Part shown: piece after piece, positions 1 to 64,000 of the stretch
Layout of the letters: each line of letters begins with the position of its first letter
Numbering within the stretch: position 1 is the first letter of the stretch
Assembly: GCA_947503525.1 (NCBI GenBank)
Contig: CANNEA010000004.1
Location: 310,001-374,000 of the forward strand
DNA length: 64,000 bases
Direction of reading: 5' to 3'
Source: an uncultured Carboxylicivirga sp.
GTDB lineage: Bacteria > Bacteroidota > Bacteroidia > Bacteroidales > Marinilabiliaceae
Notes under the pieces: generated by a model
The model's database searches: none
What the model was told of the DNA's origin: nothing
The model's input: the letters and a program-made list of their open reading frames with translations, nothing else
Position numbers and translations under genes: made by a program

Positions 1-516
1 AACTGACTTGATGAAATCCCCTTCGACCTGGGCATCAATCGCCTGAGTATTCAGCATCAGTTTCAAATTCGCCTCACGCGTTACATAATTATATAATACA
101 TGATCCCAAACAGGATATGACTCTTGTTTATTATGAACCCAGTTTTCAATTAAAATCTCTTCAACAATACCCGTTTCGCGTTCCTGAGGAGCTCCATTAA
201 CGGTTACACGCATTTCACTTGATGCATTACCACCAAGTACTGGTCTATCCTGCACCAATATGGTTTTAGCTCCGTTTCGTGCCGCAGAAACTGCTGCAGC
301 GATACCTGCAATACCAGCGCCAATAACTACAACATCACAATCTACATTTTTTGAACGATCAGGCACAGCCATTTTTCCAGTGGCAACCTGATACCATTTA
401 TCTTTAGTTCTATCAATCTGATGTACATTCTGTGCAGAGGCTGCTCCAACAAGTGGTAATAAACTTGCGGCTACTGCTCCTTTAGCTCCTTTTTTAAAGA
501 AATCGCGTCTCTTCAT
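1..516 (-). CDS. FAD-dependent oxidoreductase, secreted (3' part cut off by window edge)
   Basis: I translated the minus strand from the ATG whose complement is at 514-516; the frame stays open to the window edge, giving 172 residues of the N-terminal part. The protein opens with MKRRDFFKKGAK, a twin-arginine-like export signal followed by a hydrophobic stretch to about residue 28. A Rossmann dinucleotide-binding loop VIGAGIAGIAAA lies at about residues 64-75, and RPVLGGNASSEMR at about 91-103 resembles the second conserved block of the FAD_oxidored (PF12831) family. These exported flavoenzymes often sit in carbohydrate loci, with unknown substrates. The gene diverges from the beta-propeller lipoprotein gene at 736. 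The family call is fairly safe; the substrate is unknown. Confidence 0.75.
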   Translation of the reverse strand, partial: MKRRDFFKKGAKGAVAASLLPLVGAASAQNVHQIDRTKDKWYQVATGKMAVPDRSKNVDCDVVVIGAGIAGIAAAVSAARNGAKTILVQDRPVLGGNASSEMRVTVNGAPQERETGIVEEILIENWVHNKQESYPVWDHVLYNYVTREANLKLMLNTQAIDAQVEGDFIKSV

Positions 517-735
517 AATGTGAATTTGACTTTTCAATCGGTTAACTATATGGTAAAAATGGGGATCGACCAACGGTGTTTTATGCCTATGAGTAAATAT
601 CATGTGCTCTCACGTACATATATAGATAAACACTTGTCTTTCAAATAATGATTCTCTATTTATACACCCTGAAATATTGAAATGATTCTATTTACATAGG
701 TTATTCTGAATTGTTGAACCACAAAAAATACCGTT

Positions 736-1782
736 ATGAACAGAACCATATTAAAAGCAAGCTTTTTAATTTCATTCCTTGTAATTGGTATTTCCATCAA
801 CTGCAAGAAACCTAAAAATGACTCACTAAAAACGGCAGAACTATTTGTTGAGTTGCCTGACTATTGTCCAACACCAGATGCTTTTGACATAGCACCAGAT
901 GGTAGTCTAACTTTATCCTGCCCCAATTATGCTGACAAAAACACACCCGGCTTATTAGTAAGCATTAGTAAAGAAGGAAAAGTATCGAAACTAGCCCAAC
1001 TTCCCGGATTAACAGATAAAGGTTCGTGCACACCAACAGGAATTGCTTACGCGCCTGATGGTTCTTTATTTGTGTGCGATAACCAAGGGACTAACAAGGG
1101 ACGTCTATTAAGAGTAAGTTTTAAAGATAATAATGACGTTACAACAGAAGTAGTGGCTTATAACATAAATGGACCGAATGGAGTACGTTACTTTGATGGA
1201 GCATTATTTGTAACAACTCCTAAACTTCCCAAATTTAAAACCGAGAAACTGACAAGTGGTGTATATCGCTTTTCGGAGCACGATCGTGATGTAGAGATAA
1301 ATAACGACAGCACAGACACAAGATTGATTTTTACAACACAAACACAAAATCCTGAACGACAATTTGGTTTAGATGGATTAGTTTTCAATAAAAAAGGACA
1401 TCTCTTGGTTGGTGATTTTGGCGATGGAACGATTTACCAACTATCCTTAAGGAAAAGTGGAGCCGTAACAGAAAGTTCTATTTACGCACAGTTACCAAAC
1501 AATGCAGGTATTGATGGTATGGTTATGGATGATAAGAATACTATTTATGTGGCTGGGTTTTCTCAAAATCAAATTTTCAAGATTGATAAAAAGCGTAAGG
1601 TATCAGTGATTGCTCAATATTCTGATAACAACGGGGCGAATGGTGAAATTGATCAGCCTGCTGACCTTATTATTTATGATGGTAAACTTATTATCTCCAA
1701 CTTTGATTTAATGGTCACAAAAGGCATGATCAATACTGCGCATAGCAAACCCTACACACTATCGTACATTGACATTGAATAG
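736..1782 (+). CDS. NHL/SMP-30-type beta-propeller lipoprotein
   Basis: 348 residues. The signal peptide ends at Cys23 (SINC), a relaxed Bacteroidota lipobox, so the protein is probably lipid-anchored in the periplasm or outer membrane. The rest is made of repeated blades of the type APDGSLxVCDNxGTNKGRLLRV, FNKKGHLLVGDFGDGTIYQL and MDDKNTIYVAGFSQNQIFKID. These match the SMP-30/gluconolactonase/NHL propeller superfamily. Some members are lactonases, but I cannot place the metal ligands, so enzyme activity is not shown. Its stop codon lies one base from that of the convergent GH82 gene, leaving no room for a terminator. The link to the carrageenan genes is positional only. Confidence 0.6.
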   Translation: MNRTILKASFLISFLVIGISINCKKPKNDSLKTAELFVELPDYCPTPDAFDIAPDGSLTLSCPNYADKNTPGLLVSISKEGKVSKLAQLPGLTDKGSCTPTGIAYAPDGSLFVCDNQGTNKGRLLRVSFKDNNDVTTEVVAYNINGPNGVRYFDGALFVTTPKLPKFKTEKLTSGVYRFSEHDRDVEINNDSTDTRLIFTTQTQNPERQFGLDGLVFNKKGHLLVGDFGDGTIYQLSLRKSGAVTESSIYAQLPNNAGIDGMVMDDKNTIYVAGFSQNQIFKIDKKRKVSVIAQYSDNNGANGEIDQPADLIIYDGKLIISNFDLMVTKGMINTAHSKPYTLSYIDIE

Positions 1783-1783
1783 G

Positions 1784-3313
1784 CTAAATTTTTAAAAGCT
1801 TCTTTTGACCGTAAAGTCTGGAATTATAAAGCGCTAATAAATAGAAACCTTTAGGTAGATTTAAGCTTGAAATATTAACATTCAATTTTTCTTGCTTAAT
1901 GTTTATTGATTTTGTCAATAACTTTCTGCCAGACATATCCATTAACTCGATATGTGTAAAACCATGTGTTGTTGCCAATTCAAGACTGAACTCATCTTTA
2001 AATGGATTGGGATATATTGTTACTAACTTATCATTACTTAAATCTCTCACAGCTGTTTCATCACAATCAGCCACAGCATCTGATTCAACTAAAATATCTT
2101 TGCTTAACTCTGTAAATCCATTGGATGAAACGTTTGAAATATTCACATTAAAATAACCAGCTCCTACACCTTCAGCGCCATTTAAGAATGGTGCTACAGC
2201 AGGAGCTGAATAACTTTCTCCATCCGGATTATAGTCGGGTGAGATTAAATGACGAAGGGTACAGGGCATATATTTAAAATGCTTTGATTTAACCTGTGCT
2301 GATGTACCATATGTCGCTGTTACATCTTTCACTATACTCGTACCAGCAAATGTACCAGGTGTTACTCCTGGCAGCCCTTCCTGATCTTTCTTTACATATC
2401 CATTTCCTATTCGTACAGCAAAACCACAGTTTACTGCATCCACTCCTTGAATATCCACATGCCCATTATGTATTGCATGAGGTGACATCATGTAGGCAGC
2501 ATTACCATCCACACAAGATATATTTCGGCCATAACAATCAAAAATACCCCCAATTTGCAATTCGTTCATTTTATCATAGCCTGTCTCAAAACGAAGGGTT
2601 ACTCCTCCTTCGCCACTTAAATTTTTGAATAAAGTATTTGTTGCTGCCTGTGCTTGTATCAGACCATAACCGTAATGTGCGTTTCTGACATCCCCATTTT
2701 TCACTATACCATTTTTAGGTGAGTTCCACCCTTCAGGTGATGGAGAATAAACTTCATAACCAAAAGTTACACAAGAGAAGCGTGTTATATCATCTATTAC
2801 ATTGAAGTCTGCCACATAAAAATTCTCTACATTATTTAATTGATAGGCTCTAATGTTTTTATTAATCAAATTTCGAAAATCAATGGTATATCTTTCATTT
2901 TCCTGGGCACATCTGATACTAACATTCTCTATCAGATCATTTTTTACATTGAGATTAAACAGCATGTAGTTTTTGAGATTTTCAGGATCCTCCCAGGCTG
3001 TAATCTTTATTATTGCCTCTTTATCAATTTCGATATGCACATTTGATTTGAGGTTAATTTGTTTGAGGTAAAAGATCCCTGAAGGGATCAACACTTTTCC
3101 TCCGTTCACTTGAGCAGTTGCAAAATCAATGGCATCTTGCAAAGCCTGACTATCGTCGCCCTCATCATCAGCAATTGCGCCATATTCGGTAATTGCTTTA
3201 GTCGAACTAACGAGATGATTGCATTCAGTGTAAAAATCTGCTTCATCTTGAGAATTGGCTTTAACAAAAAGCGTGCTTATAAGCACAAACAGTAGGCATT
3301 TCGAATTAAGCAT
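1784..3313 (-). CDS. GH82-like iota-carrageenase, T9SS-secreted
   Basis: 509 residues: signal peptide (1-21), right-handed parallel beta-helix (about 36-420; opening block ITEYGAIADDEGDDSQALQD), and a T9SS C-terminal domain (about 430-509, starting IYPNPFKDEF and ending KKLLKI). The block from HYGYGLIQAQAA to TLRFETGYDKMN and MMSPHAIHNGH resembles family GH82 endo-iota-carrageenases. Q220, E243 and H279 have exactly the spacing (23 and 36) that I recall for Q222, E245 and H281 of the Alteromonas fortis enzyme. The position of the recalled base Asp247 is Gly245 here, so the mechanism or specificity may differ. The gene stands alone, with candidate operator elements about 75 bases upstream. A GH28/pectin-type helix is a less likely alternative. 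Confidence 0.66.
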   Translation of the reverse strand: MLNSKCLLFVLISTLFVKANSQDEADFYTECNHLVSSTKAITEYGAIADDEGDDSQALQDAIDFATAQVNGGKVLIPSGIFYLKQINLKSNVHIEIDKEAIIKITAWEDPENLKNYMLFNLNVKNDLIENVSIRCAQENERYTIDFRNLINKNIRAYQLNNVENFYVADFNVIDDITRFSCVTFGYEVYSPSPEGWNSPKNGIVKNGDVRNAHYGYGLIQAQAATNTLFKNLSGEGGVTLRFETGYDKMNELQIGGIFDCYGRNISCVDGNAAYMMSPHAIHNGHVDIQGVDAVNCGFAVRIGNGYVKKDQEGLPGVTPGTFAGTSIVKDVTATYGTSAQVKSKHFKYMPCTLRHLISPDYNPDGESYSAPAVAPFLNGAEGVGAGYFNVNISNVSSNGFTELSKDILVESDAVADCDETAVRDLSNDKLVTIYPNPFKDEFSLELATTHGFTHIELMDMSGRKLLTKSINIKQEKLNVNISSLNLPKGFYLLALYNSRLYGQKKLLKI

Positions 3314-3364
3314 ATAACTTTTCTTAAATAGGATTTAATTCAAAATACGCCAATTTAAGGCTCG

Positions 3365-3404
3365 TATACTTACCGATCAATAAATGAAATGTACTTAATG
3401 ATTC
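3365..3404 (-). promoter_or_regulatory. Candidate HTCS operator before GH82 gene
   Basis: Written on the plus strand, TGTACTTAATGATTC lies at 3390-3404 and a weaker copy TATACTTACCGATCA at 3365-3379, 25 bases apart. The element lies 50-90 bases upstream of the GH82 start codon and belongs to the family of 15-base elements found before every transcription unit of the carrageenan region. The regulator assignment is inferred. Confidence 0.45.
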
Positions 3405-3449
3405 ATTTACTCACAAGTAAAAATCAACTAGCTATTCTATAAGGCAAGA

Positions 3450-3483
3450 AATCCCATGATTCTAGGATACAAATCATGGGATT
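3450..3483 (-). terminator. Hairpin terminator after T9SS sulfatase gene
   Basis: AATCCCATGATT (3450-3461) and AATCATGGGATT (3472-3483) form a perfect 12-bp stem with a 10-base loop. It lies 24 bases past the stop of the sulfatase gene that ends at 3508. The T-run on the minus strand is weak (TTTCTTGCC), so termination may be partial. Confidence 0.6.
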
Positions 3484-3507
3484 CTTAAACTTGACTTGCT
3501 ATTTTCT

Positions 3508-5298
3508 TTACCGGCTCACAATTATACTTTTACTACAGCTTTTCTCTCCGATCGAAGCCTTAAAAATGTATGAACCATTAGGGATAACATTATCAATGGG
3601 CAAAACAAAAGCGCCATTCCCACTTTGACCTAAACTCAATTGCAATTGCAGCAAACGACCACTCATATCATACAATGCAGCATCACACTTTTGTCCTTCA
3701 CTTGAATCAAACTCAATATATAAGGTATTTGAAACCGGATTAGGATAAATATAAGCGTCCACTAAATTCTCAGATTGAATAGAAATGTTAGTAGGTTTAT
3801 CGTAATCATTCGGATCATATAAGTCACCAAATGTCTTTCCAAAATTAGGCATATTGGTATCGCTCCATGAATCTTCAAAGCCGTAGCTGGGATTATCAAA
3901 AAACTCAGGCCTAATATGAGACCAGGTCCATTGATAGGCTGCCTCTTTCATTGATGCAACAATTTCTGGATATTGGGCTGATAGGTCTGTGGTTTCAGCG
4001 ATGTCATTTGTCAAATTATATAAGAACCATCTTCCATTGCCTGGCGTGTAGAGCTTAAAATTATTTTCCACTATTCCTGTATAATTACTTCCATTGTGTT
4101 GACGCATTACAAAAACAGGCACATCAGCCCGTGGATTGCTTTTATTAATTATATCATCCCATACATTAAGTCCGTCATAAATTTTGCTTTCAGGAATTGT
4201 AGCTCCGGCCAAGAAAGCAAAAGTAGGATAGAAATCGAGCGATGAGAAATTGCTTGAGTGTGTATAGGCCTGAGGAACATTTCCATTGGGCCAATGAAAA
4301 AACATGGGTACCCTGAAACCTCCTTCGTAAGCATCACCCTTACCACCTCGCAAAGGACTATTTAACGCCCCTCTTGACGTTTTACCCCCATTATCACTCA
4401 GGAAGATAATAAGCGTATTATCATATTCTCCCGTGCTTTTTAATTGATTAACCAAACGCTGCACATTATTATCCACATTGTACATCATGGCAGTATAAGT
4501 CAAACGCTCCGATCCATCAGGTGCTGCATTATTACCAAGCTCAGTTTTAATTTCATTAATATCAGATTGCATAGCCTGAACTGGCGTATGAGGTGCATTA
4601 TAGGACAAAAATAAGAAAAATGGCTCCGTATTTTGTGAGGCATTTTCAATAAACTGTATTCCTGCATCAGTTAAAACATCAGTACAATACGCTCCAGATG
4701 CAGAAGCCACATAATCGGAATTTTCCATCATTGGACGTTTGTAGTCGCCAGTATAATTTCCAACACTATAATTGGATGGATCATAAGTAGAGTGGTTCAA
4801 CCAGCTATTTGAAAAGTATTCATGCCCACCACCCAAAAAGCCATAAAAATAATCGAAACCTCTGCTGTTTGGATGAAATTCGGTTTCTTCACCCAAATGC
4901 CACTTTCCAATTAATCCCGTATAATAATCGGCTTCGTCCAAAACCTTGCTTATAAACTTTTCTTCAGCATTAATGCCATTGCCCGAGAAGGCTGCTAAAT
5001 TGAATTGAGCTCCTAAATCATGCGGTGCTCTCCCTGTCATTATACTGGTTCTGCTTGGCCCGCAAAAAGGATGCGTAACGTAGGCTGAAGTAAAAACAGT
5101 GCCCTGATTGGCCAATAGATCGAGATTAGGTGTATGAATATCGCTGGCTGCATCTGGCATAAAACCCACATCGGAGTATCCCAAATCATCCATCAAAATT
5201 AACAGGATATTTGGACGTGAAGCCTGGCCAACTACCTCTCCATTAATCAAGATGATTGCAAATGCCAGAAACAAATATTTCTTAATGAAATTATTCAT
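3508..5298 (-). CDS. S1 sulfatase with T9SS sorting domain
   Basis: 596 residues. Signal peptide to about residue 25, then an arylsulfatase-type alkaline phosphatase fold: metal-binding Asp37-Asp38 in LILMDDLGYSDVGF; the formylglycine motif CGPSR at 79-83, with Cys79 the residue to be oxidised; IGKWHLGEE; and IFLSDNGGKTSRG. A T9SS C-terminal domain occupies about residues 510-596 (IYPNPVSNTLYIEF). It is the only one of the ten sulfatases here with this tail, so it is probably exported or surface-bound and may act on the polymer itself. It is last in the GH16-GH16-sulfatase unit, 15 bases behind the GH16 gene. The sulfate position attacked cannot be read from the sequence. Confidence 0.88.
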   Translation of the reverse strand: MNNFIKKYLFLAFAIILINGEVVGQASRPNILLILMDDLGYSDVGFMPDAASDIHTPNLDLLANQGTVFTSAYVTHPFCGPSRTSIMTGRAPHDLGAQFNLAAFSGNGINAEEKFISKVLDEADYYTGLIGKWHLGEETEFHPNSRGFDYFYGFLGGGHEYFSNSWLNHSTYDPSNYSVGNYTGDYKRPMMENSDYVASASGAYCTDVLTDAGIQFIENASQNTEPFFLFLSYNAPHTPVQAMQSDINEIKTELGNNAAPDGSERLTYTAMMYNVDNNVQRLVNQLKSTGEYDNTLIIFLSDNGGKTSRGALNSPLRGGKGDAYEGGFRVPMFFHWPNGNVPQAYTHSSNFSSLDFYPTFAFLAGATIPESKIYDGLNVWDDIINKSNPRADVPVFVMRQHNGSNYTGIVENNFKLYTPGNGRWFLYNLTNDIAETTDLSAQYPEIVASMKEAAYQWTWSHIRPEFFDNPSYGFEDSWSDTNMPNFGKTFGDLYDPNDYDKPTNISIQSENLVDAYIYPNPVSNTLYIEFDSSEGQKCDAALYDMSGRLLQLQLSLGQSGNGAFVLPIDNVIPNGSYIFKASIGEKSCSKSIIVSR

Positions 5299-5313
5299 AT
5301 AAATTTTTTGAAA

Positions 5314-6948
5314 TTAATTGATGATCACCTTTTTTGTCGTTGCATGTTTCCCTGTAGATAATTGAACGAAATATATACCGGTTACCAAATCAGCTACTCC
5401 TATTTCAATTGAGGAAGTTTGTTTTTTTAAGGTTCTGACCAATACTCCCATATTATTGTAAATATTTACCACACCCTTCTCAATAGAATCAATATTTAAT
5501 ACATTATTTACCGGATTCGGATATAGTTTGAATTCAATGGCTTCAACATCCTCCAAGCTAGTTGCATTGTCGTGTTCAAATATGATATCATCGATATATA
5601 GCAAGGCATCAGTTCCATTAATATCATCTGCTCGTAAAATCATACGTATGCGATCACCATTTGCAAGACTTGGATCAGATGATGTACTTCTTGAAAAAGT
5701 TTGAGATAACTCCACCCACTTACCTTTTTCAACGCCCCTCAAATCAACCGTCATACTTTGCCATGGATTTTCAAGAATAAAATCGATTTCGTCAATACTG
5801 GTAGAAGGATCCATCCACACCTTAAAATACAGGGTATTGTTTCCTGCTGGCAAGTCTAATGAACCATATGGAGTGAACATGGCATAGTTTCCTGAAAAGG
5901 AACCAGATTGCTTAAACCGAGCACTAAAATCCCCACTTGCAGATTTTTCATCTTTAATTCGCCATGGAATATTTCCTGCATTCCACCATTGAACACTTCT
6001 TCCCTGGAAATAAAATGGTCCTTCAAAGCCAAGCGCATTATAATCAGGTCCTGTAATTTCCTTTTGCCAAATACGAACGTAATCAATTTTGAATTCAGCA
6101 GGTGAGCTTAAATCAGCTGCTGCCGGCAGTCCATACCAAGAAAACACTTCAGTATCAAGCCAAAGTTCCATAGGATGCTGATGTCTCCACTGATCATTGG
6201 CTTCCAATTCAGTACGTGTAGCATGACGTACTAACTCACCATTAAAATAGGTCTTTATATAATCTTTATCCCACTCAAATCCATAAACAAAATAATCACT
6301 GGCCAATCGTTCATCCATTATATCTTCTACTTTCCAGTTTTTATGATCAGCTGCTTTATCAGGATCCCAATTAATCATGTTTGTTCGATACTTTCGCTCC
6401 AAACTTTCAGGTTTATTTTCAGGATTACCAATAGGTCGCTTACCATAATTCTCGGTCATATCAATCTCAGAATGATAACCTGTTGTCCAGAATGCAGAAG
6501 TTACAGGGGCATCAGCACCTTTACAACGAATTTCCATATAGCCATACCTGAAGTAGCTCTCACTCATAATGCAAGCTTGCGTGATAGGCTGACTATTATC
6601 GGCAGCTGAAGTAGATCCTCCATACCATGTACCATCATGAATTTCATTAGCAAATTGAAAGGTAGGCTCCCATTGACTCATTAATACGAGATCGCCGTTT
6701 TCAACTTTTACATTATGGCTAACAAATTGGCCAGGTGCACGGCCTTTCCACTTAGTTCTGTAATCATTATTCTCACCTAAAATCCACCACTTCGTTTTGT
6801 CCAATTCGCTTCCATTAAACTCATCGCTAACTTGAGAGTTTAATATCCAACCAGCCGAGTTGGACGGATCAGACATTGGGTAATCTTGCCCAAACAACTG
6901 ACTAACTGCTAATAATGCTATTAATAGTAAAGATAATTTCATATTCAT
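5314..6948 (-). CDS. GH16 endo-galactanase (carrageenase/agarase group) with binding module and T9SS tail
   Basis: Start taken at 6948 (MNMKLSLLL); the longer frame to 7011 would overlap the upstream gene and hide the signal peptide. This gives 544 residues: signal peptide; GH16 jelly-roll catalytic domain to about residue 300 with SEIDMTENYG, in which E161 (nucleophile), D163 and E166 (acid/base) form the ExDxxE signature; a second jelly-roll module at about 305-450 (FKVWMDPSTSIDEIDF, KGKWVELSQTF, LLYIDDIIFEH); and a T9SS domain (LYPNPVNNVLNI). The KGADAPVTSAFW block fits the kappa-carrageenase/porphyranase/agarase side of GH16, and the locus favours a carrageenan or furcellaran substrate. 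The start is 4 bases behind the upstream GH16 stop, so the two are co-transcribed. Confidence 0.82.
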   Translation of the reverse strand: MNMKLSLLLIALLAVSQLFGQDYPMSDPSNSAGWILNSQVSDEFNGSELDKTKWWILGENNDYRTKWKGRAPGQFVSHNVKVENGDLVLMSQWEPTFQFANEIHDGTWYGGSTSAADNSQPITQACIMSESYFRYGYMEIRCKGADAPVTSAFWTTGYHSEIDMTENYGKRPIGNPENKPESLERKYRTNMINWDPDKAADHKNWKVEDIMDERLASDYFVYGFEWDKDYIKTYFNGELVRHATRTELEANDQWRHQHPMELWLDTEVFSWYGLPAAADLSSPAEFKIDYVRIWQKEITGPDYNALGFEGPFYFQGRSVQWWNAGNIPWRIKDEKSASGDFSARFKQSGSFSGNYAMFTPYGSLDLPAGNNTLYFKVWMDPSTSIDEIDFILENPWQSMTVDLRGVEKGKWVELSQTFSRSTSSDPSLANGDRIRMILRADDINGTDALLYIDDIIFEHDNATSLEDVEAIEFKLYPNPVNNVLNIDSIEKGVVNIYNNMGVLVRTLKKQTSSIEIGVADLVTGIYFVQLSTGKHATTKKVIIN

Positions 6949-6952
6949 CGGT

Positions 6953-7927
6953 TTATTTAGTTTTTTGCCAAACACGGATGTAGTCAATTTCGTAATCCAT
7001 AAAACCACCATCCTTTTGTTCTTGCGTTCCGTTCTGTGTTAAATCTTGCTTGCTTTGTGGTATTCCATGCCACGGAAATATTTCATTATCGAGCCAAATG
7101 GAAATTGGCTTTGTTGCTACATATGCGTCATAATTCTCATCAACATCTCGATTTTCTTTGGCCCAATTTGTGGCCTCCTCTGCCGTAACCGATGAAAACA
7201 ATTGACCATCGATATAGTATTTAATTCCATTCTTATCCCACTCAATGCCGTACACATGAAAATCATCCGCTCCACGAAATCCCATATCTTTGCGTTCAGT
7301 ATAAGATGGCTTACCCCTTAGGTGTTCCCAATCACGAATAGACCACCAGAGTTCGCTATCCAAATGTTCTTTCCCTTTTGCACGACCATCGCCATACATT
7401 TCAAAAAAGTCAAACTCCAACTTATCACCCATTGACCAAAAAGCACTTGTAACTTCAGCATCAGCTGCTTTACTCCTAATCTCAATATATCCGTATTTAA
7501 AATACTTCCGACCAATAAAGCAAGCTGTTGTTATATTCTCATAAGGCATAGCCTCACCAAACACAGGTTTGTGTATTTCCTTTGAAAAAGGAAAATCGGG
7601 CTCCCAGCGCACTTCAAGTTTTAATTTACCATCCTCTAATCGATAGTTTCTTCCTGAAAATTGAGAAGGAGCTCTTCCTTTCCAGACTTTCTTTTTTGGC
7701 TTATCTGGATGTTTATAAAATGGTTCCCCATCCTTAAATTCACCAACTATGTACCATCGTTCTTCATCAATTTCTAAAGTATTAAACTCATCACTAACCG
7801 ACAGGTTTAGTCTCCAATCTCCACTATTATCTGGATCTGATTGTGGCAGATATTGTCCCACAGTCAAATTTGGACTCGAGCAAATTAAAAGAAGAATTAT
7901 GATTATTTTATGGATACTTAAATGCAT
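6953..7927 (-). CDS. GH16 endo-galactanase, single-domain paralogue
   Basis: 324 residues: signal peptide to about residue 24 (ending TVGQ), then one GH16 domain with no extra module or T9SS tail. The catalytic signature is LEFDFFEMYGD with E171, D173 and E176. It shares with its downstream neighbour the frame SDPDNSGDWRLNLSVSDEFN, WKGRAPSQF, KAADAEVTSAFW and IDYIRVWQ, so the pair arose by duplication. The changed active-site strand (EFDFFE against EIDMTE) suggests a different sulfation preference. Without a sorting tail it is probably periplasmic or freely secreted, acting on smaller products. It is first gene of its unit, behind the operator pair at 7985-8021. Confidence 0.82.
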   Translation of the reverse strand: MHLSIHKIIIILLLICSSPNLTVGQYLPQSDPDNSGDWRLNLSVSDEFNTLEIDEERWYIVGEFKDGEPFYKHPDKPKKKVWKGRAPSQFSGRNYRLEDGKLKLEVRWEPDFPFSKEIHKPVFGEAMPYENITTACFIGRKYFKYGYIEIRSKAADAEVTSAFWSMGDKLEFDFFEMYGDGRAKGKEHLDSELWWSIRDWEHLRGKPSYTERKDMGFRGADDFHVYGIEWDKNGIKYYIDGQLFSSVTAEEATNWAKENRDVDENYDAYVATKPISIWLDNEIFPWHGIPQSKQDLTQNGTQEQKDGGFMDYEIDYIRVWQKTK

Positions 7928-7984
7928 CGTACTTCATTGAATTAAATAATGTAGTACAAACCAACATTTTCTAATATAATTTTA

Positions 7985-8021
7985 TATCCGTCTCGGTAAA
8001 TAGCTTTGTCTCTCTCAATAC
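7985..8021 (-). promoter_or_regulatory. Candidate HTCS operator pair before GH16 genes
   Basis: Plus-strand reading TATCCGTCTCGGTAA (7985-7999) and TGTCTCTCTCAATAC (8007-8021) are direct repeats 22 bases apart, 58-94 bases upstream of the GH16 start. Both align with the shared 15-base element of this locus. The copies are imperfect, and the assignment rests on the other units. Confidence 0.4.
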
Positions 8022-8057
8022 ATATCTTTGAAAAATGCACTATTACAATCAAATGGA

Positions 8058-8088
8058 AAAGCCTCAAGGAACTAGTCCATGAGGCTTT
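8058..8088 (-). terminator. Hairpin terminator after four-sulfatase unit
   Basis: AAAGCCTCA (8058-8066) pairs with TGAGGCTTT (8080-8088), a perfect 9-bp stem, followed on the minus strand by TTTTCCATTT. It lies 23 bases after the stop codon of the sulfatase gene ending at 8111. Confidence 0.7.
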
Positions 8089-8110
8089 CTATGATTTTTT
8101 TAATATACTC

Positions 8111-9583
8111 TTAGTTCTGTTCTACTTCTTTAAAAAGTGGAAATCGTGTTGAAGGCTGGTGCTGCTCTTTCATAATTTGTTTGATCTGAGCTACAATTTC
8201 AGGATGTTGATTGGCTACATCTGTAGTTTCAGCTCGGTCTGTTTTAAGATTAAATAATTCAAGTTTTGCCTTTTCCGGATTATTTAATTTATAAATCACA
8301 CCTTTCCAATCTCCCATTCTTACAGCTTGCATTCCTTGTTTAAGTGCAAACTCCCAATACAAAAAGTCGTGTTCTTTCTGTTTCTTCTTCCCTGTTAATG
8401 TTGGTAAAAATGAGATGCCATCTATTTGAGAATCGATTTCAATACCAGCTACATCTGCACATGTTGGCAACACATCCCAAAAAGCTGAAACATGATTACT
8501 AACTGAACCTGGTTTTGTTTTGGCCGGCCACTTCACAATCAAAGGCGTTCTGATTCCTCCTTCGTATAAATCGCGTTTGTAGCCCCTAAGTCCGCCTCCA
8601 CTATTGAAGAAATCAGGGTCAGCTCCACCTTCAAGATGGGGGCCGTTATCACTCGACAACATGACAATGGTATTTTCAGCAATACCCAACTCATCTAATT
8701 TATTCATTATCTGACCTACATAAACATCAATGCGATACATCATGGCTGCAAAAACAGCCTTTGGAATTTCTTGCGAACAATACTTCGAGATAACAATATC
8801 CGGTCCATAATCAGATGCACCTCGATACTGCCCTTTACTATTAGTCCCGGTATATGGTTTATCCTCAACAAACTTTCCTTTGAACTTAGCTAATATGGAA
8901 TCGTCTGGCGCAATAATTTCGGCATGAGGCTGGATTAATGGTATGTATGCAAAAAAAGGCTTATCCTTATTATCCTCTATAAACTCCAAGGTTTTATCTT
9001 GAACCACATCAGGTGCATAAGTAACTGTATTTGTCCAATCATTGCCTTCCAAGTAATGCTTTTCTTGATTATCCCATAAATAGGTCGGATAATAGCGATG
9101 TGCCATACGCTGACAATTATATCCGAAAAACTGATCAAAGCCTTGATTAACCGCATCACCTTCCGAGCCAATGTACCCTAAGCCCCATTTGCCAAATGCA
9201 CCAGTGGCATATCCAGCATTCTTTAAAACTTCAGCGATAGTCAAGTATTCGGCCGGAATAGGGGTTTGCCCTTCCCGATCCTTTAATTCCTTATTTCCAC
9301 GAATAGCAGTATGCCCGGTATGAAGACCCGTCATTAACACCGATCGTGATGGTGCGCATACTGTAGATCCACTATAGTGCTGAGTAAACCTCATTCCTTC
9401 TGCAGCCAACTTATCTATATTTGGTGTAGGAAAATGAGTTTGACCGTAACATCCAAAATCACCATAACCTGCATCATCGGCTAAAATGTAAATGATATTT
9501 GGCTTCTTATCACCTTTCTTTTGTGCATTTGTACAAGACAAGAAAAGCGTTAATATCAAACTTAAATAAATAAGTATTTTCAT
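8111..9583 (-). CDS. S1 sulfatase lipoprotein (arylsulfatase A-like)
   Basis: Start taken at 9583 (MKILIYLSL), which gives a clean lipoprotein signal with Cys17 (LFLSC); the frame upstream to 9649 runs through a palindrome and lacks signal character. 490 residues. Metal-binding Asp36-Asp37 in LADDAGYGDFGCYG, formylglycine motif CAPSR with Cys76, FGKWGLGYIGSEG, and MLSSDNGPHLEGGADP. The overall pattern is that of arylsulfatase A-like family S1 enzymes. The lipid anchor places it on the periplasmic face or the outer membrane. It is last gene of the four-sulfatase unit, separated from the gene before it by 109 bases that hold a perfect palindrome. Confidence 0.87.
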   Translation of the reverse strand: MKILIYLSLILTLFLSCTNAQKKGDKKPNIIYILADDAGYGDFGCYGQTHFPTPNIDKLAAEGMRFTQHYSGSTVCAPSRSVLMTGLHTGHTAIRGNKELKDREGQTPIPAEYLTIAEVLKNAGYATGAFGKWGLGYIGSEGDAVNQGFDQFFGYNCQRMAHRYYPTYLWDNQEKHYLEGNDWTNTVTYAPDVVQDKTLEFIEDNKDKPFFAYIPLIQPHAEIIAPDDSILAKFKGKFVEDKPYTGTNSKGQYRGASDYGPDIVISKYCSQEIPKAVFAAMMYRIDVYVGQIMNKLDELGIAENTIVMLSSDNGPHLEGGADPDFFNSGGGLRGYKRDLYEGGIRTPLIVKWPAKTKPGSVSNHVSAFWDVLPTCADVAGIEIDSQIDGISFLPTLTGKKKQKEHDFLYWEFALKQGMQAVRMGDWKGVIYKLNNPEKAKLELFNLKTDRAETTDVANQHPEIVAQIKQIMKEQHQPSTRFPLFKEVEQN

Positions 9584-9614
9584 ATGTCTAAAATTTTGTT
9601 TTTTTACCACATGG

Positions 9615-9632
9615 GTGCGATAGCTATCGCAC
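9615..9632. repeat. Perfect 18-base palindrome between sulfatase genes
   Basis: GTGCGATAGCTATCGCAC reads the same on both strands. An outer CACAT (9608-9612) and ATGTG (9656-9660) add a second dyad. On the minus strand it is followed by CCCATGTGGTAAAAAAAC, so it could attenuate transcription between two sulfatase genes or be one copy of a dispersed extragenic palindrome. No second copy was noticed in the window. Confidence 0.6.
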
Positions 9633-9692
9633 TCGCCAATATCAAACAAACTCCTATGTGTGAAGCTATTTTCATGGCTCGTTTCATCTCTT

Positions 9693-11216
9693 TTATTTTA
9701 ATAGATTCAAATCACGTCTAGCTTTTATTGTTGGATCAGCATCTGTATCCACATAGTTAGGTGGTTTCTTATGATGAATCCGTGGTGCTTTCGCTCTTTC
9801 TGTTGGCACCCATTGGCGCATATCAGCTACTATCTTTTTATACTTTTTGTCATGAATCAGATTCCTCCATTCCATTGGGTCATTATCCAAATCATAAAGC
9901 TCCTCCGCGCCTGAAAGATTACTAATGTAATGCCAACGTTCGTCCATTACTGATGTTCCTTCGTTTGATACTGTCACACCTGGATAATTCCATTCGGTTT
10001 CCGGATCAGACAGTAAGGCCGAGAAATCGTGTCCATCCAATTCTTTTGCTGGAAGACCACACAAACTCACAAGGGTTGGATAAATATCAATTAGGCTAAC
10101 GGTTCTATTACTATAGGATCCTTTACTCATATTTGGCATACGAACCAATAAAGGTGTTTTAGTTGACTCCGACCAAAGCGTATTCTTTTTAAAACGAAGT
10201 TTTTCACCTAAATGCCAACCATGATCTCCCCATATGACAACGATGGTATTATCGGCATATCCACTTTTTTCGAGTGCATCCATTACAATACCCAAACAAG
10301 CATCGGCAAAACTGACATTAGCCAGATAGGCTCTTGTTACTTCTTGCTCAAGTCCATGTTTCTTAATCCATTTATATTCATCAGTGGCTTCATGTAGTTG
10401 TGACCCATCAGGGTTTACAATATCGGTCAAATCATCCGTAAGCACCTTTGGCGCCTTAATTGAATCCAAGGAATACTTATCAAAAAACTCCTTTGGTACA
10501 AACCAAGGTAAATGGGGTTTAATAAAACCTAATGCCAGAAAAAAGGGTTTGTCATGCTCCTTATTTAATTGCTCAGCTCCCCAAGTAGCTACTCTGTAGT
10601 CAACAGTTTCCTCAAAGCCTTTTTTAGTTGGTCCCCAACTTAGCTTACATGTTTTGCTTATATAGTCGGGATTCTTTACTCCATTAATGATTCCAGACTT
10701 TCCAGAAGTCACCATACTTTGATCAGCCCCATCCTTTACATATCGTCGTGATCGAGCGTGCTCATCAAAAGCCCAATGTCCAAAGTCAACTCCATTTGCA
10801 GTGGCATGTTTATGAAATATCTTGCCATTAGAAACGGTATGATAACCATGTTTGGAAAAATACTCAGGAAGCGTTGCTTGCTCTTTTACCAAATCGGTAT
10901 AAATCATGTTTGTTGCATTGCCATACACCCCTGTACGATTGGGCATAAAACCGGATAGAACTGCAGAACGTGATGGCCCACAAATAGGTGCAGCACAAAC
11001 AGCATTATTAAAAATAACAGCTCCCTCATTACAGAACTTATCCATGTTAGGCGTTTGAGCCTGAATATGTCCACCCAAGGGTTGAATCCAATCGTTAATA
11101 TCATCTATGGCAATAAACAATACATTGGGTCGATCATTATTTTGTCCCGTAAGTGCTTGACCAAAGCTAATATTAAGGAGCATTATAGAAGTAAGTATTA
11201 TGATTATACGGCTCAT
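9693..11216 (-). CDS. S1 sulfatase (iduronate-2-sulfatase-like)
   Basis: 507 residues: signal peptide to about residue 20 (ISFGQ), Asp38-Asp39 in FIAIDDINDWIQPLGGH, formylglycine motif CGPSR at 79-83 with Cys79, VSNGKIFHK, and VVIWGDHGWHLGEKLRFKK. The DDIND and WGDHGWHLGE blocks are typical of the iduronate-2-sulfatase-like branch of S1, members of which remove 2-O-sulfates in other systems. That makes a galactose 2-sulfate a reasonable guess here, but the regiochemistry is not shown by sequence alone. It is third gene of the four-sulfatase unit, 15 bases behind the preceding one. Confidence 0.86.
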   Translation of the reverse strand: MSRIIIILTSIMLLNISFGQALTGQNNDRPNVLFIAIDDINDWIQPLGGHIQAQTPNMDKFCNEGAVIFNNAVCAAPICGPSRSAVLSGFMPNRTGVYGNATNMIYTDLVKEQATLPEYFSKHGYHTVSNGKIFHKHATANGVDFGHWAFDEHARSRRYVKDGADQSMVTSGKSGIINGVKNPDYISKTCKLSWGPTKKGFEETVDYRVATWGAEQLNKEHDKPFFLALGFIKPHLPWFVPKEFFDKYSLDSIKAPKVLTDDLTDIVNPDGSQLHEATDEYKWIKKHGLEQEVTRAYLANVSFADACLGIVMDALEKSGYADNTIVVIWGDHGWHLGEKLRFKKNTLWSESTKTPLLVRMPNMSKGSYSNRTVSLIDIYPTLVSLCGLPAKELDGHDFSALLSDPETEWNYPGVTVSNEGTSVMDERWHYISNLSGAEELYDLDNDPMEWRNLIHDKKYKKIVADMRQWVPTERAKAPRIHHKKPPNYVDTDADPTIKARRDLNLLK

Positions 11217-11231
11217 TTTCTTCTGTCTAAA

Positions 11232-12659
11232 TTATTCAAGAATCAATTGGTTCTTCACCAAAGCTCTATCCTTATACTTTTTCATTTGATCAAGTAAGGC
11301 TCGTTTCATCGTTTTAGCCACCTCAACATACTCAGGGTGATTGTAGAAATTGATTAATTCATCAGGATCCTTTTCAAGGTCGAACAACCAAGGCTTATCT
11401 TGTTGAGACAAAACGAACTTATATCGATTATTTACTGAAGCTGTCCAATTACTCGACGAACCAGTCATGTAGGTTATTCTATCGTTAATCACTTCTTTTT
11501 CTTTCGATAAAAAGTCGGAACTGGCATCTTGTCCATGTACCACTTTTATTTGTTCAGCCTGCATCATACCAAGAATAGTTGGTGTAAAATCAGTGCATGT
11601 ATAAGCTTTTCGTATCACCTTACCAGCTTCAACCTTATCTGGATATCTCAACACAAAAGGAATACGAGCCGATCCTTCCAAAGGATTACCTTTATTATGA
11701 CGCTTATGTTCTCCCATCAAGTCTCCATGGTCTGAAGTAAATATTATGATAGTATTTTTTTCTAAGCCTTCTCTTTCAAGATAATCTAATATTCGCCCAA
11801 CATTGTCGTCAATGCATTTAACCATACCAAAATAGGTTCGCATCATCTGCTGATTATACTCATCAACCTTCTCTTTCTTGAATGATAACCACTTTGGAAA
11901 CTCATTAACATCGGCATCCATTGTACGCGGATGCTGAAATACAAGATTATTATACATGCTATCGTAAGGTGCACGAACCATATTTGGCCCATGCGGATCG
12001 GGTAAAGAAAGCATCAAACAAAATGGTTGCTTCTTGTCTCTGTCTATTATTTCAAGTACCTTATTGGTTAGAAAATCAGTTGTGAATGAATCTTCATCCG
12101 AATTTCTTGATTTATTGGCCTCAAAGGCTGTACACGCATCGCTCTCTTCTTTTATCATTTTCCAATGGCCGCGATTGAACATGTAACGATTATCGTCAAA
12201 ACCGAATTTGCGTTCTGGAGCAAAGCCAGGTTTAGCATCTCCATCTAGATGCCACTTACCCACATAAGATGTTGCGTAACCTTCTTCTTTTAATTGATGA
12301 GCAAAAGTTAACACTCCATCATGCATGGGAATATTGTTTTTATACGAATCTGTCGCATCTGGATATAAACCACTCACAAAGGAAGCCCTTGAAGGTGTAC
12401 AAACTGGTGATGATGCGTAATAATTCATACATATGGCTCCTTCCTGGGCAATACGATCAATATTTGGTGTTTCAACTTCTACTCCACCACCCCACACAAA
12501 AGCCTGATCGTGATTCATTAGATCACGATAACAACCTAAAGTTCTAAAGTTGTGCTCATCGGTCATGATGACAATTAAGTTGGGCTTTTCTAATGCCTGA
12601 GCAAAAACAGTAATACTTGCCATTAAAAGCAAGATGACTAGTTGGATATTTTTCATCAT
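11232..12659 (-). CDS. S1 sulfatase, tandem duplicate copy 2
   Basis: 475 residues. Signal peptide to about residue 21, then VIMTDEHNFRTLGCY, in which the usual metal-binding Asp-Asp is Asp34-Glu35; formylglycine motif CTPSR at 87-91 (Cys87); YVGKWHLDGDAKPG; IIFTSDHGDLMGEHKRHNKG. It closely matches the next gene upstream across its whole length (DQAFVWG..VETP.IDRIA.EGAICMNYYASSPVCTPSRAS is shared with few changes), so the two are a tandem duplication. The 10-base spacer shows co-transcription. The protein is probably periplasmic. Substrate position unknown; a role distinct from copy 1 is likely because both are kept. Confidence 0.86.
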   Translation of the reverse strand: MMKNIQLVILLLMASITVFAQALEKPNLIVIMTDEHNFRTLGCYRDLMNHDQAFVWGGGVEVETPNIDRIAQEGAICMNYYASSPVCTPSRASFVSGLYPDATDSYKNNIPMHDGVLTFAHQLKEEGYATSYVGKWHLDGDAKPGFAPERKFGFDDNRYMFNRGHWKMIKEESDACTAFEANKSRNSDEDSFTTDFLTNKVLEIIDRDKKQPFCLMLSLPDPHGPNMVRAPYDSMYNNLVFQHPRTMDADVNEFPKWLSFKKEKVDEYNQQMMRTYFGMVKCIDDNVGRILDYLEREGLEKNTIIIFTSDHGDLMGEHKRHNKGNPLEGSARIPFVLRYPDKVEAGKVIRKAYTCTDFTPTILGMMQAEQIKVVHGQDASSDFLSKEKEVINDRITYMTGSSSNWTASVNNRYKFVLSQQDKPWLFDLEKDPDELINFYNHPEYVEVAKTMKRALLDQMKKYKDRALVKNQLILE

Positions 12660-12669
12660 AGCTGAATGG

Positions 12670-14124
12670 TTATTTTATTATATAGGCTTGCTTCTTATTC
12701 TTTAGTCCAGGCTCGTCAAACTTCTTTAATTGTACAAATAGTTCTTTCTGCATTTTTGCTGCAATCGCTTTATAAGCTGGATCGTAATAGAAATTAGTCG
12801 TTTCAAATGGATCCTTTTCCAAATCAATTAACCAAGGTTTCTCTTTTTTATCAATTACCAACTTGTATCGGTTATCGACCGCGCAAACCCACCAACCTCC
12901 ATTCTTGGCAAAATACGTAATTCTATCATTTGATATATTCTTTTCCTTGCTTAAGAAATCAGATGATGTATCTGTTCCATGGAATGCCACCTTGTTGTCC
13001 ACATCCATCATTCCAAGAATAGTTGGTGCAAAATCAACATTGGTATATGCTTTTCGTATGACCTTACCAGAAGCAATGCCTTTCGGATAACGAATAACAA
13101 ACGGAATACGAGCCGAAGCCTCATAAGGAACACCTTTATTTCTGCGATTATGCTCGAAAAACATATCACCATGATCGGCCGTAAATATGATGATGGTATT
13201 ATCTGTTAAATCATTATCATCCAGAAATTTTAAAATGCGTCCCACATTATCATCTATACATTTTACCATCCCAAAGTAATTTCGTAGACTTTTGGCATCG
13301 AATTTACTAGCTTCATTCTTATCTCCAGGTGCACTTTTTCCCCACATCGGTTTATTTGCAACGTATTCAGACAACATTGTTAAAGGTGCCTCAACCGGCA
13401 TATCCTTGTATAAACTTGTATAAGGCTCACGTGCAGCATCAGGTGTGTGCGGATCTGGAATAGATAACATCAGGCAAAATGGCTTATCCTTATCTCGTTC
13501 TAATATCTCTAATGTTTTATCTGTAAAAAAATCAGTTACATAATGAATACCATCTGCACCGGCTGATATCTTTTTTTCAGCCTCTCTCTGATTTAATTCT
13601 GAAATAACACCATCTGTTATTTGAAAATAAGGTGCATGACCGCCTGTCATCATATATCGATTATCGTTAAAACCTGCTTTATACTTAATGTTGAACTGAT
13701 ACTTTTTATGACCATCCAAATGCCATTTCCCAACATAAGAGGTTGAGTAACCTTCATCAGCTAAAACATGTGCAAAGGTTTTTATATCCTGACGAATCTT
13801 TAATCCATTTTTTGGCGCTCCTGTTGCCTGCGGATAAAGACCTGTTATCATTGATGCACGTGATGGGGTACAAACCGGAGAAGAGGCATAATAATTCATA
13901 CAGATAGCTCCTTCATCTGCAATGCGATCAATAAAAGGTGTCTCCACATTATTACCATTGCCCCAAACAAAAGCCTGATCTTCGGGCATCAGTTTTTGAT
14001 AGCAACTTAAGGTACGAAAACTGTGTTCATCGGTGTGAATAATCAATAGGTTAGGCTGCTTTTTCTTTGCAAATGCAGACGTAAACGAAAGAGCGATTAT
14101 TAGAATAATTAGATAATTCTTCAT
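12670..14124 (-). CDS. S1 sulfatase, tandem duplicate copy 1
   Basis: 484 residues, first gene of a four-sulfatase unit. Signal peptide to about residue 19; metal site Asp32-Glu33 in IHTDEHSFRT; formylglycine motif CTPSR with Cys85; YVGKWHLDGHKK; IIFTADHGDMFFEHNRRNKG. Copy 2 directly downstream is a full-length paralogue. A segment around residues 150-190 (HAPYFQITDGVISELNQREAEKK) differs in length and sequence from copy 2 and would lie near the substrate pocket, so the copies may differ in substrate. Candidate operators lie 100-136 bases upstream of the start. Confidence 0.86.
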   Translation of the reverse strand: MKNYLIILIIALSFTSAFAKKKQPNLLIIHTDEHSFRTLSCYQKLMPEDQAFVWGNGNNVETPFIDRIADEGAICMNYYASSPVCTPSRASMITGLYPQATGAPKNGLKIRQDIKTFAHVLADEGYSTSYVGKWHLDGHKKYQFNIKYKAGFNDNRYMMTGGHAPYFQITDGVISELNQREAEKKISAGADGIHYVTDFFTDKTLEILERDKDKPFCLMLSIPDPHTPDAAREPYTSLYKDMPVEAPLTMLSEYVANKPMWGKSAPGDKNEASKFDAKSLRNYFGMVKCIDDNVGRILKFLDDNDLTDNTIIIFTADHGDMFFEHNRRNKGVPYEASARIPFVIRYPKGIASGKVIRKAYTNVDFAPTILGMMDVDNKVAFHGTDTSSDFLSKEKNISNDRITYFAKNGGWWVCAVDNRYKLVIDKKEKPWLIDLEKDPFETTNFYYDPAYKAIAAKMQKELFVQLKKFDEPGLKNKKQAYIIK

Positions 14125-14224
14125 AAAGTGTGATTTTGATCTGATTTTAAAACAATATATGATTTACATATCACTGCAATATCACATTCTTAACTAATTA
14201 CGATGTTTTTCTGAATAAATAGAT

Positions 14225-14260
14225 TGTGTTGCCTCGTATATTTCGTGTACTTCTCGGTAA
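14225..14260 (-). promoter_or_regulatory. Candidate HTCS operator before four-sulfatase unit
   Basis: TGTACTTCTCGGTAA at 14246-14260 is the best single match to the locus element; a degenerate copy TGTGTTGCCTCGTAT lies 21 bases away at 14225-14239. The rest of the 343-base gene-free stretch 14125-14467 holds the terminator of the neighbouring unit and no other feature I can name. Confidence 0.5.
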
Positions 14261-14406
14261 TTTGATAAGCGACCCTATTGTTTACATATCCGATGCATTT
14301 AACACTTAATGTGAGCCAGAGTTCATTTAGCTCTGCAGAATACACACATACGAGAAATTAAATATCTTAAGCTGTTTTTTGTGATGAGATGATAAGTTAG
14401 AAATAG

Positions 14407-14451
14407 AAAAAGGGCACAAAGATAAAAACCTTATATCCCTGTGCCCCTTTT
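14407..14451 (-). terminator. Terminator after GH150-like/sulfatase unit
   Basis: A-rich arm AAAAAGGGCACA (14407-14418) pairs with TGTGCCCCTTTT (14440-14451) with one mismatch. On the minus strand it is followed by TTTCTATTTC. It lies 17 bases past the stop of the sulfatase gene ending at 14468. Confidence 0.65.
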
Positions 14452-14467
14452 ATTAAAATGGTATTTT

Positions 14468-15976
14468 CTATTTCATAAACTGATGATATTCGGGATTAAC
14501 ATCGGCACCTTTAAACTGCTTACGGTCTTTCCAAAGCTCATAAGTTGCTTTTAACTGTAATGCATCCTCTTGCGACCCATCATCGCCACAATCCCTCATC
14601 CATTGTTTCAAAGCCTCACGATGCTTAAGTAATACATCTTGATAGTCTGCATTATTAGCCAGATTATTCATTTGATGTGGATCGGATTCGATATCATACA
14701 ATTCCTCCTCAGGTCGAACACCAAACCAGTGTTCTTCTTGATAAGGTGTTAATTTTCCTTTTGCTCTAGCTTGCTTAAAATCCTGTACAATGGGTTTCAA
14801 ATCGCGATAACCAGGTTGCAACATCGCGCGTTCAGGAAAGTAATTACGGATATAACGGTATTTCTCTGAGCGAGCAGTACGAATACGATCAATGGTAAAA
14901 TCGCAACGATCTCGAGCACCAAAAACATACTCTGGAGCTTCATAATTTTTAGAAAATAAATCCTGACCATCCAAATATTCAGGTAAGGTTGCTCCTCCAA
15001 GAACTAAGGTTGTTGCACTTACATCTAATAGATTTACCAAGTCATTTCTTTGCATTCCAGCATCTATCCCTTTTCCCATAACCATTAACGGAACATGCAT
15101 GCCACCTTCGTAACAAAACTGCTTATGACGTAATGAAGTAGGACTACCATGATCAGAGAAAAAGAAGACAATGGTATTATCCAGTTCTCCGTCCATTTCT
15201 AATCGCTTCAAGATCTTTTCAATCTGAACATCAGAACCTCTATTGGCATTATAATGATCAGTCCATGCCTTTCGTTGTGAAGGAACATCAGGGAAGTAAG
15301 GTGGCAATGGCACATCATTAGCAGCTAATTTTTCACCTTTTCTAACATATTTATAGTCTCTTTTGCCACCCATTATCTGCACTTGCCCAAACCATGGTTG
15401 ATTCTTATCTTTTCTTTCACTCCAAACACCTTCGGTAACCGACATCATTGCCTTAGCATGATTTCCTTGCCATCCATTCATTCCAGGTTGATAATCATCT
15501 TCATTACCTACATCATATAAATCCAGTCGGTTGTAATGGAAGTTATAATCGTCTTTACCACTATTAAAGGTAAAATACCCTGCTTCCTTCATTAGCTCAG
15601 GAATAGTTTTCATTCCTTCGGGCAAATTAATCCTTAACTCTTCAGGCACAACTTGGCCATCAGTTGTTCTACTGGAACGGTGCTGATGAGTACCTGTAGC
15701 TGTTTGTGAAACACCTGTGATAAACGCAGAACGACAAGCAGAACAAACAGGTGCCGGAGCAAAGGCTTTTGTGAATAAAGCCCCATCAGTGGCCAGCTTA
15801 TCAATAACGGGTGTGTGTCCCTGATTAACACTATCGCCATAACACCCCATAAAAGGGCTAAGATCTTCAGCAACGATCCAAAGGATATTCGGCTTTTTTA
15901 CAGGTTCTTTTGCTATTGAACAACTTGCAAGTAAGAAGCTCAAAGCAATGTATAGTATAAATCTTGATGGTTTCAT
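14468..15976 (-). CDS. S1 sulfatase lipoprotein with unusual CSACR motif
   Basis: Start taken at 15976 (MKPSRFILYIALSF), which gives a lipoprotein signal with Cys19 (LLASC); the frame reaches 16030 but has no signal there. 502 residues. Metal site Glu37-Asp38 in WIVAEDLSPFMGCYG; the formylglycine motif is CSACR at 78-82, a Cys-x-Ala-Cys-Arg variant of the usual Cys-x-Pro/Ala-Ser-x-Arg type; FFSDHGSPTSLRHKQF. The sequence after the motif (SAFITGVSQTATGTHQHRSS) and the AEDLSP start resemble the heparan N-sulfatase-like branch of S1. It is second gene of the unit led by the 881-residue GH150-like protein, 82 bases behind it. Confidence 0.82.
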   Translation of the reverse strand: MKPSRFILYIALSFLLASCSIAKEPVKKPNILWIVAEDLSPFMGCYGDSVNQGHTPVIDKLATDGALFTKAFAPAPVCSACRSAFITGVSQTATGTHQHRSSRTTDGQVVPEELRINLPEGMKTIPELMKEAGYFTFNSGKDDYNFHYNRLDLYDVGNEDDYQPGMNGWQGNHAKAMMSVTEGVWSERKDKNQPWFGQVQIMGGKRDYKYVRKGEKLAANDVPLPPYFPDVPSQRKAWTDHYNANRGSDVQIEKILKRLEMDGELDNTIVFFFSDHGSPTSLRHKQFCYEGGMHVPLMVMGKGIDAGMQRNDLVNLLDVSATTLVLGGATLPEYLDGQDLFSKNYEAPEYVFGARDRCDFTIDRIRTARSEKYRYIRNYFPERAMLQPGYRDLKPIVQDFKQARAKGKLTPYQEEHWFGVRPEEELYDIESDPHQMNNLANNADYQDVLLKHREALKQWMRDCGDDGSQEDALQLKATYELWKDRKQFKGADVNPEYHQFMK

Positions 15977-16058
15977 ATCATTTTTTTGTAAGACCAATAT
16001 CTTTATTAATTTATCAGTAATATTATTCATTATTACCTCTCACTCGTTCGTTTTTACC

Positions 16059-18704
16059 TTATTTATAACTAACATCAATAAATCGAAGCGAGCCAGTTGG
16101 CACAGTTAATACAACTTTGTTATTTTTAATTTCCAGTTCTTCGCCACTTAATACATCTCTTGCACCACTTGCATTCTCTCCTTGAATGGTAATAATTGCC
16201 TCTCGCGCTTGAGGATCAATATACCCTTGATCCATCAATATGACACGAATGTGTTTTTCATCAATTCGAATCGCGCTCCAAGCGGCTCCTTCAACACTAA
16301 GAGGCATGTTTTTAGCACCTTCAATGGCCGCCTTATTTATTTCAAGCCCAAAATCTTTAGCTGCTACTTTATTCCCGGCAAGAAACCCGTGTTTCATGTC
16401 ACTTACTGTGTATGGTATATCCTCACCTTCTAGAGCTTGTGCATACTCAAAAGGGCCAATTGGCACCATTCCCTTGGGTAAAATAGGAATGTAATTTAAC
16501 CAGCGATAATCAACACCCAAAACCCTTGAATAATCATAGTCTGGAACATCAGTTCCGGCCCATCGCATCTGAGTCAGTGAGAAAACGGCATCCGCGTCAT
16601 CATTAGTAAAATTATCAACCGTATGATGATGGTTGATGTCATGATTCAATTCTGCATCTACATCTTTTAATAAATGCCATGAACTTATCGATTCTATGTT
16701 TTCCTTTTTCGCTATTGGCAAAACACCCGATTTCATCAAAGCATAAAGCACGTCATAACCGGGATCTTCCATGTACTTATTGGAAAATAGAATTCCATAT
16801 CTGGCACCGTAGGCTGCCATCATCACTCCTTGACGTAAATATGGTGAAACTGAACGCTGACCACCCGGTGTTAATGGTCTCCATGAAGTTGGATTATCAT
16901 CAACTAAACGCATGGCAAAGTCGTTGATATATCCACCTGCCCACATTCCAACGCGTCCTGCAAGGTTGACATCCTGAGTGCGACTACTGGTATCTTCAGA
17001 AGCAGGCACTAATACATCGGCATATTCTCCACCAAAAAACATCGATTTCCAGGGTTCTAAATGCGAAGTACCGCCCCAAAATACGTTCTTGTATCGAAAG
17101 TACATTTTAGCCTTTCCATTTTTACGCATGGCCTTAGCCAAAGCAGGTACATAATGGTTGATAAAATGTTGCACACGAGGATCGTTAACGTTATCCATCT
17201 CGGCATAGATAAAACCATAGCAAGTATTAGGTGCAACTTCCAACACCTTCAGCATGGTTTCCAATGAGGTTATAAATGGATCGTTGCCATGGCCGGTCCA
17301 TGCAGTAAATGCTTGCCCTTTGGCTTCCAGTTCCTTTGCTAAAGCAACAATCTCATCCTGGGTTTTATCATACTGCATGCGCTTATCCTTCTTCAATGCC
17401 GATTCGCCTATTAAGGCCACTAACTCACTTCTATCCCAGTTTTCTTGCATTCGTACCTGAGGTGCATAAATAATGTCTGCGCCGTTTAACTTCATCACCT
17501 CTTTAGACGACGTGGCAGAAGTAATCATTATCCAAGGCTTATCTGATTTTGTTTGATAAGCCGGCATTTCAAAATTTAAAACCTGTTTATATAAAGTATT
17601 AATGTTATCATTAACCTCTGCCATTCGGCCCTGAAGCTTTTGTATTTTTTTATACCATGAGTTTTTTAAAGTATAAAAATACAGGCTGTTACCTCCACCA
17701 ACTTGACCACCTCCAATAAGCTGCTTTGAATCGGGCAACAAGGTCAAATCATTGTATATCACATTCTGATATCGATCTCCCGATTGGCCAATAAGTTCTC
17801 CTTTAAGATTCAGTGAGTATAATAAACCGCCATACTGCATTGCAATTTCATCGCGAACAGGCAATAAACAAGTCCCAACAGTATGGGCATATCGCTGTTT
17901 AGCTTTTTTAAGTGCCGTAAATTGTGCCACTGGTTCCAAATCACCATTTAAGGCCATAAATTCTGCAACATCAGTAGTACCAAATAATAAGAGCTCATCC
18001 TTCCCATCTTTAGTGATATCCGCAACAGAAATATCCGTCAACATTTGTTTACCCAACTTCTTTAAAGATTTCTTTTTAAATGATGCCGATCTGATTTCCT
18101 TTTTAGTGTCCGGATCAATTATCCCAAAAAACTTCCAGCGATATTTATCGTGCTGATAGGTCATGATAAATAAAGATGGTTTGTTTTTATCAACGAAATT
18201 ACCGGCTTCTATTTTTCTAATCAAACCATCAACATCTGTTGATGAAAGCAAGTTCCCTTTATTATCCAGTTCATATAATTTCTGGTCGTTACCCCCTGCA
18301 AATACTTTGGCATTCTCTCCATCGTCTATAATGGCTATCTCCGAGAAACGAACTTTATATTCGGGTGCATATTTCCATAATAAAACACCCTTACTTGAGT
18401 AACAATAGATATGACCATCCCCACTGGCCGCCAATACATCATCGTTTCCATCTCCATTTATATCGGCCGCTTCTATTTCAAATAATACAGCTGCGCTTGG
18501 TGTAAATTGACTCCATAACTTTTTTCCATTAACATTATATGACGAAAGAGTACCATCCAATTCTGAAATATACATTACCGGCTTTCCTTTGACGTGCCCC
18601 GTAACCACATTACGAATACCATTACCTTCTGTCGTGAAATTCTGTGCACTTAGCCCGATAGCTAAAAGCATAAAAACTGATATAAATAGATATCTCTTCA
18701 TCAT
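16059..18704 (-). CDS. GH150-like protein (putative lambda-carrageenase), copy 1
   Basis: 881 residues: signal peptide to about residue 20; an N-terminal beta-propeller of PQQ/FG-GAP-like blades to about residue 360 (EIEAADINGDGNDDVLAASGDGHIYCY, VRFSEIAIIDDGENAKVFAGG, LTDISVADITKDGKDELLLFG); then a large catalytic-type region with WTGHGNDPF (GHGNDP at 471-476), CYGFIYAEMDN, RYKNVFWGGTSHLEPWKSMFF and AGRVGMWAGGY. A propeller followed by a unique domain in about 900 residues is what I recall of Pseudoalteromonas lambda-carrageenase, the GH150 founder. A GH110 gene nearby supports that substrate. A full-length paralogue lies at 25631. No T9SS tail. No direct alignment to GH150 could be made, so the family is a proposal. 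Confidence 0.52.
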   Translation of the reverse strand: MMKRYLFISVFMLLAIGLSAQNFTTEGNGIRNVVTGHVKGKPVMYISELDGTLSSYNVNGKKLWSQFTPSAAVLFEIEAADINGDGNDDVLAASGDGHIYCYSSKGVLLWKYAPEYKVRFSEIAIIDDGENAKVFAGGNDQKLYELDNKGNLLSSTDVDGLIRKIEAGNFVDKNKPSLFIMTYQHDKYRWKFFGIIDPDTKKEIRSASFKKKSLKKLGKQMLTDISVADITKDGKDELLLFGTTDVAEFMALNGDLEPVAQFTALKKAKQRYAHTVGTCLLPVRDEIAMQYGGLLYSLNLKGELIGQSGDRYQNVIYNDLTLLPDSKQLIGGGQVGGGNSLYFYTLKNSWYKKIQKLQGRMAEVNDNINTLYKQVLNFEMPAYQTKSDKPWIMITSATSSKEVMKLNGADIIYAPQVRMQENWDRSELVALIGESALKKDKRMQYDKTQDEIVALAKELEAKGQAFTAWTGHGNDPFITSLETMLKVLEVAPNTCYGFIYAEMDNVNDPRVQHFINHYVPALAKAMRKNGKAKMYFRYKNVFWGGTSHLEPWKSMFFGGEYADVLVPASEDTSSRTQDVNLAGRVGMWAGGYINDFAMRLVDDNPTSWRPLTPGGQRSVSPYLRQGVMMAAYGARYGILFSNKYMEDPGYDVLYALMKSGVLPIAKKENIESISSWHLLKDVDAELNHDINHHHTVDNFTNDDADAVFSLTQMRWAGTDVPDYDYSRVLGVDYRWLNYIPILPKGMVPIGPFEYAQALEGEDIPYTVSDMKHGFLAGNKVAAKDFGLEINKAAIEGAKNMPLSVEGAAWSAIRIDEKHIRVILMDQGYIDPQAREAIITIQGENASGARDVLSGEELEIKNNKVVLTVPTGSLRFIDVSYK

Positions 18705-18790
18705 TCTTTTGGATTAAATCTTAAAAACTAAACTTGATACACAAAAGAGATTATATTTAATGAATTCTAAGTATGTGAGTATATATTGCT

Positions 18791-18828
18791 TGTACTTAAT
18801 GGTAAAAATAAATTGTACTTCTCAATAA
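18791..18828 (-). promoter_or_regulatory. Candidate HTCS operator pair before GH150-like copy 1
   Basis: TGTACTTAATGGTAA (18791-18805) and TGTACTTCTCAATAA (18814-18828) are two clear direct repeats 23 bases apart, 87-124 bases upstream of the start. This is the cleanest pair for the TGTACTT half of the element. Confidence 0.55.
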
Positions 18829-18887
18829 TTTATGGCACCATTTTTTTTTTCAAATCACAACCTTTTCGAATCTTTAATCGCAACTAA

Positions 18888-20405
18888 TCAATTCTTTAGA
18901 ATTGAATTTGGAGGTAGAGGTACTTGATTTTCTCTTCTCCATTGAACTAATTTCTTGAGTAATGCAGTGCTTACTTCCGGTTGTTCATCGTTAAGATTAT
19001 GTGCCTCAAGCGGATCGCTTTTCAGATTGTATAATTCCAGCTTTCCATCGGCAAGAAACTGAATTAGTTTATAATCACCTTTTCGGATTACAGAACAAGT
19101 GCCATGTTTAAAACGGCTTGCCAAATGCCAAAATAAAGGCCTATCGGTAAACAACGATGTATCTCTTGTAAATAAATCGCTTAAAGAATTACCATCCAAT
19201 TCTCCGGTATAATCAGTCACTCCAGCCAGTTCAATAAAGGTTGGGTAATAATCTAAACATGTAACAGCAGCTTGCGATCGCCGAGCTATGACTTTTCCTG
19301 GCCAATTAATAAATGTCGGAACTTTAATGCCGCCTTCGTAAATATCACCCTTAGCTCCGCGAATTAATTTATTCGCACTAATTGCTCTGTGATAGCCATT
19401 ATCTGAAGAAAATACAATCATGGTATTTTCACGTAAATTATTCTCATCTAAAAACGCTACAATACGCTTAATATTGTCATCAAGGGATTCTATCATCGAC
19501 GCATATTCTGCCATCTTTAACTTCTTCTTACCAACACCCTGACCTGTTAACTCATCCCCTTTTTTAGCCATGTACTTATCAACTAACTCAGCACTGCGAC
19601 CACGTATGGGACGATGAACTGTGTAGTAATTCAAGTTGATAAAAAAAGGCTTGTTCTTATTCTCATCCATAAATTGAATGGCCTCATCAGTCAAGCGATC
19701 AGTTAACCACTCGTCATTATCTTTCTGTTCTAAAAATGGATTACTGAAAGGCGCAAAATAACCTCCTGTCTTACTTTTATAACCACCAACTTCCAGAGCT
19801 GGATCGCCACGATAGGTACCACCTACATTCTTTTTAAAGCCACGACCTTCGGGATAATATTTCATAATATCTGCTGTAAGGTGTTTATCCACCCATGAAA
19901 AATCAGCAGGATCGGGCTGTGATAGACGCTCCTTAAAAGGATACTCCTGGGTCATTTCTAATTCTGGATAAGGACCTACAATATGATATTTACCAATATG
20001 AATGGATTGGTACCCTACTTTCTCCAACAGTTCAGCATGAATGGGATGCTCCAAGCCAACTGTCCAACGCGAAAAAATATTCTCTTCAGCTGTTCCTTTT
20101 TCAAGTACAGGTACTGTATATACACCTGTGCGAAAAGATTGCTTCCCTGTAAAAAGTGCCGTTCGTGAAGGAGAACAGGTTGGATACATATACGAATTTT
20201 CCAAAATCAAACTCTCATTAGCCAAGGCATCAATATTAGGTGTTTCGTAATAGCTTGATCCATTAAATCCCACATCCGCATAACCCAAATCATCCACAAG
20301 GATAAACACGATATTGGGTTTGCACGGCTCCGATTTTTTTTGAGTTGTCACACAAGAACCTAAACAAAATAAGCCAAGCAATAATACTACTATATTATAT
20401 TTCAT
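18888..20405 (-). CDS. S1 sulfatase lipoprotein
   Basis: 505 residues. Lipoprotein signal with Cys18 (LGSC); Asp38-Asp39 in LVDDLGYADVGFNGSSYYETP; formylglycine motif CSPSR at 77-81 (Cys77); IHIGKYHIVGPYPE; VFSSDNGYHRAIS; IYEGGIKVPTFINWPG. The tail LYNLKSDPLEAHNLNDEQPE is the usual S1 C-terminal subdomain. It follows the GH2 gene of its unit after 96 bases without a recognisable operator, so the two are probably transcribed together, pairing a desulfation step with a beta-galactosidase step. The sulfate position is unknown. Confidence 0.86.
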   Translation of the reverse strand: MKYNIVVLLLGLFCLGSCVTTQKKSEPCKPNIVFILVDDLGYADVGFNGSSYYETPNIDALANESLILENSYMYPTCSPSRTALFTGKQSFRTGVYTVPVLEKGTAEENIFSRWTVGLEHPIHAELLEKVGYQSIHIGKYHIVGPYPELEMTQEYPFKERLSQPDPADFSWVDKHLTADIMKYYPEGRGFKKNVGGTYRGDPALEVGGYKSKTGGYFAPFSNPFLEQKDNDEWLTDRLTDEAIQFMDENKNKPFFINLNYYTVHRPIRGRSAELVDKYMAKKGDELTGQGVGKKKLKMAEYASMIESLDDNIKRIVAFLDENNLRENTMIVFSSDNGYHRAISANKLIRGAKGDIYEGGIKVPTFINWPGKVIARRSQAAVTCLDYYPTFIELAGVTDYTGELDGNSLSDLFTRDTSLFTDRPLFWHLASRFKHGTCSVIRKGDYKLIQFLADGKLELYNLKSDPLEAHNLNDEQPEVSTALLKKLVQWRRENQVPLPPNSILKN

Positions 20406-20501
20406 TCTGCTATTTTTACGACTAATTATTTTTTTACATTCAGATTTAAATCCTGCTTTTTTAAGAAATTTTCATCTTGTATTCATGAGTTTTACTAGAA
20501 T

Positions 20502-22904
20502 CTATTTTACTGACAAAATTATCTTAGATGATTTAATATCTTCCCCTGAAACAACAAGTTCTATTTGATCCGGGTTATTACCAACTTCAATAACACATAG
20601 ACATCTTCCATTGTGAGTAAATTTAGATTCGATATTGGTAAATGAATCTAAACTCTTCATGTTTCCATTGCTCAATGAAAGTATTTCAGCATCTCCCTTC
20701 ACCACAAAATTAAGTGCCCGATCATCATCGATAACTAAGTTACCTTTTTTATCACTTAATGAAAGTTCTACCATCACAATACTATTGGGCAAGATATCCA
20801 TAACATCACTCGAACAAACAACTTGATGCGCTTTTCCTGTTGTAATTAACTCAGTCTCACAAACAACTCTACCATCTATTTTACCAACGGCACGCAGAGT
20901 TCCGGGTTGATAATTGACTTTACGCCATTTCATAATCCAATTTGGATAATCTGTTATGTTTTGTGATCCAATCATTTTGTTGTTAAGGTATAAATCAACC
21001 GTCTCACAATTAGTGTAAGTTACCACATCAACAATCGACCCTTTTGCTTGATTCCAGTGTGCATTCATGGGTGGCCACCCCCATTTTCCTGAGGTAGAAA
21101 AATCATCGGCATCACCTTCATATACTTCAATGTGAATCATTGGTTTGTCAGACCAAAAGGCTTCGTATAAATAAGACTGCGATTTTCGGAAGCCGGCATT
21201 ATTGAACAGTCCGCAATCTGTTCCAAGCATACCCCATGACTTTGACTCACCCATATAATCAAAACCAACCCAAAGAAATAAGCCCATGTTACTCTCATTC
21301 TCGATAACATCAATCCATGGAGAACGTTCAATATTTGCAAATCGCTTTTCTAAAGCAGAATTAAAGTAGGTGTAACTCTCAGTGCTTACATAAGGTTTCC
21401 CTGGTTTTTTATCTGCAATTAACTTACACCATTGTTCGCCATAGTTAAGAGCTATTAAATCCATATACTCACAACTTTCTATTATATCGTCAACCTTTTG
21501 GTCAACGCCTTTATCTCTTCCTCGCTCCATACCGGATATAACAGGACGAGTAGGATCCATACTTCGAACAAAAGAAGCATACTTTCGTAGCCCATGGTTT
21601 TGTTCTCTGGTGCCTGGCGAATGATTTTCATTGCCTACACTCCATATGATCACAGATGGATGATTTCTATCACGACGAATGGTTGCCCGAAAGTTTTTCT
21701 CCCATTCGGTACTAAAATTAATATCAGCAAATGGCACATCGAAAAATGGGTTCTTCTTTGCATTTGGTTCTTTATATGGGTTCTCCCACTTATCAACAAA
21801 CTCGTTCATTACTAAAAGCCCAAGTTGGTCACACAAATCAAGGAATTCAACCGATGCCGGATTATGTGCAGTACGTATTGCATTACAACCTATGTCTTTT
21901 AATTTCTTTAGACGACGATACCATTCTTCTTTTGGTACCACGGCTCCCAACGCGCCTGCTTCATGATGCAAGCAAACGCCCTTCATCTTTAAGTTTTCTC
22001 CATTCAGGTAAAACCCTCTTTCTGCATCGAACTCAATGGTTCTCATCCCAAATACACTATGATACTCATCAACAACTACATCTCCATTCTTAATGAGAGT
22101 AATGGCTTTATACAACAATGGCGAATCAAGGGACCATAATTGAGGATTTGTCACATTCAAATTTTGACTTAGTTCCATTTCCCGATACCTTCCAATATCA
22201 AGAACAGTCGAATTCTTTGCTACTTCTTCGCCCTGCGGATTAAGGATCGTTATTACAACATTAAGAGTTTTTGCTTCATCCAAGTTTTCAATTGTTGCAT
22301 CAAGCTTTATTGAAGCATCATCTTTTGAGATAGTTGGTGTCGTAATAAAAGTTCCCCAAGTTGCTATTCGAGTTTTATTACTAATATTTAACCAAACATT
22401 TCGATAAATGCCTGAACCACTATACCACCTGCAATTGGGCTGTACAGAATTATCTACTTTAACAGCAATCGTATTCTGTTCGCCCGGTTTTACAAGTTCG
22501 CTTATATCGTAATAAAAGCTTGTATATCCATCGTGTTGAGTACCTACTGGATGACCGTTGACCCAAATTGTTGCATTTTTATATATACCATCAAATTGTA
22601 TTTGAATAGCCTTATTGGCATATTCCATAGGTACATTAAATGTTTTTCTATACCAAGCCTTTCCGCCAGGAAGCCATGCGTTTCTTCCAGAATTATCCTT
22701 ACTAAACTGCCCCTCGACACTCCAATCGTGCGGTAAACTTAAAGTTCGCCACATGCTATCATCAAAATTACTCGAACAGTATTCAGCCTTATCATTTAAA
22801 CAAAACTTCCAATTATCATTAAAGAGTATTTGGGTGCGCACATCAGGCGATGCATTTAAGTAACTTACATTAAGCCACACTACCAGTATTAATAGCTTTT
22901 TCAT
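20502..22904 (-). CDS. GH2 beta-galactosidase-type glycosidase, copy 1
   Basis: 800 residues. Signal peptide to about residue 18; N-terminal sugar-binding jelly-roll (about 25-185; WRTLSLPHDWSVEGQF, CRWYSGSGIYRNVWL); Ig-like domain; TIM barrel (about 290-590) with acid/base E426 in IIWSVGNENH and the expected nucleophile E509 in YVSTESYTYF; C-terminal Ig-like domains (TVDLYLNNKMIGSQ, YQPGTLRAVGKIDG) as in DUF4982-type GH2 enzymes. The RTAHNPAS block is the conserved GH2 motif. It heads its own operator-preceded unit with a sulfatase gene. In this locus removal of beta-linked galactose from desulfated oligosaccharide ends is likely; the exact linkage is not shown. Confidence 0.85.
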   Translation of the reverse strand: MKKLLILVVWLNVSYLNASPDVRTQILFNDNWKFCLNDKAEYCSSNFDDSMWRTLSLPHDWSVEGQFSKDNSGRNAWLPGGKAWYRKTFNVPMEYANKAIQIQFDGIYKNATIWVNGHPVGTQHDGYTSFYYDISELVKPGEQNTIAVKVDNSVQPNCRWYSGSGIYRNVWLNISNKTRIATWGTFITTPTISKDDASIKLDATIENLDEAKTLNVVITILNPQGEEVAKNSTVLDIGRYREMELSQNLNVTNPQLWSLDSPLLYKAITLIKNGDVVVDEYHSVFGMRTIEFDAERGFYLNGENLKMKGVCLHHEAGALGAVVPKEEWYRRLKKLKDIGCNAIRTAHNPASVEFLDLCDQLGLLVMNEFVDKWENPYKEPNAKKNPFFDVPFADINFSTEWEKNFRATIRRDRNHPSVIIWSVGNENHSPGTREQNHGLRKYASFVRSMDPTRPVISGMERGRDKGVDQKVDDIIESCEYMDLIALNYGEQWCKLIADKKPGKPYVSTESYTYFNSALEKRFANIERSPWIDVIENESNMGLFLWVGFDYMGESKSWGMLGTDCGLFNNAGFRKSQSYLYEAFWSDKPMIHIEVYEGDADDFSTSGKWGWPPMNAHWNQAKGSIVDVVTYTNCETVDLYLNNKMIGSQNITDYPNWIMKWRKVNYQPGTLRAVGKIDGRVVCETELITTGKAHQVVCSSDVMDILPNSIVMVELSLSDKKGNLVIDDDRALNFVVKGDAEILSLSNGNMKSLDSFTNIESKFTHNGRCLCVIEVGNNPDQIELVVSGEDIKSSKIILSVK

Positions 22905-23001
22905 TTCGTATGGTTTATAACTTTTTTTAGAGTCTATGTAAAGACAATAGTATAATGTATTGATTTACCATACCTAAGGTAACAGATGGTAGTAGCTCAA
23001 A

Positions 23002-23037
23002 TATATTTAGGAATAAATAAAATATACCTCTCAATCC
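23002..23037 (-). promoter_or_regulatory. Candidate HTCS operator pair before GH2 copy 1
   Basis: TATATTTAGGAATAA (23002-23016) and TATACCTCTCAATCC (23023-23037) are weak direct repeats exactly 21 bases apart, about 100-133 bases upstream of the GH2 start. Each differs from the consensus at several positions, so support comes mainly from spacing and location. Confidence 0.35.
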
Positions 23038-23050
23038 ATTTATGAAAAAA

Positions 23051-23080
23051 TCGCACTACTAAAATATTCCAGTAGTGCGA
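23051..23080 (-). terminator. Second hairpin upstream of GH2 copy 1
   Basis: TCGCACTACT (23051-23060) and AGTAGTGCGA (23071-23080) form a perfect 10-bp stem with a 10-base loop, followed by TTTTTTCATA on the minus strand: a full intrinsic terminator. It lies 130 bases past another terminator, so it either insulates the GH2 promoter or ends a short unlisted RNA. The 131 bases between the two hairpins hold a further possible stem, TGCAGATAT (23164-23172) with ATATCTGCA (23189-23197). Confidence 0.65.
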
Positions 23081-23211
23081 CCTTATCGACTTTTCGTAAT
23101 GCTTGGATATTTACAACGAAAGGAGTGCTTTGCATAGCCTCCTTGATTTCTTGCTGATTTGGGTGCAGATATTTGGATTAGTTACGGCATATCTGCAAGA
23201 GCATAACTAAT

Positions 23212-23244
23212 AAAAAATGATTCCAGAGGGAGGGCCCTCCGGAA
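23212..23244 (-). terminator. Terminator after binding-module protein gene
   Basis: On the minus strand TTCCGGAGGG, a CCCT loop and CCCTCTGGAA give a 10-bp stem (one G-T pair), then TCATTTTTTA. It starts 17 bases after the stop codon at 23261. A textbook intrinsic terminator. Confidence 0.85.
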
Positions 23245-23260
23245 CCATTACAATCTATTT

Positions 23261-24808
23261 TTAGTAAACCTGAACTTTCACAACTTCTGTGTAATCCTTA
23301 TTTGATATTTGAACAAAGTAGTAACCACTCTGCAAGTTTGAGATATTAATTGGAGCAACTCCACCCTCTGCCATTTTTTGAAGAATTAGCTGACCAGTTA
23401 CATTGAATATGTTTACCTGACTTTGAACTGAACATTCAACATTGATAAGATCTGAAGCAGGATTAGGATACACCTTAACTAAGCTTTCATTCACATCACC
23501 AATAGCAGTTGAACCATCACTCTCTAGTTCAATTTCGTAGAAATCAACAACATCAGCTACAGTTGTAAAACTACCCGTTTTTGTTATATAACCTGGCGCA
23601 GTTATGGTATAACTATAGCTCGTTCCAGCCGTACCATTCACAAATAAATCAGCACCAAAGCTAACATCGCCTGATGCGCTGGCTGTGCCATTGAAATCGG
23701 TTGATCCGTCTGATAAGACTACAGTGGCATCTATTATATTTCCATTAGTCGTATTGAATAATCCCATATTAATTGATGAAGCACTTTTCTCAATATTAAA
23801 CGATCTATTTCTGCCACCACAATAAAATGTACCTGTAATTCCATCCAACTCATAGGTATAAGTCCCAGCTATAAGGCCTGAAGCCCAAAACTTACCGGCC
23901 CCACTATTGGTTTTGCCAATAGCTACTGTTCTGTTTTGATCATCTTTGACCGTAATTGCCTTTTGGGTGGACTTTACACCTCCATCGGTATATGCAAACA
24001 CAAACTGGCCTGATTGAGCTACAGGCATTGTAACATCTACTACTTTCTCTTCCCCATTGGCTAGGGTTAAAGAACCATAGTATATATCAGAACCGTTAGA
24101 AGTTATCACATAATCATAAGTCCCATGTAAAAGATCAATTGGCCCGTCCGTTGTACTAACAGTTTCACTTACAACCTGATCTGCTTTATATTGCACATCA
24201 TCTATTATAACATTAGGCGTACCATTCGATGCTACATCTTGCGTAATATTGAATTGAACTGATGTTGGCAACACCTCTTCAACATTAAAATCATCAATAT
24301 ATATAGTTCCTGCACCATCATTGGCTGGAACTTTAATAAACAAACGTGAACTCGCACTAGTAGCACTAGATACGGTAACCATCTGCTCTAATTCCACCCA
24401 TTTCCCTTGATTATCTGCATCAAGAGGAAGATCCCACAAAATATTTATTGTTGGTGTGGTTATTTGTGTATTTAAAGTACTTATAGTACTTCCGGCTTCC
24501 GCATAAACCTTAATTTTAAACAAATATGAGCTACCTGAATTCAGAATAATCGTGTTATCGGAGGCAGTACCTGATGCGTCTGTGACACTACGCAATTTTT
24601 GATCGACTGTGTAATCCGCAATAGATGAAAACTTAGCTACTCCGCCATGAGTTCCAGCAAATGTTGTTTCATCAAAACTCCATGTACTATGTTGAGGAGA
24701 CCATGTTCCTATACCTGTTTCAAAACCGTAATAATCCGTATTTAAAAGTTGAGCATTTGAATAAAGTGCCATTAAAGCACATACTGTAAAAAGTAAAAGT
24801 TTTTTCAT
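23261..24808 (-). CDS. Secreted carbohydrate-binding-type protein with T9SS tail
   Basis: Start taken at 24808 (MKKLLLFTVCAL); an ATG four codons upstream is possible. 515 residues: signal peptide; a jelly-roll module of CBM4/9 type (about 20-185; GFETGIGTWSPQHSTW to GTIYIDDFNVEEV); several Ig/carboxypeptidase-regulatory-like repeats with TYDYVITSNG and TYTYELDGITGTF; and a T9SS domain (VYPNPASDLINVE to VVKVQVY). No catalytic motif is visible. The module is the same type as that following GH16 at 5314 and the one split between the genes at 24960 and 25631. It has its own operator and terminator, so it is a single-gene unit. A surface carrageenan-binding role is inferred. Confidence 0.6.
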   Translation of the reverse strand: MKKLLLFTVCALMALYSNAQLLNTDYYGFETGIGTWSPQHSTWSFDETTFAGTHGGVAKFSSIADYTVDQKLRSVTDASGTASDNTIILNSGSSYLFKIKVYAEAGSTISTLNTQITTPTINILWDLPLDADNQGKWVELEQMVTVSSATSASSRLFIKVPANDGAGTIYIDDFNVEEVLPTSVQFNITQDVASNGTPNVIIDDVQYKADQVVSETVSTTDGPIDLLHGTYDYVITSNGSDIYYGSLTLANGEEKVVDVTMPVAQSGQFVFAYTDGGVKSTQKAITVKDDQNRTVAIGKTNSGAGKFWASGLIAGTYTYELDGITGTFYCGGRNRSFNIEKSASSINMGLFNTTNGNIIDATVVLSDGSTDFNGTASASGDVSFGADLFVNGTAGTSYSYTITAPGYITKTGSFTTVADVVDFYEIELESDGSTAIGDVNESLVKVYPNPASDLINVECSVQSQVNIFNVTGQLILQKMAEGGVAPINISNLQSGYYFVQISNKDYTEVVKVQVY

Positions 24809-24874
24809 AAAGCAATGCATTTAAGTTTACTGATATTTATTTATATGCAAGGAAGAAAGAATCAAATAGCAAGG

Positions 24875-24910
24875 TGTACTTCTAAATAAATCCACAGAAC
24901 TCATGAGTAA
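24875..24910 (-). promoter_or_regulatory. Candidate HTCS operator before binding-module gene
   Basis: TGTACTTCTAAATAA at 24875-24889 plus a degenerate AGAACTCATGAGTAA 21 bases on at 24896-24910. It lies 66-102 bases upstream of the start codon at 24808. Confidence 0.45.
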
Positions 24911-24959
24911 ATAAGACCACCAATCACTTTACAACAAGACATTACACAACGACCGCGAC

Positions 24960-25625
24960 TTATTTATTGACCATTATTTTTTTCGTAAGCACCTTGTTTT
25001 GGTTTGTTATTTGAACCAAGTAAATTCCATTCTCTAAAAACTGAATTGGTAACTTAATTTGTTTTTGCGTGGATGATGGGATCATGAGCACACACGTGCC
25101 CATTGTATTGTATATATTCACCCTGCTGTTGACAGGTAAATTCATATTTAATACATCCTTAACCGGGTTTGGATATACCTCACATTCAAAAACGTGAACT
25201 GGATTATGTGCTGACACATCGGCTTTCCTAATTGTAATATTATCAATGTAAAAGGATCCGTTGGTGCCTGCGATTGATTGGTAATTCGGAACCTGAATAA
25301 AAAACTTACTATCAACTACTGCTTCATCAATAAGAAGTTCATTGGAAAGACTTACCCATTCTCCTTGCTTAGCAACAGATAAATCCCATTCTTGAACTTG
25401 CCAGCCTTCATCAATTCGTGTATAAAACTTTGATAATTGAAGGCCCTCATTAACATACACGCTAAGTGATATTTGATAAGTCCCCTCCTCCAATGAGATA
25501 TCGCCAATGGAGGTTTCAATCTCTCTAACTAAAGGCGGTTCACCTTCTTCGTTGGCAGCGTATAAATTTGAGTTATAGCCGCCAAATAGAAGAATGCTTA
25601 ATAAATATACTTTCAACATATCCAT
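24960..25625 (-). CDS. Small secreted half-module protein with T9SS tail
   Basis: 221 residues: signal peptide (about 1-23), a partial jelly-roll (about 35-135; EGTYQISLSVYVNEG, KQGEWVSLSNEL, GSFYIDNITIRK) and a T9SS domain (about 148-221; VYPNPVKDVLNM to TKKIMVNK). Compared with the full module of the 515-residue protein downstream, only the C-terminal half is present; the first strands (GFETG..W) are missing. Those strands are found at the N-terminus of the protein encoded just upstream, whose stop is 5 bases from this start. A signal peptide argues that it is a real separate protein rather than a frameshift product. Its role is unknown; binding or anchoring is inferred. Confidence 0.6.
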   Translation of the reverse strand: MDMLKVYLLSILLFGGYNSNLYAANEEGEPPLVREIETSIGDISLEEGTYQISLSVYVNEGLQLSKFYTRIDEGWQVQEWDLSVAKQGEWVSLSNELLIDEAVVDSKFFIQVPNYQSIAGTNGSFYIDNITIRKADVSAHNPVHVFECEVYPNPVKDVLNMNLPVNSRVNIYNTMGTCVLMIPSSTQKQIKLPIQFLENGIYLVQITNQNKVLTKKIMVNK

Positions 25626-25630
25626 TAGGA

Positions 25631-28558
25631 TTATAGCTCTTCAGTTAACTCAATGTCGATAAAACGAAATAAACCACATGGCACATCTACCAATACATTA
25701 TTAGGATTAGAGATGTCAAAACTCGTGTTATCAATAATATCTTTCATGTTCTTAGGCTTAACCGTATGAAATGTGATTTTGGCCTCACGATCGTCTGGAT
25801 TAAGATATCCATTATCAATAATGGTCAACCTTAGGTGCGTTGGTGAAACTTGTGCAACTACCCAACCAACTTCGCCCTCAACTGTAAGCGGTAACTTGGT
25901 TTTATTTGTCTTGATATCAGATTCAATAGTCGTATAATACTCCTCAGCCGGATAGGTTTCTGTTCCATCCGTAGAATAATAGTTACGTCCATCGGTGATA
26001 TATTCTGTCATTATATCCTTATAAATTGGATGTAAATGATCTGTTAACTGACCGCGTGTAGGATTTTCCGCAGCAAAAGCACCATTCTGCACAGGTGTCA
26101 TCAAAACCAAACCGTTGTTATAGTTGGGAATAAAATGCTGACGACGATCCTTAACACCAGCCGCATACCTTGAGAAATCCCATTCTGTTACAGGCGCTGC
26201 CGGCCAAGAACCATTCAAGTGACTAAACACCAATTTATTTTCAGCTTCTTTTTGTTCATCATAGAAGGCGCTCCACTTAACACTGTTACCCTCATTCATA
26301 AAATACTCATCAGGCTCATTTATACTTAAGTGAACCGGTGAAAAACTAACAATCTCATCACGTTGTGGCACATATAAAGCACCTTTAGCAATTAATTCCC
26401 ATAGAAAACTCATGTAATCCTGATCAACAGGGAAATTATTGATATACTGTGCTCCACTTGAGATGGCATATACCATTTGACGGAGAAAATGATTTGGTAG
26501 CATTTGATGACTAAACTGACGTGAACGATCAAAGCTTGGATTATCAGGTACAGAGCGAGAACCCCAGCTATTAACTGAGCCGCTAGCCCATAATCCAATG
26601 CGTGATGATAAGCTTAAATCCATCGATTTATCAGTTGTTTCTTCCATCGATGGAACAAACACATCGGCAAAATCTCCATCGAGCACTCGTTTCCAAACAG
26701 GAGTATAAACGCTGGCTTGCCAAAAAGTATGCTTACTACGTACATAAATATTTAAACCCTTATCCTTTCCATATTCGGCCATAGGATAAAATAAATCTTC
26801 CATCACCCAGGCAAAATCATCAGAGAGATCAGTCATCTCAGGATAGATCAGAACAGTTTTCTTTCCTTTGGCTTCATCAATAATACCTTTTGTAGTCTCC
26901 AATTGAAACATATACGGATCATTTCCATGACCACCCCAATAAGCAATACCTTCTACATTATTAAACCATGGAAAAATGAGGTCCCACACTTCTTGTTGCG
27001 ATAGTACATATTGCTTACGTTTATCTCGTCTATCACGATATTTCTCATTTTCCATTGCCGAACGATCCCAATCTTCAACCTTAGGCATGTGCTCGCCTCC
27101 TAAAAATAAAGGAGATGTATAATTTGCTTCAATGGTTTCCTTAACCTGTAGAGAAAGAGGAGTTTTAAAGGTTTCTGTCATCATGTAAACAGGCAATTGC
27201 TCACGTTGCCATTCAGGCTTCGTAAAGCCTGCCAATTGAGATCGGTAAGATGCAGTGTTATCAAGAATTCGTTGTATTTTTCCAATGGGTTGAATGGTTG
27301 TAATCATCTCTTCCCATCCTTCTTTCTCCGTATCAACAATATGAATACAGCTTCCTCCACTCTGCAAACTTGCTAAAAGCAGCTTCCCACTTACATCATC
27401 CTTCCACATATCGTTAAAAGCATACTTGCCATCATGGCGCTCAGCAGCAGTGCTAAAGTCTTTTGGGAAGATACTAAAATGCTTACCTGCTAACACCATT
27501 ATTTTCTCTACTCCATTATCTGTTATTGATGCGGATTGAGTCACGTTATAGCCAAAACCCAGATTTTCAATATCGTGTTGAATCATCTCCCCACTTGATG
27601 GTAGGAAATATGAAATAGACATATCCTTATTATGACCAGTTGAGCCAATGAGTATCAAGTCTTCTTGGCTGTTACCTTGAGCTATAGCTCTAAAATCACC
27701 AACTACATTAGCACAAACCACTTTTGTTTCCTGATAAGGTTCATCAGCCAGTACATCAAAAAGATAAACAGTACCTGCCACTTGCATATGATTATTGGTT
27801 CCAACAATAGCCAATGCTTCGCTTCCATCCGCTTTTTTTACCGGACGAAGAAAGTTTGACATATGTACAAATTTAGCTGGTTTTGGCTCCTCCCCCCATG
27901 GTTTTTCATTGGAATAAGTCGATGACTTTAGTTCTTTCACTTCTTCGCCTTCTGCATTAAGGTAGTAAACACTAAGGTCAAAACCTCCACAAACCACATA
28001 TGGCGTATCCTCTTTATGAACCACACATATAGCATACATTGGAGCTTCGTTCTTCGAAAACTCCCACAAGGATTTTCCTTTATGATCGATACAGTAAACA
28101 ACGCCATTGGCATTCGCTACCAGAATTTCATCAATGCCATCTCCGGTTAAATCTCCACACCATAAATCATGATTCATATAGCCAGACAGTTCGTTTTTCC
28201 ATAAAACAATACCATCATACGATACACCCATCACTGTTCCTTCATAGGCGCTGACAACAATATAAGTACCTTTCTTGCCTTCTGCACTGCGAACTTTCTG
28301 AATAGTGTGTTTTGTATCCAAGCTGTATAAAGCAGCATCGGCATATACTTTATCAGCATCAACGGTGTACTTCATACTAAAAGACCCATGCGATGCTTGT
28401 TCCGATGATCTAGTCCAATTAGAATTATGGGCAGTAGACCAATTATCGCCTTGCTCAAAACTATATACTTTTTCATCAAGTAGATTGTCTTGCGCAGCCA
28501 CTTTTGAAAGTCCTAATGACAATAATAAAATGAATACTATCTGTAGTTGATTCTTCAT
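25631..28558 (-). CDS. GH150-like protein (putative lambda-carrageenase), copy 2
   Basis: 975 residues: signal peptide to about residue 22; a half jelly-roll (about 27-68; VYSFEQGDNWSTAHNSNW); beta-propeller (about 75-430; YMNHDLWCGDLTGDGIDEILVANANG); then the large conserved region with YWGGHGNDPYMF (GHGNDP at 543-548), VLIYPEMTDLSDDF, RSKHTFWQASVYTPVWKRV and SSRIGLWASGSVNSWG. It aligns along its length with the 881-residue copy 1, sharing FW.....P.WK, AD.(F/L)VP..E.T and R.G(L/M)WA.G. The GH150 proposal is as for copy 1. It differs by the extra N-terminal half-module. It precedes the 221-residue T9SS protein by 5 bases and has an operator pair 67 bases upstream. Confidence 0.52.
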   Translation of the reverse strand: MKNQLQIVFILLLSLGLSKVAAQDNLLDEKVYSFEQGDNWSTAHNSNWTRSSEQASHGSFSMKYTVDADKVYADAALYSLDTKHTIQKVRSAEGKKGTYIVVSAYEGTVMGVSYDGIVLWKNELSGYMNHDLWCGDLTGDGIDEILVANANGVVYCIDHKGKSLWEFSKNEAPMYAICVVHKEDTPYVVCGGFDLSVYYLNAEGEEVKELKSSTYSNEKPWGEEPKPAKFVHMSNFLRPVKKADGSEALAIVGTNNHMQVAGTVYLFDVLADEPYQETKVVCANVVGDFRAIAQGNSQEDLILIGSTGHNKDMSISYFLPSSGEMIQHDIENLGFGYNVTQSASITDNGVEKIMVLAGKHFSIFPKDFSTAAERHDGKYAFNDMWKDDVSGKLLLASLQSGGSCIHIVDTEKEGWEEMITTIQPIGKIQRILDNTASYRSQLAGFTKPEWQREQLPVYMMTETFKTPLSLQVKETIEANYTSPLFLGGEHMPKVEDWDRSAMENEKYRDRRDKRKQYVLSQQEVWDLIFPWFNNVEGIAYWGGHGNDPYMFQLETTKGIIDEAKGKKTVLIYPEMTDLSDDFAWVMEDLFYPMAEYGKDKGLNIYVRSKHTFWQASVYTPVWKRVLDGDFADVFVPSMEETTDKSMDLSLSSRIGLWASGSVNSWGSRSVPDNPSFDRSRQFSHQMLPNHFLRQMVYAISSGAQYINNFPVDQDYMSFLWELIAKGALYVPQRDEIVSFSPVHLSINEPDEYFMNEGNSVKWSAFYDEQKEAENKLVFSHLNGSWPAAPVTEWDFSRYAAGVKDRRQHFIPNYNNGLVLMTPVQNGAFAAENPTRGQLTDHLHPIYKDIMTEYITDGRNYYSTDGTETYPAEEYYTTIESDIKTNKTKLPLTVEGEVGWVVAQVSPTHLRLTIIDNGYLNPDDREAKITFHTVKPKNMKDIIDNTSFDISNPNNVLVDVPCGLFRFIDIELTEEL

Positions 28559-28580
28559 AACCTTAGTATAAAAATAAAAT

Positions 28581-28637
28581 ATCCCTAAACAACAGTCGAA
28601 AATATGGCTTAACTAAACCACAACTGTATTTAGGGAT
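28581..28637 (-). terminator. Long inverted repeat between GH2 copy 2 and GH150-like copy 2
   Basis: ATCCCTAAA (28581-28589) pairs with TTTAGGGAT (28629-28637); ACAG/CTGT extends the stem inward. On the minus strand it is followed by ATTTTATTTTTATAC. It can end the GH2 transcript, but its right arm is part of an operator copy, so it may be an attenuator or a regulatory dyad. Confidence 0.45.
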
Positions 28638-28660
28638 AAATTTGGTGTGTTTGTTGGTAA
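28625..28660 (-). promoter_or_regulatory. Candidate HTCS operator pair before GH150-like copy 2
   Basis: TGTATTTAGGGATAA (28625-28639) and TGTGTTTGTTGGTAA (28646-28660), direct repeats exactly 21 bases apart, 67-102 bases upstream of the start. The pair fits TGTnnTTnnnGGTAA well and shows the GGTAA half most clearly. Confidence 0.55.
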
Positions 28661-28669
28661 ATCCTTAAC

Positions 28670-31012
28670 TTAATCTATTACTTTAAAGCTTGTACTCCCA
28701 ATTATATCCTTTGTTCCAGCTTGTACAGAAACATTAGCACTGCTCTCTCCTATTTTAACCACGACAGTTGCAATACCGGCAATAAAGTTTATATTTTCCG
28801 GATTAATTATGCTAATATCACCTTTGTTATCTAGCTCTATTTTTTCATTGTATGATGGCACAACTGTTCCATTCATATCTACGGCAGCAATATGAAGAAA
28901 CAATATATCGTTAACGCCTGCCTGTGGTTCTTTTCCACTTTCGTCGATCCACAATTTTAAAGCAACTGCATTCCCTGGCGTATGAACCTCGTACTCCTTC
29001 ACTTCCTTACCATCTATATACCCAATGGCTTTCAATATTCCCGGTTCAAACTCATCAACCTTAAAAGTAAAAGGTGGATGATTTAAATTAGTACTAAAAC
29101 TATCTTCATCAGGCGTTTGAGTTCCTATTAGCTTATCATTCAGATAGAGCTTAACCTCTTCACAGTTACTAAACACTCGCACATCTAAAGATGAGTTTTC
29201 ATCCCAATATGAGGCTATGTTTAATACTGTTTCAATCTCTGGAGATTGTTGACTCTTAAAGAAGTGATAACCCAACTTCGGTAGACGGAAAATATCCATT
29301 ACTCCTGAAGACTCAATATTATCGTGATATCCACGGTTATAATCGTACATCACCCAATAGCCATCGCCATATGCCGGTGTGTTATGATTATCGTTATGCG
29401 ACTCTTGCCAATTAAGCGCCTGTTGCAACATTCGCTTCTCTCCATCTGATCGTAACTGGCGACTACTCATTTCGGCACGCATAATATCATTAAGCTTATG
29501 CTGATTCAAACCTGGATTTTTGGAATGATATTCCCAATCGCCATATTCCGATATCATGTATGGCTTTGGTTGAATTGAATCGTAGTGATGCATAATACGA
29601 TGTTGACGTGCCTGAAAAAAGATATCGTACACATCATTCTTCCATCCACATGAATAAGTCTTTGGCGATGGATATTCTTCGTGAACGATATCATGCAATT
29701 TCTGCATAAAGAACACTGGCATTTGAGTTTCGTTAAGTGATACTTCCCAAGCCAATACGCAAGGATGGTTACGATCGCGTAAGATTAATTCACGAGCCGA
29801 ACGATAACAATAGGCTCTGAACTGCTCATTATCCAAGTAATACTGCCAGCCCAGAATGGCATCGATTACCACCAATCCCAATTCATCACAAGCATCCATA
29901 AAAGCAGGAGAATGTGGATAGTGTGATAAGCGTACATAATCAAACCCAGCTTCTTTTATTTTTTTAGCATCGCGATATTGGGCATTATCCGATAAAGCAT
30001 AACCAATATATGGGTACTCCTGATGACGATTCACACCCCGTAAATAAGTCTTTTCATTATTGATGTATAAATCATTTCCTTCAAAGCGATACTCTCTAAC
30101 ACCAATACGATTAACCTCTTTATCAAGCACTTTCTTATCAGCAACAATACTTGTTTCAACGGTATACAAGTTCGGTTCTTGTGGAGACCACAATTGAGCA
30201 TTCACAATTTCAAACTCTTCTTCAAAATCCCCGTCACCTCCGGATTGAAGTTTTGATTTTTTATCCGATGTTTCTTTCACTAATTTTCCTTTGAAGAAGA
30301 CTTTATTCCTAACTTCAATTTCTCGATCCTGATCCGACTCATTCAGCACATGCGTTTTTATTCGCACAATAGATTTACTCTTATCAACAAGCGGCGTTGT
30401 GATAAACACTCCTCCGCCTGCAGTTTTATTAGCTAAAACCGGGTGGCTAATGTGTACTTTATCTTTTACAATCAACCAAGCATTACGATATAAGCCGCCA
30501 TACATATTAAAATCCAGGCGTTTCAATGGCTTAGGGCCAGTTATTGCATTGTCTGTGTTGTTCAAACGAACGGCTAATACATTCAGCTGACCTTTTTTGA
30601 CATACTTTGTTATGTCAACAACCACAGGTAAATATCCTCCCTGATGCACAGCCACCTGCATGCCATTAATCCATAATTTAGAATGGTTCATGGCTGCCTC
30701 TAACTCAAGGTATAAACTCTTATTAGCTGAGGTTTCAGGAATATTAAATGACTTACGATACCAGCATGTGCCTTGCCACTGATCGTTTACAACCAATGGT
30801 TCAATATTAGCGGTATGTGGCAAACTTACCTTATTCCAGTTTGAATCATCATATTCTGATAAGTGGTAATTATCCTCTGAGCCATTGGCATCATCAAGTA
30901 ATAAAAATTTCCAATCCTTATTAATCTTTATCTTGTTAGGATTATCGGCCTCACATGAGGCCATAAGCGTTACAAATACTAACAATACACCAAATAATTT
31001 CATTTGTCTCAT
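28670..31012 (-). CDS. GH2 beta-galactosidase-type glycosidase lipoprotein, copy 2
   Basis: 780 residues from 31012 (an internal Met at 31003 is possible). Lipoprotein signal with SCEADNP, Cys at 20. Jelly-roll domain (KVSLPHTANIEP, GTCWYRKSFNIP, GGLYRNAWL), Ig-like domain, TIM barrel with acid/base E428 in AWEVSLNETQ and expected nucleophile E489 in MISEYGDWEY, and C-terminal Ig-like domains (EVKLYLNDKLIGTQ). The acid/base loop (SLNET) differs from SVGNENH of copy 1, and overall identity looks low, so the two GH2 enzymes probably cut different oligosaccharides. It is third gene of the sulfatase-sulfatase-GH2 unit, 3 bases behind the sulfatase stop. Confidence 0.85.
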   Translation of the reverse strand: MRQMKLFGVLLVFVTLMASCEADNPNKIKINKDWKFLLLDDANGSEDNYHLSEYDDSNWNKVSLPHTANIEPLVVNDQWQGTCWYRKSFNIPETSANKSLYLELEAAMNHSKLWINGMQVAVHQGGYLPVVVDITKYVKKGQLNVLAVRLNNTDNAITGPKPLKRLDFNMYGGLYRNAWLIVKDKVHISHPVLANKTAGGGVFITTPLVDKSKSIVRIKTHVLNESDQDREIEVRNKVFFKGKLVKETSDKKSKLQSGGDGDFEEEFEIVNAQLWSPQEPNLYTVETSIVADKKVLDKEVNRIGVREYRFEGNDLYINNEKTYLRGVNRHQEYPYIGYALSDNAQYRDAKKIKEAGFDYVRLSHYPHSPAFMDACDELGLVVIDAILGWQYYLDNEQFRAYCYRSARELILRDRNHPCVLAWEVSLNETQMPVFFMQKLHDIVHEEYPSPKTYSCGWKNDVYDIFFQARQHRIMHHYDSIQPKPYMISEYGDWEYHSKNPGLNQHKLNDIMRAEMSSRQLRSDGEKRMLQQALNWQESHNDNHNTPAYGDGYWVMYDYNRGYHDNIESSGVMDIFRLPKLGYHFFKSQQSPEIETVLNIASYWDENSSLDVRVFSNCEEVKLYLNDKLIGTQTPDEDSFSTNLNHPPFTFKVDEFEPGILKAIGYIDGKEVKEYEVHTPGNAVALKLWIDESGKEPQAGVNDILFLHIAAVDMNGTVVPSYNEKIELDNKGDISIINPENINFIAGIATVVVKIGESSANVSVQAGTKDIIGSTSFKVID

Positions 31013-31015
31013 AAC

Positions 31016-32494
31016 CTATTTTTTAGCTTTTTGATAAGCCTTGTATTCTTTCCCCAGGCTTTTAAATCCAATCTCAATGCCTTCTTGTATTTGCTTATAC
31101 AACTCTGGTTTATCACTCTTAACCCATTCTAATATCTCCACCGAATTAGGAACGATTGGCTCATATACATCACTTACAGGTGTCATTTCCTTATCGTATC
31201 GACACGTTAGCTTTCTAAGTTTCTTTAGCGTTGACGAATATTGTGGATCTGATGCCAAATTGTTTAGTTCCTGCGGATCCTTCTCTAAATCATATAATTC
31301 TTCGATTGGTTTTTGATCTGCAAAAAACAAGGCTTCACTTTCGCTTAGCTTACCTTCCTCTTTTAAAGTGCGCATAACATGTACTGCAGGTCGATAAAAC
31401 TCTAAATATGCTTGATGTGCATCCCAAGCTTGTGTATTATCATTTCTAATGTACTTCCATTTATCAGATGTTACTGATCGCATTTTCTCTTCTACTTCGT
31501 CCCATAAATCGCGTGCCGAATAAACATATTCCCGTTTAAATCGCTTATCAAAAATAGCTTGTCCAGTCATGAACTTCGGAACTTCTAGTCCTGCAAAATC
31601 CAAAATAGTAGCAGTTATATCAGTTGCGCTAATAATATCCTTACGCACGATGCCTTTACCTATTTTATTTGGGTAATACATGATAAATGGAATACGTAAA
31701 CCCGGATCGTGCACGTAGCCTTTTCCGCGTATATTACAACGTCCGTTATCGCCAATAAAAATAATAATGGTATTATCAGCCATACCCTTGTCTTCCAACT
31801 CTTGAAAAATCATTCCCACTTCGTTGTCCATGTATTCAACCTGGTCGAGATACTTGGCCCAATCTAAATGAATAGTTGGATGATCAGCCATGTATTGAGG
31901 CAACTCTACCTCATCAGGATTCACCGGATGACTAGACTGATCACGCACGTCATTCCACCAATCACCACGATGGGTTACCTGTAACTGTATTTGCGCAAAG
32001 AACGGTTGATCAGCTTCATCAAATCGATCGTATTTATCAAACAAACCAAAACTCTCTTTTCCATCCCACTCTCCTATGGCCTTGTGCTTAAAATTAACAT
32101 CAATCTTACGACCTTTATTCATCACCTTTTCATGACCAAGAATACAGGTATAACCAGCCTCGCGTAGAAAATAGGTAAATGGCTTAAAATCCTCATCTAA
32201 GGGAATATTTCTATTACTGCGATGATGATGAGCATTGATTTTTATTTGGTGCGTTCCAGTCAACATTGCAGATCGACTAGGCGAACAAATTGAATTAGTA
32301 ACAAAACAATTATCAAAGCGAATACCTTCTTCAGCTAGCTTATTCAGATGTGGCGTTTTAACGGCTTTCATGCCATAACACTCCAAATCAGTACTCATAT
32401 CCTCCGCCATCAACCAAATAATATTTGGCTTCTCTTGAGCATTGCCTAAAAGGATTACTAGGTTTATTAATATTGCTATTATAGTTTTTCTCAT
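31016..32494 (-). CDS. S1 sulfatase
   Basis: Start taken at 32494 (MRKTIIAILINLV): the longer frame to 32542 overlaps the upstream gene and lacks a signal. 492 residues: signal peptide to about residue 20; Glu31-Asp32 in WLMAEDMSTDLECYG; formylglycine motif CSPSR at 70-74 (Cys70); IFIGDNGRCNIRGKGYVHD. The AEDM start and the HQIKINAHHHRSNR block after the motif resemble the heparan N-sulfatase-like branch, as in the sulfatase at 14468. Its start lies 10 bases after the upstream sulfatase stop and its end 3 bases before GH2 copy 2, so the three are tightly co-transcribed. Periplasmic location inferred. Confidence 0.86.
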   Translation of the reverse strand: MRKTIIAILINLVILLGNAQEKPNIIWLMAEDMSTDLECYGMKAVKTPHLNKLAEEGIRFDNCFVTNSICSPSRSAMLTGTHQIKINAHHHRSNRNIPLDEDFKPFTYFLREAGYTCILGHEKVMNKGRKIDVNFKHKAIGEWDGKESFGLFDKYDRFDEADQPFFAQIQLQVTHRGDWWNDVRDQSSHPVNPDEVELPQYMADHPTIHLDWAKYLDQVEYMDNEVGMIFQELEDKGMADNTIIIFIGDNGRCNIRGKGYVHDPGLRIPFIMYYPNKIGKGIVRKDIISATDITATILDFAGLEVPKFMTGQAIFDKRFKREYVYSARDLWDEVEEKMRSVTSDKWKYIRNDNTQAWDAHQAYLEFYRPAVHVMRTLKEEGKLSESEALFFADQKPIEELYDLEKDPQELNNLASDPQYSSTLKKLRKLTCRYDKEMTPVSDVYEPIVPNSVEILEWVKSDKPELYKQIQEGIEIGFKSLGKEYKAYQKAKK

Positions 32495-32504
32495 TTCACT
32501 ATTT

Positions 32505-33833
32505 TTAGAATTCGGGTACCGCTTCTTTTTCCCAGGCCTCAAGTCTCGCTTTTAGTTCCTTAGTACGCTTAGGATGTACAAAAACCAAATTACTTACCTC
32601 TCCAATATCTTCTTTCACATTATACAACTGCACATTGCCACTATGGTATTTTATCAGTTTCCAATCACCATCGATAATGGCAGCATACTGATCTTCGTAG
32701 GATCTTAAAAAATATAAATCACGTTTCGATATATCATCACCTTTCAATAATGGCATCAAACTAACACCGTTGACTTGTTGATCTTTCTGATCTTTTCCGG
32801 AGGCTATTTCAAGCAATGTGGAATACACATCCAATGTTTGAATAGGTGTTTCGCAATGAGTCCCTGGCTTTGTTACACCAGGATAATAAACCATAAATGG
32901 TACACGTGCCCCACCTTCATTCAAAGTATAACCTCCATTCTTCTTACCTCTCAAAGGAAAATTAGTAAAGTATCCACCTTGATCTGAAGTAAATAGTATG
33001 ACTGTATTATCAGCTATACCTTTCTCTTCAAGAGCAGCCCTTACACGTCCAACAGATTCATCCATGGCCTCAACCATAGCTCCATAATTAGCATATTTAG
33101 CTTCCATCCCTTTTGCCTTATACTTCTCAATTAAATCCTTACGGCCAATATGAGGTCCATGCACGTTGTAATACCATAGGTTAAGCATAAACGGCTCATC
33201 CTTTTCGTATTCCGAAATAAAACGTTCAGCTTCATCGCTTAATACATCAGTCAGGTAATCCTCTTTGATTTCTTTCAAAGGATTACCATGCACAAAAAAT
33301 GGAGGATAGTAGCTTTTAGGATGACCATGATTACCAGTTCCATATTGCGCATCAAATCCCTGATGAATTGGATGATAGGCTTCTATTCCTGAATGCCATT
33401 TTCCAATGAACTTATTGTAGTAGCCAAATTCCTTTAAGCGTTCGGCATAGGTTATTTCTTCAAGTGGAAGATGATTAATTGATGGCATTTGCACAGGGTC
33501 TTTCACCCACATGTTGTTTTCACCATCCATGTAGCCTAATTTATTCTCATTTTCAATAATATGTCGCACCATCTGAAAACGAACAGGTTCTTTTCCAGTC
33601 AGCATTGAAGCTCTACTTGGGCTACAAGAAGGTGATGCGATATACGCTCTTTGAAAATCCATTCCATCTTTAGCTAGTTGATCGATATTAGGCGTTTCAA
33701 ACAAAGGGTTTCGGTAGCCTAAATCCGCCCATCCTAGATCGTCGACAAACAAAACAACTATATTAGGTTGTTTCTGAGCACAACTAATAAATAAACTACT
33801 AATAAATGCTATTAATAAAAGTGTCTTCTTCAT
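32505..33833 (-). CDS. S1 sulfatase lipoprotein, short form
   Basis: 442 residues, the shortest sulfatase here. Lipoprotein signal with Cys18 (LFISC); Asp31-Asp32 in VLFVDDLGWADLGYRNPLFETP; formylglycine motif CSPSR at 70-74 (Cys70); FIGKWHSGIEAYHP; LFTSDQGGYFTNFPLRGKK. In the last motif the common SDNGG is SDQGG, a change at a residue that normally helps bind calcium or substrate. The C-terminal subdomain ends early (LEAWEKEAVPEF). It heads the sulfatase-sulfatase-GH2 unit and has an operator pair with exact 21-base spacing upstream. Confidence 0.86.
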   Translation of the reverse strand: MKKTLLLIAFISSLFISCAQKQPNIVVLFVDDLGWADLGYRNPLFETPNIDQLAKDGMDFQRAYIASPSCSPSRASMLTGKEPVRFQMVRHIIENENKLGYMDGENNMWVKDPVQMPSINHLPLEEITYAERLKEFGYYNKFIGKWHSGIEAYHPIHQGFDAQYGTGNHGHPKSYYPPFFVHGNPLKEIKEDYLTDVLSDEAERFISEYEKDEPFMLNLWYYNVHGPHIGRKDLIEKYKAKGMEAKYANYGAMVEAMDESVGRVRAALEEKGIADNTVILFTSDQGGYFTNFPLRGKKNGGYTLNEGGARVPFMVYYPGVTKPGTHCETPIQTLDVYSTLLEIASGKDQKDQQVNGVSLMPLLKGDDISKRDLYFLRSYEDQYAAIIDGDWKLIKYHSGNVQLYNVKEDIGEVSNLVFVHPKRTKELKARLEAWEKEAVPEF

Positions 33834-33900
33834 TGATATTGATATTATTCTGTAATGCTGTATTTTCTAAAATAAAGTAATACTAAATGATGAATAAGGG

Positions 33901-33936
33901 TGTTCTCTGAGGTTAAAAGCTTGTACTCTGCCGTCA
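33901..33936 (-). promoter_or_regulatory. Candidate HTCS operator pair before sulfatase-sulfatase-GH2 unit
   Basis: TGTTCTCTGAGGTTA (33901-33915) and TGTACTCTGCCGTCA (33922-33936), direct repeats exactly 21 bases apart, 68-103 bases upstream of the start codon. Confidence 0.5.
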
Positions 33937-34055
33937 AACAATCCTGCATCACAGAACTTATCATTCATATAATCACCCTGATAACAACAACAATCAAAAC
34001 AGGAATTACTTAAAGTTGTACCACAATGATTATTATCTAAGTCTAAAATGGATTA

Positions 34056-35873
34056 TTAATCCTTCTTAAAACCCTTATTTCCTTTAACCTTAATACTTGA
34101 CGCACTCTTTTTATCCAACTTAAATGCTTTTGGGAACTCTCCATCATATGTATTATCACTAACATCAATATTCGAACAATTCATGAATTCAAACAAAGGT
34201 GCATTAGGATACAGTTGCTTGTGCGACTTTACTTTTTTAATGCTATTATCCTTAATAACTAATCCATCAACCCTATCAGCAATGACAATACGATTATCGA
34301 AAGTTTCAATTGTATTATTCATAAAACGAATATTACGGTCGTAGGCCATAGAATCATCAAATGATTTACCTAAACGTGGCGTAACATACATAACCGCATG
34401 TTCTGACCCACTATAAGCCACATACTTAAATTCATTATTTTGTATCAACACATCTTCTACTGCACCCGATTCATACCAATAGAAAGTTTCTCCACGAAAC
34501 AAAATGGAAGACATCATAGATGATAGTTTGTTATTTTCTATCACAATCTTCTTTGGTGTTTTAATAACAATGTTTCTTGCACGATGATGTTGTATGGTAC
34601 ATCCTCGCATAACAAAAGTTGGATTCCAAGTCTTATTTTCAAGAATATCCCCTTTTTTTAAATTAGCAGGCAACTTATTTTTAAATCGAAGAATGGTGTA
34701 TTTATCATTAATTGTTTCAACCTGCTCAACTACGTTAACCGACTTCCGTGATGGATCAGGCTGATGAATAAACCACATTTCATCTCCAGCATTAGCAAAG
34801 TCAAAGCCCAATTGTTGAAAATGCTCTAATCCATATCGTAAAGTATATTCATCAATAAGCTCGTCAACTTCCACATAGGTACCATGGACATTTGTTCCAT
34901 CGTCCAACATGCTTTCAAAGCGGCAATTCTCAACAACAATATCTCCTTTACAATTGCAGAAATGAGTGGCATCGGCTATAATCGAAACAACACGTTCCGA
35001 ACCTTCTTGTACATAAACACCACAATTAGACAAAATGGCTGTTTCTGATTTCTCCATCAGAAATCCCATACCCAAGGCATGGTGTACAATAACACTATCC
35101 ATCTTTATATTCTGTGAAGCATTTACGTGTACAGCCGGTGCATATCTGTTTTCACCTTTTAAACCTTTTGAATTAAGTACCATCCCTACCTCTGGGTAAT
35201 GCTTTAGCTTTTCATGAAATCGAAGAATGCCATTAGCCCGTTCTTCTACTTTGGTAGGTCTACTGCTCATATCATAGGCACCATGAGCCACATCTTTTGT
35301 TTTGGGGTTAAAAGCTAAACTACTTCCCACGTCAGAATAACTGTATCCATCAACGTTCGGAAAGGTCAACCTTCCATTTTTCACCTCCCATGAGAAACCT
35401 GACTTAGCAGGTTTTATATCTCGCCAACCTTCCTGTTCGTTTACAGCAATAACTTCGCCTTGAAAAGTAAAGGGAATATCCCAATCGATGGAAAGATTAT
35501 TCATTGTTACATTCGCACATTCTTCAAATAATAATGGTAAAACCTGACCATGAAAAATCAATTGAGCACCATTACCTTCAATCTCCACAGATTGAAATTT
35601 TTGAAAGGGAAATATGATCTTCTTAAAACCATTCTCATGATTGGTAATGAAGCAATATTTATCCAATGCATAGTCTGGCATAAAACGATAGATGCCTTTT
35701 TCAAAGACCAACTTAATTTCTTTGTCTTGTGCATTCTCAATGGCTTTTCTCACTACCATTGTCATATCTTCAGATGTAGGCTTCAACTTAATTATTTCCT
35801 TTGCTTGTATGGACAAGGCATTTAGAAACAAAGCACCTAACACTAATAAACCTATATTTTTCATTTTTTTCAT
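34056..35873 (-). CDS. GH110 alpha-1,3-galactosidase
   Basis: Start taken at 35873 (MKKMKNIGLLVLG); ATGs at 35894 and 35864 are also in frame. 605 residues, the usual GH110 length: signal peptide, then a right-handed beta-helix with VTMNNLSIDWDIPFTF, VHHALGMGFLMEKSE, ESMLDDGTNVHGTYVEV (Asp324-Asp325, the likely catalytic region) and MRGCTIQHHRARNIVI. These blocks match exo-alpha-1,3-galactosidases of GH110, first known from blood-group B cleavage. A marine Pseudoalteromonas member was reported to act on lambda-carrageenan-type linkages. Here it would remove alpha-1,3-galactose after desulfation, alternating with the GH2 enzymes. It lies 28 bases after the sulfatase at 35902. Confidence 0.72.
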   Translation of the reverse strand: MKKMKNIGLLVLGALFLNALSIQAKEIIKLKPTSEDMTMVVRKAIENAQDKEIKLVFEKGIYRFMPDYALDKYCFITNHENGFKKIIFPFQKFQSVEIEGNGAQLIFHGQVLPLLFEECANVTMNNLSIDWDIPFTFQGEVIAVNEQEGWRDIKPAKSGFSWEVKNGRLTFPNVDGYSYSDVGSSLAFNPKTKDVAHGAYDMSSRPTKVEERANGILRFHEKLKHYPEVGMVLNSKGLKGENRYAPAVHVNASQNIKMDSVIVHHALGMGFLMEKSETAILSNCGVYVQEGSERVVSIIADATHFCNCKGDIVVENCRFESMLDDGTNVHGTYVEVDELIDEYTLRYGLEHFQQLGFDFANAGDEMWFIHQPDPSRKSVNVVEQVETINDKYTILRFKNKLPANLKKGDILENKTWNPTFVMRGCTIQHHRARNIVIKTPKKIVIENNKLSSMMSSILFRGETFYWYESGAVEDVLIQNNEFKYVAYSGSEHAVMYVTPRLGKSFDDSMAYDRNIRFMNNTIETFDNRIVIADRVDGLVIKDNSIKKVKSHKQLYPNAPLFEFMNCSNIDVSDNTYDGEFPKAFKLDKKSASSIKVKGNKGFKKD

Positions 35874-35901
35874 AGTACGTTTTCTTACAATCATAAGTAC
35901 C

Positions 35902-37359
35902 TTACAGGTTTACACCTGTTCCTTGCATAGAGTTATCATGATCCCACATGATAACCCATGGATCTTTTGTTTTTAACTGAAAACCTTTAAGCCCTGCTTT
36001 CATCTTTTCCAAAACATCAGAATATTCTTCATCTTTAGCGAGGTTATGAAGCTCATTGGGATCTTTATCCAGATCGTATAACTCAAATTCGGCTCTAAAT
36101 AAATACTCATTCACGTTTCGATTGCCATATAAAGCTTCCTTACGGCGGTACACACCTTGCCAGGTTGAAGATGCCCACAAATCAGAAGCGAATGGATATT
36201 CTAATCGCCAAGCAGTATTCCATATTAATTTATAGTTCTTATGGCGATAGGTTCTCATTGGATAATACATGGTAATTTCATGAAAAGTATGTGATGCATA
36301 AATTTCATCCCATCCTTCGGCCAGATTTTCATTCATAATTGGATTAAAAGAACGTCCATGAAAGTCAACATTCTTTGGTGTTACATTAACCATATCCAGT
36401 ATGGTTGGCGTTAAATCCGCCCATGAAACCATTGAGTTATTAACGGTTCCCTGTATTGTTTGAGATGGATCCTTGATGATACAGGGTAAACTAATGCCAG
36501 GTTCATAAACCGTAGTTTTGGCTCCCGGAAAAGCCATTCCGTTATCTGATATATAAATGACTATGGTATTGTCAATTTTACCTGCATCCTTAAGGTGCTG
36601 CATTAATAAACCAAAACCTTGATCTATTCGTGATATACTCTGATAGTATTGAGTCAATTCCTCTCTACATTCTTTAGTATCCGGCAAAAAGTCAGGAACT
36701 AAAACATCAGCAGGATTATAAGTTACCTCTTCAACACCTTCATATCCCTCTGTTCTGTTTCCAAAATTATTTGGTTCGTCCCAATTATCAGGTTTAAAGG
36801 GCGCACCTCTATGCGGGTCACTTGTACAGAAATACAAGAAGAAAGGCTTTTCAGAATTTAATACATCAACACATTTATTGGCCATTTCAACGGTATTTCG
36901 CTCATTGGCCTCTAATACCGTATTAAAGTGATAAACTTTTTCAGGAGCCAAATGATACTTGCCAATACGAGCAGTCTCGTAACCAACCTCTTCCAACATT
37001 ACAGGTAATGAATGTACATTATCAAATGTACTGAAATGATGATAGTCGTGCACATGTCCATATGAGCCCGTAGCATGTCCAAACTTGCCTGTCAAAATAA
37101 CAGAACGACTAGCTGCACAACTTGCACTTGTACAATATGCATTATTAAAAATAATGCCCTCTTTAGCTAAATTATCTAAGTTCGGTGTTTGGATAATGGG
37201 ATTTCCATAACATCCCAAAGCATCCTTCCCATGATCATCAGATACAAAAAGAATAACATTAGGTTTATCAGATTGCACTTCCTTGGAATGCGTGCATGCT
37301 GATAATAACGTCATCACTAAAAAAACGATTACCAGACCACTACTATTCTTCATATTCAT
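35902..37359 (-). CDS. S1 sulfatase lipoprotein with CAASR motif
   Basis: 485 residues (Met3 at 37353 is an alternative start). Lipoprotein signal with Cys22 (LLSAC); Asp41-Asp42 in FVSDDHGKDALGCYGNP; formylglycine motif CAASR at 81-85 (Cys81), where Ala replaces the common Pro; IGKYHLAPEKVYHF; IYISDNGMAFPGAKTTVYEPG. The FVSDDHGKDALGCYGN block is seen in the heparan N-sulfatase-like branch. It heads a two-gene unit with the GH110 gene, which suggests it clears a sulfate that blocks alpha-galactose removal; this is inference from co-transcription. A good operator copy lies about 105 bases upstream. Confidence 0.86.
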   Translation of the reverse strand: MNMKNSSGLVIVFLVMTLLSACTHSKEVQSDKPNVILFVSDDHGKDALGCYGNPIIQTPNLDNLAKEGIIFNNAYCTSASCAASRSVILTGKFGHATGSYGHVHDYHHFSTFDNVHSLPVMLEEVGYETARIGKYHLAPEKVYHFNTVLEANERNTVEMANKCVDVLNSEKPFFLYFCTSDPHRGAPFKPDNWDEPNNFGNRTEGYEGVEEVTYNPADVLVPDFLPDTKECREELTQYYQSISRIDQGFGLLMQHLKDAGKIDNTIVIYISDNGMAFPGAKTTVYEPGISLPCIIKDPSQTIQGTVNNSMVSWADLTPTILDMVNVTPKNVDFHGRSFNPIMNENLAEGWDEIYASHTFHEITMYYPMRTYRHKNYKLIWNTAWRLEYPFASDLWASSTWQGVYRRKEALYGNRNVNEYLFRAEFELYDLDKDPNELHNLAKDEEYSDVLEKMKAGLKGFQLKTKDPWVIMWDHDNSMQGTGVNL

Positions 37360-37464
37360 TTACTTTCTTTTTGATTAAGATTATCACTTTAACCATATAG
37401 TGAAAACACCTATCACAAAAGAAATAAAATCAAGAAACAAGCCTATCTCTAAGCGTTCAATTTT

Positions 37465-37479
37465 TGTACTTTGGAGTAA
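37465..37479 (-). promoter_or_regulatory. Candidate HTCS operator before sulfatase-GH110 unit
   Basis: TGTACTTTGGAGTAA, 11 of 15 positions equal to the best element (14246), 106-120 bases upstream of the start at 37359 and 42 bases from the end of the HTCS gene. No second copy is convincing. Confidence 0.45.
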
Positions 37480-37520
37480 ATACCATATTAAAACACATCA
37501 TAAATAAATAAATAGCACTC

Positions 37521-40500
37521 TTAACTTGAGTATTTTTTATTCATCTCGGTAGCAAACTTACCCGGTGTTACTTCATATTTTTCCTTAAATAGCTTATTAA
37601 AATGGGCTCGACTTTTAAACCCAGTCATCATAAAAACTTCATTTACCGACAAGCCATCCTGAACTAAAAATTCAGCCGCTTTTTTTACCCGATAGCTTTT
37701 AAGAAGTTCATATGGTGTTTGATTCGTGATGGCCTTTACCTTCTGAAAAAAGTGGGTCCGATTGAGGTAGAGTTCCTTTGCAAAACCATCCAAATCTAAT
37801 TCCTGATTATCGAGATTTTTTTCCATTAACTGATATAACTTCTCTAAAAATGCATTATCACTTGCCTTATTATCTTCCTTTTGTCGCGTTAATGGCAGAT
37901 CAATATTGTAACGTTCGCGTAATTGCTGTCGATTACGTAGCAAGGATTCTGTCCGTGTTACTAGATGTTGAACGTTAAATGGTTTTCGGATATAGGCGTC
38001 CGCTCCCAATTCCAGGCCTTGAATATGATCATCTATGGTTGTGCAAGCGGTTAATAGAACTACAGGAATATGACTGGTTTTTATGTCAGTTTTAAGAGTT
38101 TTGCAAAGATCAAAACCATTTAGTTCAGGCATTAGAACATCACTAATAACAATATCGGGCCATTCCTGATCCAGAGCATCAAGACATTCTTGCCCATTTG
38201 TAAAAGTTTTTACTTTGAAGAAATTAGACAACACACCTGATACAAAATTACGCATCTCTGTATTATCCTCCGCAAAGAAAACAGACGTCTCGGCAAATTC
38301 CTCATCCACCTTTATACTTGAAATATCAAATTGTTCGGCTAGAAACTCTGATTTATCAGCTTCCTTTTCAACTTTCAGAATGTCTACTAATTTATCTTCT
38401 GCTAATTCTTCACCCTTTTCAATGACTATTGGTAAGCGTAAATTAAACTTACTGCCTTCGCCTAATGCACTCTCTACATCAATGTCGCCATAGTGCATTT
38501 CAACTAAGCGCTTCGAGAAAGCTAAACCAATTCCTGAACCGCCAGTATATTCACTGTGCTTATGCTTTGACTGATAGAAGCGTTCAAAAATATAGGGTAA
38601 ATCATCTCCATCAATTCCTTTACCAGAATCAGAAACGCTTATAAATAAATCATTCCCTTTAACATGATATGAAATCGTAATACTATCATTCTCTTTGGTA
38701 TACTTAAAAGCATTGTTCAGTAAGTTATTGAATATTTTCTCCAACTTGTCTCTATCCGCCGACACATAAACCTTTGAAGCCAAACCTTCAACTTCCAACT
38801 GCTTCTTATCAGTCAGAGCCATAAAATCAAAATCAGTCTTTAACTCTTTTATAAAGTCATCAAAACAGAACTGATTCATAGACATCTCCAATAAATTAGC
38901 ATCTGACCGCTGAAAGTCGTGTACCTGATCAATTAGTTGAGATATTTTCTTGGACTGACGTTGTACAATACTCAATTTCTCTTTCACATCAACATTACCT
39001 TTAAACCGATCAGCCAAAATATTAACCGGGCCTGTAATGAGAGTCAAAGGTGTTTTTATCTCGTGTGATATATTAGAGAAGAAACGAAGTTTAGCAGCAT
39101 TTACTTCTTTTACTGTTTCCTTTTCCATGTGTTCAATCTGCAAATTATGCCGTAAGGATTGTATTTTTAAGACAAAGAAGATGACGATGTAAATAACTAA
39201 TGTAGCAAAAATGACATAAAAGAAATAGGCTTGAGTAGTCTTCCAATAAGGTGGAGAAATATTAATACTTAGTTCCTTAGGCTCTGTCCATTCATGTAAT
39301 GAGTTGGACGCCATGGCACGAAAAGTATATTTACCGTGCCTTAAACCATTAAAGGAAATAACTTTTTGATTCGAAGGTACTTCAATCCATTCTTCATTTA
39401 CTGGCAATAGTTGGTATCTTAGGTAATGATTATCAGCTTTAGAATAATGTAACGAATTAAGTTCCAGAGAGAACACATTCTCATCATATTTTAACTCAAT
39501 AGCTCTCAGGTCATTCAATCGTTCATCCAGAATAACACGTTTACCTATAGTATCTCCTGGAGCTACAGACTCATTAAAAATTTTGAAATTCGTAAATTCT
39601 AAAGGAGGAAGTTTTTCAATGTCAGATACCTTCTCTGGCTTAAAATAACACAAACCATCGATCCCCGAAAGTACTACATAACCATTACTAAGTTTGGCAA
39701 ATGAATACCAAAAATCCTCAAATGGCAAACCATTGGCTTTACTAAAGCTACGGAAGTGATTGTCTTTGGTGAAAAATTTATTTAATCCAATATTCGTGGC
39801 AACCCATAAATTGTATTCACTATCATAGAAAATCCGTTTAACTACATTATTTGATAAGCCGTTCTTTTCGGTAAAAGAAATAAACTCAGGTTCTGACTCT
39901 GCATTTAGTACCTTACAAATACCTCCTCGTTCTGTACCAATCCATAAATCATTATTTGGTAATCGAACTATGGTACTCACAAAATTACTAGAGATTGATA
40001 AGTCCTTATTCTTATTACGTATTGATCTTTTTAGTTTTAGGTCAACAACAGGGATATTCTCATCATTAGATAAGCGAATAAGTCCATCAGAATCGGTCCC
40101 AATCCATATGTAATTATGTAAAGGATCAGTATAAACACAACGTACCAAACTTAATGGATTCTGCTTGAAAAATGGATTATTGTTTAGCTCTTCAATAGCA
40201 AGCACCTCTTTATTATCACCAACGGATATTTTATAAACACCCGCTTCATCTCCAACCCAAATATGTCCATATTGATCTTCTGTAATAGTGCGAGGACGTA
40301 TAGTTCGAGCCAGGGGGAATTTTCTTTGATCAATTATTTCTATTTTATGTGAACCATTACGAACTCGGCACAGACCATAGTTTCCCAATATTTTCATCCA
40401 AATATCTTTCCGTGAATCAACAAACACAGATGCTATATTTCCAGCATTTGACGGTATATTAAAAGGAATATCTTCAAATTCGCCAGTTCGTGTATTAAAC

Positions 40501-41648
40501 AAGGCAAATCCACCTCTAACCGCACTAATAAAAACTTTATCCTTACCCCATGCAGCAATATGAGATACACTGCTCGAACGAAGCCCTTTGTCTGCATCTA
40601 AACCAGCTATATATTTTTTAAATGGATTCTCTTTTATGTCAAAACGATATATACCTTTATTAAAAGTTGTTACCCAACATCCATTACTCGTATTAGCAAC
40701 TATAGAACTGGTTCGTAATATTTTACTAGAATTTGCAAAATACTTTTTTTCAACATCCTTCCCAGCAACAAAAGCTTTTATGTTTTTAACATGTATAATG
40801 CCTTCAAAAGTAGTTCCCAGCCATACATTATCATTTTCATCTATTGAAACACTATTAAATTGCTTGTCTTCAAACTGAATTGACTTCAATTTATAAATAT
40901 ACTTTCCCGCTCGAGTATCAACTTTAACAATTGAGAGACCACGTTGACGAGTTGCCAAAATTATCTTACCCTTTATTTCCACGCTGGCATTTGACATACC
41001 ACGCTCATGTTCGATTTCAAGCTTGAACTTTTCTGTTCTAAAATCATAACTCACTAAACCAACCGATGTTGTAAAAATGAAATTAGATGCATCTAATTCA
41101 ATCCCATCAAAAAAAGTATAAACATCAACCCCATAGGTATCTTCTGGCTGAATATGATTAACGAGCTTATAATTGGCATCGAAAACGAGTATACCATCCC
41201 CTTCCGTCAGGCATAAGATATTAGCTTTGTCTTTTGAAATAATCACCCTGCGAATAATCGGTCCATCCTGATTAATATCTGTTATAGAATACAATTTATC
41301 GAACCGTTCGTATTTATAGTTGTAAATAGATATACCTTGATCTGTACCAATCCAAATATTTCCACTTTTATCTTCTGCGAGTGATCTAACTCTATTACTA
41401 ACTAATAATTCTTTCTCAATGGTGTTTTTATACGTAACAAACTCATAACCATCGTACCTATTAATACCGTCGTAAGTACCAATCCACAAGTAACCTTTCG
41501 AATCTTCTAATATTGAAGTTACCCCATTGTGTGCTAAACCGTCAGATATAGTCAGATTTTGCGAAAACTCTAAAACGGCATTCTGCGCAAAACATGTTGA
41601 GAATAATTGAATTAAACTGAAGAAAAAAAGAAAAAATCCTTTTGGCAT
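37521..41648 (-). CDS. Hybrid two-component system sensor-regulator (HTCS)
   Basis: 1375 residues. Signal peptide (1-21); periplasmic Reg_prop propeller repeats (about 25-700; SILEDSKGYLWIGTYDGINRYDG is the first); a Y_Y_Y domain (about 715-795; LRYQLLPVNEEWIEVP, GKYTFRAMASN); one transmembrane segment at about 804-823; histidine kinase dimerisation region with His862 in SNISHEIKTPLTL; an ATPase domain with SDSGKGIDGDDLPYIFERF and GGSGIGLAFSK; a receiver domain with Asp1170 in IVISDVLMPELNGF; and a C-terminal AraC-type HTH pair (about 1265-1370). This is the typical PUL sensor that binds an oligosaccharide in the periplasm. It lies at the head of the locus and is probably the regulator of all minus-strand units. 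Confidence 0.95.
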   Translation of the reverse strand: MPKGFFLFFFSLIQLFSTCFAQNAVLEFSQNLTISDGLAHNGVTSILEDSKGYLWIGTYDGINRYDGYEFVTYKNTIEKELLVSNRVRSLAEDKSGNIWIGTDQGISIYNYKYERFDKLYSITDINQDGPIIRRVIISKDKANILCLTEGDGILVFDANYKLVNHIQPEDTYGVDVYTFFDGIELDASNFIFTTSVGLVSYDFRTEKFKLEIEHERGMSNASVEIKGKIILATRQRGLSIVKVDTRAGKYIYKLKSIQFEDKQFNSVSIDENDNVWLGTTFEGIIHVKNIKAFVAGKDVEKKYFANSSKILRTSSIVANTSNGCWVTTFNKGIYRFDIKENPFKKYIAGLDADKGLRSSSVSHIAAWGKDKVFISAVRGGFALFNTRTGEFEDIPFNIPSNAGNIASVFVDSRKDIWMKILGNYGLCRVRNGSHKIEIIDQRKFPLARTIRPRTITEDQYGHIWVGDEAGVYKISVGDNKEVLAIEELNNNPFFKQNPLSLVRCVYTDPLHNYIWIGTDSDGLIRLSNDENIPVVDLKLKRSIRNKNKDLSISSNFVSTIVRLPNNDLWIGTERGGICKVLNAESEPEFISFTEKNGLSNNVVKRIFYDSEYNLWVATNIGLNKFFTKDNHFRSFSKANGLPFEDFWYSFAKLSNGYVVLSGIDGLCYFKPEKVSDIEKLPPLEFTNFKIFNESVAPGDTIGKRVILDERLNDLRAIELKYDENVFSLELNSLHYSKADNHYLRYQLLPVNEEWIEVPSNQKVISFNGLRHGKYTFRAMASNSLHEWTEPKELSINISPPYWKTTQAYFFYVIFATLVIYIVIFFVLKIQSLRHNLQIEHMEKETVKEVNAAKLRFFSNISHEIKTPLTLITGPVNILADRFKGNVDVKEKLSIVQRQSKKISQLIDQVHDFQRSDANLLEMSMNQFCFDDFIKELKTDFDFMALTDKKQLEVEGLASKVYVSADRDKLEKIFNNLLNNAFKYTKENDSITISYHVKGNDLFISVSDSGKGIDGDDLPYIFERFYQSKHKHSEYTGGSGIGLAFSKRLVEMHYGDIDVESALGEGSKFNLRLPIVIEKGEELAEDKLVDILKVEKEADKSEFLAEQFDISSIKVDEEFAETSVFFAEDNTEMRNFVSGVLSNFFKVKTFTNGQECLDALDQEWPDIVISDVLMPELNGFDLCKTLKTDIKTSHIPVVLLTACTTIDDHIQGLELGADAYIRKPFNVQHLVTRTESLLRNRQQLRERYNIDLPLTRQKEDNKASDNAFLEKLYQLMEKNLDNQELDLDGFAKELYLNRTHFFQKVKAITNQTPYELLKSYRVKKAAEFLVQDGLSVNEVFMMTGFKSRAHFNKLFKEKYEVTPGKFATEMNKKYSS

Positions 41649-41817
41649 TATTTCAAATACTTTATAAGGTAAACTACTTTTTAAATGAAAAATATTCCTA
41701 ACTATTTATTTTATTGCTAAAAGTTACAAATTCCAGTGTTATTGCCAATAATTAGCATTACTAATCTTAATGAAATAAATTGCTAACTACAATAAACTAT
41801 AAGGTTAATATTAGAAA

Positions 41818-41852
41818 TTACTCCTGAGTAATTGAAATATACTCAGGAGTAA
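41818..41852. promoter_or_regulatory. Perfect 13-bp inverted repeat between HTCS and CBM9 genes
   Basis: TTACTCCTGAGTA (41818-41830) and TACTCAGGAGTAA (41840-41852), with a 9-base spacer. It lies 170 bases upstream of the HTCS start and 66 bases upstream of the plus-strand gene, and no T-run follows, so an operator is more likely than a terminator. The right arm with its flank, TATACTCAGGAGTAA, matches the operator copy at 37465 in 12 of 15 positions. Autoregulation is therefore possible. Confidence 0.5.
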
Positions 41853-41917
41853 ATACACGTTAAATCAAAGCATATTTTAGTTTTAGAATAAATTTTGACC
41901 AGTCAATCGTTAAAAAA

Positions 41918-42694
41918 ATGAAGCAAGCTTTTCTTACCCATTCTATTTTCATAATGATTTTTTATTTGTATGCGTTTTCTGCTTTTGCTCAAGAAAATCA
42001 GCCCCAAACGGATGATAAACTATTCATTGCTAATTATACCAGTGAAAAAATAATCATTGATGGCGAACTTAATGAGCAAAGCTGGATTACAACGCCGTCA
42101 GCCCAATTCAACTTCCACTACAACGTTGTAAATCAAACCGACAAACAAGCTACGACCTTTAGAATGCTTTGGGATGAAACAAACCTGTACCTCTTATATC
42201 ACTGTCAAGATAATTTTATTACAGTGCGCGAAACACAAAGAGATGGGTTAACATTTTTAGACGATTGTGCTGAAATATTCTTATCTCCCATAAAAAATAA
42301 TCCAGGACTTCACTTCTGCCTTGAAATCAACCTCAATAAAGTATCGAATGATATTATCTATCTAAACAAGTTTGTTTCAGGTGAAGACGTCGTTATTAAG
42401 GCATTTAATCCAGAATATAAGGCAGCTGTCACAATTGATGGAACAATTAATGACAACTCTGATCTGGATAGAGCTTGGACAATGGAAATTGCTATTCCCT
42501 TGACCGCCTTTTCACGCATAAGCGAAACAAATCCTATAAAGCCGGGTACTTATTGGGCCTTTTTAGCACTTCGCCAGAATCGTGATGAAATTAATAGTGA
42601 GAGGCGTGTAACCTCAATTATTTATCCAAATCTAAAAATTGAAAATGATGTTCACCAACCACAATATTTTGGTCTAGTAAAATTTATTAAATAG
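41918..42694 (+). CDS. Secreted CBM9-like carbohydrate-binding protein
   Basis: 258 residues. Signal peptide to about residue 25 (FSAFAQ), then one domain of the CBM9/DOMON-like type: IIDGELNEQSWITTPSAQF, FRMLWDETNLYLLYHCQDNFI, LDDCAEIFLSPIKNNPGLHFCLEIN, and a C-terminal AFLALRQNRDEIN..RRVTSIIYP. Such domains bind sugars or heme and often appear as free-standing proteins in Bacteroidota PULs. No catalytic residues are visible. It is divergent from the HTCS gene, with the 13-bp inverted repeat between them, and it is the only plus-strand gene next to the locus. A role in sugar capture for the sensor or uptake is inference. Confidence 0.65.
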   Translation: MKQAFLTHSIFIMIFYLYAFSAFAQENQPQTDDKLFIANYTSEKIIIDGELNEQSWITTPSAQFNFHYNVVNQTDKQATTFRMLWDETNLYLLYHCQDNFITVRETQRDGLTFLDDCAEIFLSPIKNNPGLHFCLEINLNKVSNDIIYLNKFVSGEDVVIKAFNPEYKAAVTIDGTINDNSDLDRAWTMEIAIPLTAFSRISETNPIKPGTYWAFLALRQNRDEINSERRVTSIIYPNLKIENDVHQPQYFGLVKFIK

Positions 42695-42875
42695 AAAATT
42701 GAAATACAATAAGAAAACGCAATTTGAGATGATTAGAATCCTAACCCATTATTGCTGTTCGATGTTATTTTCTTATCCTATTTTTATTTACCTTTGTTTG
42801 TGGTCATTTGGTTCAACAGAGAACAACCAGTGAACACAATTCATTGACAATTACAACTTACTGAAAAACATAAGC

Positions 42876-42965
42876 GTTGCGGACACTAAATCAGTCCCGC
42901 CTCGGGTAATAGTTCTTCTAGAGATGTCAAAAGGAATAGAACTATAAGATGTGTCCTGATGCAAC
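42876..42965. ncRNA. Candidate structured RNA or element, three-way fold
   Basis: GTTGC-GGACAC (42876-42886) pairs with GTGTCC (42951-42956) and GCAAC (42961-42965); inside, CCCG/CGGG (42896-42906) and ATAGTTC/GAACTAT (42909-42945) form two hairpins. A nested three-helix fold in an AT-rich gene-free stretch is more than expected by chance. I do not recognise the class, and the strand is undecided. Confidence 0.3.
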
Positions 42966-43097
42966 ATTATAAACATTTGCATTGTATTCGATAATCAATT
43001 ATGTTTTGCACTATTAAATTTCATACAAAGAACGCCTTCTTTGCTTGAACAATTGATGAATAATATCTAATTAAATTCAGCTTATTTTTGTATTTTT

Positions 43098-43266
43098 ACA
43101 TATACAATATCAGAAGGTACTAAACCGAGACCTATTGGTTTTATCGCAACGTATACTGTTGATTTTTAGCAAAATAGAAATCCTGGCAGAATCCCGCCTG
43201 GATCACTTTAAAGAACTATAAGTCAACACAAAAGCGCTTAAAACTAATGTTTTAAGCGCTTTTTTT
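43098..43266 (+). ncRNA. Candidate small RNA ending in a strong terminator
   Basis: A TATTTTTG box (43083-43090) fits the Bacteroidota -7 consensus TAnnTTTG, though no well-spaced -33 TTTG is clear. Downstream are hairpins AAACC/GGTTT (about 43122-43141) and ATCC-t-GGC/GCC-t-GGAT (about 43180-43203), then the intrinsic terminator at 43231-43266. No ORF and no upstream gene needs this terminator (the nearest plus-strand stop is 540 bases away), so a short independent transcript is a fair reading. Family unknown. Confidence 0.35.
43231..43266 (+). terminator. Strong intrinsic terminator in gene-free stretch
   Basis: AAAGCGCTTAAAAC (43231-43244), loop TAAT, GTTTTAAGCGCTTT (43249-43262): a perfect 14-bp stem followed by TTTT. 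The remaining sequence of the gene-free region 42695-43515, outside the two RNA candidates, shows nothing I can name. Confidence 0.85.
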
Positions 43267-43515
43267 GCCATCAATAGTCTTCATAAATAAGCGACCTTAT
43301 TAAGAAAAAAATCAATCTTATGAATGAAGAGGTAAATTAGTTGATAATTTATCCGAAATACATCATCTAAAACACGATACATTTAAACAGCCGAGGAATA
43401 TTAAAACACTTCGTTAATCCCATAACAAAACCGTTATTGTATTTAATTTAAACACAAGTATAAAACCAGTATAAGGAATTCTGACAATAGTTCAATTTAT
43501 TAAATATTTATTGAA

Positions 43516-44850
43516 CTATTTTAACCAATTCGCCTGTTTTAATATAGCTTTACGATCATCTAACCAGTATAACAAGTGAGCGTCGGCCATCATCCAAAAT
43601 ACCATCTGTTCCACACCCTTATACGTATCGTATTCGCCCGGTTGATACATATGACCATCTGCATGTCTGCTTTGAAATTCTAATATTCTTTCACCCCTCA
43701 GTTTTACCCAGTCTGATGCTTTTGGTAACTCTTGATCATATTTTAGCACATCTGCCAAAGCATCCAAGCCATAAAAACTGGCATAACGATGAACCGACCA
43801 ATCTGTACCCTCAGGATAATACTGTTCCGGACTGTTAGGTATATACATGGTTCCGCCTGGTGATTTAAATGGAGGAGCATCAAATTGCTTGCTTGTTAAG
43901 GTTTCGTAGATGAGTCGAAAGTTAAAATCAAGTGCCTGAGGTACCTTTTGTTGAGCCAGAGAAAAAACATGGAAACCCGACATTTGCAAATGAGCTATGG
44001 ATGCCATGTAATCGTTGTGTAACAAGTTATGATTGATCACTATGCCGTCTTCGCGCACATTATAACCTTCCAGCCATTCAGCAGGACTAATCCCATCGAT
44101 TAAGGGCTGCGATTTTTCCATATCAACTTCCAGAGAGTACGCACTCACCAACATTTTACTACAAATATGTTTCCAGTCTCTAACATGAGGATGATTCGGC
44201 AGCATGGCGATTGCCAACTGCAAAGGCATTGAGTCCCATGATAATTCCTCAGCTTTTGAATCTCCACCTTTGCCATTCCAATATTTTACTTTGTAATCTG
44301 CTTGAATAAATCGGTCAGCCTCATGAACAAGCATTCTGCAGAGCATCTCTTTACTTTCAGCATCCATTTGATCCCATAGCATCCAGCCTGCTCGCCCAAC
44401 CAAAGCCGCCCATAGTGTAGATTGCCAATGATCGCCCCAATTACCGCCATTGCTTTTGTGGATACTTGCCACTCCTTTTATCAAGCGAGTTGCGCATGTG
44501 ATCACTTCATCCTGGCTCGTGCCTATGGCATCGGAGTTAACTTTTGTTTTAATGGCAACAGCCATTCCATAAGCTGCGCTGGCAGACGGACGTATAGCCC
44601 ACTCAAAGTTCTTGTTTTCGATTAAAAAGTAATCCTTGTCTCCTGATAATGCATATTTCTCATTGGCCCATTGGTACGAATACCTGGTAGCGTTGGCCAC
44701 TATCTGACTACTTAATGCATATTGCTCACTTGATTTTACACCTTTAAATTTATCCCATAGGATTGTATGCACTGAAGGTGATAAGTCTTGGGCAGTTATG
44801 TTTATACCTAATAGGCTGAGCAATATTATAAGGAAGAAATTGTTTTTCAT
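43516..44850 (-). CDS. Secreted alpha/alpha-toroid-like protein, possible polysaccharide lyase or hydrolase
   Basis: 444 residues. Signal peptide to about residue 21 (NITAQ). The body is rich in helices with conserved aromatic and acidic residues: GGNWGDHWQSTLWAALVGRAGWMLWD, EELSWDSMPLQLAIAMLP, DGIVINHNLLHNDYMASIAH, and HRYASFYGLDALADVL. This looks like an (alpha/alpha)6 toroid as in many lyases and GH88/GH105 enzymes, but I do not recognise the family. Position: last gene of a block with a second toroid-like protein, a DUF1961 protein and GH105, so a part in breaking down a uronate-containing polysaccharide is likely. No operator of the carrageenan type is seen upstream. Confidence 0.5.
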   Translation of the reverse strand: MKNNFFLIILLSLLGINITAQDLSPSVHTILWDKFKGVKSSEQYALSSQIVANATRYSYQWANEKYALSGDKDYFLIENKNFEWAIRPSASAAYGMAVAIKTKVNSDAIGTSQDEVITCATRLIKGVASIHKSNGGNWGDHWQSTLWAALVGRAGWMLWDQMDAESKEMLCRMLVHEADRFIQADYKVKYWNGKGGDSKAEELSWDSMPLQLAIAMLPNHPHVRDWKHICSKMLVSAYSLEVDMEKSQPLIDGISPAEWLEGYNVREDGIVINHNLLHNDYMASIAHLQMSGFHVFSLAQQKVPQALDFNFRLIYETLTSKQFDAPPFKSPGGTMYIPNSPEQYYPEGTDWSVHRYASFYGLDALADVLKYDQELPKASDWVKLRGERILEFQSRHADGHMYQPGEYDTYKGVEQMVFWMMADAHLLYWLDDRKAILKQANWLK

Positions 44851-44954
44851 GACAAATATATATTAAGTGTTCTAGTTTTGTGCATTTTATATTTCAATGC
44901 AATTTTTCAAATGAGGTCATATTAGTATACCTCATACCAGAACTACTATTTCAA

Positions 44955-46832
44955 TTAATCTTTTGAAATAGTATATGAAATGGTTTTATTCTTTGTTACG
45001 GCATAAACCGGTTCAACAACACCATTTCTATGATTGTAGTTAAGACGACTTCTTAGAATAGAATTCTGTCCATCCACTTCAAACTTAATCTGTTTGTTCT
45101 CCAGTTCAAGTTGAATGCCATTGCCTTGCATTGTAATTCCACTTTTGTACAGACCATTATCAATAAGCATTGGCCAACTTACACGAATAGAATCAACTTT
45201 CCCTTCTATCTCATTGTAAACATTAACTTTACCGTTGCTCAGCGTGAAGGTTTCCTTCGTAATAATGGTATCCCGATCCATAGCAATGGCGTTTTTTACA
45301 GTAAAAATGAACAGATCGTCATTAGCTTCGTGTTTTTTAATTGTGGTTTCAAAGGGTTTTTGAGAAGCCAACGAATGCCATTGTTCATCTTTTTTCCAGG
45401 CTGGCCCGGTAGCAATGCTTATTCCTTTGCCACTATACTTTTCTGCGCAACCATCTGAAGGACCTAGTTGCGGATGACTGCCTTTGATGTGAACTCTTAA
45501 CAAGCCTGTAGGATTGTATTTTTGGTCACCCTTTGTATCGTACTCCATATAGGTACCATCATGAACCGCAATGATTTTATGAAAGTCTTTACTTATATCC
45601 AACAAATAACTACCCATATCGCAAGGTGCAGGGCCTTCATTAATGTTATCATCTGAAAATTCATAGGCCTGGGCTAGCATCGATGTTGCCAGCATATTGT
45701 AACAGCTATGGGCTGTATAACTCTCGTAGCCATGTTTTTTATCTATAGGATATTTATTTTTCACTACATAGCCGCTCCCGTCAGGCCTAATCCATTGCTT
45801 AATGCTTTGAAGTGATAGCATAGCACCTCGTTTAAAAGCTGAAGCGACCTTTTCTTGTCCTTCCATTTTAAATTGATGCGCATATATTTCAAACAGCATG
45901 GCCTGTTCTGCTTCGTTCCAAATATGATGACCACTGCGAAAACCAGTTGGCTGTTCACCAAAGGGAGATTGCATAAATAAGGACATCCAGGCTCCTTTTT
46001 GACTTAGTAATCTATAGTTCTTCGACTCTTTACCCACATACCCAATTGCCAGCATTCCGGCAATATAATGCCGTGAAAACAAGTCGTAAGCCAATGGGTT
46101 ACCCCATTCGTTATACATTCCATACGGAGTGAAATGTTTGAGTTGCTGATGCATGCAAGTATCAATGTAGTTGATATTTGTAAAACCTTCAGTGTGACGC
46201 AAAAATTCGCCTGCTGCATGTACCAGATTCCAATTCATGCTGTAATTGCGATGATAGGCATAGAATTTCTCAGGTTTTATTCCGGAAATGCTTTCAGTCC
46301 AATTCTGATAACGCTCCCTGTCTGCAAAGGCTTTAAAGTGACGATAAGCCAACATTACAGGCCATGTAAAAAAATCGCTATGATTACCTGGTGCAAATTG
46401 ATTTTTAAGGTGAATACACGCATTGTCGAGTGCCTTCATACCACTTTCAATAAGCGCCTTATCTTTAGTAAATCCTGATGAAGCCAGTATGGATACGCTG
46501 TGAGCATAACAAGGTGTTGTATAATACATCTCTTTTTGCTCAACTGGATCAATGATTCTACCCTGATCATCCTGATAAGATTGCATCACCTTTACCTGTC
46601 TCTCAATTACACTTAGGTAATGCTTCTTTTTTAATCCCGTTGAGGAATCTAGTGACTGGTTATCATTCAATTCACTTGTAAACTCCTGTACTTCTTTCTG
46701 CAAAAGCCAATGCCCTAGACTATCATTGTCAACAATAAAGCTTCGCTTTTGGGCAGCAAATTCAGGTTTACACCCAGTTATTAGCAAGGTAAAAACAAAT
46801 ACTGAATACAGGGCTGTGAGCAGATATTTCAT
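44955..46832 (-). CDS. Secreted lipoprotein, toroid plus beta-sandwich (lyase-like architecture)
   Basis: 625 residues. Lipoprotein signal with Cys21 (LLITGC). An alpha-helical part (about 50-400; FFTWPVMLAYRHFKAF, HRNYSMNWNLVHAAGEFLRH, GMYNEWGNPLAYDLFSRHYIAG, GYESYTAHSCYNML) is followed by a beta-rich part (about 410-625; EYDTKGDQKYNPTGLLRVHIKGSHPQLGPSDG). Toroid plus antiparallel sandwich is the general build of several polysaccharide lyase families, and His/Tyr-rich motifs such as YTAHSCYN would suit a lyase active site. The family is not identified. It precedes the 444-residue gene by 104 bases and follows the DUF1961 gene by 19. It could supply the unsaturated product for the GH105 of this block. 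Confidence 0.5.
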   Translation of the reverse strand: MKYLLTALYSVFVFTLLITGCKPEFAAQKRSFIVDNDSLGHWLLQKEVQEFTSELNDNQSLDSSTGLKKKHYLSVIERQVKVMQSYQDDQGRIIDPVEQKEMYYTTPCYAHSVSILASSGFTKDKALIESGMKALDNACIHLKNQFAPGNHSDFFTWPVMLAYRHFKAFADRERYQNWTESISGIKPEKFYAYHRNYSMNWNLVHAAGEFLRHTEGFTNINYIDTCMHQQLKHFTPYGMYNEWGNPLAYDLFSRHYIAGMLAIGYVGKESKNYRLLSQKGAWMSLFMQSPFGEQPTGFRSGHHIWNEAEQAMLFEIYAHQFKMEGQEKVASAFKRGAMLSLQSIKQWIRPDGSGYVVKNKYPIDKKHGYESYTAHSCYNMLATSMLAQAYEFSDDNINEGPAPCDMGSYLLDISKDFHKIIAVHDGTYMEYDTKGDQKYNPTGLLRVHIKGSHPQLGPSDGCAEKYSGKGISIATGPAWKKDEQWHSLASQKPFETTIKKHEANDDLFIFTVKNAIAMDRDTIITKETFTLSNGKVNVYNEIEGKVDSIRVSWPMLIDNGLYKSGITMQGNGIQLELENKQIKFEVDGQNSILRSRLNYNHRNGVVEPVYAVTKNKTISYTISKD

Positions 46833-46851
46833 ATAAAGACTTTAAACACAA

Positions 46852-48384
46852 TTACTTTTTACTTTCTGAAATAATATCAAAGGCTTCATTTTTATTGTAA
46901 ACCTTTAGGTTGCGAAACAGTATTTTAGTTCGGATCATACAGCGAATAGCCATATATCCGCTGTTTAAAACGGGACCATTATTAATATTTGAATTGTCCG
47001 TTCCGCTTACGATTATTTTACCATCGATGGCACCAATAATTTTATCGCCGCGCTGAAGGAATTGTAACTTATGCCAAGCATTATTCTCCAGATTATCCTT
47101 GAATGATCCATACGACAAGGGATAGAAATATGGGTTTTTAACCAAAGCTCCTGATGCAACATCGTTTCTGACGTCGTTCATCTCACGGTAGTATTCCCAA
47201 TGATAATTGCGCACGCCTTGAGCTAGTACCGTTCCCATATTACCATTGGTACGTAAGGGATAATCTTCCATAAAATCTTCACGATTCATACCTGAAGATT
47301 GTGCCATCAGCAGACTTAAACCACCTTCACGCAATGGCTTAAATTCATATTCGATGTAGATGTCCCCTTCAAAACGCTGCAAAGGCCACATATACACTTG
47401 TTTCTCAATGGTATTTCCTTGTTGAGGAATATTTGGTGTTTCAACTAATAAACCTTCTTCAGTTACTGTTGGTGCTTCCTGATAGCCTTGCACGTAGAAG
47501 GTGTCCAATAGGTTGGCCTCATTCAGCTTAAGATTCAATTTCTCTGTCCAGTTATTATCCACTTGCCAATCAAAGTCTTTCACCCCATATCCATTAAAAA
47601 CATGTTGCAAGTGATCGATATAATGCTGATCGAAATCCGGCGCAATGTTTTTATATTTTGCGGCAACTTCCTGGTTTGACAATTCTTTATTATAGAAATC
47701 GACGTTTCCATAGCATATTGTTGGATTGCCTGTAAACAGATCTTCGTTTATTTTATCAATATGAAAGGCCATATGGTGTTTGTCGTCAGTGCCGATTAAA
47801 ACACCATTGGCATATAACCTTAAATCTTCCTTATTTTTATTCCATGTAAATGCCAACTGATACCACTTATTGGCTTTAAAACTAAAATGTTCTGAAGTCA
47901 CAAATGCTTTTTGTGGAGGATCAACACGTGTTGGATATAATTGACCTTTGTACATTTTTACATAAAACTGAGGATGCCATTCTGCAAAGAAAAACATACC
48001 AAAATTAGCTTCCGTAGAATTACTTACATCACTAATATCTGAAATTAGCGGGTAGGTATACCACGACTCATTATCATGGGTCATGGCGCCAGTTTGATGT
48101 GCGGCGTTTAACTCCTCAAGGAAGAAAGCCCAGATAATCATACTACCTTCACTATCTGTTTCAATATTGTGTTTAGGTAGTTGAATACGGCTATGAATAC
48201 TTGTTGGATTAAGACCTTGCTTGCCTTTTAGTTGTAGTATTCGTGATTCACCTGACACTTTAAAATCATCAGATTGTGCAGGGCTTGCTAAATTATATTT
48301 TATTATCGGTTCAATTTCCTTTTGGGCTTTGATACCGATAAATAATATAAAACTAAAGAAGAGCGTTATGCTTATTTTTTTCAT
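46852..48384 (-). CDS. LamG-type plus DUF1961 secreted protein
   Basis: 510 residues. Signal peptide to about residue 20. The N-terminal half (about 40-225) is a concanavalin-like LamG fold with a typical end (NKWYQLAFTWNKNKEDLRLYANGVLIGTDDK). The C-terminal half (about 285-500) looks like DUF1961, the fold of YesU from the Bacillus rhamnogalacturonan cluster (FEGDIYIEYEFKPLREGGLSLLMAQSSG, WHKLQFLQRGDKIIGAIDGKII, SGYMAIRCMIRTKILFRNLKVY). No catalytic site is clear, and sugar binding is the safer role. It lies between the GH105 gene (15 bases) and the lyase-like gene (19 bases), clearly one operon. Confidence 0.6.
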   Translation of the reverse strand: MKKISITLFFSFILFIGIKAQKEIEPIIKYNLASPAQSDDFKVSGESRILQLKGKQGLNPTSIHSRIQLPKHNIETDSEGSMIIWAFFLEELNAAHQTGAMTHDNESWYTYPLISDISDVSNSTEANFGMFFFAEWHPQFYVKMYKGQLYPTRVDPPQKAFVTSEHFSFKANKWYQLAFTWNKNKEDLRLYANGVLIGTDDKHHMAFHIDKINEDLFTGNPTICYGNVDFYNKELSNQEVAAKYKNIAPDFDQHYIDHLQHVFNGYGVKDFDWQVDNNWTEKLNLKLNEANLLDTFYVQGYQEAPTVTEEGLLVETPNIPQQGNTIEKQVYMWPLQRFEGDIYIEYEFKPLREGGLSLLMAQSSGMNREDFMEDYPLRTNGNMGTVLAQGVRNYHWEYYREMNDVRNDVASGALVKNPYFYPLSYGSFKDNLENNAWHKLQFLQRGDKIIGAIDGKIIVSGTDNSNINNGPVLNSGYMAIRCMIRTKILFRNLKVYNKNEAFDIISESKK

Positions 48385-48399
48385 AGTATTGAATTGATT

Positions 48400-49539
48400 C
48401 TATTGGACATACTTATACATTTCTGATGCTGCCAAAAGGTAGGCTCCTACACCAAAATTAGCATGCGAATTTTCATCTACTTGCTGACCTGGGATTGCCC
48501 TTTCACCAATGGGTTGAACATAGCCAACTTGCCCCTCATCACCTAATGCAGTCGTTGTCAAATACTGCCAGGACTTGCGTATAACAGGCTCATATTCTTC
48601 TTTAGACAATACACCGTTATTGATACCCCACAAATAGCCGTAGGTGTAAAATGCGGTCCCACTTGTTTCAGGTCCGGGTGCATGATTTGGATCAAGAAGG
48701 CTGCGTGTCCAGTACCCCTCTTCCTGTTGAGCTTTTTTAAGAGCAATTGCCATCTTTTTATATACGCTTGTAAAAGCCGCTTTATGCTGGTAGCTATCCG
48801 GAACATCCTGTAACACTTTGGCCAAGCCTGCGAACACCCAGCCATCTCCTCTGGCCCAAAAATCCTTATGCCCATTTACTGATTTATGCTCAGGGTATAC
48901 ATATCTGGCATCGCGAAAGAATAAACCTGTTTCATCATCGTACATAATGCTCTTGGCATAACTGAAATATTCATTCAATTTATCCAGATAAATTTCATCA
49001 CCTGTCAGTTTGTACAGTTTGGTCATAACCGGCATTACCATGTAAAGCCCATCGGCCCACCACCAGTAATCACTTTGATTAGTACTCATTTGATACTCCA
49101 TCACTTTCAAAGCTCGTTTGATCATCACAGAATCTTTTTGTTCCGATTGATTGTAAAGATCGATATAGGTTTGAAAGCATATTTGCCAATCGCCGAACAA
49201 AACAAAATCATCTGTTTCACCATATTTGTATTTCCAGGTTGCTTTATCGTCGGATTTAGCGCCCATCCAAAGGTTGTGTTCAGCCCAAGTTATGGAATAA
49301 TTGCGGTAAACTTCATTTTTAGTAATTTCATAAGCAGCCATATTGCCAGTGTGATAGGCAGCAGGATCCCAAAAGGATCTCACTTCAGCCGGATTATTGG
49401 CCTGCCAATAATCATTTACCTTCAGGATAATGGCTTTGACCTCATCCTTTGTGCTTATCTGTTGTGACTTTTGTGCACAGGCAGCTGCAATAAAAATTGT
49501 AGCTATTGAAACAATGCTTAAGATTAAATGACGCTTCAT
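48400..49539 (-). CDS. GH105 unsaturated uronyl hydrolase lipoprotein
   Basis: 379 residues. Lipoprotein signal with Cys21 (AAAC). An (alpha/alpha)6 barrel of the GH88/GH105 group: SDYWWWADGLYMVMPVMTKLY, with Asp163 as the expected general acid/base, RYVYPEHKSVNGHKDFWARGDGWVFAGLAKVL with the conserved RGDGW, and GTAFYTYGYLWGINNG. These enzymes hydrate the 4,5-double bond of unsaturated uronates left by polysaccharide lyases, so the block should include a lyase; the two neighbouring toroid-like proteins are the candidates. It is first gene of the operon 49539-43516. GH105 is preferred over GH88 for the YteR/YesR-like RGDGW context. Confidence 0.82.
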   Translation of the reverse strand: MKRHLILSIVSIATIFIAAACAQKSQQISTKDEVKAIILKVNDYWQANNPAEVRSFWDPAAYHTGNMAAYEITKNEVYRNYSITWAEHNLWMGAKSDDKATWKYKYGETDDFVLFGDWQICFQTYIDLYNQSEQKDSVMIKRALKVMEYQMSTNQSDYWWWADGLYMVMPVMTKLYKLTGDEIYLDKLNEYFSYAKSIMYDDETGLFFRDARYVYPEHKSVNGHKDFWARGDGWVFAGLAKVLQDVPDSYQHKAAFTSVYKKMAIALKKAQQEEGYWTRSLLDPNHAPGPETSGTAFYTYGYLWGINNGVLSKEEYEPVIRKSWQYLTTTALGDEGQVGYVQPIGERAIPGQQVDENSHANFGVGAYLLAASEMYKYVQ

Positions 49540-49804
49540 TATTTTAATGTTTAAGTTATTGAACTTAAAAGTAGCTTTCCATATCGCGGATCATCTTCAA
49601 AAATGTGCTTTATATATCTACAAATTAATGCTTGTGTTGATAATGAGGAATGTACGGACAACAACATGAGCATTGAATAGTAAAGAAGAAAAGTTACTTA
49701 TCACTTAGAACCAGTCTGATCTCTGCAGTATTTAGACCGGAAGTACTTAAAGCATAAAAATAAAGTTATGCATGGCATCATACAATTATAGCACCCTATA
49801 AATG

Positions 49805-51148
49805 TCATTTATTCTGGCCTAAAGAGTCCTGAAATTCCACAGGACTTTGACCTTCTGTTTTTTTAAAAACAGTGCTGAAATAATTGGGATTATTATAGCC
49901 TACCAGATAAGCCGTATCGCCGACCGTTTTTTTCGCAGCTAGCAGTCGCTTCGCTTCGTCGATACGTATTTGAGTTTGGTATTGATTAATGGTTTGACCG
50001 GTGTTTTTCTTAAATTCTCGCATCAAATGTGCTTTGCTCAATCCGGCTATTGCAGCAATGTCATCAACACTAAAGTTTTCAGCATAATTCGCGTTTAGGT
50101 ATTGAATGGTTTTATCTATAGCAATACTGTTTTGAGATGGGATATCCGTCAAAATCTCGGAAAGTTCAATGGCTTCCTTAACAACCATTTCCTTGATTTG
50201 ATGTGTGTCAGAACTCGTATCAATAACTTGCGCCAACTCTACATTACGCTGAACCAACTGAGCTGTGTTACCTCCAGCTTCAATAGTTGTGTCAGTCAAT
50301 CTGTTTAGTATTTCGCGAATTCGCATTTTATAGACATCCAGATTGCCTTGTGAAAGCTCTTCAAGATTATTGAGCAGGCTTTTTATTTCGAAGGATCTAC
50401 GACTTACATCAGAACGTAGCATAAATTGCAGCTCGTCTTTCAATAGCCCCACTTTACCTTTCATGTCATTAATATCCAAAAATACAGCCCAAATCCACAT
50501 AATACCTGTAGGTATGGATCCAATGTAATACAAACCTATATTTTGAGGTTTTGAAGAAACGCCAATTGCCAATGTTATGCCGAATATTAAACTCCCGGAA
50601 AGAAAAAGTAATAGTTTGAGCTGTTTTTGACCTAATAGTTCTTTAACTATGAGCAAGCTACAAGGTATAATCAGCTGAATAATGGCACCTAAGACCTGTA
50701 TATTATGTGCCATTGCTACATAATTAGAAGGCTGAAATGTTAGCTGATCATGTCTAATAAACCAATTCAGCGTGCCTGCATCGTAAAATAGTATGTAAGC
50801 CACAGCCAATATAACACCCAAAATATATGGACTTACAAATAGTGGAGTTGTTATTTTAATACCTGATTGTTTAGCTGCTGCAATAAGCAAAGAAGGAATA
50901 CCTATGCCCATAAATAAACCCATCCGGATGTAAAGCACTATAATGGCTCCGACTTCATCAAGGTAAACCCAGGATATACGGCCAATAAGAAAAATGATGA
51001 AAGTGATTATAAACAAATTGTATAAGCTGTAATCTGCAGCAATCCGCTTTCGAACTACAATGAAGTATAATAATATGGTTATAAACAACTGGGCAGAGAC
51101 CAGTGGTGCCAACACATATTCAAATAACTCTTCATTTAATTCCAACAC
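49805..51148 (-). CDS. Membrane-bound AraC-family transcription regulator
   Basis: 447 residues. About seven transmembrane segments fill residues 10-235 (VSAQLFITILLYFIVV, FLIGRISWVYLD, SPYILGVILAVAYILF, LLLFLSGSLIFGITLAIG, IGSIPTGIMWIWAVFLDI). A linker helix region follows, then an AraC-type HTH pair at about 345-445 (FSVDDIAAIAGLSKAHLMREFKKNTG, VGDTAYLVGYNNPNYFSTVFKKTEGQSPVEF). Such 7TM-AraC proteins are one-component membrane regulators, common in Bacteroidota. It sits between the GH105 operon and the DUF1080/GH43 genes and is the likely local regulator; 265 bases without genes separate it from GH105. Confidence 0.85.
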   Translation of the reverse strand: MLELNEELFEYVLAPLVSAQLFITILLYFIVVRKRIAADYSLYNLFIITFIIFLIGRISWVYLDEVGAIIVLYIRMGLFMGIGIPSLLIAAAKQSGIKITTPLFVSPYILGVILAVAYILFYDAGTLNWFIRHDQLTFQPSNYVAMAHNIQVLGAIIQLIIPCSLLIVKELLGQKQLKLLLFLSGSLIFGITLAIGVSSKPQNIGLYYIGSIPTGIMWIWAVFLDINDMKGKVGLLKDELQFMLRSDVSRRSFEIKSLLNNLEELSQGNLDVYKMRIREILNRLTDTTIEAGGNTAQLVQRNVELAQVIDTSSDTHQIKEMVVKEAIELSEILTDIPSQNSIAIDKTIQYLNANYAENFSVDDIAAIAGLSKAHLMREFKKNTGQTINQYQTQIRIDEAKRLLAAKKTVGDTAYLVGYNNPNYFSTVFKKTEGQSPVEFQDSLGQNK

Positions 51149-51236
51149 ATCCGCTTGTTTTAGGATGGAAAGATAAAAGATTTAATTCTTAAGCTCTAAT
51201 TATCGAAAAAGATCACTTATTAAATCCCAGCAGGGC

Positions 51237-52121
51237 TTATTTTTTTAAGGCCTGATACTTATTCGGTAAATCCTTAATTGATTTAATTTCGATGTTTTTA
51301 AAGTAAGTTTCTGCTCCTTCTGATTGTAGTTGAATCTTGCCCTTGTTCATTGCAATCCATTCAGATCCATTAAAAAAGCGCGGTTCGTACACTGCATTAA
51401 CCACTTCTCCGTTTACAATATGAATGGCCATATCTTCAAAACAAATTAATTCAAGCGTATTCCATTCGCCAAAGGATTTCTCAAAATCCTGGCTCTTATA
51501 ACAACGACCTGTTGCTTCGCCGGTCCATATAAAGCTTTGCAGCGGGGCGGAAGGTGCATAATGGTATTTTCCATCTTCTTTTTTAATGGCCGGACATAAG
51601 GCTTTTACATTTTCATCATTAATGGAAATATAATCGCCAAAGTTTCTTGCTTCAACTTCAAACTCCAGGCTGCTCATCCACGTTTCCCATAGTCCGCTGC
51701 CATGTTCACCAATACTGTGGTACAAAATACCATTGTTACTTAGGGCATTTAACTGAGGTTCCCATTTCTTATCACCCCACTTAACTTCTAGTTTCAAGTG
51801 ATAGTTTTTAAATTCTTGCTTGCTTGCAAGACTTCCGAATATTTCGCCGCTCACTTTTAAAAGTAGTTCATTATCATCTTCTATAACAGAGAATACCTTA
51901 CGCTTATTAACTAAGCCTAATGCTATGCCTTCTTTAACGTTATCCTGATTTTCGTATCCAGCAATGCCGGTACTTTTATGCGGTATACCTAACCAAACAT
52001 CCCATTGACTAAGTTCTTTATCAAGAAGTGGTTTCCAGCTATCGTTATTATTCTTATTTGTATTGCAAGCGGTGGCAAAAATAACGATTAAGATCGCTGC
52101 AAGGCCTTTAAATAAATCCAT
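51237..52121 (-). CDS. DUF1080 lipoprotein (3-keto-disaccharide hydrolase-like)
   Basis: 294 residues. Lipoprotein signal with Cys19 (IFATAC). One concanavalin-like jelly-roll of the DUF1080 type: SWKPLLDKELSQWDVWLG, NYHLKLEVKWGDKKWEPQ, NNGILYHSIGEHGSGLWETWMSS, WNTLELICFEDMAIHIVNGEVVN and a closing GKIQLQSEGAETYFKNIEIKSI. The fold resembles laminarinase-type sandwiches but lacks the GH16 ExDxxE signature. Some DUF1080 proteins are 3-keto-glycoside hydrolases, others are probably binding proteins. A G8 tract lies 75 bases upstream of the start. Confidence 0.75.
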   Translation of the reverse strand: MDLFKGLAAILIVIFATACNTNKNNNDSWKPLLDKELSQWDVWLGIPHKSTGIAGYENQDNVKEGIALGLVNKRKVFSVIEDDNELLLKVSGEIFGSLASKQEFKNYHLKLEVKWGDKKWEPQLNALSNNGILYHSIGEHGSGLWETWMSSLEFEVEARNFGDYISINDENVKALCPAIKKEDGKYHYAPSAPLQSFIWTGEATGRCYKSQDFEKSFGEWNTLELICFEDMAIHIVNGEVVNAVYEPRFFNGSEWIAMNKGKIQLQSEGAETYFKNIEIKSIKDLPNKYQALKK

Positions 52122-52195
52122 AGTATTTTAGCTTATTTGTAAATGCCAAAGTACGGTAAATCAATATCCGTCTAAAGATACTTTCCATTAAAAAA

Positions 52196-52203
52196 GGGGG
52201 GGG
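52196..52203. repeat. G8 homopolymer tract upstream of DUF1080 gene
   Basis: Eight consecutive G preceded by A-run (AAAAAA), 75-82 bases upstream of the minus-strand start at 52121 in otherwise AT-rich DNA. It lies where a promoter is expected, so slippage could alter its spacing; it could also be a sequencing or assembly weak point. Confidence 0.6.
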
Positions 52204-52363
52204 TGTTTTGTTAAAGCAGCCTGCTAAGGCAGAAGTCAGGGTATTTTCAATCTTTAATACAGCTTTAACAAATAAATAGCTTCGTTAAAATCAAACTAAA
52301 ACATTCGATTGATAGATTTTAATAGTAATAGAGTGTTTGATCATTCAGCTTCTAAATAAAAAG

Positions 52364-52397
52364 CCTGAAACCGAACAGCTATTAATTCGATTTCAGG
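52364..52397 (-). terminator. Terminator after GH43 gene
   Basis: CCTGAAA (52364-52370) pairs with TTTCAGG (52391-52397), and on the minus strand CTTTTTATTTAGA follows. It is 21 bases past the GH43 stop codon. The rest of 52122-52417 holds only the G8 tract. Confidence 0.6.
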
Positions 52398-52417
52398 TCT
52401 TAATAAGAAGATGTATA

Positions 52418-54055
52418 TTAATTACTACCTGAATACTTGAACCAATCAAAGTAGGCCTGGTTCTTACTTTCAACATTTTTTGAGCTTGCATACATTCCCA
52501 CATATACACCGTTGAAACGAAAAGTTAATTCGTCCGATACGATGGTGTAATCTTGCTCTTCACCAATGGATTTCATTTTATTATCATCTTCGCCATAAAA
52601 GAATTCAGCTTTTATTCCATTAACCTTAATGCCAAATACCACTTCTTTACCCTTGTATGGCACGCTTGCAACTATTTCTGAGTGATGTTCACCATTAAGC
52701 CCTTCCTGGATGCATTTTACCAGTTGTATTTCGCCTTTGGCTTTAAGTAGTTGATAATTATTGCCATGACGACGATATACCACAAGGCCGGCCTTTTCGT
52801 TTTCTTTCTTAGTTTTAAATACAAGTTTAGTAGAGGCCTCGTAATTATGATGACGGGTACGTTGAGCAACATATGATGGATTTACCAATTCATTAACCGT
52901 TTGAGGACGGGGATTAAGCACAAGCTGACCATCCTTAAGTGTGTGCCAATAAGGACTTGGAGTTCTTAGAAAGTTCCAATACATACCCAGGATTGCGCCT
53001 TCAAATTCATCTTTTTCAGGTATTGCCGGCACCGGTGTCCAGGGAAGGTCTGGTCTTTTCTGCTCAGCTTGAAGCAAACCTATTCCCGGATTAATAATGG
53101 GCGTAAGACCACTTTCTTGTTGAGTCATCTTAACTTCAGCTAAAAATGTTTCGCGCGCAAGGGTAACATAGCCTTGATAGTGTCTTTTGGCCAACATCAC
53201 AATCCACCAATCGCCATTTTGTGTTTGTACTAAATCAGCATGCCCGGTTTGTCCTATAGGATGCGTTTTGCCCAAATGACGATGCGTGATTATCGGGTTG
53301 GCATGGTTGGGAACATATGGCCCCCATAGATTCTTACTGTTGAATACAGTTACAGAATGGTATTCACCTGTTCCTCCTTCGCCAATCAATAGCAAATATT
53401 CACCTTCAATTTTATAGATATGTGGTCCTTCGGCCCAGCGCGCATTACTGGCATGACCATAGGTCAATTGTTTTTTCTCGCCTATCAGCACTCCTTTATC
53501 GGGATCAATCTCCTGCATCCAGATTCCATTTATTCCCGGCCATTCCTTTTCTGTTCCATCTATAAGGCCCGCTCCAGTGTAGTAACAGCGTCCATCATCG
53601 TCCCAAAACAAAGAAGGGTCAATGCCCGGTGCATCTTTTATCCACATTGGATTGCTCCACGGACCAACAGGGTCTTTGGCGGTAATGATAAAATTACCTG
53701 CCTGACCAACCAGGGTGGTGATAATATAGAAAGTACCATTATTGTATCTGATACTAGGGGCGAATATACCATTGGAGTCTTTCATCCCATCGCGATAGAT
53801 CACCTGATCCGGACGGTTTAAACCATGGCCTATTAATTCCCAATTTACTAAATCCTTACTGCGGTGAATTGGCAAGCCAGGCCACCATTCAAAACTGGAG
53901 TTTACCATGTAATAAGTGTCTCCAACACGACAAATGGATGGATCGGGATAGAAACCCGGAAGAATTGGGTTCTGAAAGGTAGATGGAGAACTTTGAGAAT
54001 TGACCCCATTGATGTGAATCAAGATGGTCAGTATTATTACAATTAGTTTTTTCAT
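52418..54055 (-). CDS. GH43 glycosidase with C-terminal beta-sandwich
   Basis: Start taken at 54055 (MKKLIVIILT), preferred over 54076 because it gives a direct signal peptide. 545 residues. Five-bladed propeller (about 25-330) with the three GH43 acidic residues visible: Asp38 (base) in GFYPDPSICRVGDTYYM, Asp146 in APGIDPSLFWDDDG, and Glu209 (acid) in WAEGPHIYKIEG. A C-terminal sandwich (about 340-545; EKDEFEGAILGMYWNFLRTP, RTRHHNYEASTKLVFK) is as in xylosidase-type GH43 enzymes. Substrate is likely a beta-xyloside or alpha-L-arabinofuranoside, or a related galactan in this setting. It stands alone with its own terminator, close to the DUF1080 gene. Confidence 0.88.
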   Translation of the reverse strand: MKKLIVIILTILIHINGVNSQSSPSTFQNPILPGFYPDPSICRVGDTYYMVNSSFEWWPGLPIHRSKDLVNWELIGHGLNRPDQVIYRDGMKDSNGIFAPSIRYNNGTFYIITTLVGQAGNFIITAKDPVGPWSNPMWIKDAPGIDPSLFWDDDGRCYYTGAGLIDGTEKEWPGINGIWMQEIDPDKGVLIGEKKQLTYGHASNARWAEGPHIYKIEGEYLLLIGEGGTGEYHSVTVFNSKNLWGPYVPNHANPIITHRHLGKTHPIGQTGHADLVQTQNGDWWIVMLAKRHYQGYVTLARETFLAEVKMTQQESGLTPIINPGIGLLQAEQKRPDLPWTPVPAIPEKDEFEGAILGMYWNFLRTPSPYWHTLKDGQLVLNPRPQTVNELVNPSYVAQRTRHHNYEASTKLVFKTKKENEKAGLVVYRRHGNNYQLLKAKGEIQLVKCIQEGLNGEHHSEIVASVPYKGKEVVFGIKVNGIKAEFFYGEDDNKMKSIGEEQDYTIVSDELTFRFNGVYVGMYASSKNVESKNQAYFDWFKYSGSN

Positions 54056-54262
54056 TAGTGATGAGTTCTGTTTCAATGATTGATATAATCAATTTTAATG
54101 CATAAAAATACTCATTCAAACAGGCCAAACATGGATAAATTTCACTCGCTTTAAGGGGAGAAATCCGCATTCTTTAGGCTCATTGCTAAATAATGTAGTT
54201 TTATGTTCCTTGTAAGAGCGCATCAGGGCAACGAGAATCAAGATTCTGTTTCGTACTACATC

Positions 54263-55129
54263 CTATTTTGAGTTCGATTCCATAAAATCAGCAATCATTT
54301 CATCGATTGATTTGTGGGCACGTTGTGCAACAATAGGGTAATCTGAGTGGCCATCGAAATGTCCAGTTCTAATGCCTTCATATATTCCGCCAATTACAGT
54401 CCCTAAAAAATTACCAAGGGCAGCTTGACGGTTTTTCACATATTCATCGCTTGAGATAGAAGTATAGCTTAGTTTGGTATTAAAGGCTTTGTTTATGGCT
54501 TCAGCAAGTTCGTGCTGTGTTATGCTCTCACCAAATAGTTGATAACATTTTCCTGATAGATCCTCATTAATCAGTAGTTGTGTATAGGCATAAGCGAGTT
54601 CGCTTCTTGAAGTATAGCCACACTTTCCATCACCTGCAGAATTGATTATACCACCTTCCTTAGTATAAGTCGCAATGTATTCTAAATCCGGCTCGATGTA
54701 GATGCCATTTCTACCAATAGCCCATTGTAAACCAGAATTGCGTATGTCTTCTTCGGTCTGACGGTTACTTGCCACAACAGGACTGAAAGCATTGCCTTTG
54801 CTCGATCCCATTATGCTGGTGTAAACAATTCGCTTAACTCCGCTGGCCTTGGCTGCTTCAATGATATTGCGATGCTGAGCTATTCGCTTATCTGGCTGAT
54901 CCATGCCCGAAACCAGAAGCAGGGCATCAATACCCTGAAGGGCTGATATAAAATCAGACTTGCTATTATAGTCGCCTTTGCGAATTTCCACACCCAGGCC
55001 TTTGGCTTTCTCAATTGTTCTGGCTATGCCAATCACATTGTTACTGCCTACTGTACAAATCAATTCTTTTACTACCGCCGAACCTAAGGCTCCATTTGCT
55101 GCTGTTACAGCTATTTTTATTTCTTTCAT
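54263..55129 (-). CDS. NmrA/QOR2-like NAD(P)-binding reductase
   Basis: 288 residues, no signal peptide, so cytoplasmic. N-terminal Rossmann motif TAANGALGSAVVKEL (residues 8-22), then IRKGDYNSKSDFISALQGIDALLLVSG and KASGVKRIVYTSIMGSS, typical of atypical short-chain reductases of the NmrA/NAD(P)H-quinone oxidoreductase 2 (YtfG) group. QWAIGRNGIYIEPDLEYI and YTSRSELAYAYTQLL are the usual C-terminal family blocks. Role: probable NAD(P)H-dependent reduction or redox sensing. It marks the end of the carbohydrate region and is divergent from the serine hydrolase gene with 450 bases between. Confidence 0.82.
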   Translation of the reverse strand: MKEIKIAVTAANGALGSAVVKELICTVGSNNVIGIARTIEKAKGLGVEIRKGDYNSKSDFISALQGIDALLLVSGMDQPDKRIAQHRNIIEAAKASGVKRIVYTSIMGSSKGNAFSPVVASNRQTEEDIRNSGLQWAIGRNGIYIEPDLEYIATYTKEGGIINSAGDGKCGYTSRSELAYAYTQLLINEDLSGKCYQLFGESITQHELAEAINKAFNTKLSYTSISSDEYVKNRQAALGNFLGTVIGGIYEGIRTGHFDGHSDYPIVAQRAHKSIDEMIADFMESNSK

Positions 55130-55213
55130 AACTATTGCGTTGCTTCAAAAATAGACGGTTTTATTGTTAAAGTCTAGTATTCCAACATTAAATAAATTGA
55201 AATAAATATTGCG

Positions 55214-55252
55214 TACTAAGCTCATCAACAAGCTATTTAATAAGCCTTAGTA
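55214..55252. repeat. Inverted repeat in divergent NmrA/serine hydrolase spacer
   Basis: TACTAAG (55214-55220) pairs with CTTAGTA (55246-55252), extended by CT/AG inside. The gene-free stretch 55130-55579 also holds the 19-base dyad at 55354-55372; no other feature stands out. Confidence 0.35.
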
Positions 55253-55353
55253 ACAAATAAATTCATTAGACTGTTTTTAAGCTAAGAAAAAAATAGAGCT
55301 TTATTTAGCCAAAAAAAGTATTGTAAAGTCGTCCTGTGAAGAATTTTCTTCTG

Positions 55354-55372
55354 AAATGTTAGTCTAACATTT
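55354..55372. promoter_or_regulatory. 19-base near-palindrome, possible operator
   Basis: AAATGTTAG-T-CTAACATTT is a perfect dyad around one base, followed by TTT. A loop of one base cannot form a good hairpin, so a repressor or activator site in the divergent promoter region is more likely than a terminator. It lies 208 bases upstream of the serine hydrolase start. Confidence 0.4.
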
Positions 55373-55579
55373 TTTCAATCCAAATTATTTCCCACAATCG
55401 CTTTACCTCTAATAATATGCTACTTACAAAATACTCTTAAAGATTTATTCAAAACTTTTCTCTTAAAAAAAGGAAAGTATTAATCACATTTCAGGTTTAA
55501 CTTACTGTATAATTGAAGATATAGCACTGTTATAAGCGAAAGACAAAAAGTCTAAAAAAATAATTATAAAATTTTCAAG

Positions 55580-56851
55580 ATGAAAAATAAAGTAAAAAGA
55601 TTCTCGCTACCAAAATTTATGCTTGTGGCAATTGTGACTTTAAGCAGTTTGATTTACTCGATAAATGGACAGGCACAATCAGCCTTCGGAAGTGGATACG
55701 ACCAACAGGATTTCTATAAACCTTATTCTATAAGTGACATTACTCCGGCCAATATGCAGAAATGGCCCTACTATAAGCATGCAAGTGTACATTGGAACGA
55801 ATATAGCATTTATGGAACTGAAGAGGTATCGTGTTCAAAATCTCCCAAAGAATTATCTGTACTTGAAGGAGACGAACGACTTGATTTAAATACAGAATGG
55901 AAAAATGGAAGATCTTTTATGGAATCATTTAACGGAACACAGGTTAAGGCATTTGTTGTTATAAAAGACAATACAATTTTAGCTGAGTTTTACGACAATG
56001 GTTTTACTCTTGATGATACACAACTGTTACAATCTGCCTCTAAATCATTTGCCGGTGTAATTATAGGGAGATTAGTTGATGAAGGCTTAATCGATACAAA
56101 CCTTAAAGTTGAGGAATACCTTAAAGATTTTAAAGGAAGCGATTTGGGAAATGCAAAAGTACAAGATGTTTTAGATATGCTTAGTGGCTTACCAGCTTTA
56201 TTAGACTACCACACCCCTGGTGCTGATGGACAGAAATGGGAAGTTGAAATTGGTTTACAACCTGGCAAGGCGACCGGACATAGGGAATACTTAAAAGATG
56301 CCAAAGCCGAATCAAAACCAGGTGATTCATACAAATACAGCGATATTAACACCGATGTTCTAGGATTGATATGTGAAGAGGTCAGTGGGCAAAAATATGC
56401 GCAATTACTTTCTGAATTATTTGAAGAAATTGGAGCCAATAGTAATGGAAGTATTGCGCTAACAAGTGATGGAACAGCTTCAGCCAATTATGGCATTAGT
56501 ATGACGGCACGTGACTATGCACTTTTTCACCAATGGATTGCTGAAGGTAAAGCACCTAAGAGTTATTATAAATCTGCAACAGATGCAAGTAAAACCAAGT
56601 TTGGAGGAGACGAAACCGGCAAATTATTTGGCGGAGGTATAACTTACGGTTCTCAAAGTTATTACATGGCGGACCACAATGTTCTATACTCCCAGGGTTC
56701 GTACGGTCAGCAAGGGTTTAGCGACTTAAGCACTGGAGTATCTGTGATATTTATGCAAGATTGGGCGGTAAATGCTGAAATGGATAAACTGCTTGAAAGT
56801 CGCGATAAGGCGTTGGCTATTATCCACTATTTAAGAATAAAAGCCAACTAA
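55580..56851 (+). CDS. Serine hydrolase of the beta-lactamase/NylB-like family
   Basis: 423 residues. Signal peptide to about residue 33 (SINGQAQ). Class C beta-lactamase fold with Ser152-Ala-Ser-Lys155 (SxxK) in LLQSASKSFAGVIIGRL and a YSD second motif in GDSYKYSDINTDVLGLICEEVSG, the pattern of 6-aminohexanoate-dimer hydrolase-like and esterase members. GGGITYGSQSYYM near the C-terminus may hold the third motif. Exported to the periplasm; probable esterase or amide hydrolase on small molecules. A strong terminator follows, so it is transcribed alone. It lacks the TTAGGG element of the genes downstream. Confidence 0.82.
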   Translation: MKNKVKRFSLPKFMLVAIVTLSSLIYSINGQAQSAFGSGYDQQDFYKPYSISDITPANMQKWPYYKHASVHWNEYSIYGTEEVSCSKSPKELSVLEGDERLDLNTEWKNGRSFMESFNGTQVKAFVVIKDNTILAEFYDNGFTLDDTQLLQSASKSFAGVIIGRLVDEGLIDTNLKVEEYLKDFKGSDLGNAKVQDVLDMLSGLPALLDYHTPGADGQKWEVEIGLQPGKATGHREYLKDAKAESKPGDSYKYSDINTDVLGLICEEVSGQKYAQLLSELFEEIGANSNGSIALTSDGTASANYGISMTARDYALFHQWIAEGKAPKSYYKSATDASKTKFGGDETGKLFGGGITYGSQSYYMADHNVLYSQGSYGQQGFSDLSTGVSVIFMQDWAVNAEMDKLLESRDKALAIIHYLRIKAN

Positions 56852-56875
56852 CATGATTTTCATATTTCACATTCA

Positions 56876-56912
56876 AAAAAGAGCTGAATCCAAAATGCAT
56901 TCAGCTCTTTTT
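56876..56912 (+). terminator. Intrinsic terminator after serine hydrolase gene
   Basis: AAAAAGAGCTGAAT (56876-56889) and ATTCAGCTCTTTTT (56899-56912): a perfect 14-bp stem with a 9-base loop ending in a T-run, 25 bases after the stop codon. Confidence 0.88.
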
Positions 56913-57026
56913 GCAATAACCGGATTCGAAGGTATATCACTTTATTCCGAGAGCTTAGCAGCTAAATACCCCTGCTTTATTCTTTCCATTCTTGCTCACT
57001 TGTTACAAAATATAAAGTTTTCTTTT

Positions 57027-57064
57027 AGGGTATTCATTGTTAACTTGCGCTATTAGGATAAAAG
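57027..57064 (+). promoter_or_regulatory. TTAGGG-type promoter element before PP2C gene
   Basis: TTAGGGTATTC (from 57026) followed 25 bases later by TATTAGGATAAAA (57052-57064); start codon at 57069. The weakest of six related elements: the second box is shifted and lies almost at the start codon. Confidence 0.35.
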
Positions 57065-57068
57065 GACC

Positions 57069-57791
57069 ATGAAAATTGACACTCTATTACTAAAAGGCAA
57101 TATACACGAGGTATATGGAGAAGATTCTCTTTTTACCAAACAATTTAATGATGAGTGGTTTATTGGTGCCGTCATGGATGGATGCTCTTCAGGTACAGAT
57201 AGTCATTTTGCTTCTGCACTAATGTCAAAACTGATAGCTAAAAGCTGTAAAACCATTGTTATACTTAACGAGTTTTCCGACTTAAAACTTGATGAAATGA
57301 GCCCAAAAGAATTAGGTTTACACGTTCTCAATCAGGTATTCGACGATTTAAAGAAGTCGCAAAAATCGCTAATGCTGACCACCATTGAAAACTTATCCAC
57401 CCTTCTATTAATGATTTATCATCAACCATCAAAGCGTGTATTTATTAATGTTAGTGGGGATGGCTTTTTTATGGTTAATGATGAAGTTACCACCATCGAC
57501 CAAAATAACACGCCTAACTATATGGCCTTTCATAGCAAACTGAAATTTGACGACTGGTTAACATCACATTCCATAAGTTATGAGTTTGATAATGTTAAAC
57601 ACCTTGCGATTTCGAGTGATGGCATAATGAAGTACTTTGATGCGGACAATAAACCCATTTCAAAAGTTGATACACTTAATTTGATGCTTAAGCAAGATGA
57701 ACTTAACCTACGACAACGACACGATCTATTAGTTAACAATTATAAGTTAGTGCCCTTTGACGATGTAAGTGTCATAATACTGGATGCCTAA
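57069..57791 (+). CDS. PP2C-type serine/threonine protein phosphatase
   Basis: 240 residues, no signal peptide or membrane segment: cytoplasmic. PP2C metal-site motifs are visible: GAVMDGCSSGTDSHFAS (Asp37-Gly38), FINVSGDGFFMVND, HLAISSDGIMKYFDAD and a C-terminal FDDVSVIILDA. Length fits a minimal PP2C domain without a sensor. Bacterial PP2Cs reverse Ser/Thr phosphorylation, and in many species act on anti-sigma antagonists. Here it begins a run of genes with a shared promoter element, so a regulatory role for that set is possible but not shown. No kinase or anti-sigma gene is nearby in the window. Confidence 0.8.
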   Translation: MKIDTLLLKGNIHEVYGEDSLFTKQFNDEWFIGAVMDGCSSGTDSHFASALMSKLIAKSCKTIVILNEFSDLKLDEMSPKELGLHVLNQVFDDLKKSQKSLMLTTIENLSTLLLMIYHQPSKRVFINVSGDGFFMVNDEVTTIDQNNTPNYMAFHSKLKFDDWLTSHSISYEFDNVKHLAISSDGIMKYFDADNKPISKVDTLNLMLKQDELNLRQRHDLLVNNYKLVPFDDVSVIILDA

Positions 57792-57831
57792 TAAAAACTA
57801 TTCTTAGCTCTAAGGATCAGTTGTTAGAAAT

Positions 57832-57957
57832 TTATTGGCCGTGCCTTAGTCTCTATCTGATGCCCACTGTTATGTATATAACAAATGATTCTACAAATAA
57901 GAATCAAGGTTTGCGAGGCACAGAATTAGAACTTCATCCCATGATTAAGGCCAATAA
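57832..57957. ncRNA. Candidate multi-branched structured RNA (or small mobile element)
   Basis: Outer arms TTATTGGCC (57832-57840) and GGCCAATAA (57949-57957); next GTGCCT (57841-57846) and AGGCAC (57916-57921); inside, hairpins TGTTAT/ATAACA (57868-57883) and GATTCT/AGAATC (57887-57905). The nested layout over 126 bases in the gene-free stretch 57792-58050 suggests a folded RNA. The 9-base ends could equally be terminal repeats of a tiny mobile element. No known class recognised, and there is no clear terminator. Confidence 0.35.
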
Positions 57958-58050
57958 GTAAGATATCACGCATAAACATACTTTTCTACAAAAAAAGCAG
58001 AGCCTTGCTAACTGTATTTCCAAAAATTATCAAAAAAATGATTCTTTAAC

Positions 58051-58092
58051 TAGGGTTTTCACCTCCCACTTTCCCTTAGCTATTTGAAAACA
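58051..58092 (+). promoter_or_regulatory. TTAGGG-type promoter element before amidase gene
   Basis: TAGGGTTTTCAC (58051-58062) and CTATTTGAAAACA (58080-58092), 29 bases start to start; the ATG is at 58114. Both boxes and their spacing are identical in the element at 59707. Confidence 0.6.
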
Positions 58093-58113
58093 TTAATTAT
58101 AAAATTGAAAATC

Positions 58114-59631
58114 ATGACACAAAAAGTAAAAACACAAGTTGTAACATTAATAATGTTAATGTTATTGAGTTTTAATCTTGTTGCTCAAAAATTCACTCAG
58201 GAAGAATTGGCATTTATGCCCGCCTCCACCTTAATTGAACTTTACAAAGAAGGAGCTGTTTCTCCAGTTGATGTTGTAGAAGCACAAAAAGAACAGTGGG
58301 AGAAAACAAATGATAAAGTTAATGCAAGCACTTTCACATATTGGGACAAAGCTCTAAAACAAGCCAAAATTGCAGAACAAAATTACGTAAATGGAACAAA
58401 TCGCCCCTTAGAAGGAATAACGGTTGGTTTAAAAGATGAACATCACGATGAAGGAATGCCTGTTACGCAAGGCTCGTTAGTTCATAAAAGTGATAAAGCC
58501 AAAACCTATGCCGACCCTGTAACTCAAAAACTAAAAGATGCAGGAGCGATATTTACCATTCAAACAACAGTTCCTGAATTGTATCTTCATTACTGTACCG
58601 ATACTCGTGCGTGGGGAACAACGAGAAATCCATGGAATTTAGAATACAGTGTTGGTGGTTCATCAGGTGGCTCAGGGGCCGCATTAGCATCAGGCTATTG
58701 CACCATTGCTACCGGATCTGATATGGGAGGTTCAGTTCGTATTCCATCAGCATTTAATGGCGTTTATGGTCTGAAACCATCTTATGGTACTGTACATACT
58801 GATTTACCAATGTCGTACTATTCAGGAACAGGACCAATGGCACGAAATTTTACCGATATGATAATGATGCATAATATTATCGCAGGCCCAACAGCGCATT
58901 CTCCCAATGTAATGCCTCACAACAAATTAGCTTTACAATACGAATCTTTGGAAGGAACACGCATTGCCTATATTGGAGGCATGGGAATATTAGAACCAAC
59001 CAAAGAAGTTAATGAAGCCATGAAATCTGCCATTAAAACCTTAGAAAAAGCAGGTGCAGAAGTAGATGTTGTTGAAGTAGACTTTGGTATGGATGCGAAA
59101 GAGTTGCTTATGAACTTTAAGAAAATGGCTTTTGCAGGCCCAATGGGTGGTCAAATAGCTGTGTATGACGAATACAAAGATCAACTAACCAAGTATGCAG
59201 CAAACTTTGTTGACGTATCGGCTAATGCCGGTTTCTCCGGAAAAGAATTAGCTGAAGTTGAATCTTTAGTAAAAGAAATGTATCACACTTTAGCATCGCA
59301 AACTTTTGCTAAAGGCTACGATGTAGTTATACTGCCAACATTACCAACCAGCCATATTCCAGCCGATTTCGATTTGGTGGATGGCATAGTAAAAGAAAAC
59401 GGTAGAGAATTTCCAGGTATTGTAGGTGGCGCCTATACTATCCCATTTAACCTGTTAAACTACTGCCCGGTGGCCAGTATGCCGGTAGGTTTAAGCTCCC
59501 AGGATATGCCAATTGGAATGCAGGTAGTGGCAGCTCCATATAAAACAGAAGCAGTTTGTAAAGTAGTATATAACTACAATAAATTAGGCATCAAACTTTT
59601 TAAAGGTGGTAACATGCCAAAAACAAGGTAA
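58114..59631 (+). CDS. Secreted amidase-signature family amidase
   Basis: Start taken at the ATG at 58114 (MTQKVKTQVVTLIML); the frame extends to a TTG at 58084. 505 residues, signal peptide to about residue 24 (FNLVAQ). The amidase-signature catalytic triad is complete: Lys107 (VGLKDEHH), cis-Ser183 (GGSSGGSGAAL) and nucleophile Ser207 (SDMGGSVRIPS), with the 24-residue Ser-Ser spacing of the family. Exported amidases of this kind cleave small amides or act on the cell envelope; the substrate is unknown. It has its own promoter element and terminator. The exported amidinotransferase downstream shares the promoter, suggesting a joint task in nitrogen-containing substrate use. Confidence 0.88.
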   Translation: MTQKVKTQVVTLIMLMLLSFNLVAQKFTQEELAFMPASTLIELYKEGAVSPVDVVEAQKEQWEKTNDKVNASTFTYWDKALKQAKIAEQNYVNGTNRPLEGITVGLKDEHHDEGMPVTQGSLVHKSDKAKTYADPVTQKLKDAGAIFTIQTTVPELYLHYCTDTRAWGTTRNPWNLEYSVGGSSGGSGAALASGYCTIATGSDMGGSVRIPSAFNGVYGLKPSYGTVHTDLPMSYYSGTGPMARNFTDMIMMHNIIAGPTAHSPNVMPHNKLALQYESLEGTRIAYIGGMGILEPTKEVNEAMKSAIKTLEKAGAEVDVVEVDFGMDAKELLMNFKKMAFAGPMGGQIAVYDEYKDQLTKYAANFVDVSANAGFSGKELAEVESLVKEMYHTLASQTFAKGYDVVILPTLPTSHIPADFDLVDGIVKENGREFPGIVGGAYTIPFNLLNYCPVASMPVGLSSQDMPIGMQVVAAPYKTEAVCKVVYNYNKLGIKLFKGGNMPKTR

Positions 59632-59657
59632 TCAACTAATACGAAGTAAGTAAAATC

Positions 59658-59685
59658 AGCCGAAGTCTAGACTTCGGCTTTTTTT
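59658..59685 (+). terminator. Intrinsic terminator after amidase gene
   Basis: The 22-base palindrome at 59658-59679 begins AGCCGAAGTC and is followed by six T. It is 27 bases past the stop codon. Confidence 0.88.
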
Positions 59686-59706
59686 ATAAAAAAAGCGAGA
59701 TTGTAT

Positions 59707-59748
59707 TAGGGTTTTCACATAGTTCTTACCCTGCTCTATTTGAAAACA
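59707..59748 (+). promoter_or_regulatory. TTAGGG-type promoter element before amidinotransferase gene
   Basis: TAGGGTTTTCAC (59707-59718) and CTATTTGAAAACA (59736-59748), same two boxes and same 29-base spacing as at 58051; ATG at 59776. Confidence 0.6.
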
Positions 59749-59775
59749 GATTATTAATTGTTAAAAACAACTTTA

Positions 59776-60843
59776 ATGAAAACATTTAAGACTATAATTA
59801 TTAGCGGAGCAATTGGTTTGGCAGTACTGACCGCCTTTAGTGCTTCAAAACATTCAGAAAATCATGCTGAGATGAAACTTAAATCAGAACAAAGCATTCA
59901 GAATGATTATGAATGGGGCCAATTAAAAGAAGTGGTAGTTGGACGATGGGTTAAAAATACCTTGAGCACTCCTACAGTGGATAAAAGCATGGCCGATTTT
60001 TTTCCATATATTCCTCAAGCGGCTTGGACCTACCTAAAGAAAGCTGAAAACAAATTATTGTCAGAAACTTACCCTGAGGATGACCAGCTTTATCATGATG
60101 AACAGGAAAACCTGGTTAAGACACTTGAATCATTAGGCGTTAAAGTTAGAAGACCTGACGAAATGGAGTTTCCAGTCACAGCCACTACACAGTGCTATTC
60201 TCGAGATCCAATCATTACAGTCGGCAACAAATTTATTATTACCAATTTAAACTTTGAGGGTCGTAGGCAAGAATCAGCAAATTATAGAAGAATTGCGCTT
60301 GATCTTGCAAAACATTACGATGGTGAAGTAGTTAGTATGCCAGCCAATAAAGCAGGGTACTCCGAAGACAATGTATATTTAGAAGGTGGAGATGTATTTG
60401 TTGATGGTAAACATGTTTACGTGGGTGTAACCGGAAATGCATCAAATGACAAGGGTATAGCATGGCTACAAGAAGAACTAGGAAGTGACTACACCGTACA
60501 CAAAATTCCATTACATAAAAACGTATTACACCTGGACTGCGCCATGATGCTAATAAATGAGAAACAAGGAATCATTTGCAAAGAAGACTTTGTTGATTTT
60601 GATGCATTGCCTGAACGTTTAAAAAACAGAGAGTGGGTTGAAGCAAGTCCCGAGGAAGCACAGCATATGGCTACCAATGGTATTTCGGTAAACTCTAATA
60701 CCGTAATATTAATCGATCATTTCCCGGAAATAGCCAAGAAGGTTCGTGCCATGGGCATTGAGGTGATTGAGATTCCTTTTGAAAAAGGTAATTATTTCGG
60801 AGGAGGCTTACGATGCAGCTACCAACCTATTACCCGACGATAA
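59776..60843 (+). CDS. Exported amidinotransferase / arginine-deiminase-fold enzyme
   Basis: Start taken at the ATG at 59776 (MKTFKTIIISG); a TTG at 59758 is less likely. 355 residues. An N-terminal hydrophobic segment (about 5-24) suggests export, unusual for this family. Guanidino-modifying fold with CYSRDPIITVGN, the acidic motif YLEGGDVFVDG, His252 in VLHLDCAMM and the catalytic Cys347 in GGGLRCSYQPITRR. These are the Cys-His-Glu/Asp elements of glycine amidinotransferases and arginine or agmatine deiminases. GGGLRC.(Y/T)QP fits the amidinotransferase branch best. Probable role: guanidino-group transfer or hydrolysis in the periplasm. It is flanked by its own promoter element and terminator. 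Confidence 0.82.
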   Translation: MKTFKTIIISGAIGLAVLTAFSASKHSENHAEMKLKSEQSIQNDYEWGQLKEVVVGRWVKNTLSTPTVDKSMADFFPYIPQAAWTYLKKAENKLLSETYPEDDQLYHDEQENLVKTLESLGVKVRRPDEMEFPVTATTQCYSRDPIITVGNKFIITNLNFEGRRQESANYRRIALDLAKHYDGEVVSMPANKAGYSEDNVYLEGGDVFVDGKHVYVGVTGNASNDKGIAWLQEELGSDYTVHKIPLHKNVLHLDCAMMLINEKQGIICKEDFVDFDALPERLKNREWVEASPEEAQHMATNGISVNSNTVILIDHFPEIAKKVRAMGIEVIEIPFEKGNYFGGGLRCSYQPITRR

Positions 60844-60865
60844 TTGTTTTTTATTGTGTTTTCAT

Positions 60866-60902
60866 AAAGCCGGTGTATCGATAAGGTACAGCCGGCTTTT
60901 TT
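60866..60902 (+). terminator. Intrinsic terminator after amidinotransferase gene
   Basis: AAAGCCGG (60866-60873) pairs with CCGGCTTT (60892-60899), and TGTA/TACA extends the stem inward; a T-run follows to 60902. Confidence 0.85.
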
Positions 60903-60942
60903 ATGACGTCATTTAAGAGTCTAAAAAAAGACGTGATAGATT

Positions 60943-60982
60943 TAGGGTTTTATAGCTGTTCTATCCCTGTTGTTAATAGAAC
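60943..60982 (+). promoter_or_regulatory. TTAGGG-type promoter element before outer-membrane protein gene
   Basis: TTAGGGTTTTATAG (from 60942) and TTAATAGAAC (60973-60982); ATG at 61010. The first box is conserved, the second resembles the TATAATAGA form at 63054. Confidence 0.5.
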
Positions 60983-61009
60983 GGAATTAAATATCTAAAA
61001 ACGACAAGC

Positions 61010-61798
61010 ATGAAATCTATAAAAGTACTATTAATCGGAATTATACTAGCAGCTTCTACATCAGCAAGTGCACAAATGTTTGGAACCCTAACATTACCAG
61101 GTTTGGGAGGAGGCACAAATGCGCATGCGGCTACTTACTCAGGAGATGGTGTAATGGTAGGCGTTAGCGGATTGTTCTCACATAAGTTAAATGCAACCAT
61201 CGGCGCAGTAGTATGGAACACTGGCTGGGATGTTATTGGAGGAAAATATACCATGTCTTTTGCTCAACCCATTCTTTTCGATGGCAATTTCAAAAATCAT
61301 TTTTACCCGGTTACGGTCATTTCTCCGACTCAGGTCTCATGGGATCTTAATAATCTAAAACTTCAAGGCAACTACTCATTACTTTATGGTCAGGACTTGC
61401 CTTTAAATGGCCATTTATTTACAACAAAGGCTAGCTACTATATCAACGACGGGAACTACTCGATAAACGGAAGTGCAATCTATGAATATAGAAAAGCAAA
61501 GAAAATTGCCGATAGAGAATATGGTGATGCGATGGCCTTCGAAGGAAATTTCTCAAAACACTTTAAAAACAGCAATACCATTGGTGTATTCGGATATTAC
61601 AATAGTAATGTCACCCCTGAATATGTGGGACAAAAAGAAGTATTCAATGCCAACTCATCTGTTGCCGGAGTGGGTTTAGACAGTAATTTGGCAATCGGCA
61701 GTAGCGTATTCTTAAATGCTAAATACATTTATGACATATCTAAAAACAAAGCAATAAGGGCTAACAAGTTAGTCGTCTCTGTTTTTTACAAATTTTAA
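61010..61798 (+). CDS. Small outer-membrane beta-barrel protein, unknown function
   Basis: 262 residues. Signal peptide to about residue 22 (SASAQ). The remainder has alternating hydrophobic and polar strands with aromatic girdles (TIGAVVWNTGWDVIGGKYTMSF, HLFTTKASYYINDGNYSIN, NTIGVFGYYNSNVTPEYVG) and ends VVSVFYKF with a terminal Phe, the usual barrel-end signal. Its GMFG..TLPGLGGGTNA start does not match a family I know; the strand pattern is like the short barrel proteins annotated as phenol-degradation meta-like or OprD-like porins, but that is weak. It shares the TTAGGG-type promoter element with its neighbours and has a terminator at 61843. Confidence 0.6.
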   Translation: MKSIKVLLIGIILAASTSASAQMFGTLTLPGLGGGTNAHAATYSGDGVMVGVSGLFSHKLNATIGAVVWNTGWDVIGGKYTMSFAQPILFDGNFKNHFYPVTVISPTQVSWDLNNLKLQGNYSLLYGQDLPLNGHLFTTKASYYINDGNYSINGSAIYEYRKAKKIADREYGDAMAFEGNFSKHFKNSNTIGVFGYYNSNVTPEYVGQKEVFNANSSVAGVGLDSNLAIGSSVFLNAKYIYDISKNKAIRANKLVVSVFYKF

Positions 61799-61842
61799 AC
61801 TAGACATTTAAAATTCTGAGCAGCAAATAAAATTAGAAATCT

Positions 61843-61874
61843 TGCCTCGCTATTTGATTAGTGAGGCATTTTAT
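61843..61874 (+). terminator. Intrinsic terminator after outer-membrane protein gene
   Basis: TGCCTC (61843-61848) pairs with GAGGCA (61863-61868), followed by TTTTATT. A 6-bp stem, modest strength, 45 bases after the stop codon. Confidence 0.6.
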
Positions 61875-61886
61875 TGTTATGGCAAT

Positions 61887-61925
61887 TAGGGTTTCGGCAT
61901 TGCTTTCCCCCTTATATAGAAAACA
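61887..61925 (+). promoter_or_regulatory. TTAGGG-type promoter element before BamA-like gene
   Basis: TTAGGGTTTCGGC (from 61886) and TATATAGAAAACA (61913-61925), which ends in the same GAAAACA as the elements at 58051 and 59707; ATG at 61945. Spacing is 26 bases, three less than those two. Confidence 0.5.
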
Positions 61926-61944
61926 AGATTATTCTCAAGAAATT

Positions 61945-63018
61945 ATGAAAACACCTGTCGCAACATTAATTATTGCTCTTCTCTTTCTTAACCTACTCAA
62001 TGCCAAAAGTCAAGGATTTGGAGGAATGGGAGGCGACAGTGATAGAATTGAAGGAAAAGTTAAATTTCTGCCAATACCTTATGCCGATTACGATCGATCA
62101 TCTGGTTTTACTGTGGGAGCTTTACCAATACTCATGTTTAATCCTAGCCAGAAAGATACAATTTCGCCCTCATCAGCCACTGGTTTATTAGTTTCATACA
62201 GTGAGAATAAAAGTTGGTTCGCGATGACCTTTGGAATGCTTTATTTACAAGAAGATAATTGGCGTATAAGTTATGCCGCTGGTTTAGGAGATTTTAACTT
62301 TCAGTTTTTTGCCAATAGTCCTATTAACCAATGGATCAAATATCAAACCAATGTAGATTTTGTATATGCCGGATTTGAACGTAAAATTAAATCCAATCTA
62401 TATGGTGGAATGAGTTACATCTATACCAGTTTTAAAAACACAAGCGAAGTATCCAATGATTCACTTCCCGCACGACTTCACGGAATTGGTTATAGTGCCA
62501 CATGGGATGCCCGTTCTAATGTAAGCTATCCTCGGTCAGGCTTTCAGGTTGAAGCAGACTTAACCACCTACCCTTCTTTTATGGGTAATAATAGTTTATC
62601 AAATCAATTGGAGCTATCCTATAACCATTATATCTCAATGCCAAATAAGAAAGATGTATTGGCCACCAGACTCTTTACAGGCATTGGTATTGGCGATGTG
62701 AATTTTAACCAACAGTTTATTGTTGATGATACCGACTTACGAGGTTACTCCATGGGGCAATACAGAGGTAATTACTTAGTTGCTGCACAAACCGAATACC
62801 GCTGGAATTTTCACAAGCGCATTGGCGCGGTTGGCTTTGCCGGCATAGCCAGTGTTTTCGGCTCAAACAATGCGGATGATAATGGCAAACTATTACCTAG
62901 TATTGGTTGTGGCTTTAGATATACTTACATGAAAGATACGCATTCGAATATAGGTTTTGATGTGGCAAAGGGAAAAGGAGATTGGAGCTTCAACATTCGA
63001 ATTTCAGAAGCTTTTTAA
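61945..63018 (+). CDS. Bacterial surface antigen (D15/Omp85-type barrel) protein
   Basis: Start taken at 61945 (MKTPVATLIIALLF), which gives a signal peptide and follows the promoter element; the frame opens at 61861 inside that promoter. 357 residues. There are no POTRA domains; the body is a barrel like the C-terminal Omp85/Bac_surface_Ag domain: GVGYSATWDARSNVSYPRSGF-type strand (here GIGYSATWDARSNVSYPRSG), DDTDLRGYSMGQYRGNY (the RGY-type motif of Omp85) and a terminal FNIRISEAF with Phe at the end. Function is probably insertion or passage of outer-membrane material, or a plain barrel; a truncated Omp85 is common in Bacteroidota. Confidence 0.72.
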   Translation: MKTPVATLIIALLFLNLLNAKSQGFGGMGGDSDRIEGKVKFLPIPYADYDRSSGFTVGALPILMFNPSQKDTISPSSATGLLVSYSENKSWFAMTFGMLYLQEDNWRISYAAGLGDFNFQFFANSPINQWIKYQTNVDFVYAGFERKIKSNLYGGMSYIYTSFKNTSEVSNDSLPARLHGIGYSATWDARSNVSYPRSGFQVEADLTTYPSFMGNNSLSNQLELSYNHYISMPNKKDVLATRLFTGIGIGDVNFNQQFIVDDTDLRGYSMGQYRGNYLVAAQTEYRWNFHKRIGAVGFAGIASVFGSNNADDNGKLLPSIGCGFRYTYMKDTHSNIGFDVAKGKGDWSFNIRISEAF

Positions 63019-63025
63019 TTCACAT

Positions 63026-63063
63026 TAGGGATTTAACAGCGTTTATACGCTTTCTATAATAGA
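63026..63063 (+). promoter_or_regulatory. TTAGGG-type promoter element before DUF4136 gene
   Basis: TTAGGGATTTAAC (from 63025) and CTATAATAGA (63054-63063); ATG at 63077. The element starts 7 bases after the BamA-like stop, so the gene has its own promoter despite the short spacer. Confidence 0.5.
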
Positions 63064-63076
63064 AAAATTAAATATT

Positions 63077-63637
63077 ATGAAAAAGATAGTAACATTTATG
63101 GTAGTCGCAGTTTTGTTGACGGCTTGTTCAAGTATTCAAGTTTATTCTGATTTTGATAAGACAACGGATTTCTCGCAGTATAAATCAGTTAAGTATTACG
63201 GTTGGGCTGACAATAGTGACAAGATACTTAACCGATTCGACAAAGAGCGAATTGAAGGTGCATTTGCCACTGAGTTTTCTAAACGTGGAATTAGCATTCA
63301 GGACGATGATGCTGATATGATTGTTTCCTTATATGTAGTAACTGAGCAAAAAACAGAAAAGTCGGCTACTACTACACATATGGGCGGCTATGGCGGCTAC
63401 TACGGTTACGGTCCCGGATATGGATGGGATCTTGGTCATTCACACACATCGTTTAACGAGTATGATTACACCGTTGGAACCCTAATTGTTTCGGTATTTG
63501 ATGCTAAAGAGGAAAAACTTATTTGGGAAAGTGTAGGAAAAGGCACCGTTGATGAAGATCCAAAGAATGCGGAGGAAAAAGTGGACAAAGCCATAGCGCA
63601 AATAATGAAAGATTTTCCAATACAAGTGATGCAATAA
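63077..63637 (+). CDS. DUF4136 lipoprotein
   Basis: 186 residues. Lipoprotein signal with Cys17 (LLTAC). DUF4136 pattern: IQVYSDFDKTTDFSQYKSVKYYGW at the start, RIEGAFATEFSKRGISIQDDDADMIVSLYV in the middle and GTLIVSVFDAKEEKLIWESVGKGTVDEDPKNAEEKVDKAI at the end. A glycine- and tyrosine-rich insert (GGYGGYYGYGPGYGW, about residues 103-117) sits in the usual loop. These envelope lipoproteins are widespread in Bacteroidota and often stress-responsive; no biochemical role is known. It is last gene of the set with the TTAGGG-type promoter. Confidence 0.82.
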   Translation: MKKIVTFMVVAVLLTACSSIQVYSDFDKTTDFSQYKSVKYYGWADNSDKILNRFDKERIEGAFATEFSKRGISIQDDDADMIVSLYVVTEQKTEKSATTTHMGGYGGYYGYGPGYGWDLGHSHTSFNEYDYTVGTLIVSVFDAKEEKLIWESVGKGTVDEDPKNAEEKVDKAIAQIMKDFPIQVMQ

Positions 63638-63680
63638 AACAACTGTTTTTGGAATTTAAATAAATCATTATAAAGCAGCA

Positions 63681-63716
63681 AAAAGTCGGTGCTTAAAACC
63701 CACCAGCTTTTATTTT
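63681..63716 (+). terminator. Probable terminator after DUF4136 gene
   Basis: AAAAG-tc-GGTG (63681-63690 region) pairs with CACC-ag-CTTTT, with a small internal mismatch, followed by ATTTTGC. It is 44 bases past the stop and just before the CDF gene. Confidence 0.5.
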
Positions 63717-63740
63717 GCAACAGTTCTAAGTTTTAATCAA

Positions 63741-64000
63741 ATGGAAAATTCAAGAAACAATATTATTGAACACAAAGCAATTATCGTCGCTGTTGTTGCA
63801 AATACGGTTATGGCATTGGCTGCATATTATTTTTATTACCTAACCGGATCCGAGTCACTTTTGCTAGATGGAAATTTTTCGTTCATCGCAGCTCTCGTAA
63901 GCATGATATCTGTGTATTTATCCAAAGTTAAAAGTAAGCGCACAGAAACTTTTCCTTTTGGTTTGTACTTATACGAATCGCTTTTTGTGTTTTTTAAGGG
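63741..64000 (+). CDS. Cation diffusion facilitator (CDF) transporter, N-terminal part
   Basis: I translated from the ATG at 63741 to the window edge: 86 complete codons, continuing outside. The start has two membrane segments, VAVVANTVMALAAYYFYYL (about 15-33) and a second around FSFIAALVSMISVYLS (about 46-61). SESLLLDGNFSFIAALVSM is the TM2 region of CDF transporters, where a zinc-site Asp follows LL. FPFGLYLYESLFVF is the conserved FPFG..R.E-type stretch after TM2. CDF proteins export divalent metals such as Zn2+ or Fe2+ by proton antiport. The second Asp of the metal site is replaced around here (GNFSF), so the ion is not predicted. Confidence 0.65.
   Translation, partial: MENSRNNIIEHKAIIVAVVANTVMALAAYYFYYLTGSESLLLDGNFSFIAALVSMISVYLSKVKSKRTETFPFGLYLYESLFVFFK

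What the first reader, a model, noticed from the sequence alone, without database searches (positions are those of the whole stretch)
3365..37479. A shared 15-base element, often as direct repeats 21-23 bases apart, precedes all eight minus-strand units of the carrageenan locus
Reading spacers by eye I found TGTACTTCTCGGTAA-like elements before the GH82, GH16, four-sulfatase, GH150-like copy 1, GH2, binding-module, GH150-like copy 2, sulfatase-sulfatase-GH2 and sulfatase-GH110 genes, 55-130 bases from the first ATG. Pairs at 28625/28646 and 33901/33922 are exactly 21 bases apart; 18791/18814 is 23. None was noticed in the 43.5-54 kb block. An AraC-type HTCS is encoded at the end of the run, so this is probably its operon-wide operator. 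The weak copies (23002, 24896, 14225) were found by looking at the expected distance and count for less.
Basis: partly seen in the sequence, partly recalled or inferred. Interest (0 to 1): 0.8.

Follow-up and report, generated by a model that had tools for sequence, protein, structure and literature searches.

The report
Shared switch of a carrageenan island
A marine bacterium carries a roughly 117-kilobase inserted block of genes for eating the seaweed polymer carrageenan, and most operons in it start with the same two-part landing site, very probably for sensor-regulators encoded in the block; such sites are a known kind, but this regulon appears undescribed.

Summary
Blind two-box motif discovery in the nine spacers finds a 15-base box repeated at 21 bp (0 of 200 shuffles as good); each spacer is found by a model trained on the other eight. 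An unused signal agrees: a -7 promoter element lies exactly 20 bp past the proximal box, also at nine held-out sites (0 of 1000 shuffles).

The locus runs about 70 kb further left, with a second, paralogous HTCS and more sites, and lies between a tRNA-Arg plus integrase and a 66-bp direct repeat at window 43189-43254: a ~117-kb island whose border explains the motif-free 43.5-54 kb block. The 18 best own-genome promoter matches are all inside it.

The motif follows one HTCS clade: found in all five other genomes known to have it (one by a single weak site); no credible site in ten carrageenan neighbourhoods that have the AraC regulator but no such HTCS nearby. Most likely it is the HTCS operator, activating from the -33 position. 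Direct repeats 21 bp apart are already known for Bacteroides HTCSs: new member of a known kind. Binding is inferred. A 21- versus 22-bp split between the two HTCSs is only suggestive.

The parts
   Evidence: 21.6 bits with the nine-site matrix, held out; -7-like CATTTTTA 20 bp on; Pfam PF12831 for the gene
3365..3404 (-). operator before the GH82 iota-carrageenase-like gene 1784-3313 (25 bp as parsed; alternative 3369/3390 at 21 bp)
   Evidence: gene matches iota-carrageenases 3lmw and 1h80, E about 1e-52; not recovered by the promoter model R2
7985..8021 (-). operator (22 bp) before the GH16-GH16-sulfatase unit 3508-7927
   Evidence: -7-like TTGGTTTG 20 bp on; Pfam
14204..14260 (-). three tandem boxes (14246, 14225, 14204; 21 bp steps) before the four-sulfatase unit 8111-14124; no clear -7 element at 20 bp
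18791..18828 (-). operator (23 bp as parsed; weak further box at 18770) before the GH150-like plus sulfatase unit 14468-18704
   Evidence: CGLA domains
23002..23037 (-). operator (21 bp) before the GH2 plus sulfatase unit 18888-22904
   Evidence: -7-like TACCTTAG 20 bp on
24875..24910 (-). operator (21 bp) before the secreted (Por tail) protein 23261-24820
   Evidence: -7 element poor, 3 of 6
28625..28660 (-). operator (21 bp) before the full-length lambda-carrageenase-like GH150 unit 24960-28558
   Evidence: -7-like TATTTTCG 20 bp on; CGLA domains 1e-198 to 1e-36
33901..33936 (-). operator (21 bp) before the sulfatase-sulfatase-GH2 unit 28670-33833
   Evidence: -7-like TTACTTTA 20 bp on
37444..37479 (-). 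operator (21 bp) before the sulfatase plus GLAA-B/GH110-type unit 34056-37359
   Evidence: -7-like TTCTTTTG 20 bp on
41817..41853 (.). near-palindromic two-box site between HTCS-1 and the plus-strand CBM9 gene 41918-42694; on the + strand 64 bp before that gene with TATTTTAG 19 bp on
Evidence: Orientation not settled
37521..41648 (-). HTCS-1: propeller and Y_Y_Y sensor, HisKA, HATPase, receiver, AraC-type HTH in one 1375-aa protein
   Evidence: Pfam
43189..43254 (+). right border of the island: 66-bp direct repeat (one mismatch) of the tRNA-Arg 3' end and downstream at C4:235943-236008

Best explanation
The element is the operator of carrageenan-locus hybrid two-component systems. Two AraC-type DNA-binding domains of HTCS-1 (and very probably of its paralogue HTCS-2) bind two tandem 15-bp boxes 21 (or 22) bp apart, two helical turns, on one face of the DNA. 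The proximal box ends 20 bp before the TAnnTTTG -7 element, so it covers about -47 to -33, the place of the -33 element, and the regulator activates sigma-A RNA polymerase by contact. Carrageenan fragments in the periplasm would switch the sensor on, the receiver would be phosphorylated, and some 18 candidate promoters of one ~117-kb island would be induced together. Shown by sequence: the pair, its spacing, its promoter phasing, its confinement to the island, its company with one HTCS clade. Inferred: binding, activation, ligand, and which HTCS acts where.
For: Two-box significance and leave-one-out. -7 element exactly 20 bp downstream: 18 sites, mean 4.11 of 6 against 2.06, 0 of 500 shuffles; nine held-out sites 4.67, 0 of 1000. 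Eight held-out pairs of 18 bits or more in C4:230-414 kb, 0 in 360 kb of background; 17 of 17 such pairs on the minus strand. G154 (another family; HTCS 53% identical, DBD 79%): 8 of 8 intergenic pairs are 21 bp with a -7 element of 4 or more of 6 at 19-21 bp; 285 kb of control has 3 pairs, all in genes. Of 16 family members searched, close HTCSs are in G687, G689, G690 only, and only these have promoter-model hits with E < 0.01. Recognition helices shared within the clade; the 13 other own-genome HTCS DBDs examined are at most 38% identical. HTCS motifs known to be direct repeats averaging 21 bp (PMC3878776, passages).
Against: No binding or expression data. Two neighbourhoods of HTCSs of this clade (G687:C36 and G690:C29, 60 kb each) have no composite hit of 16 or more. 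R2 misses the GH82 site. HTCS-1's own promoter has no clear site in the usual place. The E < 0.01 cut was chosen afterwards.
Confidence: 0.87

Rival explanations
1. The stand-alone AraC-family regulator of the left block (C4:279273-280130, similar in role to CgrA of Zobellia) binds the motif.
For: Its orthologues (69-82%) occur in the same motif-bearing genomes G154, G687, G689, G690 and not in G686, G692, G688. AraC proteins can also use 21-bp direct repeats (recalled).
Against: Eleven of 14 further AraC-bearing genomes were examined: ten neighbourhoods without an HTCS-like gene have no intergenic site of 16 or more although they carry carrageenan genes (GH127, GH16, sulfatase or aldehyde dehydrogenase homologues). 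The AraC DBD is 27% identical to that of HTCS-1. Caveat: those genomes were not searched as wholes for the HTCS clade, save G088 (best 31%).
Confidence: 0.05
2. One paralogue (HTCS-2 or HTCS-1) does all the work, or the two split the sites; the operator is not HTCS-1's alone.
For: DBDs 69% identical with near-identical recognition helices. Left-block sites are 22 bp apart in 4 of 5, right-block sites in 1 of 13 (Fisher p 0.008, post hoc).
Against: This is a variant of the best explanation, not its opposite.
Confidence: 0.3
3. The boxes are a promoter element of a special sigma factor, or leftovers of promoter duplication, with no regulator.
For: Always phased to the -7 element.
Against: The -7 element is the ordinary sigma-A type; the pair is absent from 360 kb of background at 18 bits; between boxes and -7 the sequences differ; the pair recurs in other genera with the HTCS clade.
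Confidence: 0.04

Closest known systems
HTCS operators of Bacteroides (Ravcheev et al. 2013, PMC3878776; passages seen)
   Same: Direct repeats of two conserved sites averaging 21 bp apart upstream of polysaccharide genes, assigned to an HTCS with AraC-type HTH.
   Different: Other glycans and a gut genus; in the passages seen no fixed distance to the -7 element is given; here two paralogous HTCSs and one island are involved.
Carrageenan regulon of Zobellia galactanivorans with AraC regulator CgrA (PMC5698469; passages seen)
   Same: Carrageenan PUL with GH127, sulfatases, D-AnG catabolism and an AraC regulator.
   Different: There the PUL has an AraC and no susCD pair, and in the passages seen no operator or HTCS is named; here HTCSs at both ends, SusCD pairs inside, and lambda-type GH150 genes.
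tRNA-integrated genomic islands (Islander, PMC4383910; search listing and start of abstract only)
   Same: tRNA gene, adjacent tyrosine integrase, displaced tRNA 3'-end fragment at the far border.
   Different: Cargo is a carrageenan system with its regulators; no conjugation genes were recognised among the proteins scanned; empty site not examined.

Membership tests
HTCS operator (Bacteroides type) | direct repeat of two conserved boxes about 21 bp apart | tested here: met
   spacing sweep and blind discovery
HTCS operator (Bacteroides type) | linked regulator with sensor, kinase, receiver and AraC HTH in one protein | tested here: met
   HTCS-1; HTCS-2
HTCS operator (Bacteroides type) | conserved before functionally related genes in genomes with the related regulator | tested here: met
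   two clade neighbourhoods without a hit
HTCS operator (Bacteroides type) | specific binding by the regulator | not testable with these tools
   none
AraC (CgrA-like) operator | motif present where the AraC orthologue is, whatever the HTCS | tested here: not met
   0 of 10 neighbourhoods without an HTCS nearby; G844 stretch lacked the AraC gene itself
tRNA-integrated genomic island | tRNA gene plus integrase at one end, direct repeat of the tRNA 3' end at the other | tested here: met
tRNA-integrated genomic island | uninterrupted site in relatives | not tested

The most novel reading that the evidence does not exclude
Two anciently diverged HTCS paralogues with the same recognition helices divide one ~117-kb carrageenan island by half-site spacing: HTCS-1 reads 21-bp operators (lambda side), HTCS-2 reads 22-bp operators (kappa/iota side, including the AraC gene), so one base of spacer decides which sensor controls a gene, and this HTCS layer was laid over an older AraC-run pathway.
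Probability: 0.17. Interest if true: 0.75.

Novelty: new member of a known kind. Interest (0 to 1): 0.55.

Why it matters
It gives a sharp operator, with exact promoter geometry, for a clade of HTCSs in carrageenan loci, so the regulon can be read off in genomes with that clade. It suggests that a whole catabolic system sits with its own regulators and operators on one tRNA-bounded island, and it offers a clean case of regulatory layering (HTCS over AraC) and of paralogous sensors facing nearly identical sites.

Tried and rejected
Single-box searches: uninformative genome-wide (202 matches against 327 for the reversed control). First model R1 (nine sites, no -7): 10 of 15 own-genome hits in the locus, best E 0.0101, five elsewhere; replaced by R2. 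Blind left-block discovery with one fixed spacing: not beyond shuffles at 22 bp (81.0; maximum of 40 shuffles 85.0); with 21 or 22 allowed it is (98.5-99.8 in five runs; maximum of 60 shuffles 88.4). Spacing code in relatives: beside the HTCS-2-like genes (G687:C30, G690:C32 left) there was one hit each, one of them in a gene, too few to test it. GH150 loci from named genomes: Reichenbachiella (L047) and two non-Bacteroidota loci (L048, L050) gave only in-gene pairs; the Bacteroidetes MAG locus L049 has one good intergenic site (23.0 bits, 21 bp) and one weak in-gene pair; its regulator was not looked for. The off-locus R1 hits on C1 and C6 were fetched but their genes were not analysed. AraC as binder: rejected. 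No operator for a carrageenan HTCS was seen in the listings (open-licence PMC papers only; listings are capped). An earlier count said seven HTCS copies in G687; one search lists six over 43% identity, and the report uses six. The same notebook says 17 own-genome R2 hits below E 0.02; one search shows 15.
Full report
WHAT WAS CLAIMED.

The score, 138, compares with 66 +/- 4 for 200 dinucleotide-preserving shuffles (0 of 200 reach it). With one spacing imposed on all nine, 21 bp scores 120 and no other spacing from 15 to 39 exceeds 86. A model trained on eight spacers finds the ninth in 9 of 9 cases, at most 0.0062 expected per spacer by the rate in 360 kb of the same genome. Single boxes alone are not informative. 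On the coding strand the box resembles TTACCGATAAGTACA.

AN INDEPENDENT CHECK: THE PROMOTER. Sigma-A promoters of Bacteroidota carry TAnnTTTG at the -7 region, -12 to -5 (PMC7366714 and PMC9723704, passages). This was not used in finding the sites. With 18 sites aligned by the end of the proximal box, the match to TAnnTTTG peaks exactly 20 bp downstream: 4.11 of 6 against 2.06 in shuffles, z 7.6, 0 of 500. The proximal box then covers about -47 to -33 and the distal one about -68 to -54, where an activator would stand in for the -33 element. Sites 3365, 14225 and 18791 do not fit as parsed; each has a further or alternative box at a 21-bp step, an after-the-fact remark.

THE LOCUS IS BIGGER, AND LOOKS LIKE AN ISLAND. 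Scanning C4:230-414 kb with the nine-site matrix gives eight held-out pairs of 18 bits or more, none in 360 kb of background; all 17 pairs of 18 or more are called on the minus strand. Two of the eight are in the window: 582-617 before an FAD-dependent oxidoreductase and 41817-41853 between HTCS-1 and a plus-strand CBM9 gene. The other six lie left of the window; a weaker one at C4:304544 (16.2 bits) is 56 bp before an 852-aa gene. The left part encodes three SusCD pairs, two GH127, GH16, GH2, sulfatases, a GntP permease, PfkB kinase, KDPG-type aldolase, aldehyde dehydrogenase, a stand-alone AraC and, at the far end, HTCS-2, 45% identical to HTCS-1 overall and 69% in the DNA-binding domain. 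Beyond HTCS-2 are a tyrosine integrase (C4:236261-237457) and a tRNA-Arg (C4:235886-235960). The tRNA 3' end and what follows (66 bp, one mismatch) recur at C4:353189-353254, window 43189-43254. So the carrageenan system sits in a ~117-kb tRNA-bounded island, and its right border falls between the last motif-bearing unit and the motif-free 43.5-54 kb block. G+C does not differ from the background (0.371 vs 0.367), and the empty site was not examined.

SPECIFICITY. A 64-position promoter model (two boxes plus -7, 14 own sites) run on the whole genome has its 18 best of 37 matches inside the locus, 15 of them with E < 0.02; the first elsewhere has E = 0.42. Fourteen of the 18 were training sites, one (C4:329635) is inside a gene, the GH82 site is not recovered, and 150 of 3,337 candidate places were scored.

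WHICH PROTEIN. (a) The helices LNRTHFxQKVK and TGFKSRxHFxKLFKEK are shared by HTCS-1, HTCS-2 and the G154 homologue (another family, same class); the 13 other own-genome HTCS DBDs examined are at most 38% identical. (b) In G154, 213.7 kb of carrageenan contigs hold 11 pairs of 14 bits or more: 8 intergenic, all 21 bp, 8 of 8 with a -7 match of 4 or more of 6 at 19-21 bp, and 3 in genes with 1-2 of 6. A control of 285 kb holds 3, all in genes, one of them with a -7 match of 4. (c) Of 16 family members, HTCS-1 homologues over 43% identity were listed in G687 (six), G690 (five) and G689 (one, interrupted) only, and only these have promoter-model hits with E < 0.01; the other 13 have best E 0.06-0.48 (cut-off set afterwards, match lists capped). 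G686 has two GH150 genes but neither a close HTCS nor a hit. The fetched neighbourhoods of the three (800 kb, chosen around the HTCSs and model hits) hold 29 composite hits of 16 or more, 27 intergenic; background is 1 in 360 kb (own) and 2 in 260 kb (G154). The composite score favours the 20-bp distance by construction, and G687:C36 and G690:C29 have no hit. (d) The serious rival is the stand-alone AraC, whose orthologues occur in the same motif-bearing genomes. In G154's family 14 further genomes of 397 have it; 11 neighbourhoods were fetched (382,753 bases). The ten without an HTCS-like gene have no intergenic hit of 16 or more (one in-gene hit in G107) although they carry homologues of the carrageenan genes; the one with such an HTCS (G936) has an intergenic hit of 20.2, but no gene start follows it and its -7 element is poor. 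Whether the ten carry such an HTCS elsewhere was not searched, save G088 (best 31%). (e) A tree joins the close HTCSs in one clade (100/100), HTCS-1 with G689 and G690 copies, HTCS-2 with other G687 and G690 copies, so the two types are older than these genomes.

A POSSIBLE CASCADE. The AraC gene has the operator in this genome (composite 32.3, 22 bp, 115 bp before the start) and in G690 (22.1, 22 bp, 96 bp), weak ones at a like distance in G687 (10.1) and G936 (8.4), none in G689 or G154, and 2.8 or less in the 13 other AraC-bearing genomes. The HTCS layer may have been placed above the older AraC regulator in some lineages.

A POSSIBLE SPACING CODE. Left-block sites are 22 bp apart in 4 of 5, right-block sites in 1 of 13 (Fisher p 0.008, post hoc). 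In the three relatives most hits are 21 bp, and the two 22-bp hits in G690 include the AraC promoter. A test per paralogue was not possible.

MECHANISM. Most likely carrageenan fragments are sensed in the periplasm by the propeller and Y_Y_Y region; phosphorylation of the receiver frees the DNA-binding domain, as studied for Bacteroides HTCSs (PMC11253607, passages; HTCS-1 has the SHIP receiver motif, HTCS-2 reads SHLP); two domains bind the tandem boxes two turns apart and recruit sigma-A polymerase. All steps after the DNA geometry are inferred from the family.

COMPARISON AND NOVELTY. Ravcheev et al. (PMC3878776, passages) found that predicted HTCS motifs in Bacteroides are direct repeats averaging 21 bp. 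This is a new member of that kind, with a new substrate and lineage and clear promoter phasing. I saw no published operator for a carrageenan HTCS in the listings.

Noticed in passing
window 43189-43254; C4:235886-237457 (L057:5886-7457): tRNA-Arg, tyrosine integrase and a 66-bp direct repeat bound the carrageenan locus: a ~117-kb island. The empty site was not examined.
   Followed up: partly
L057:12340-16479 (C4:242340-246479): Second HTCS of the same type at the far end of the locus, 45% identical overall, DBD 69%; its receiver reads SHLP where most HTCSs have S/C-HIP.
   Followed up: yes
L235:2409-3716 (G689:C3): In G689 the HTCS-1 orthologue is interrupted by an insert with a DDE_5 transposase gene, while operator sites remain in the neighbourhood: a natural disruption.
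   Followed up: partly
G687 and G690 (L201-L233, L239, L240): The HTCS clade is expanded: six copies in G687 and five in G690 over 43% identity to HTCS-1, not all with recognisable sites nearby.
   Followed up: partly
C4:279273-280130 (L055:9273-10130): AraC regulator of the kappa/iota part is itself preceded by the operator (22 bp) here and in G690.
   Followed up: partly
C3:46314-46634 (L031, L063): A third, distant CGLA-type domain in a 1085-aa frame with another HTCS about 14 kb away (C3:60679); similar domains in some same-genus genomes.
   Followed up: no
window 43516-54076: Motif-free block outside the island border with GH88, GH43, DUF1961 and an AraC-type regulator at 49805-51148.
   Followed up: no
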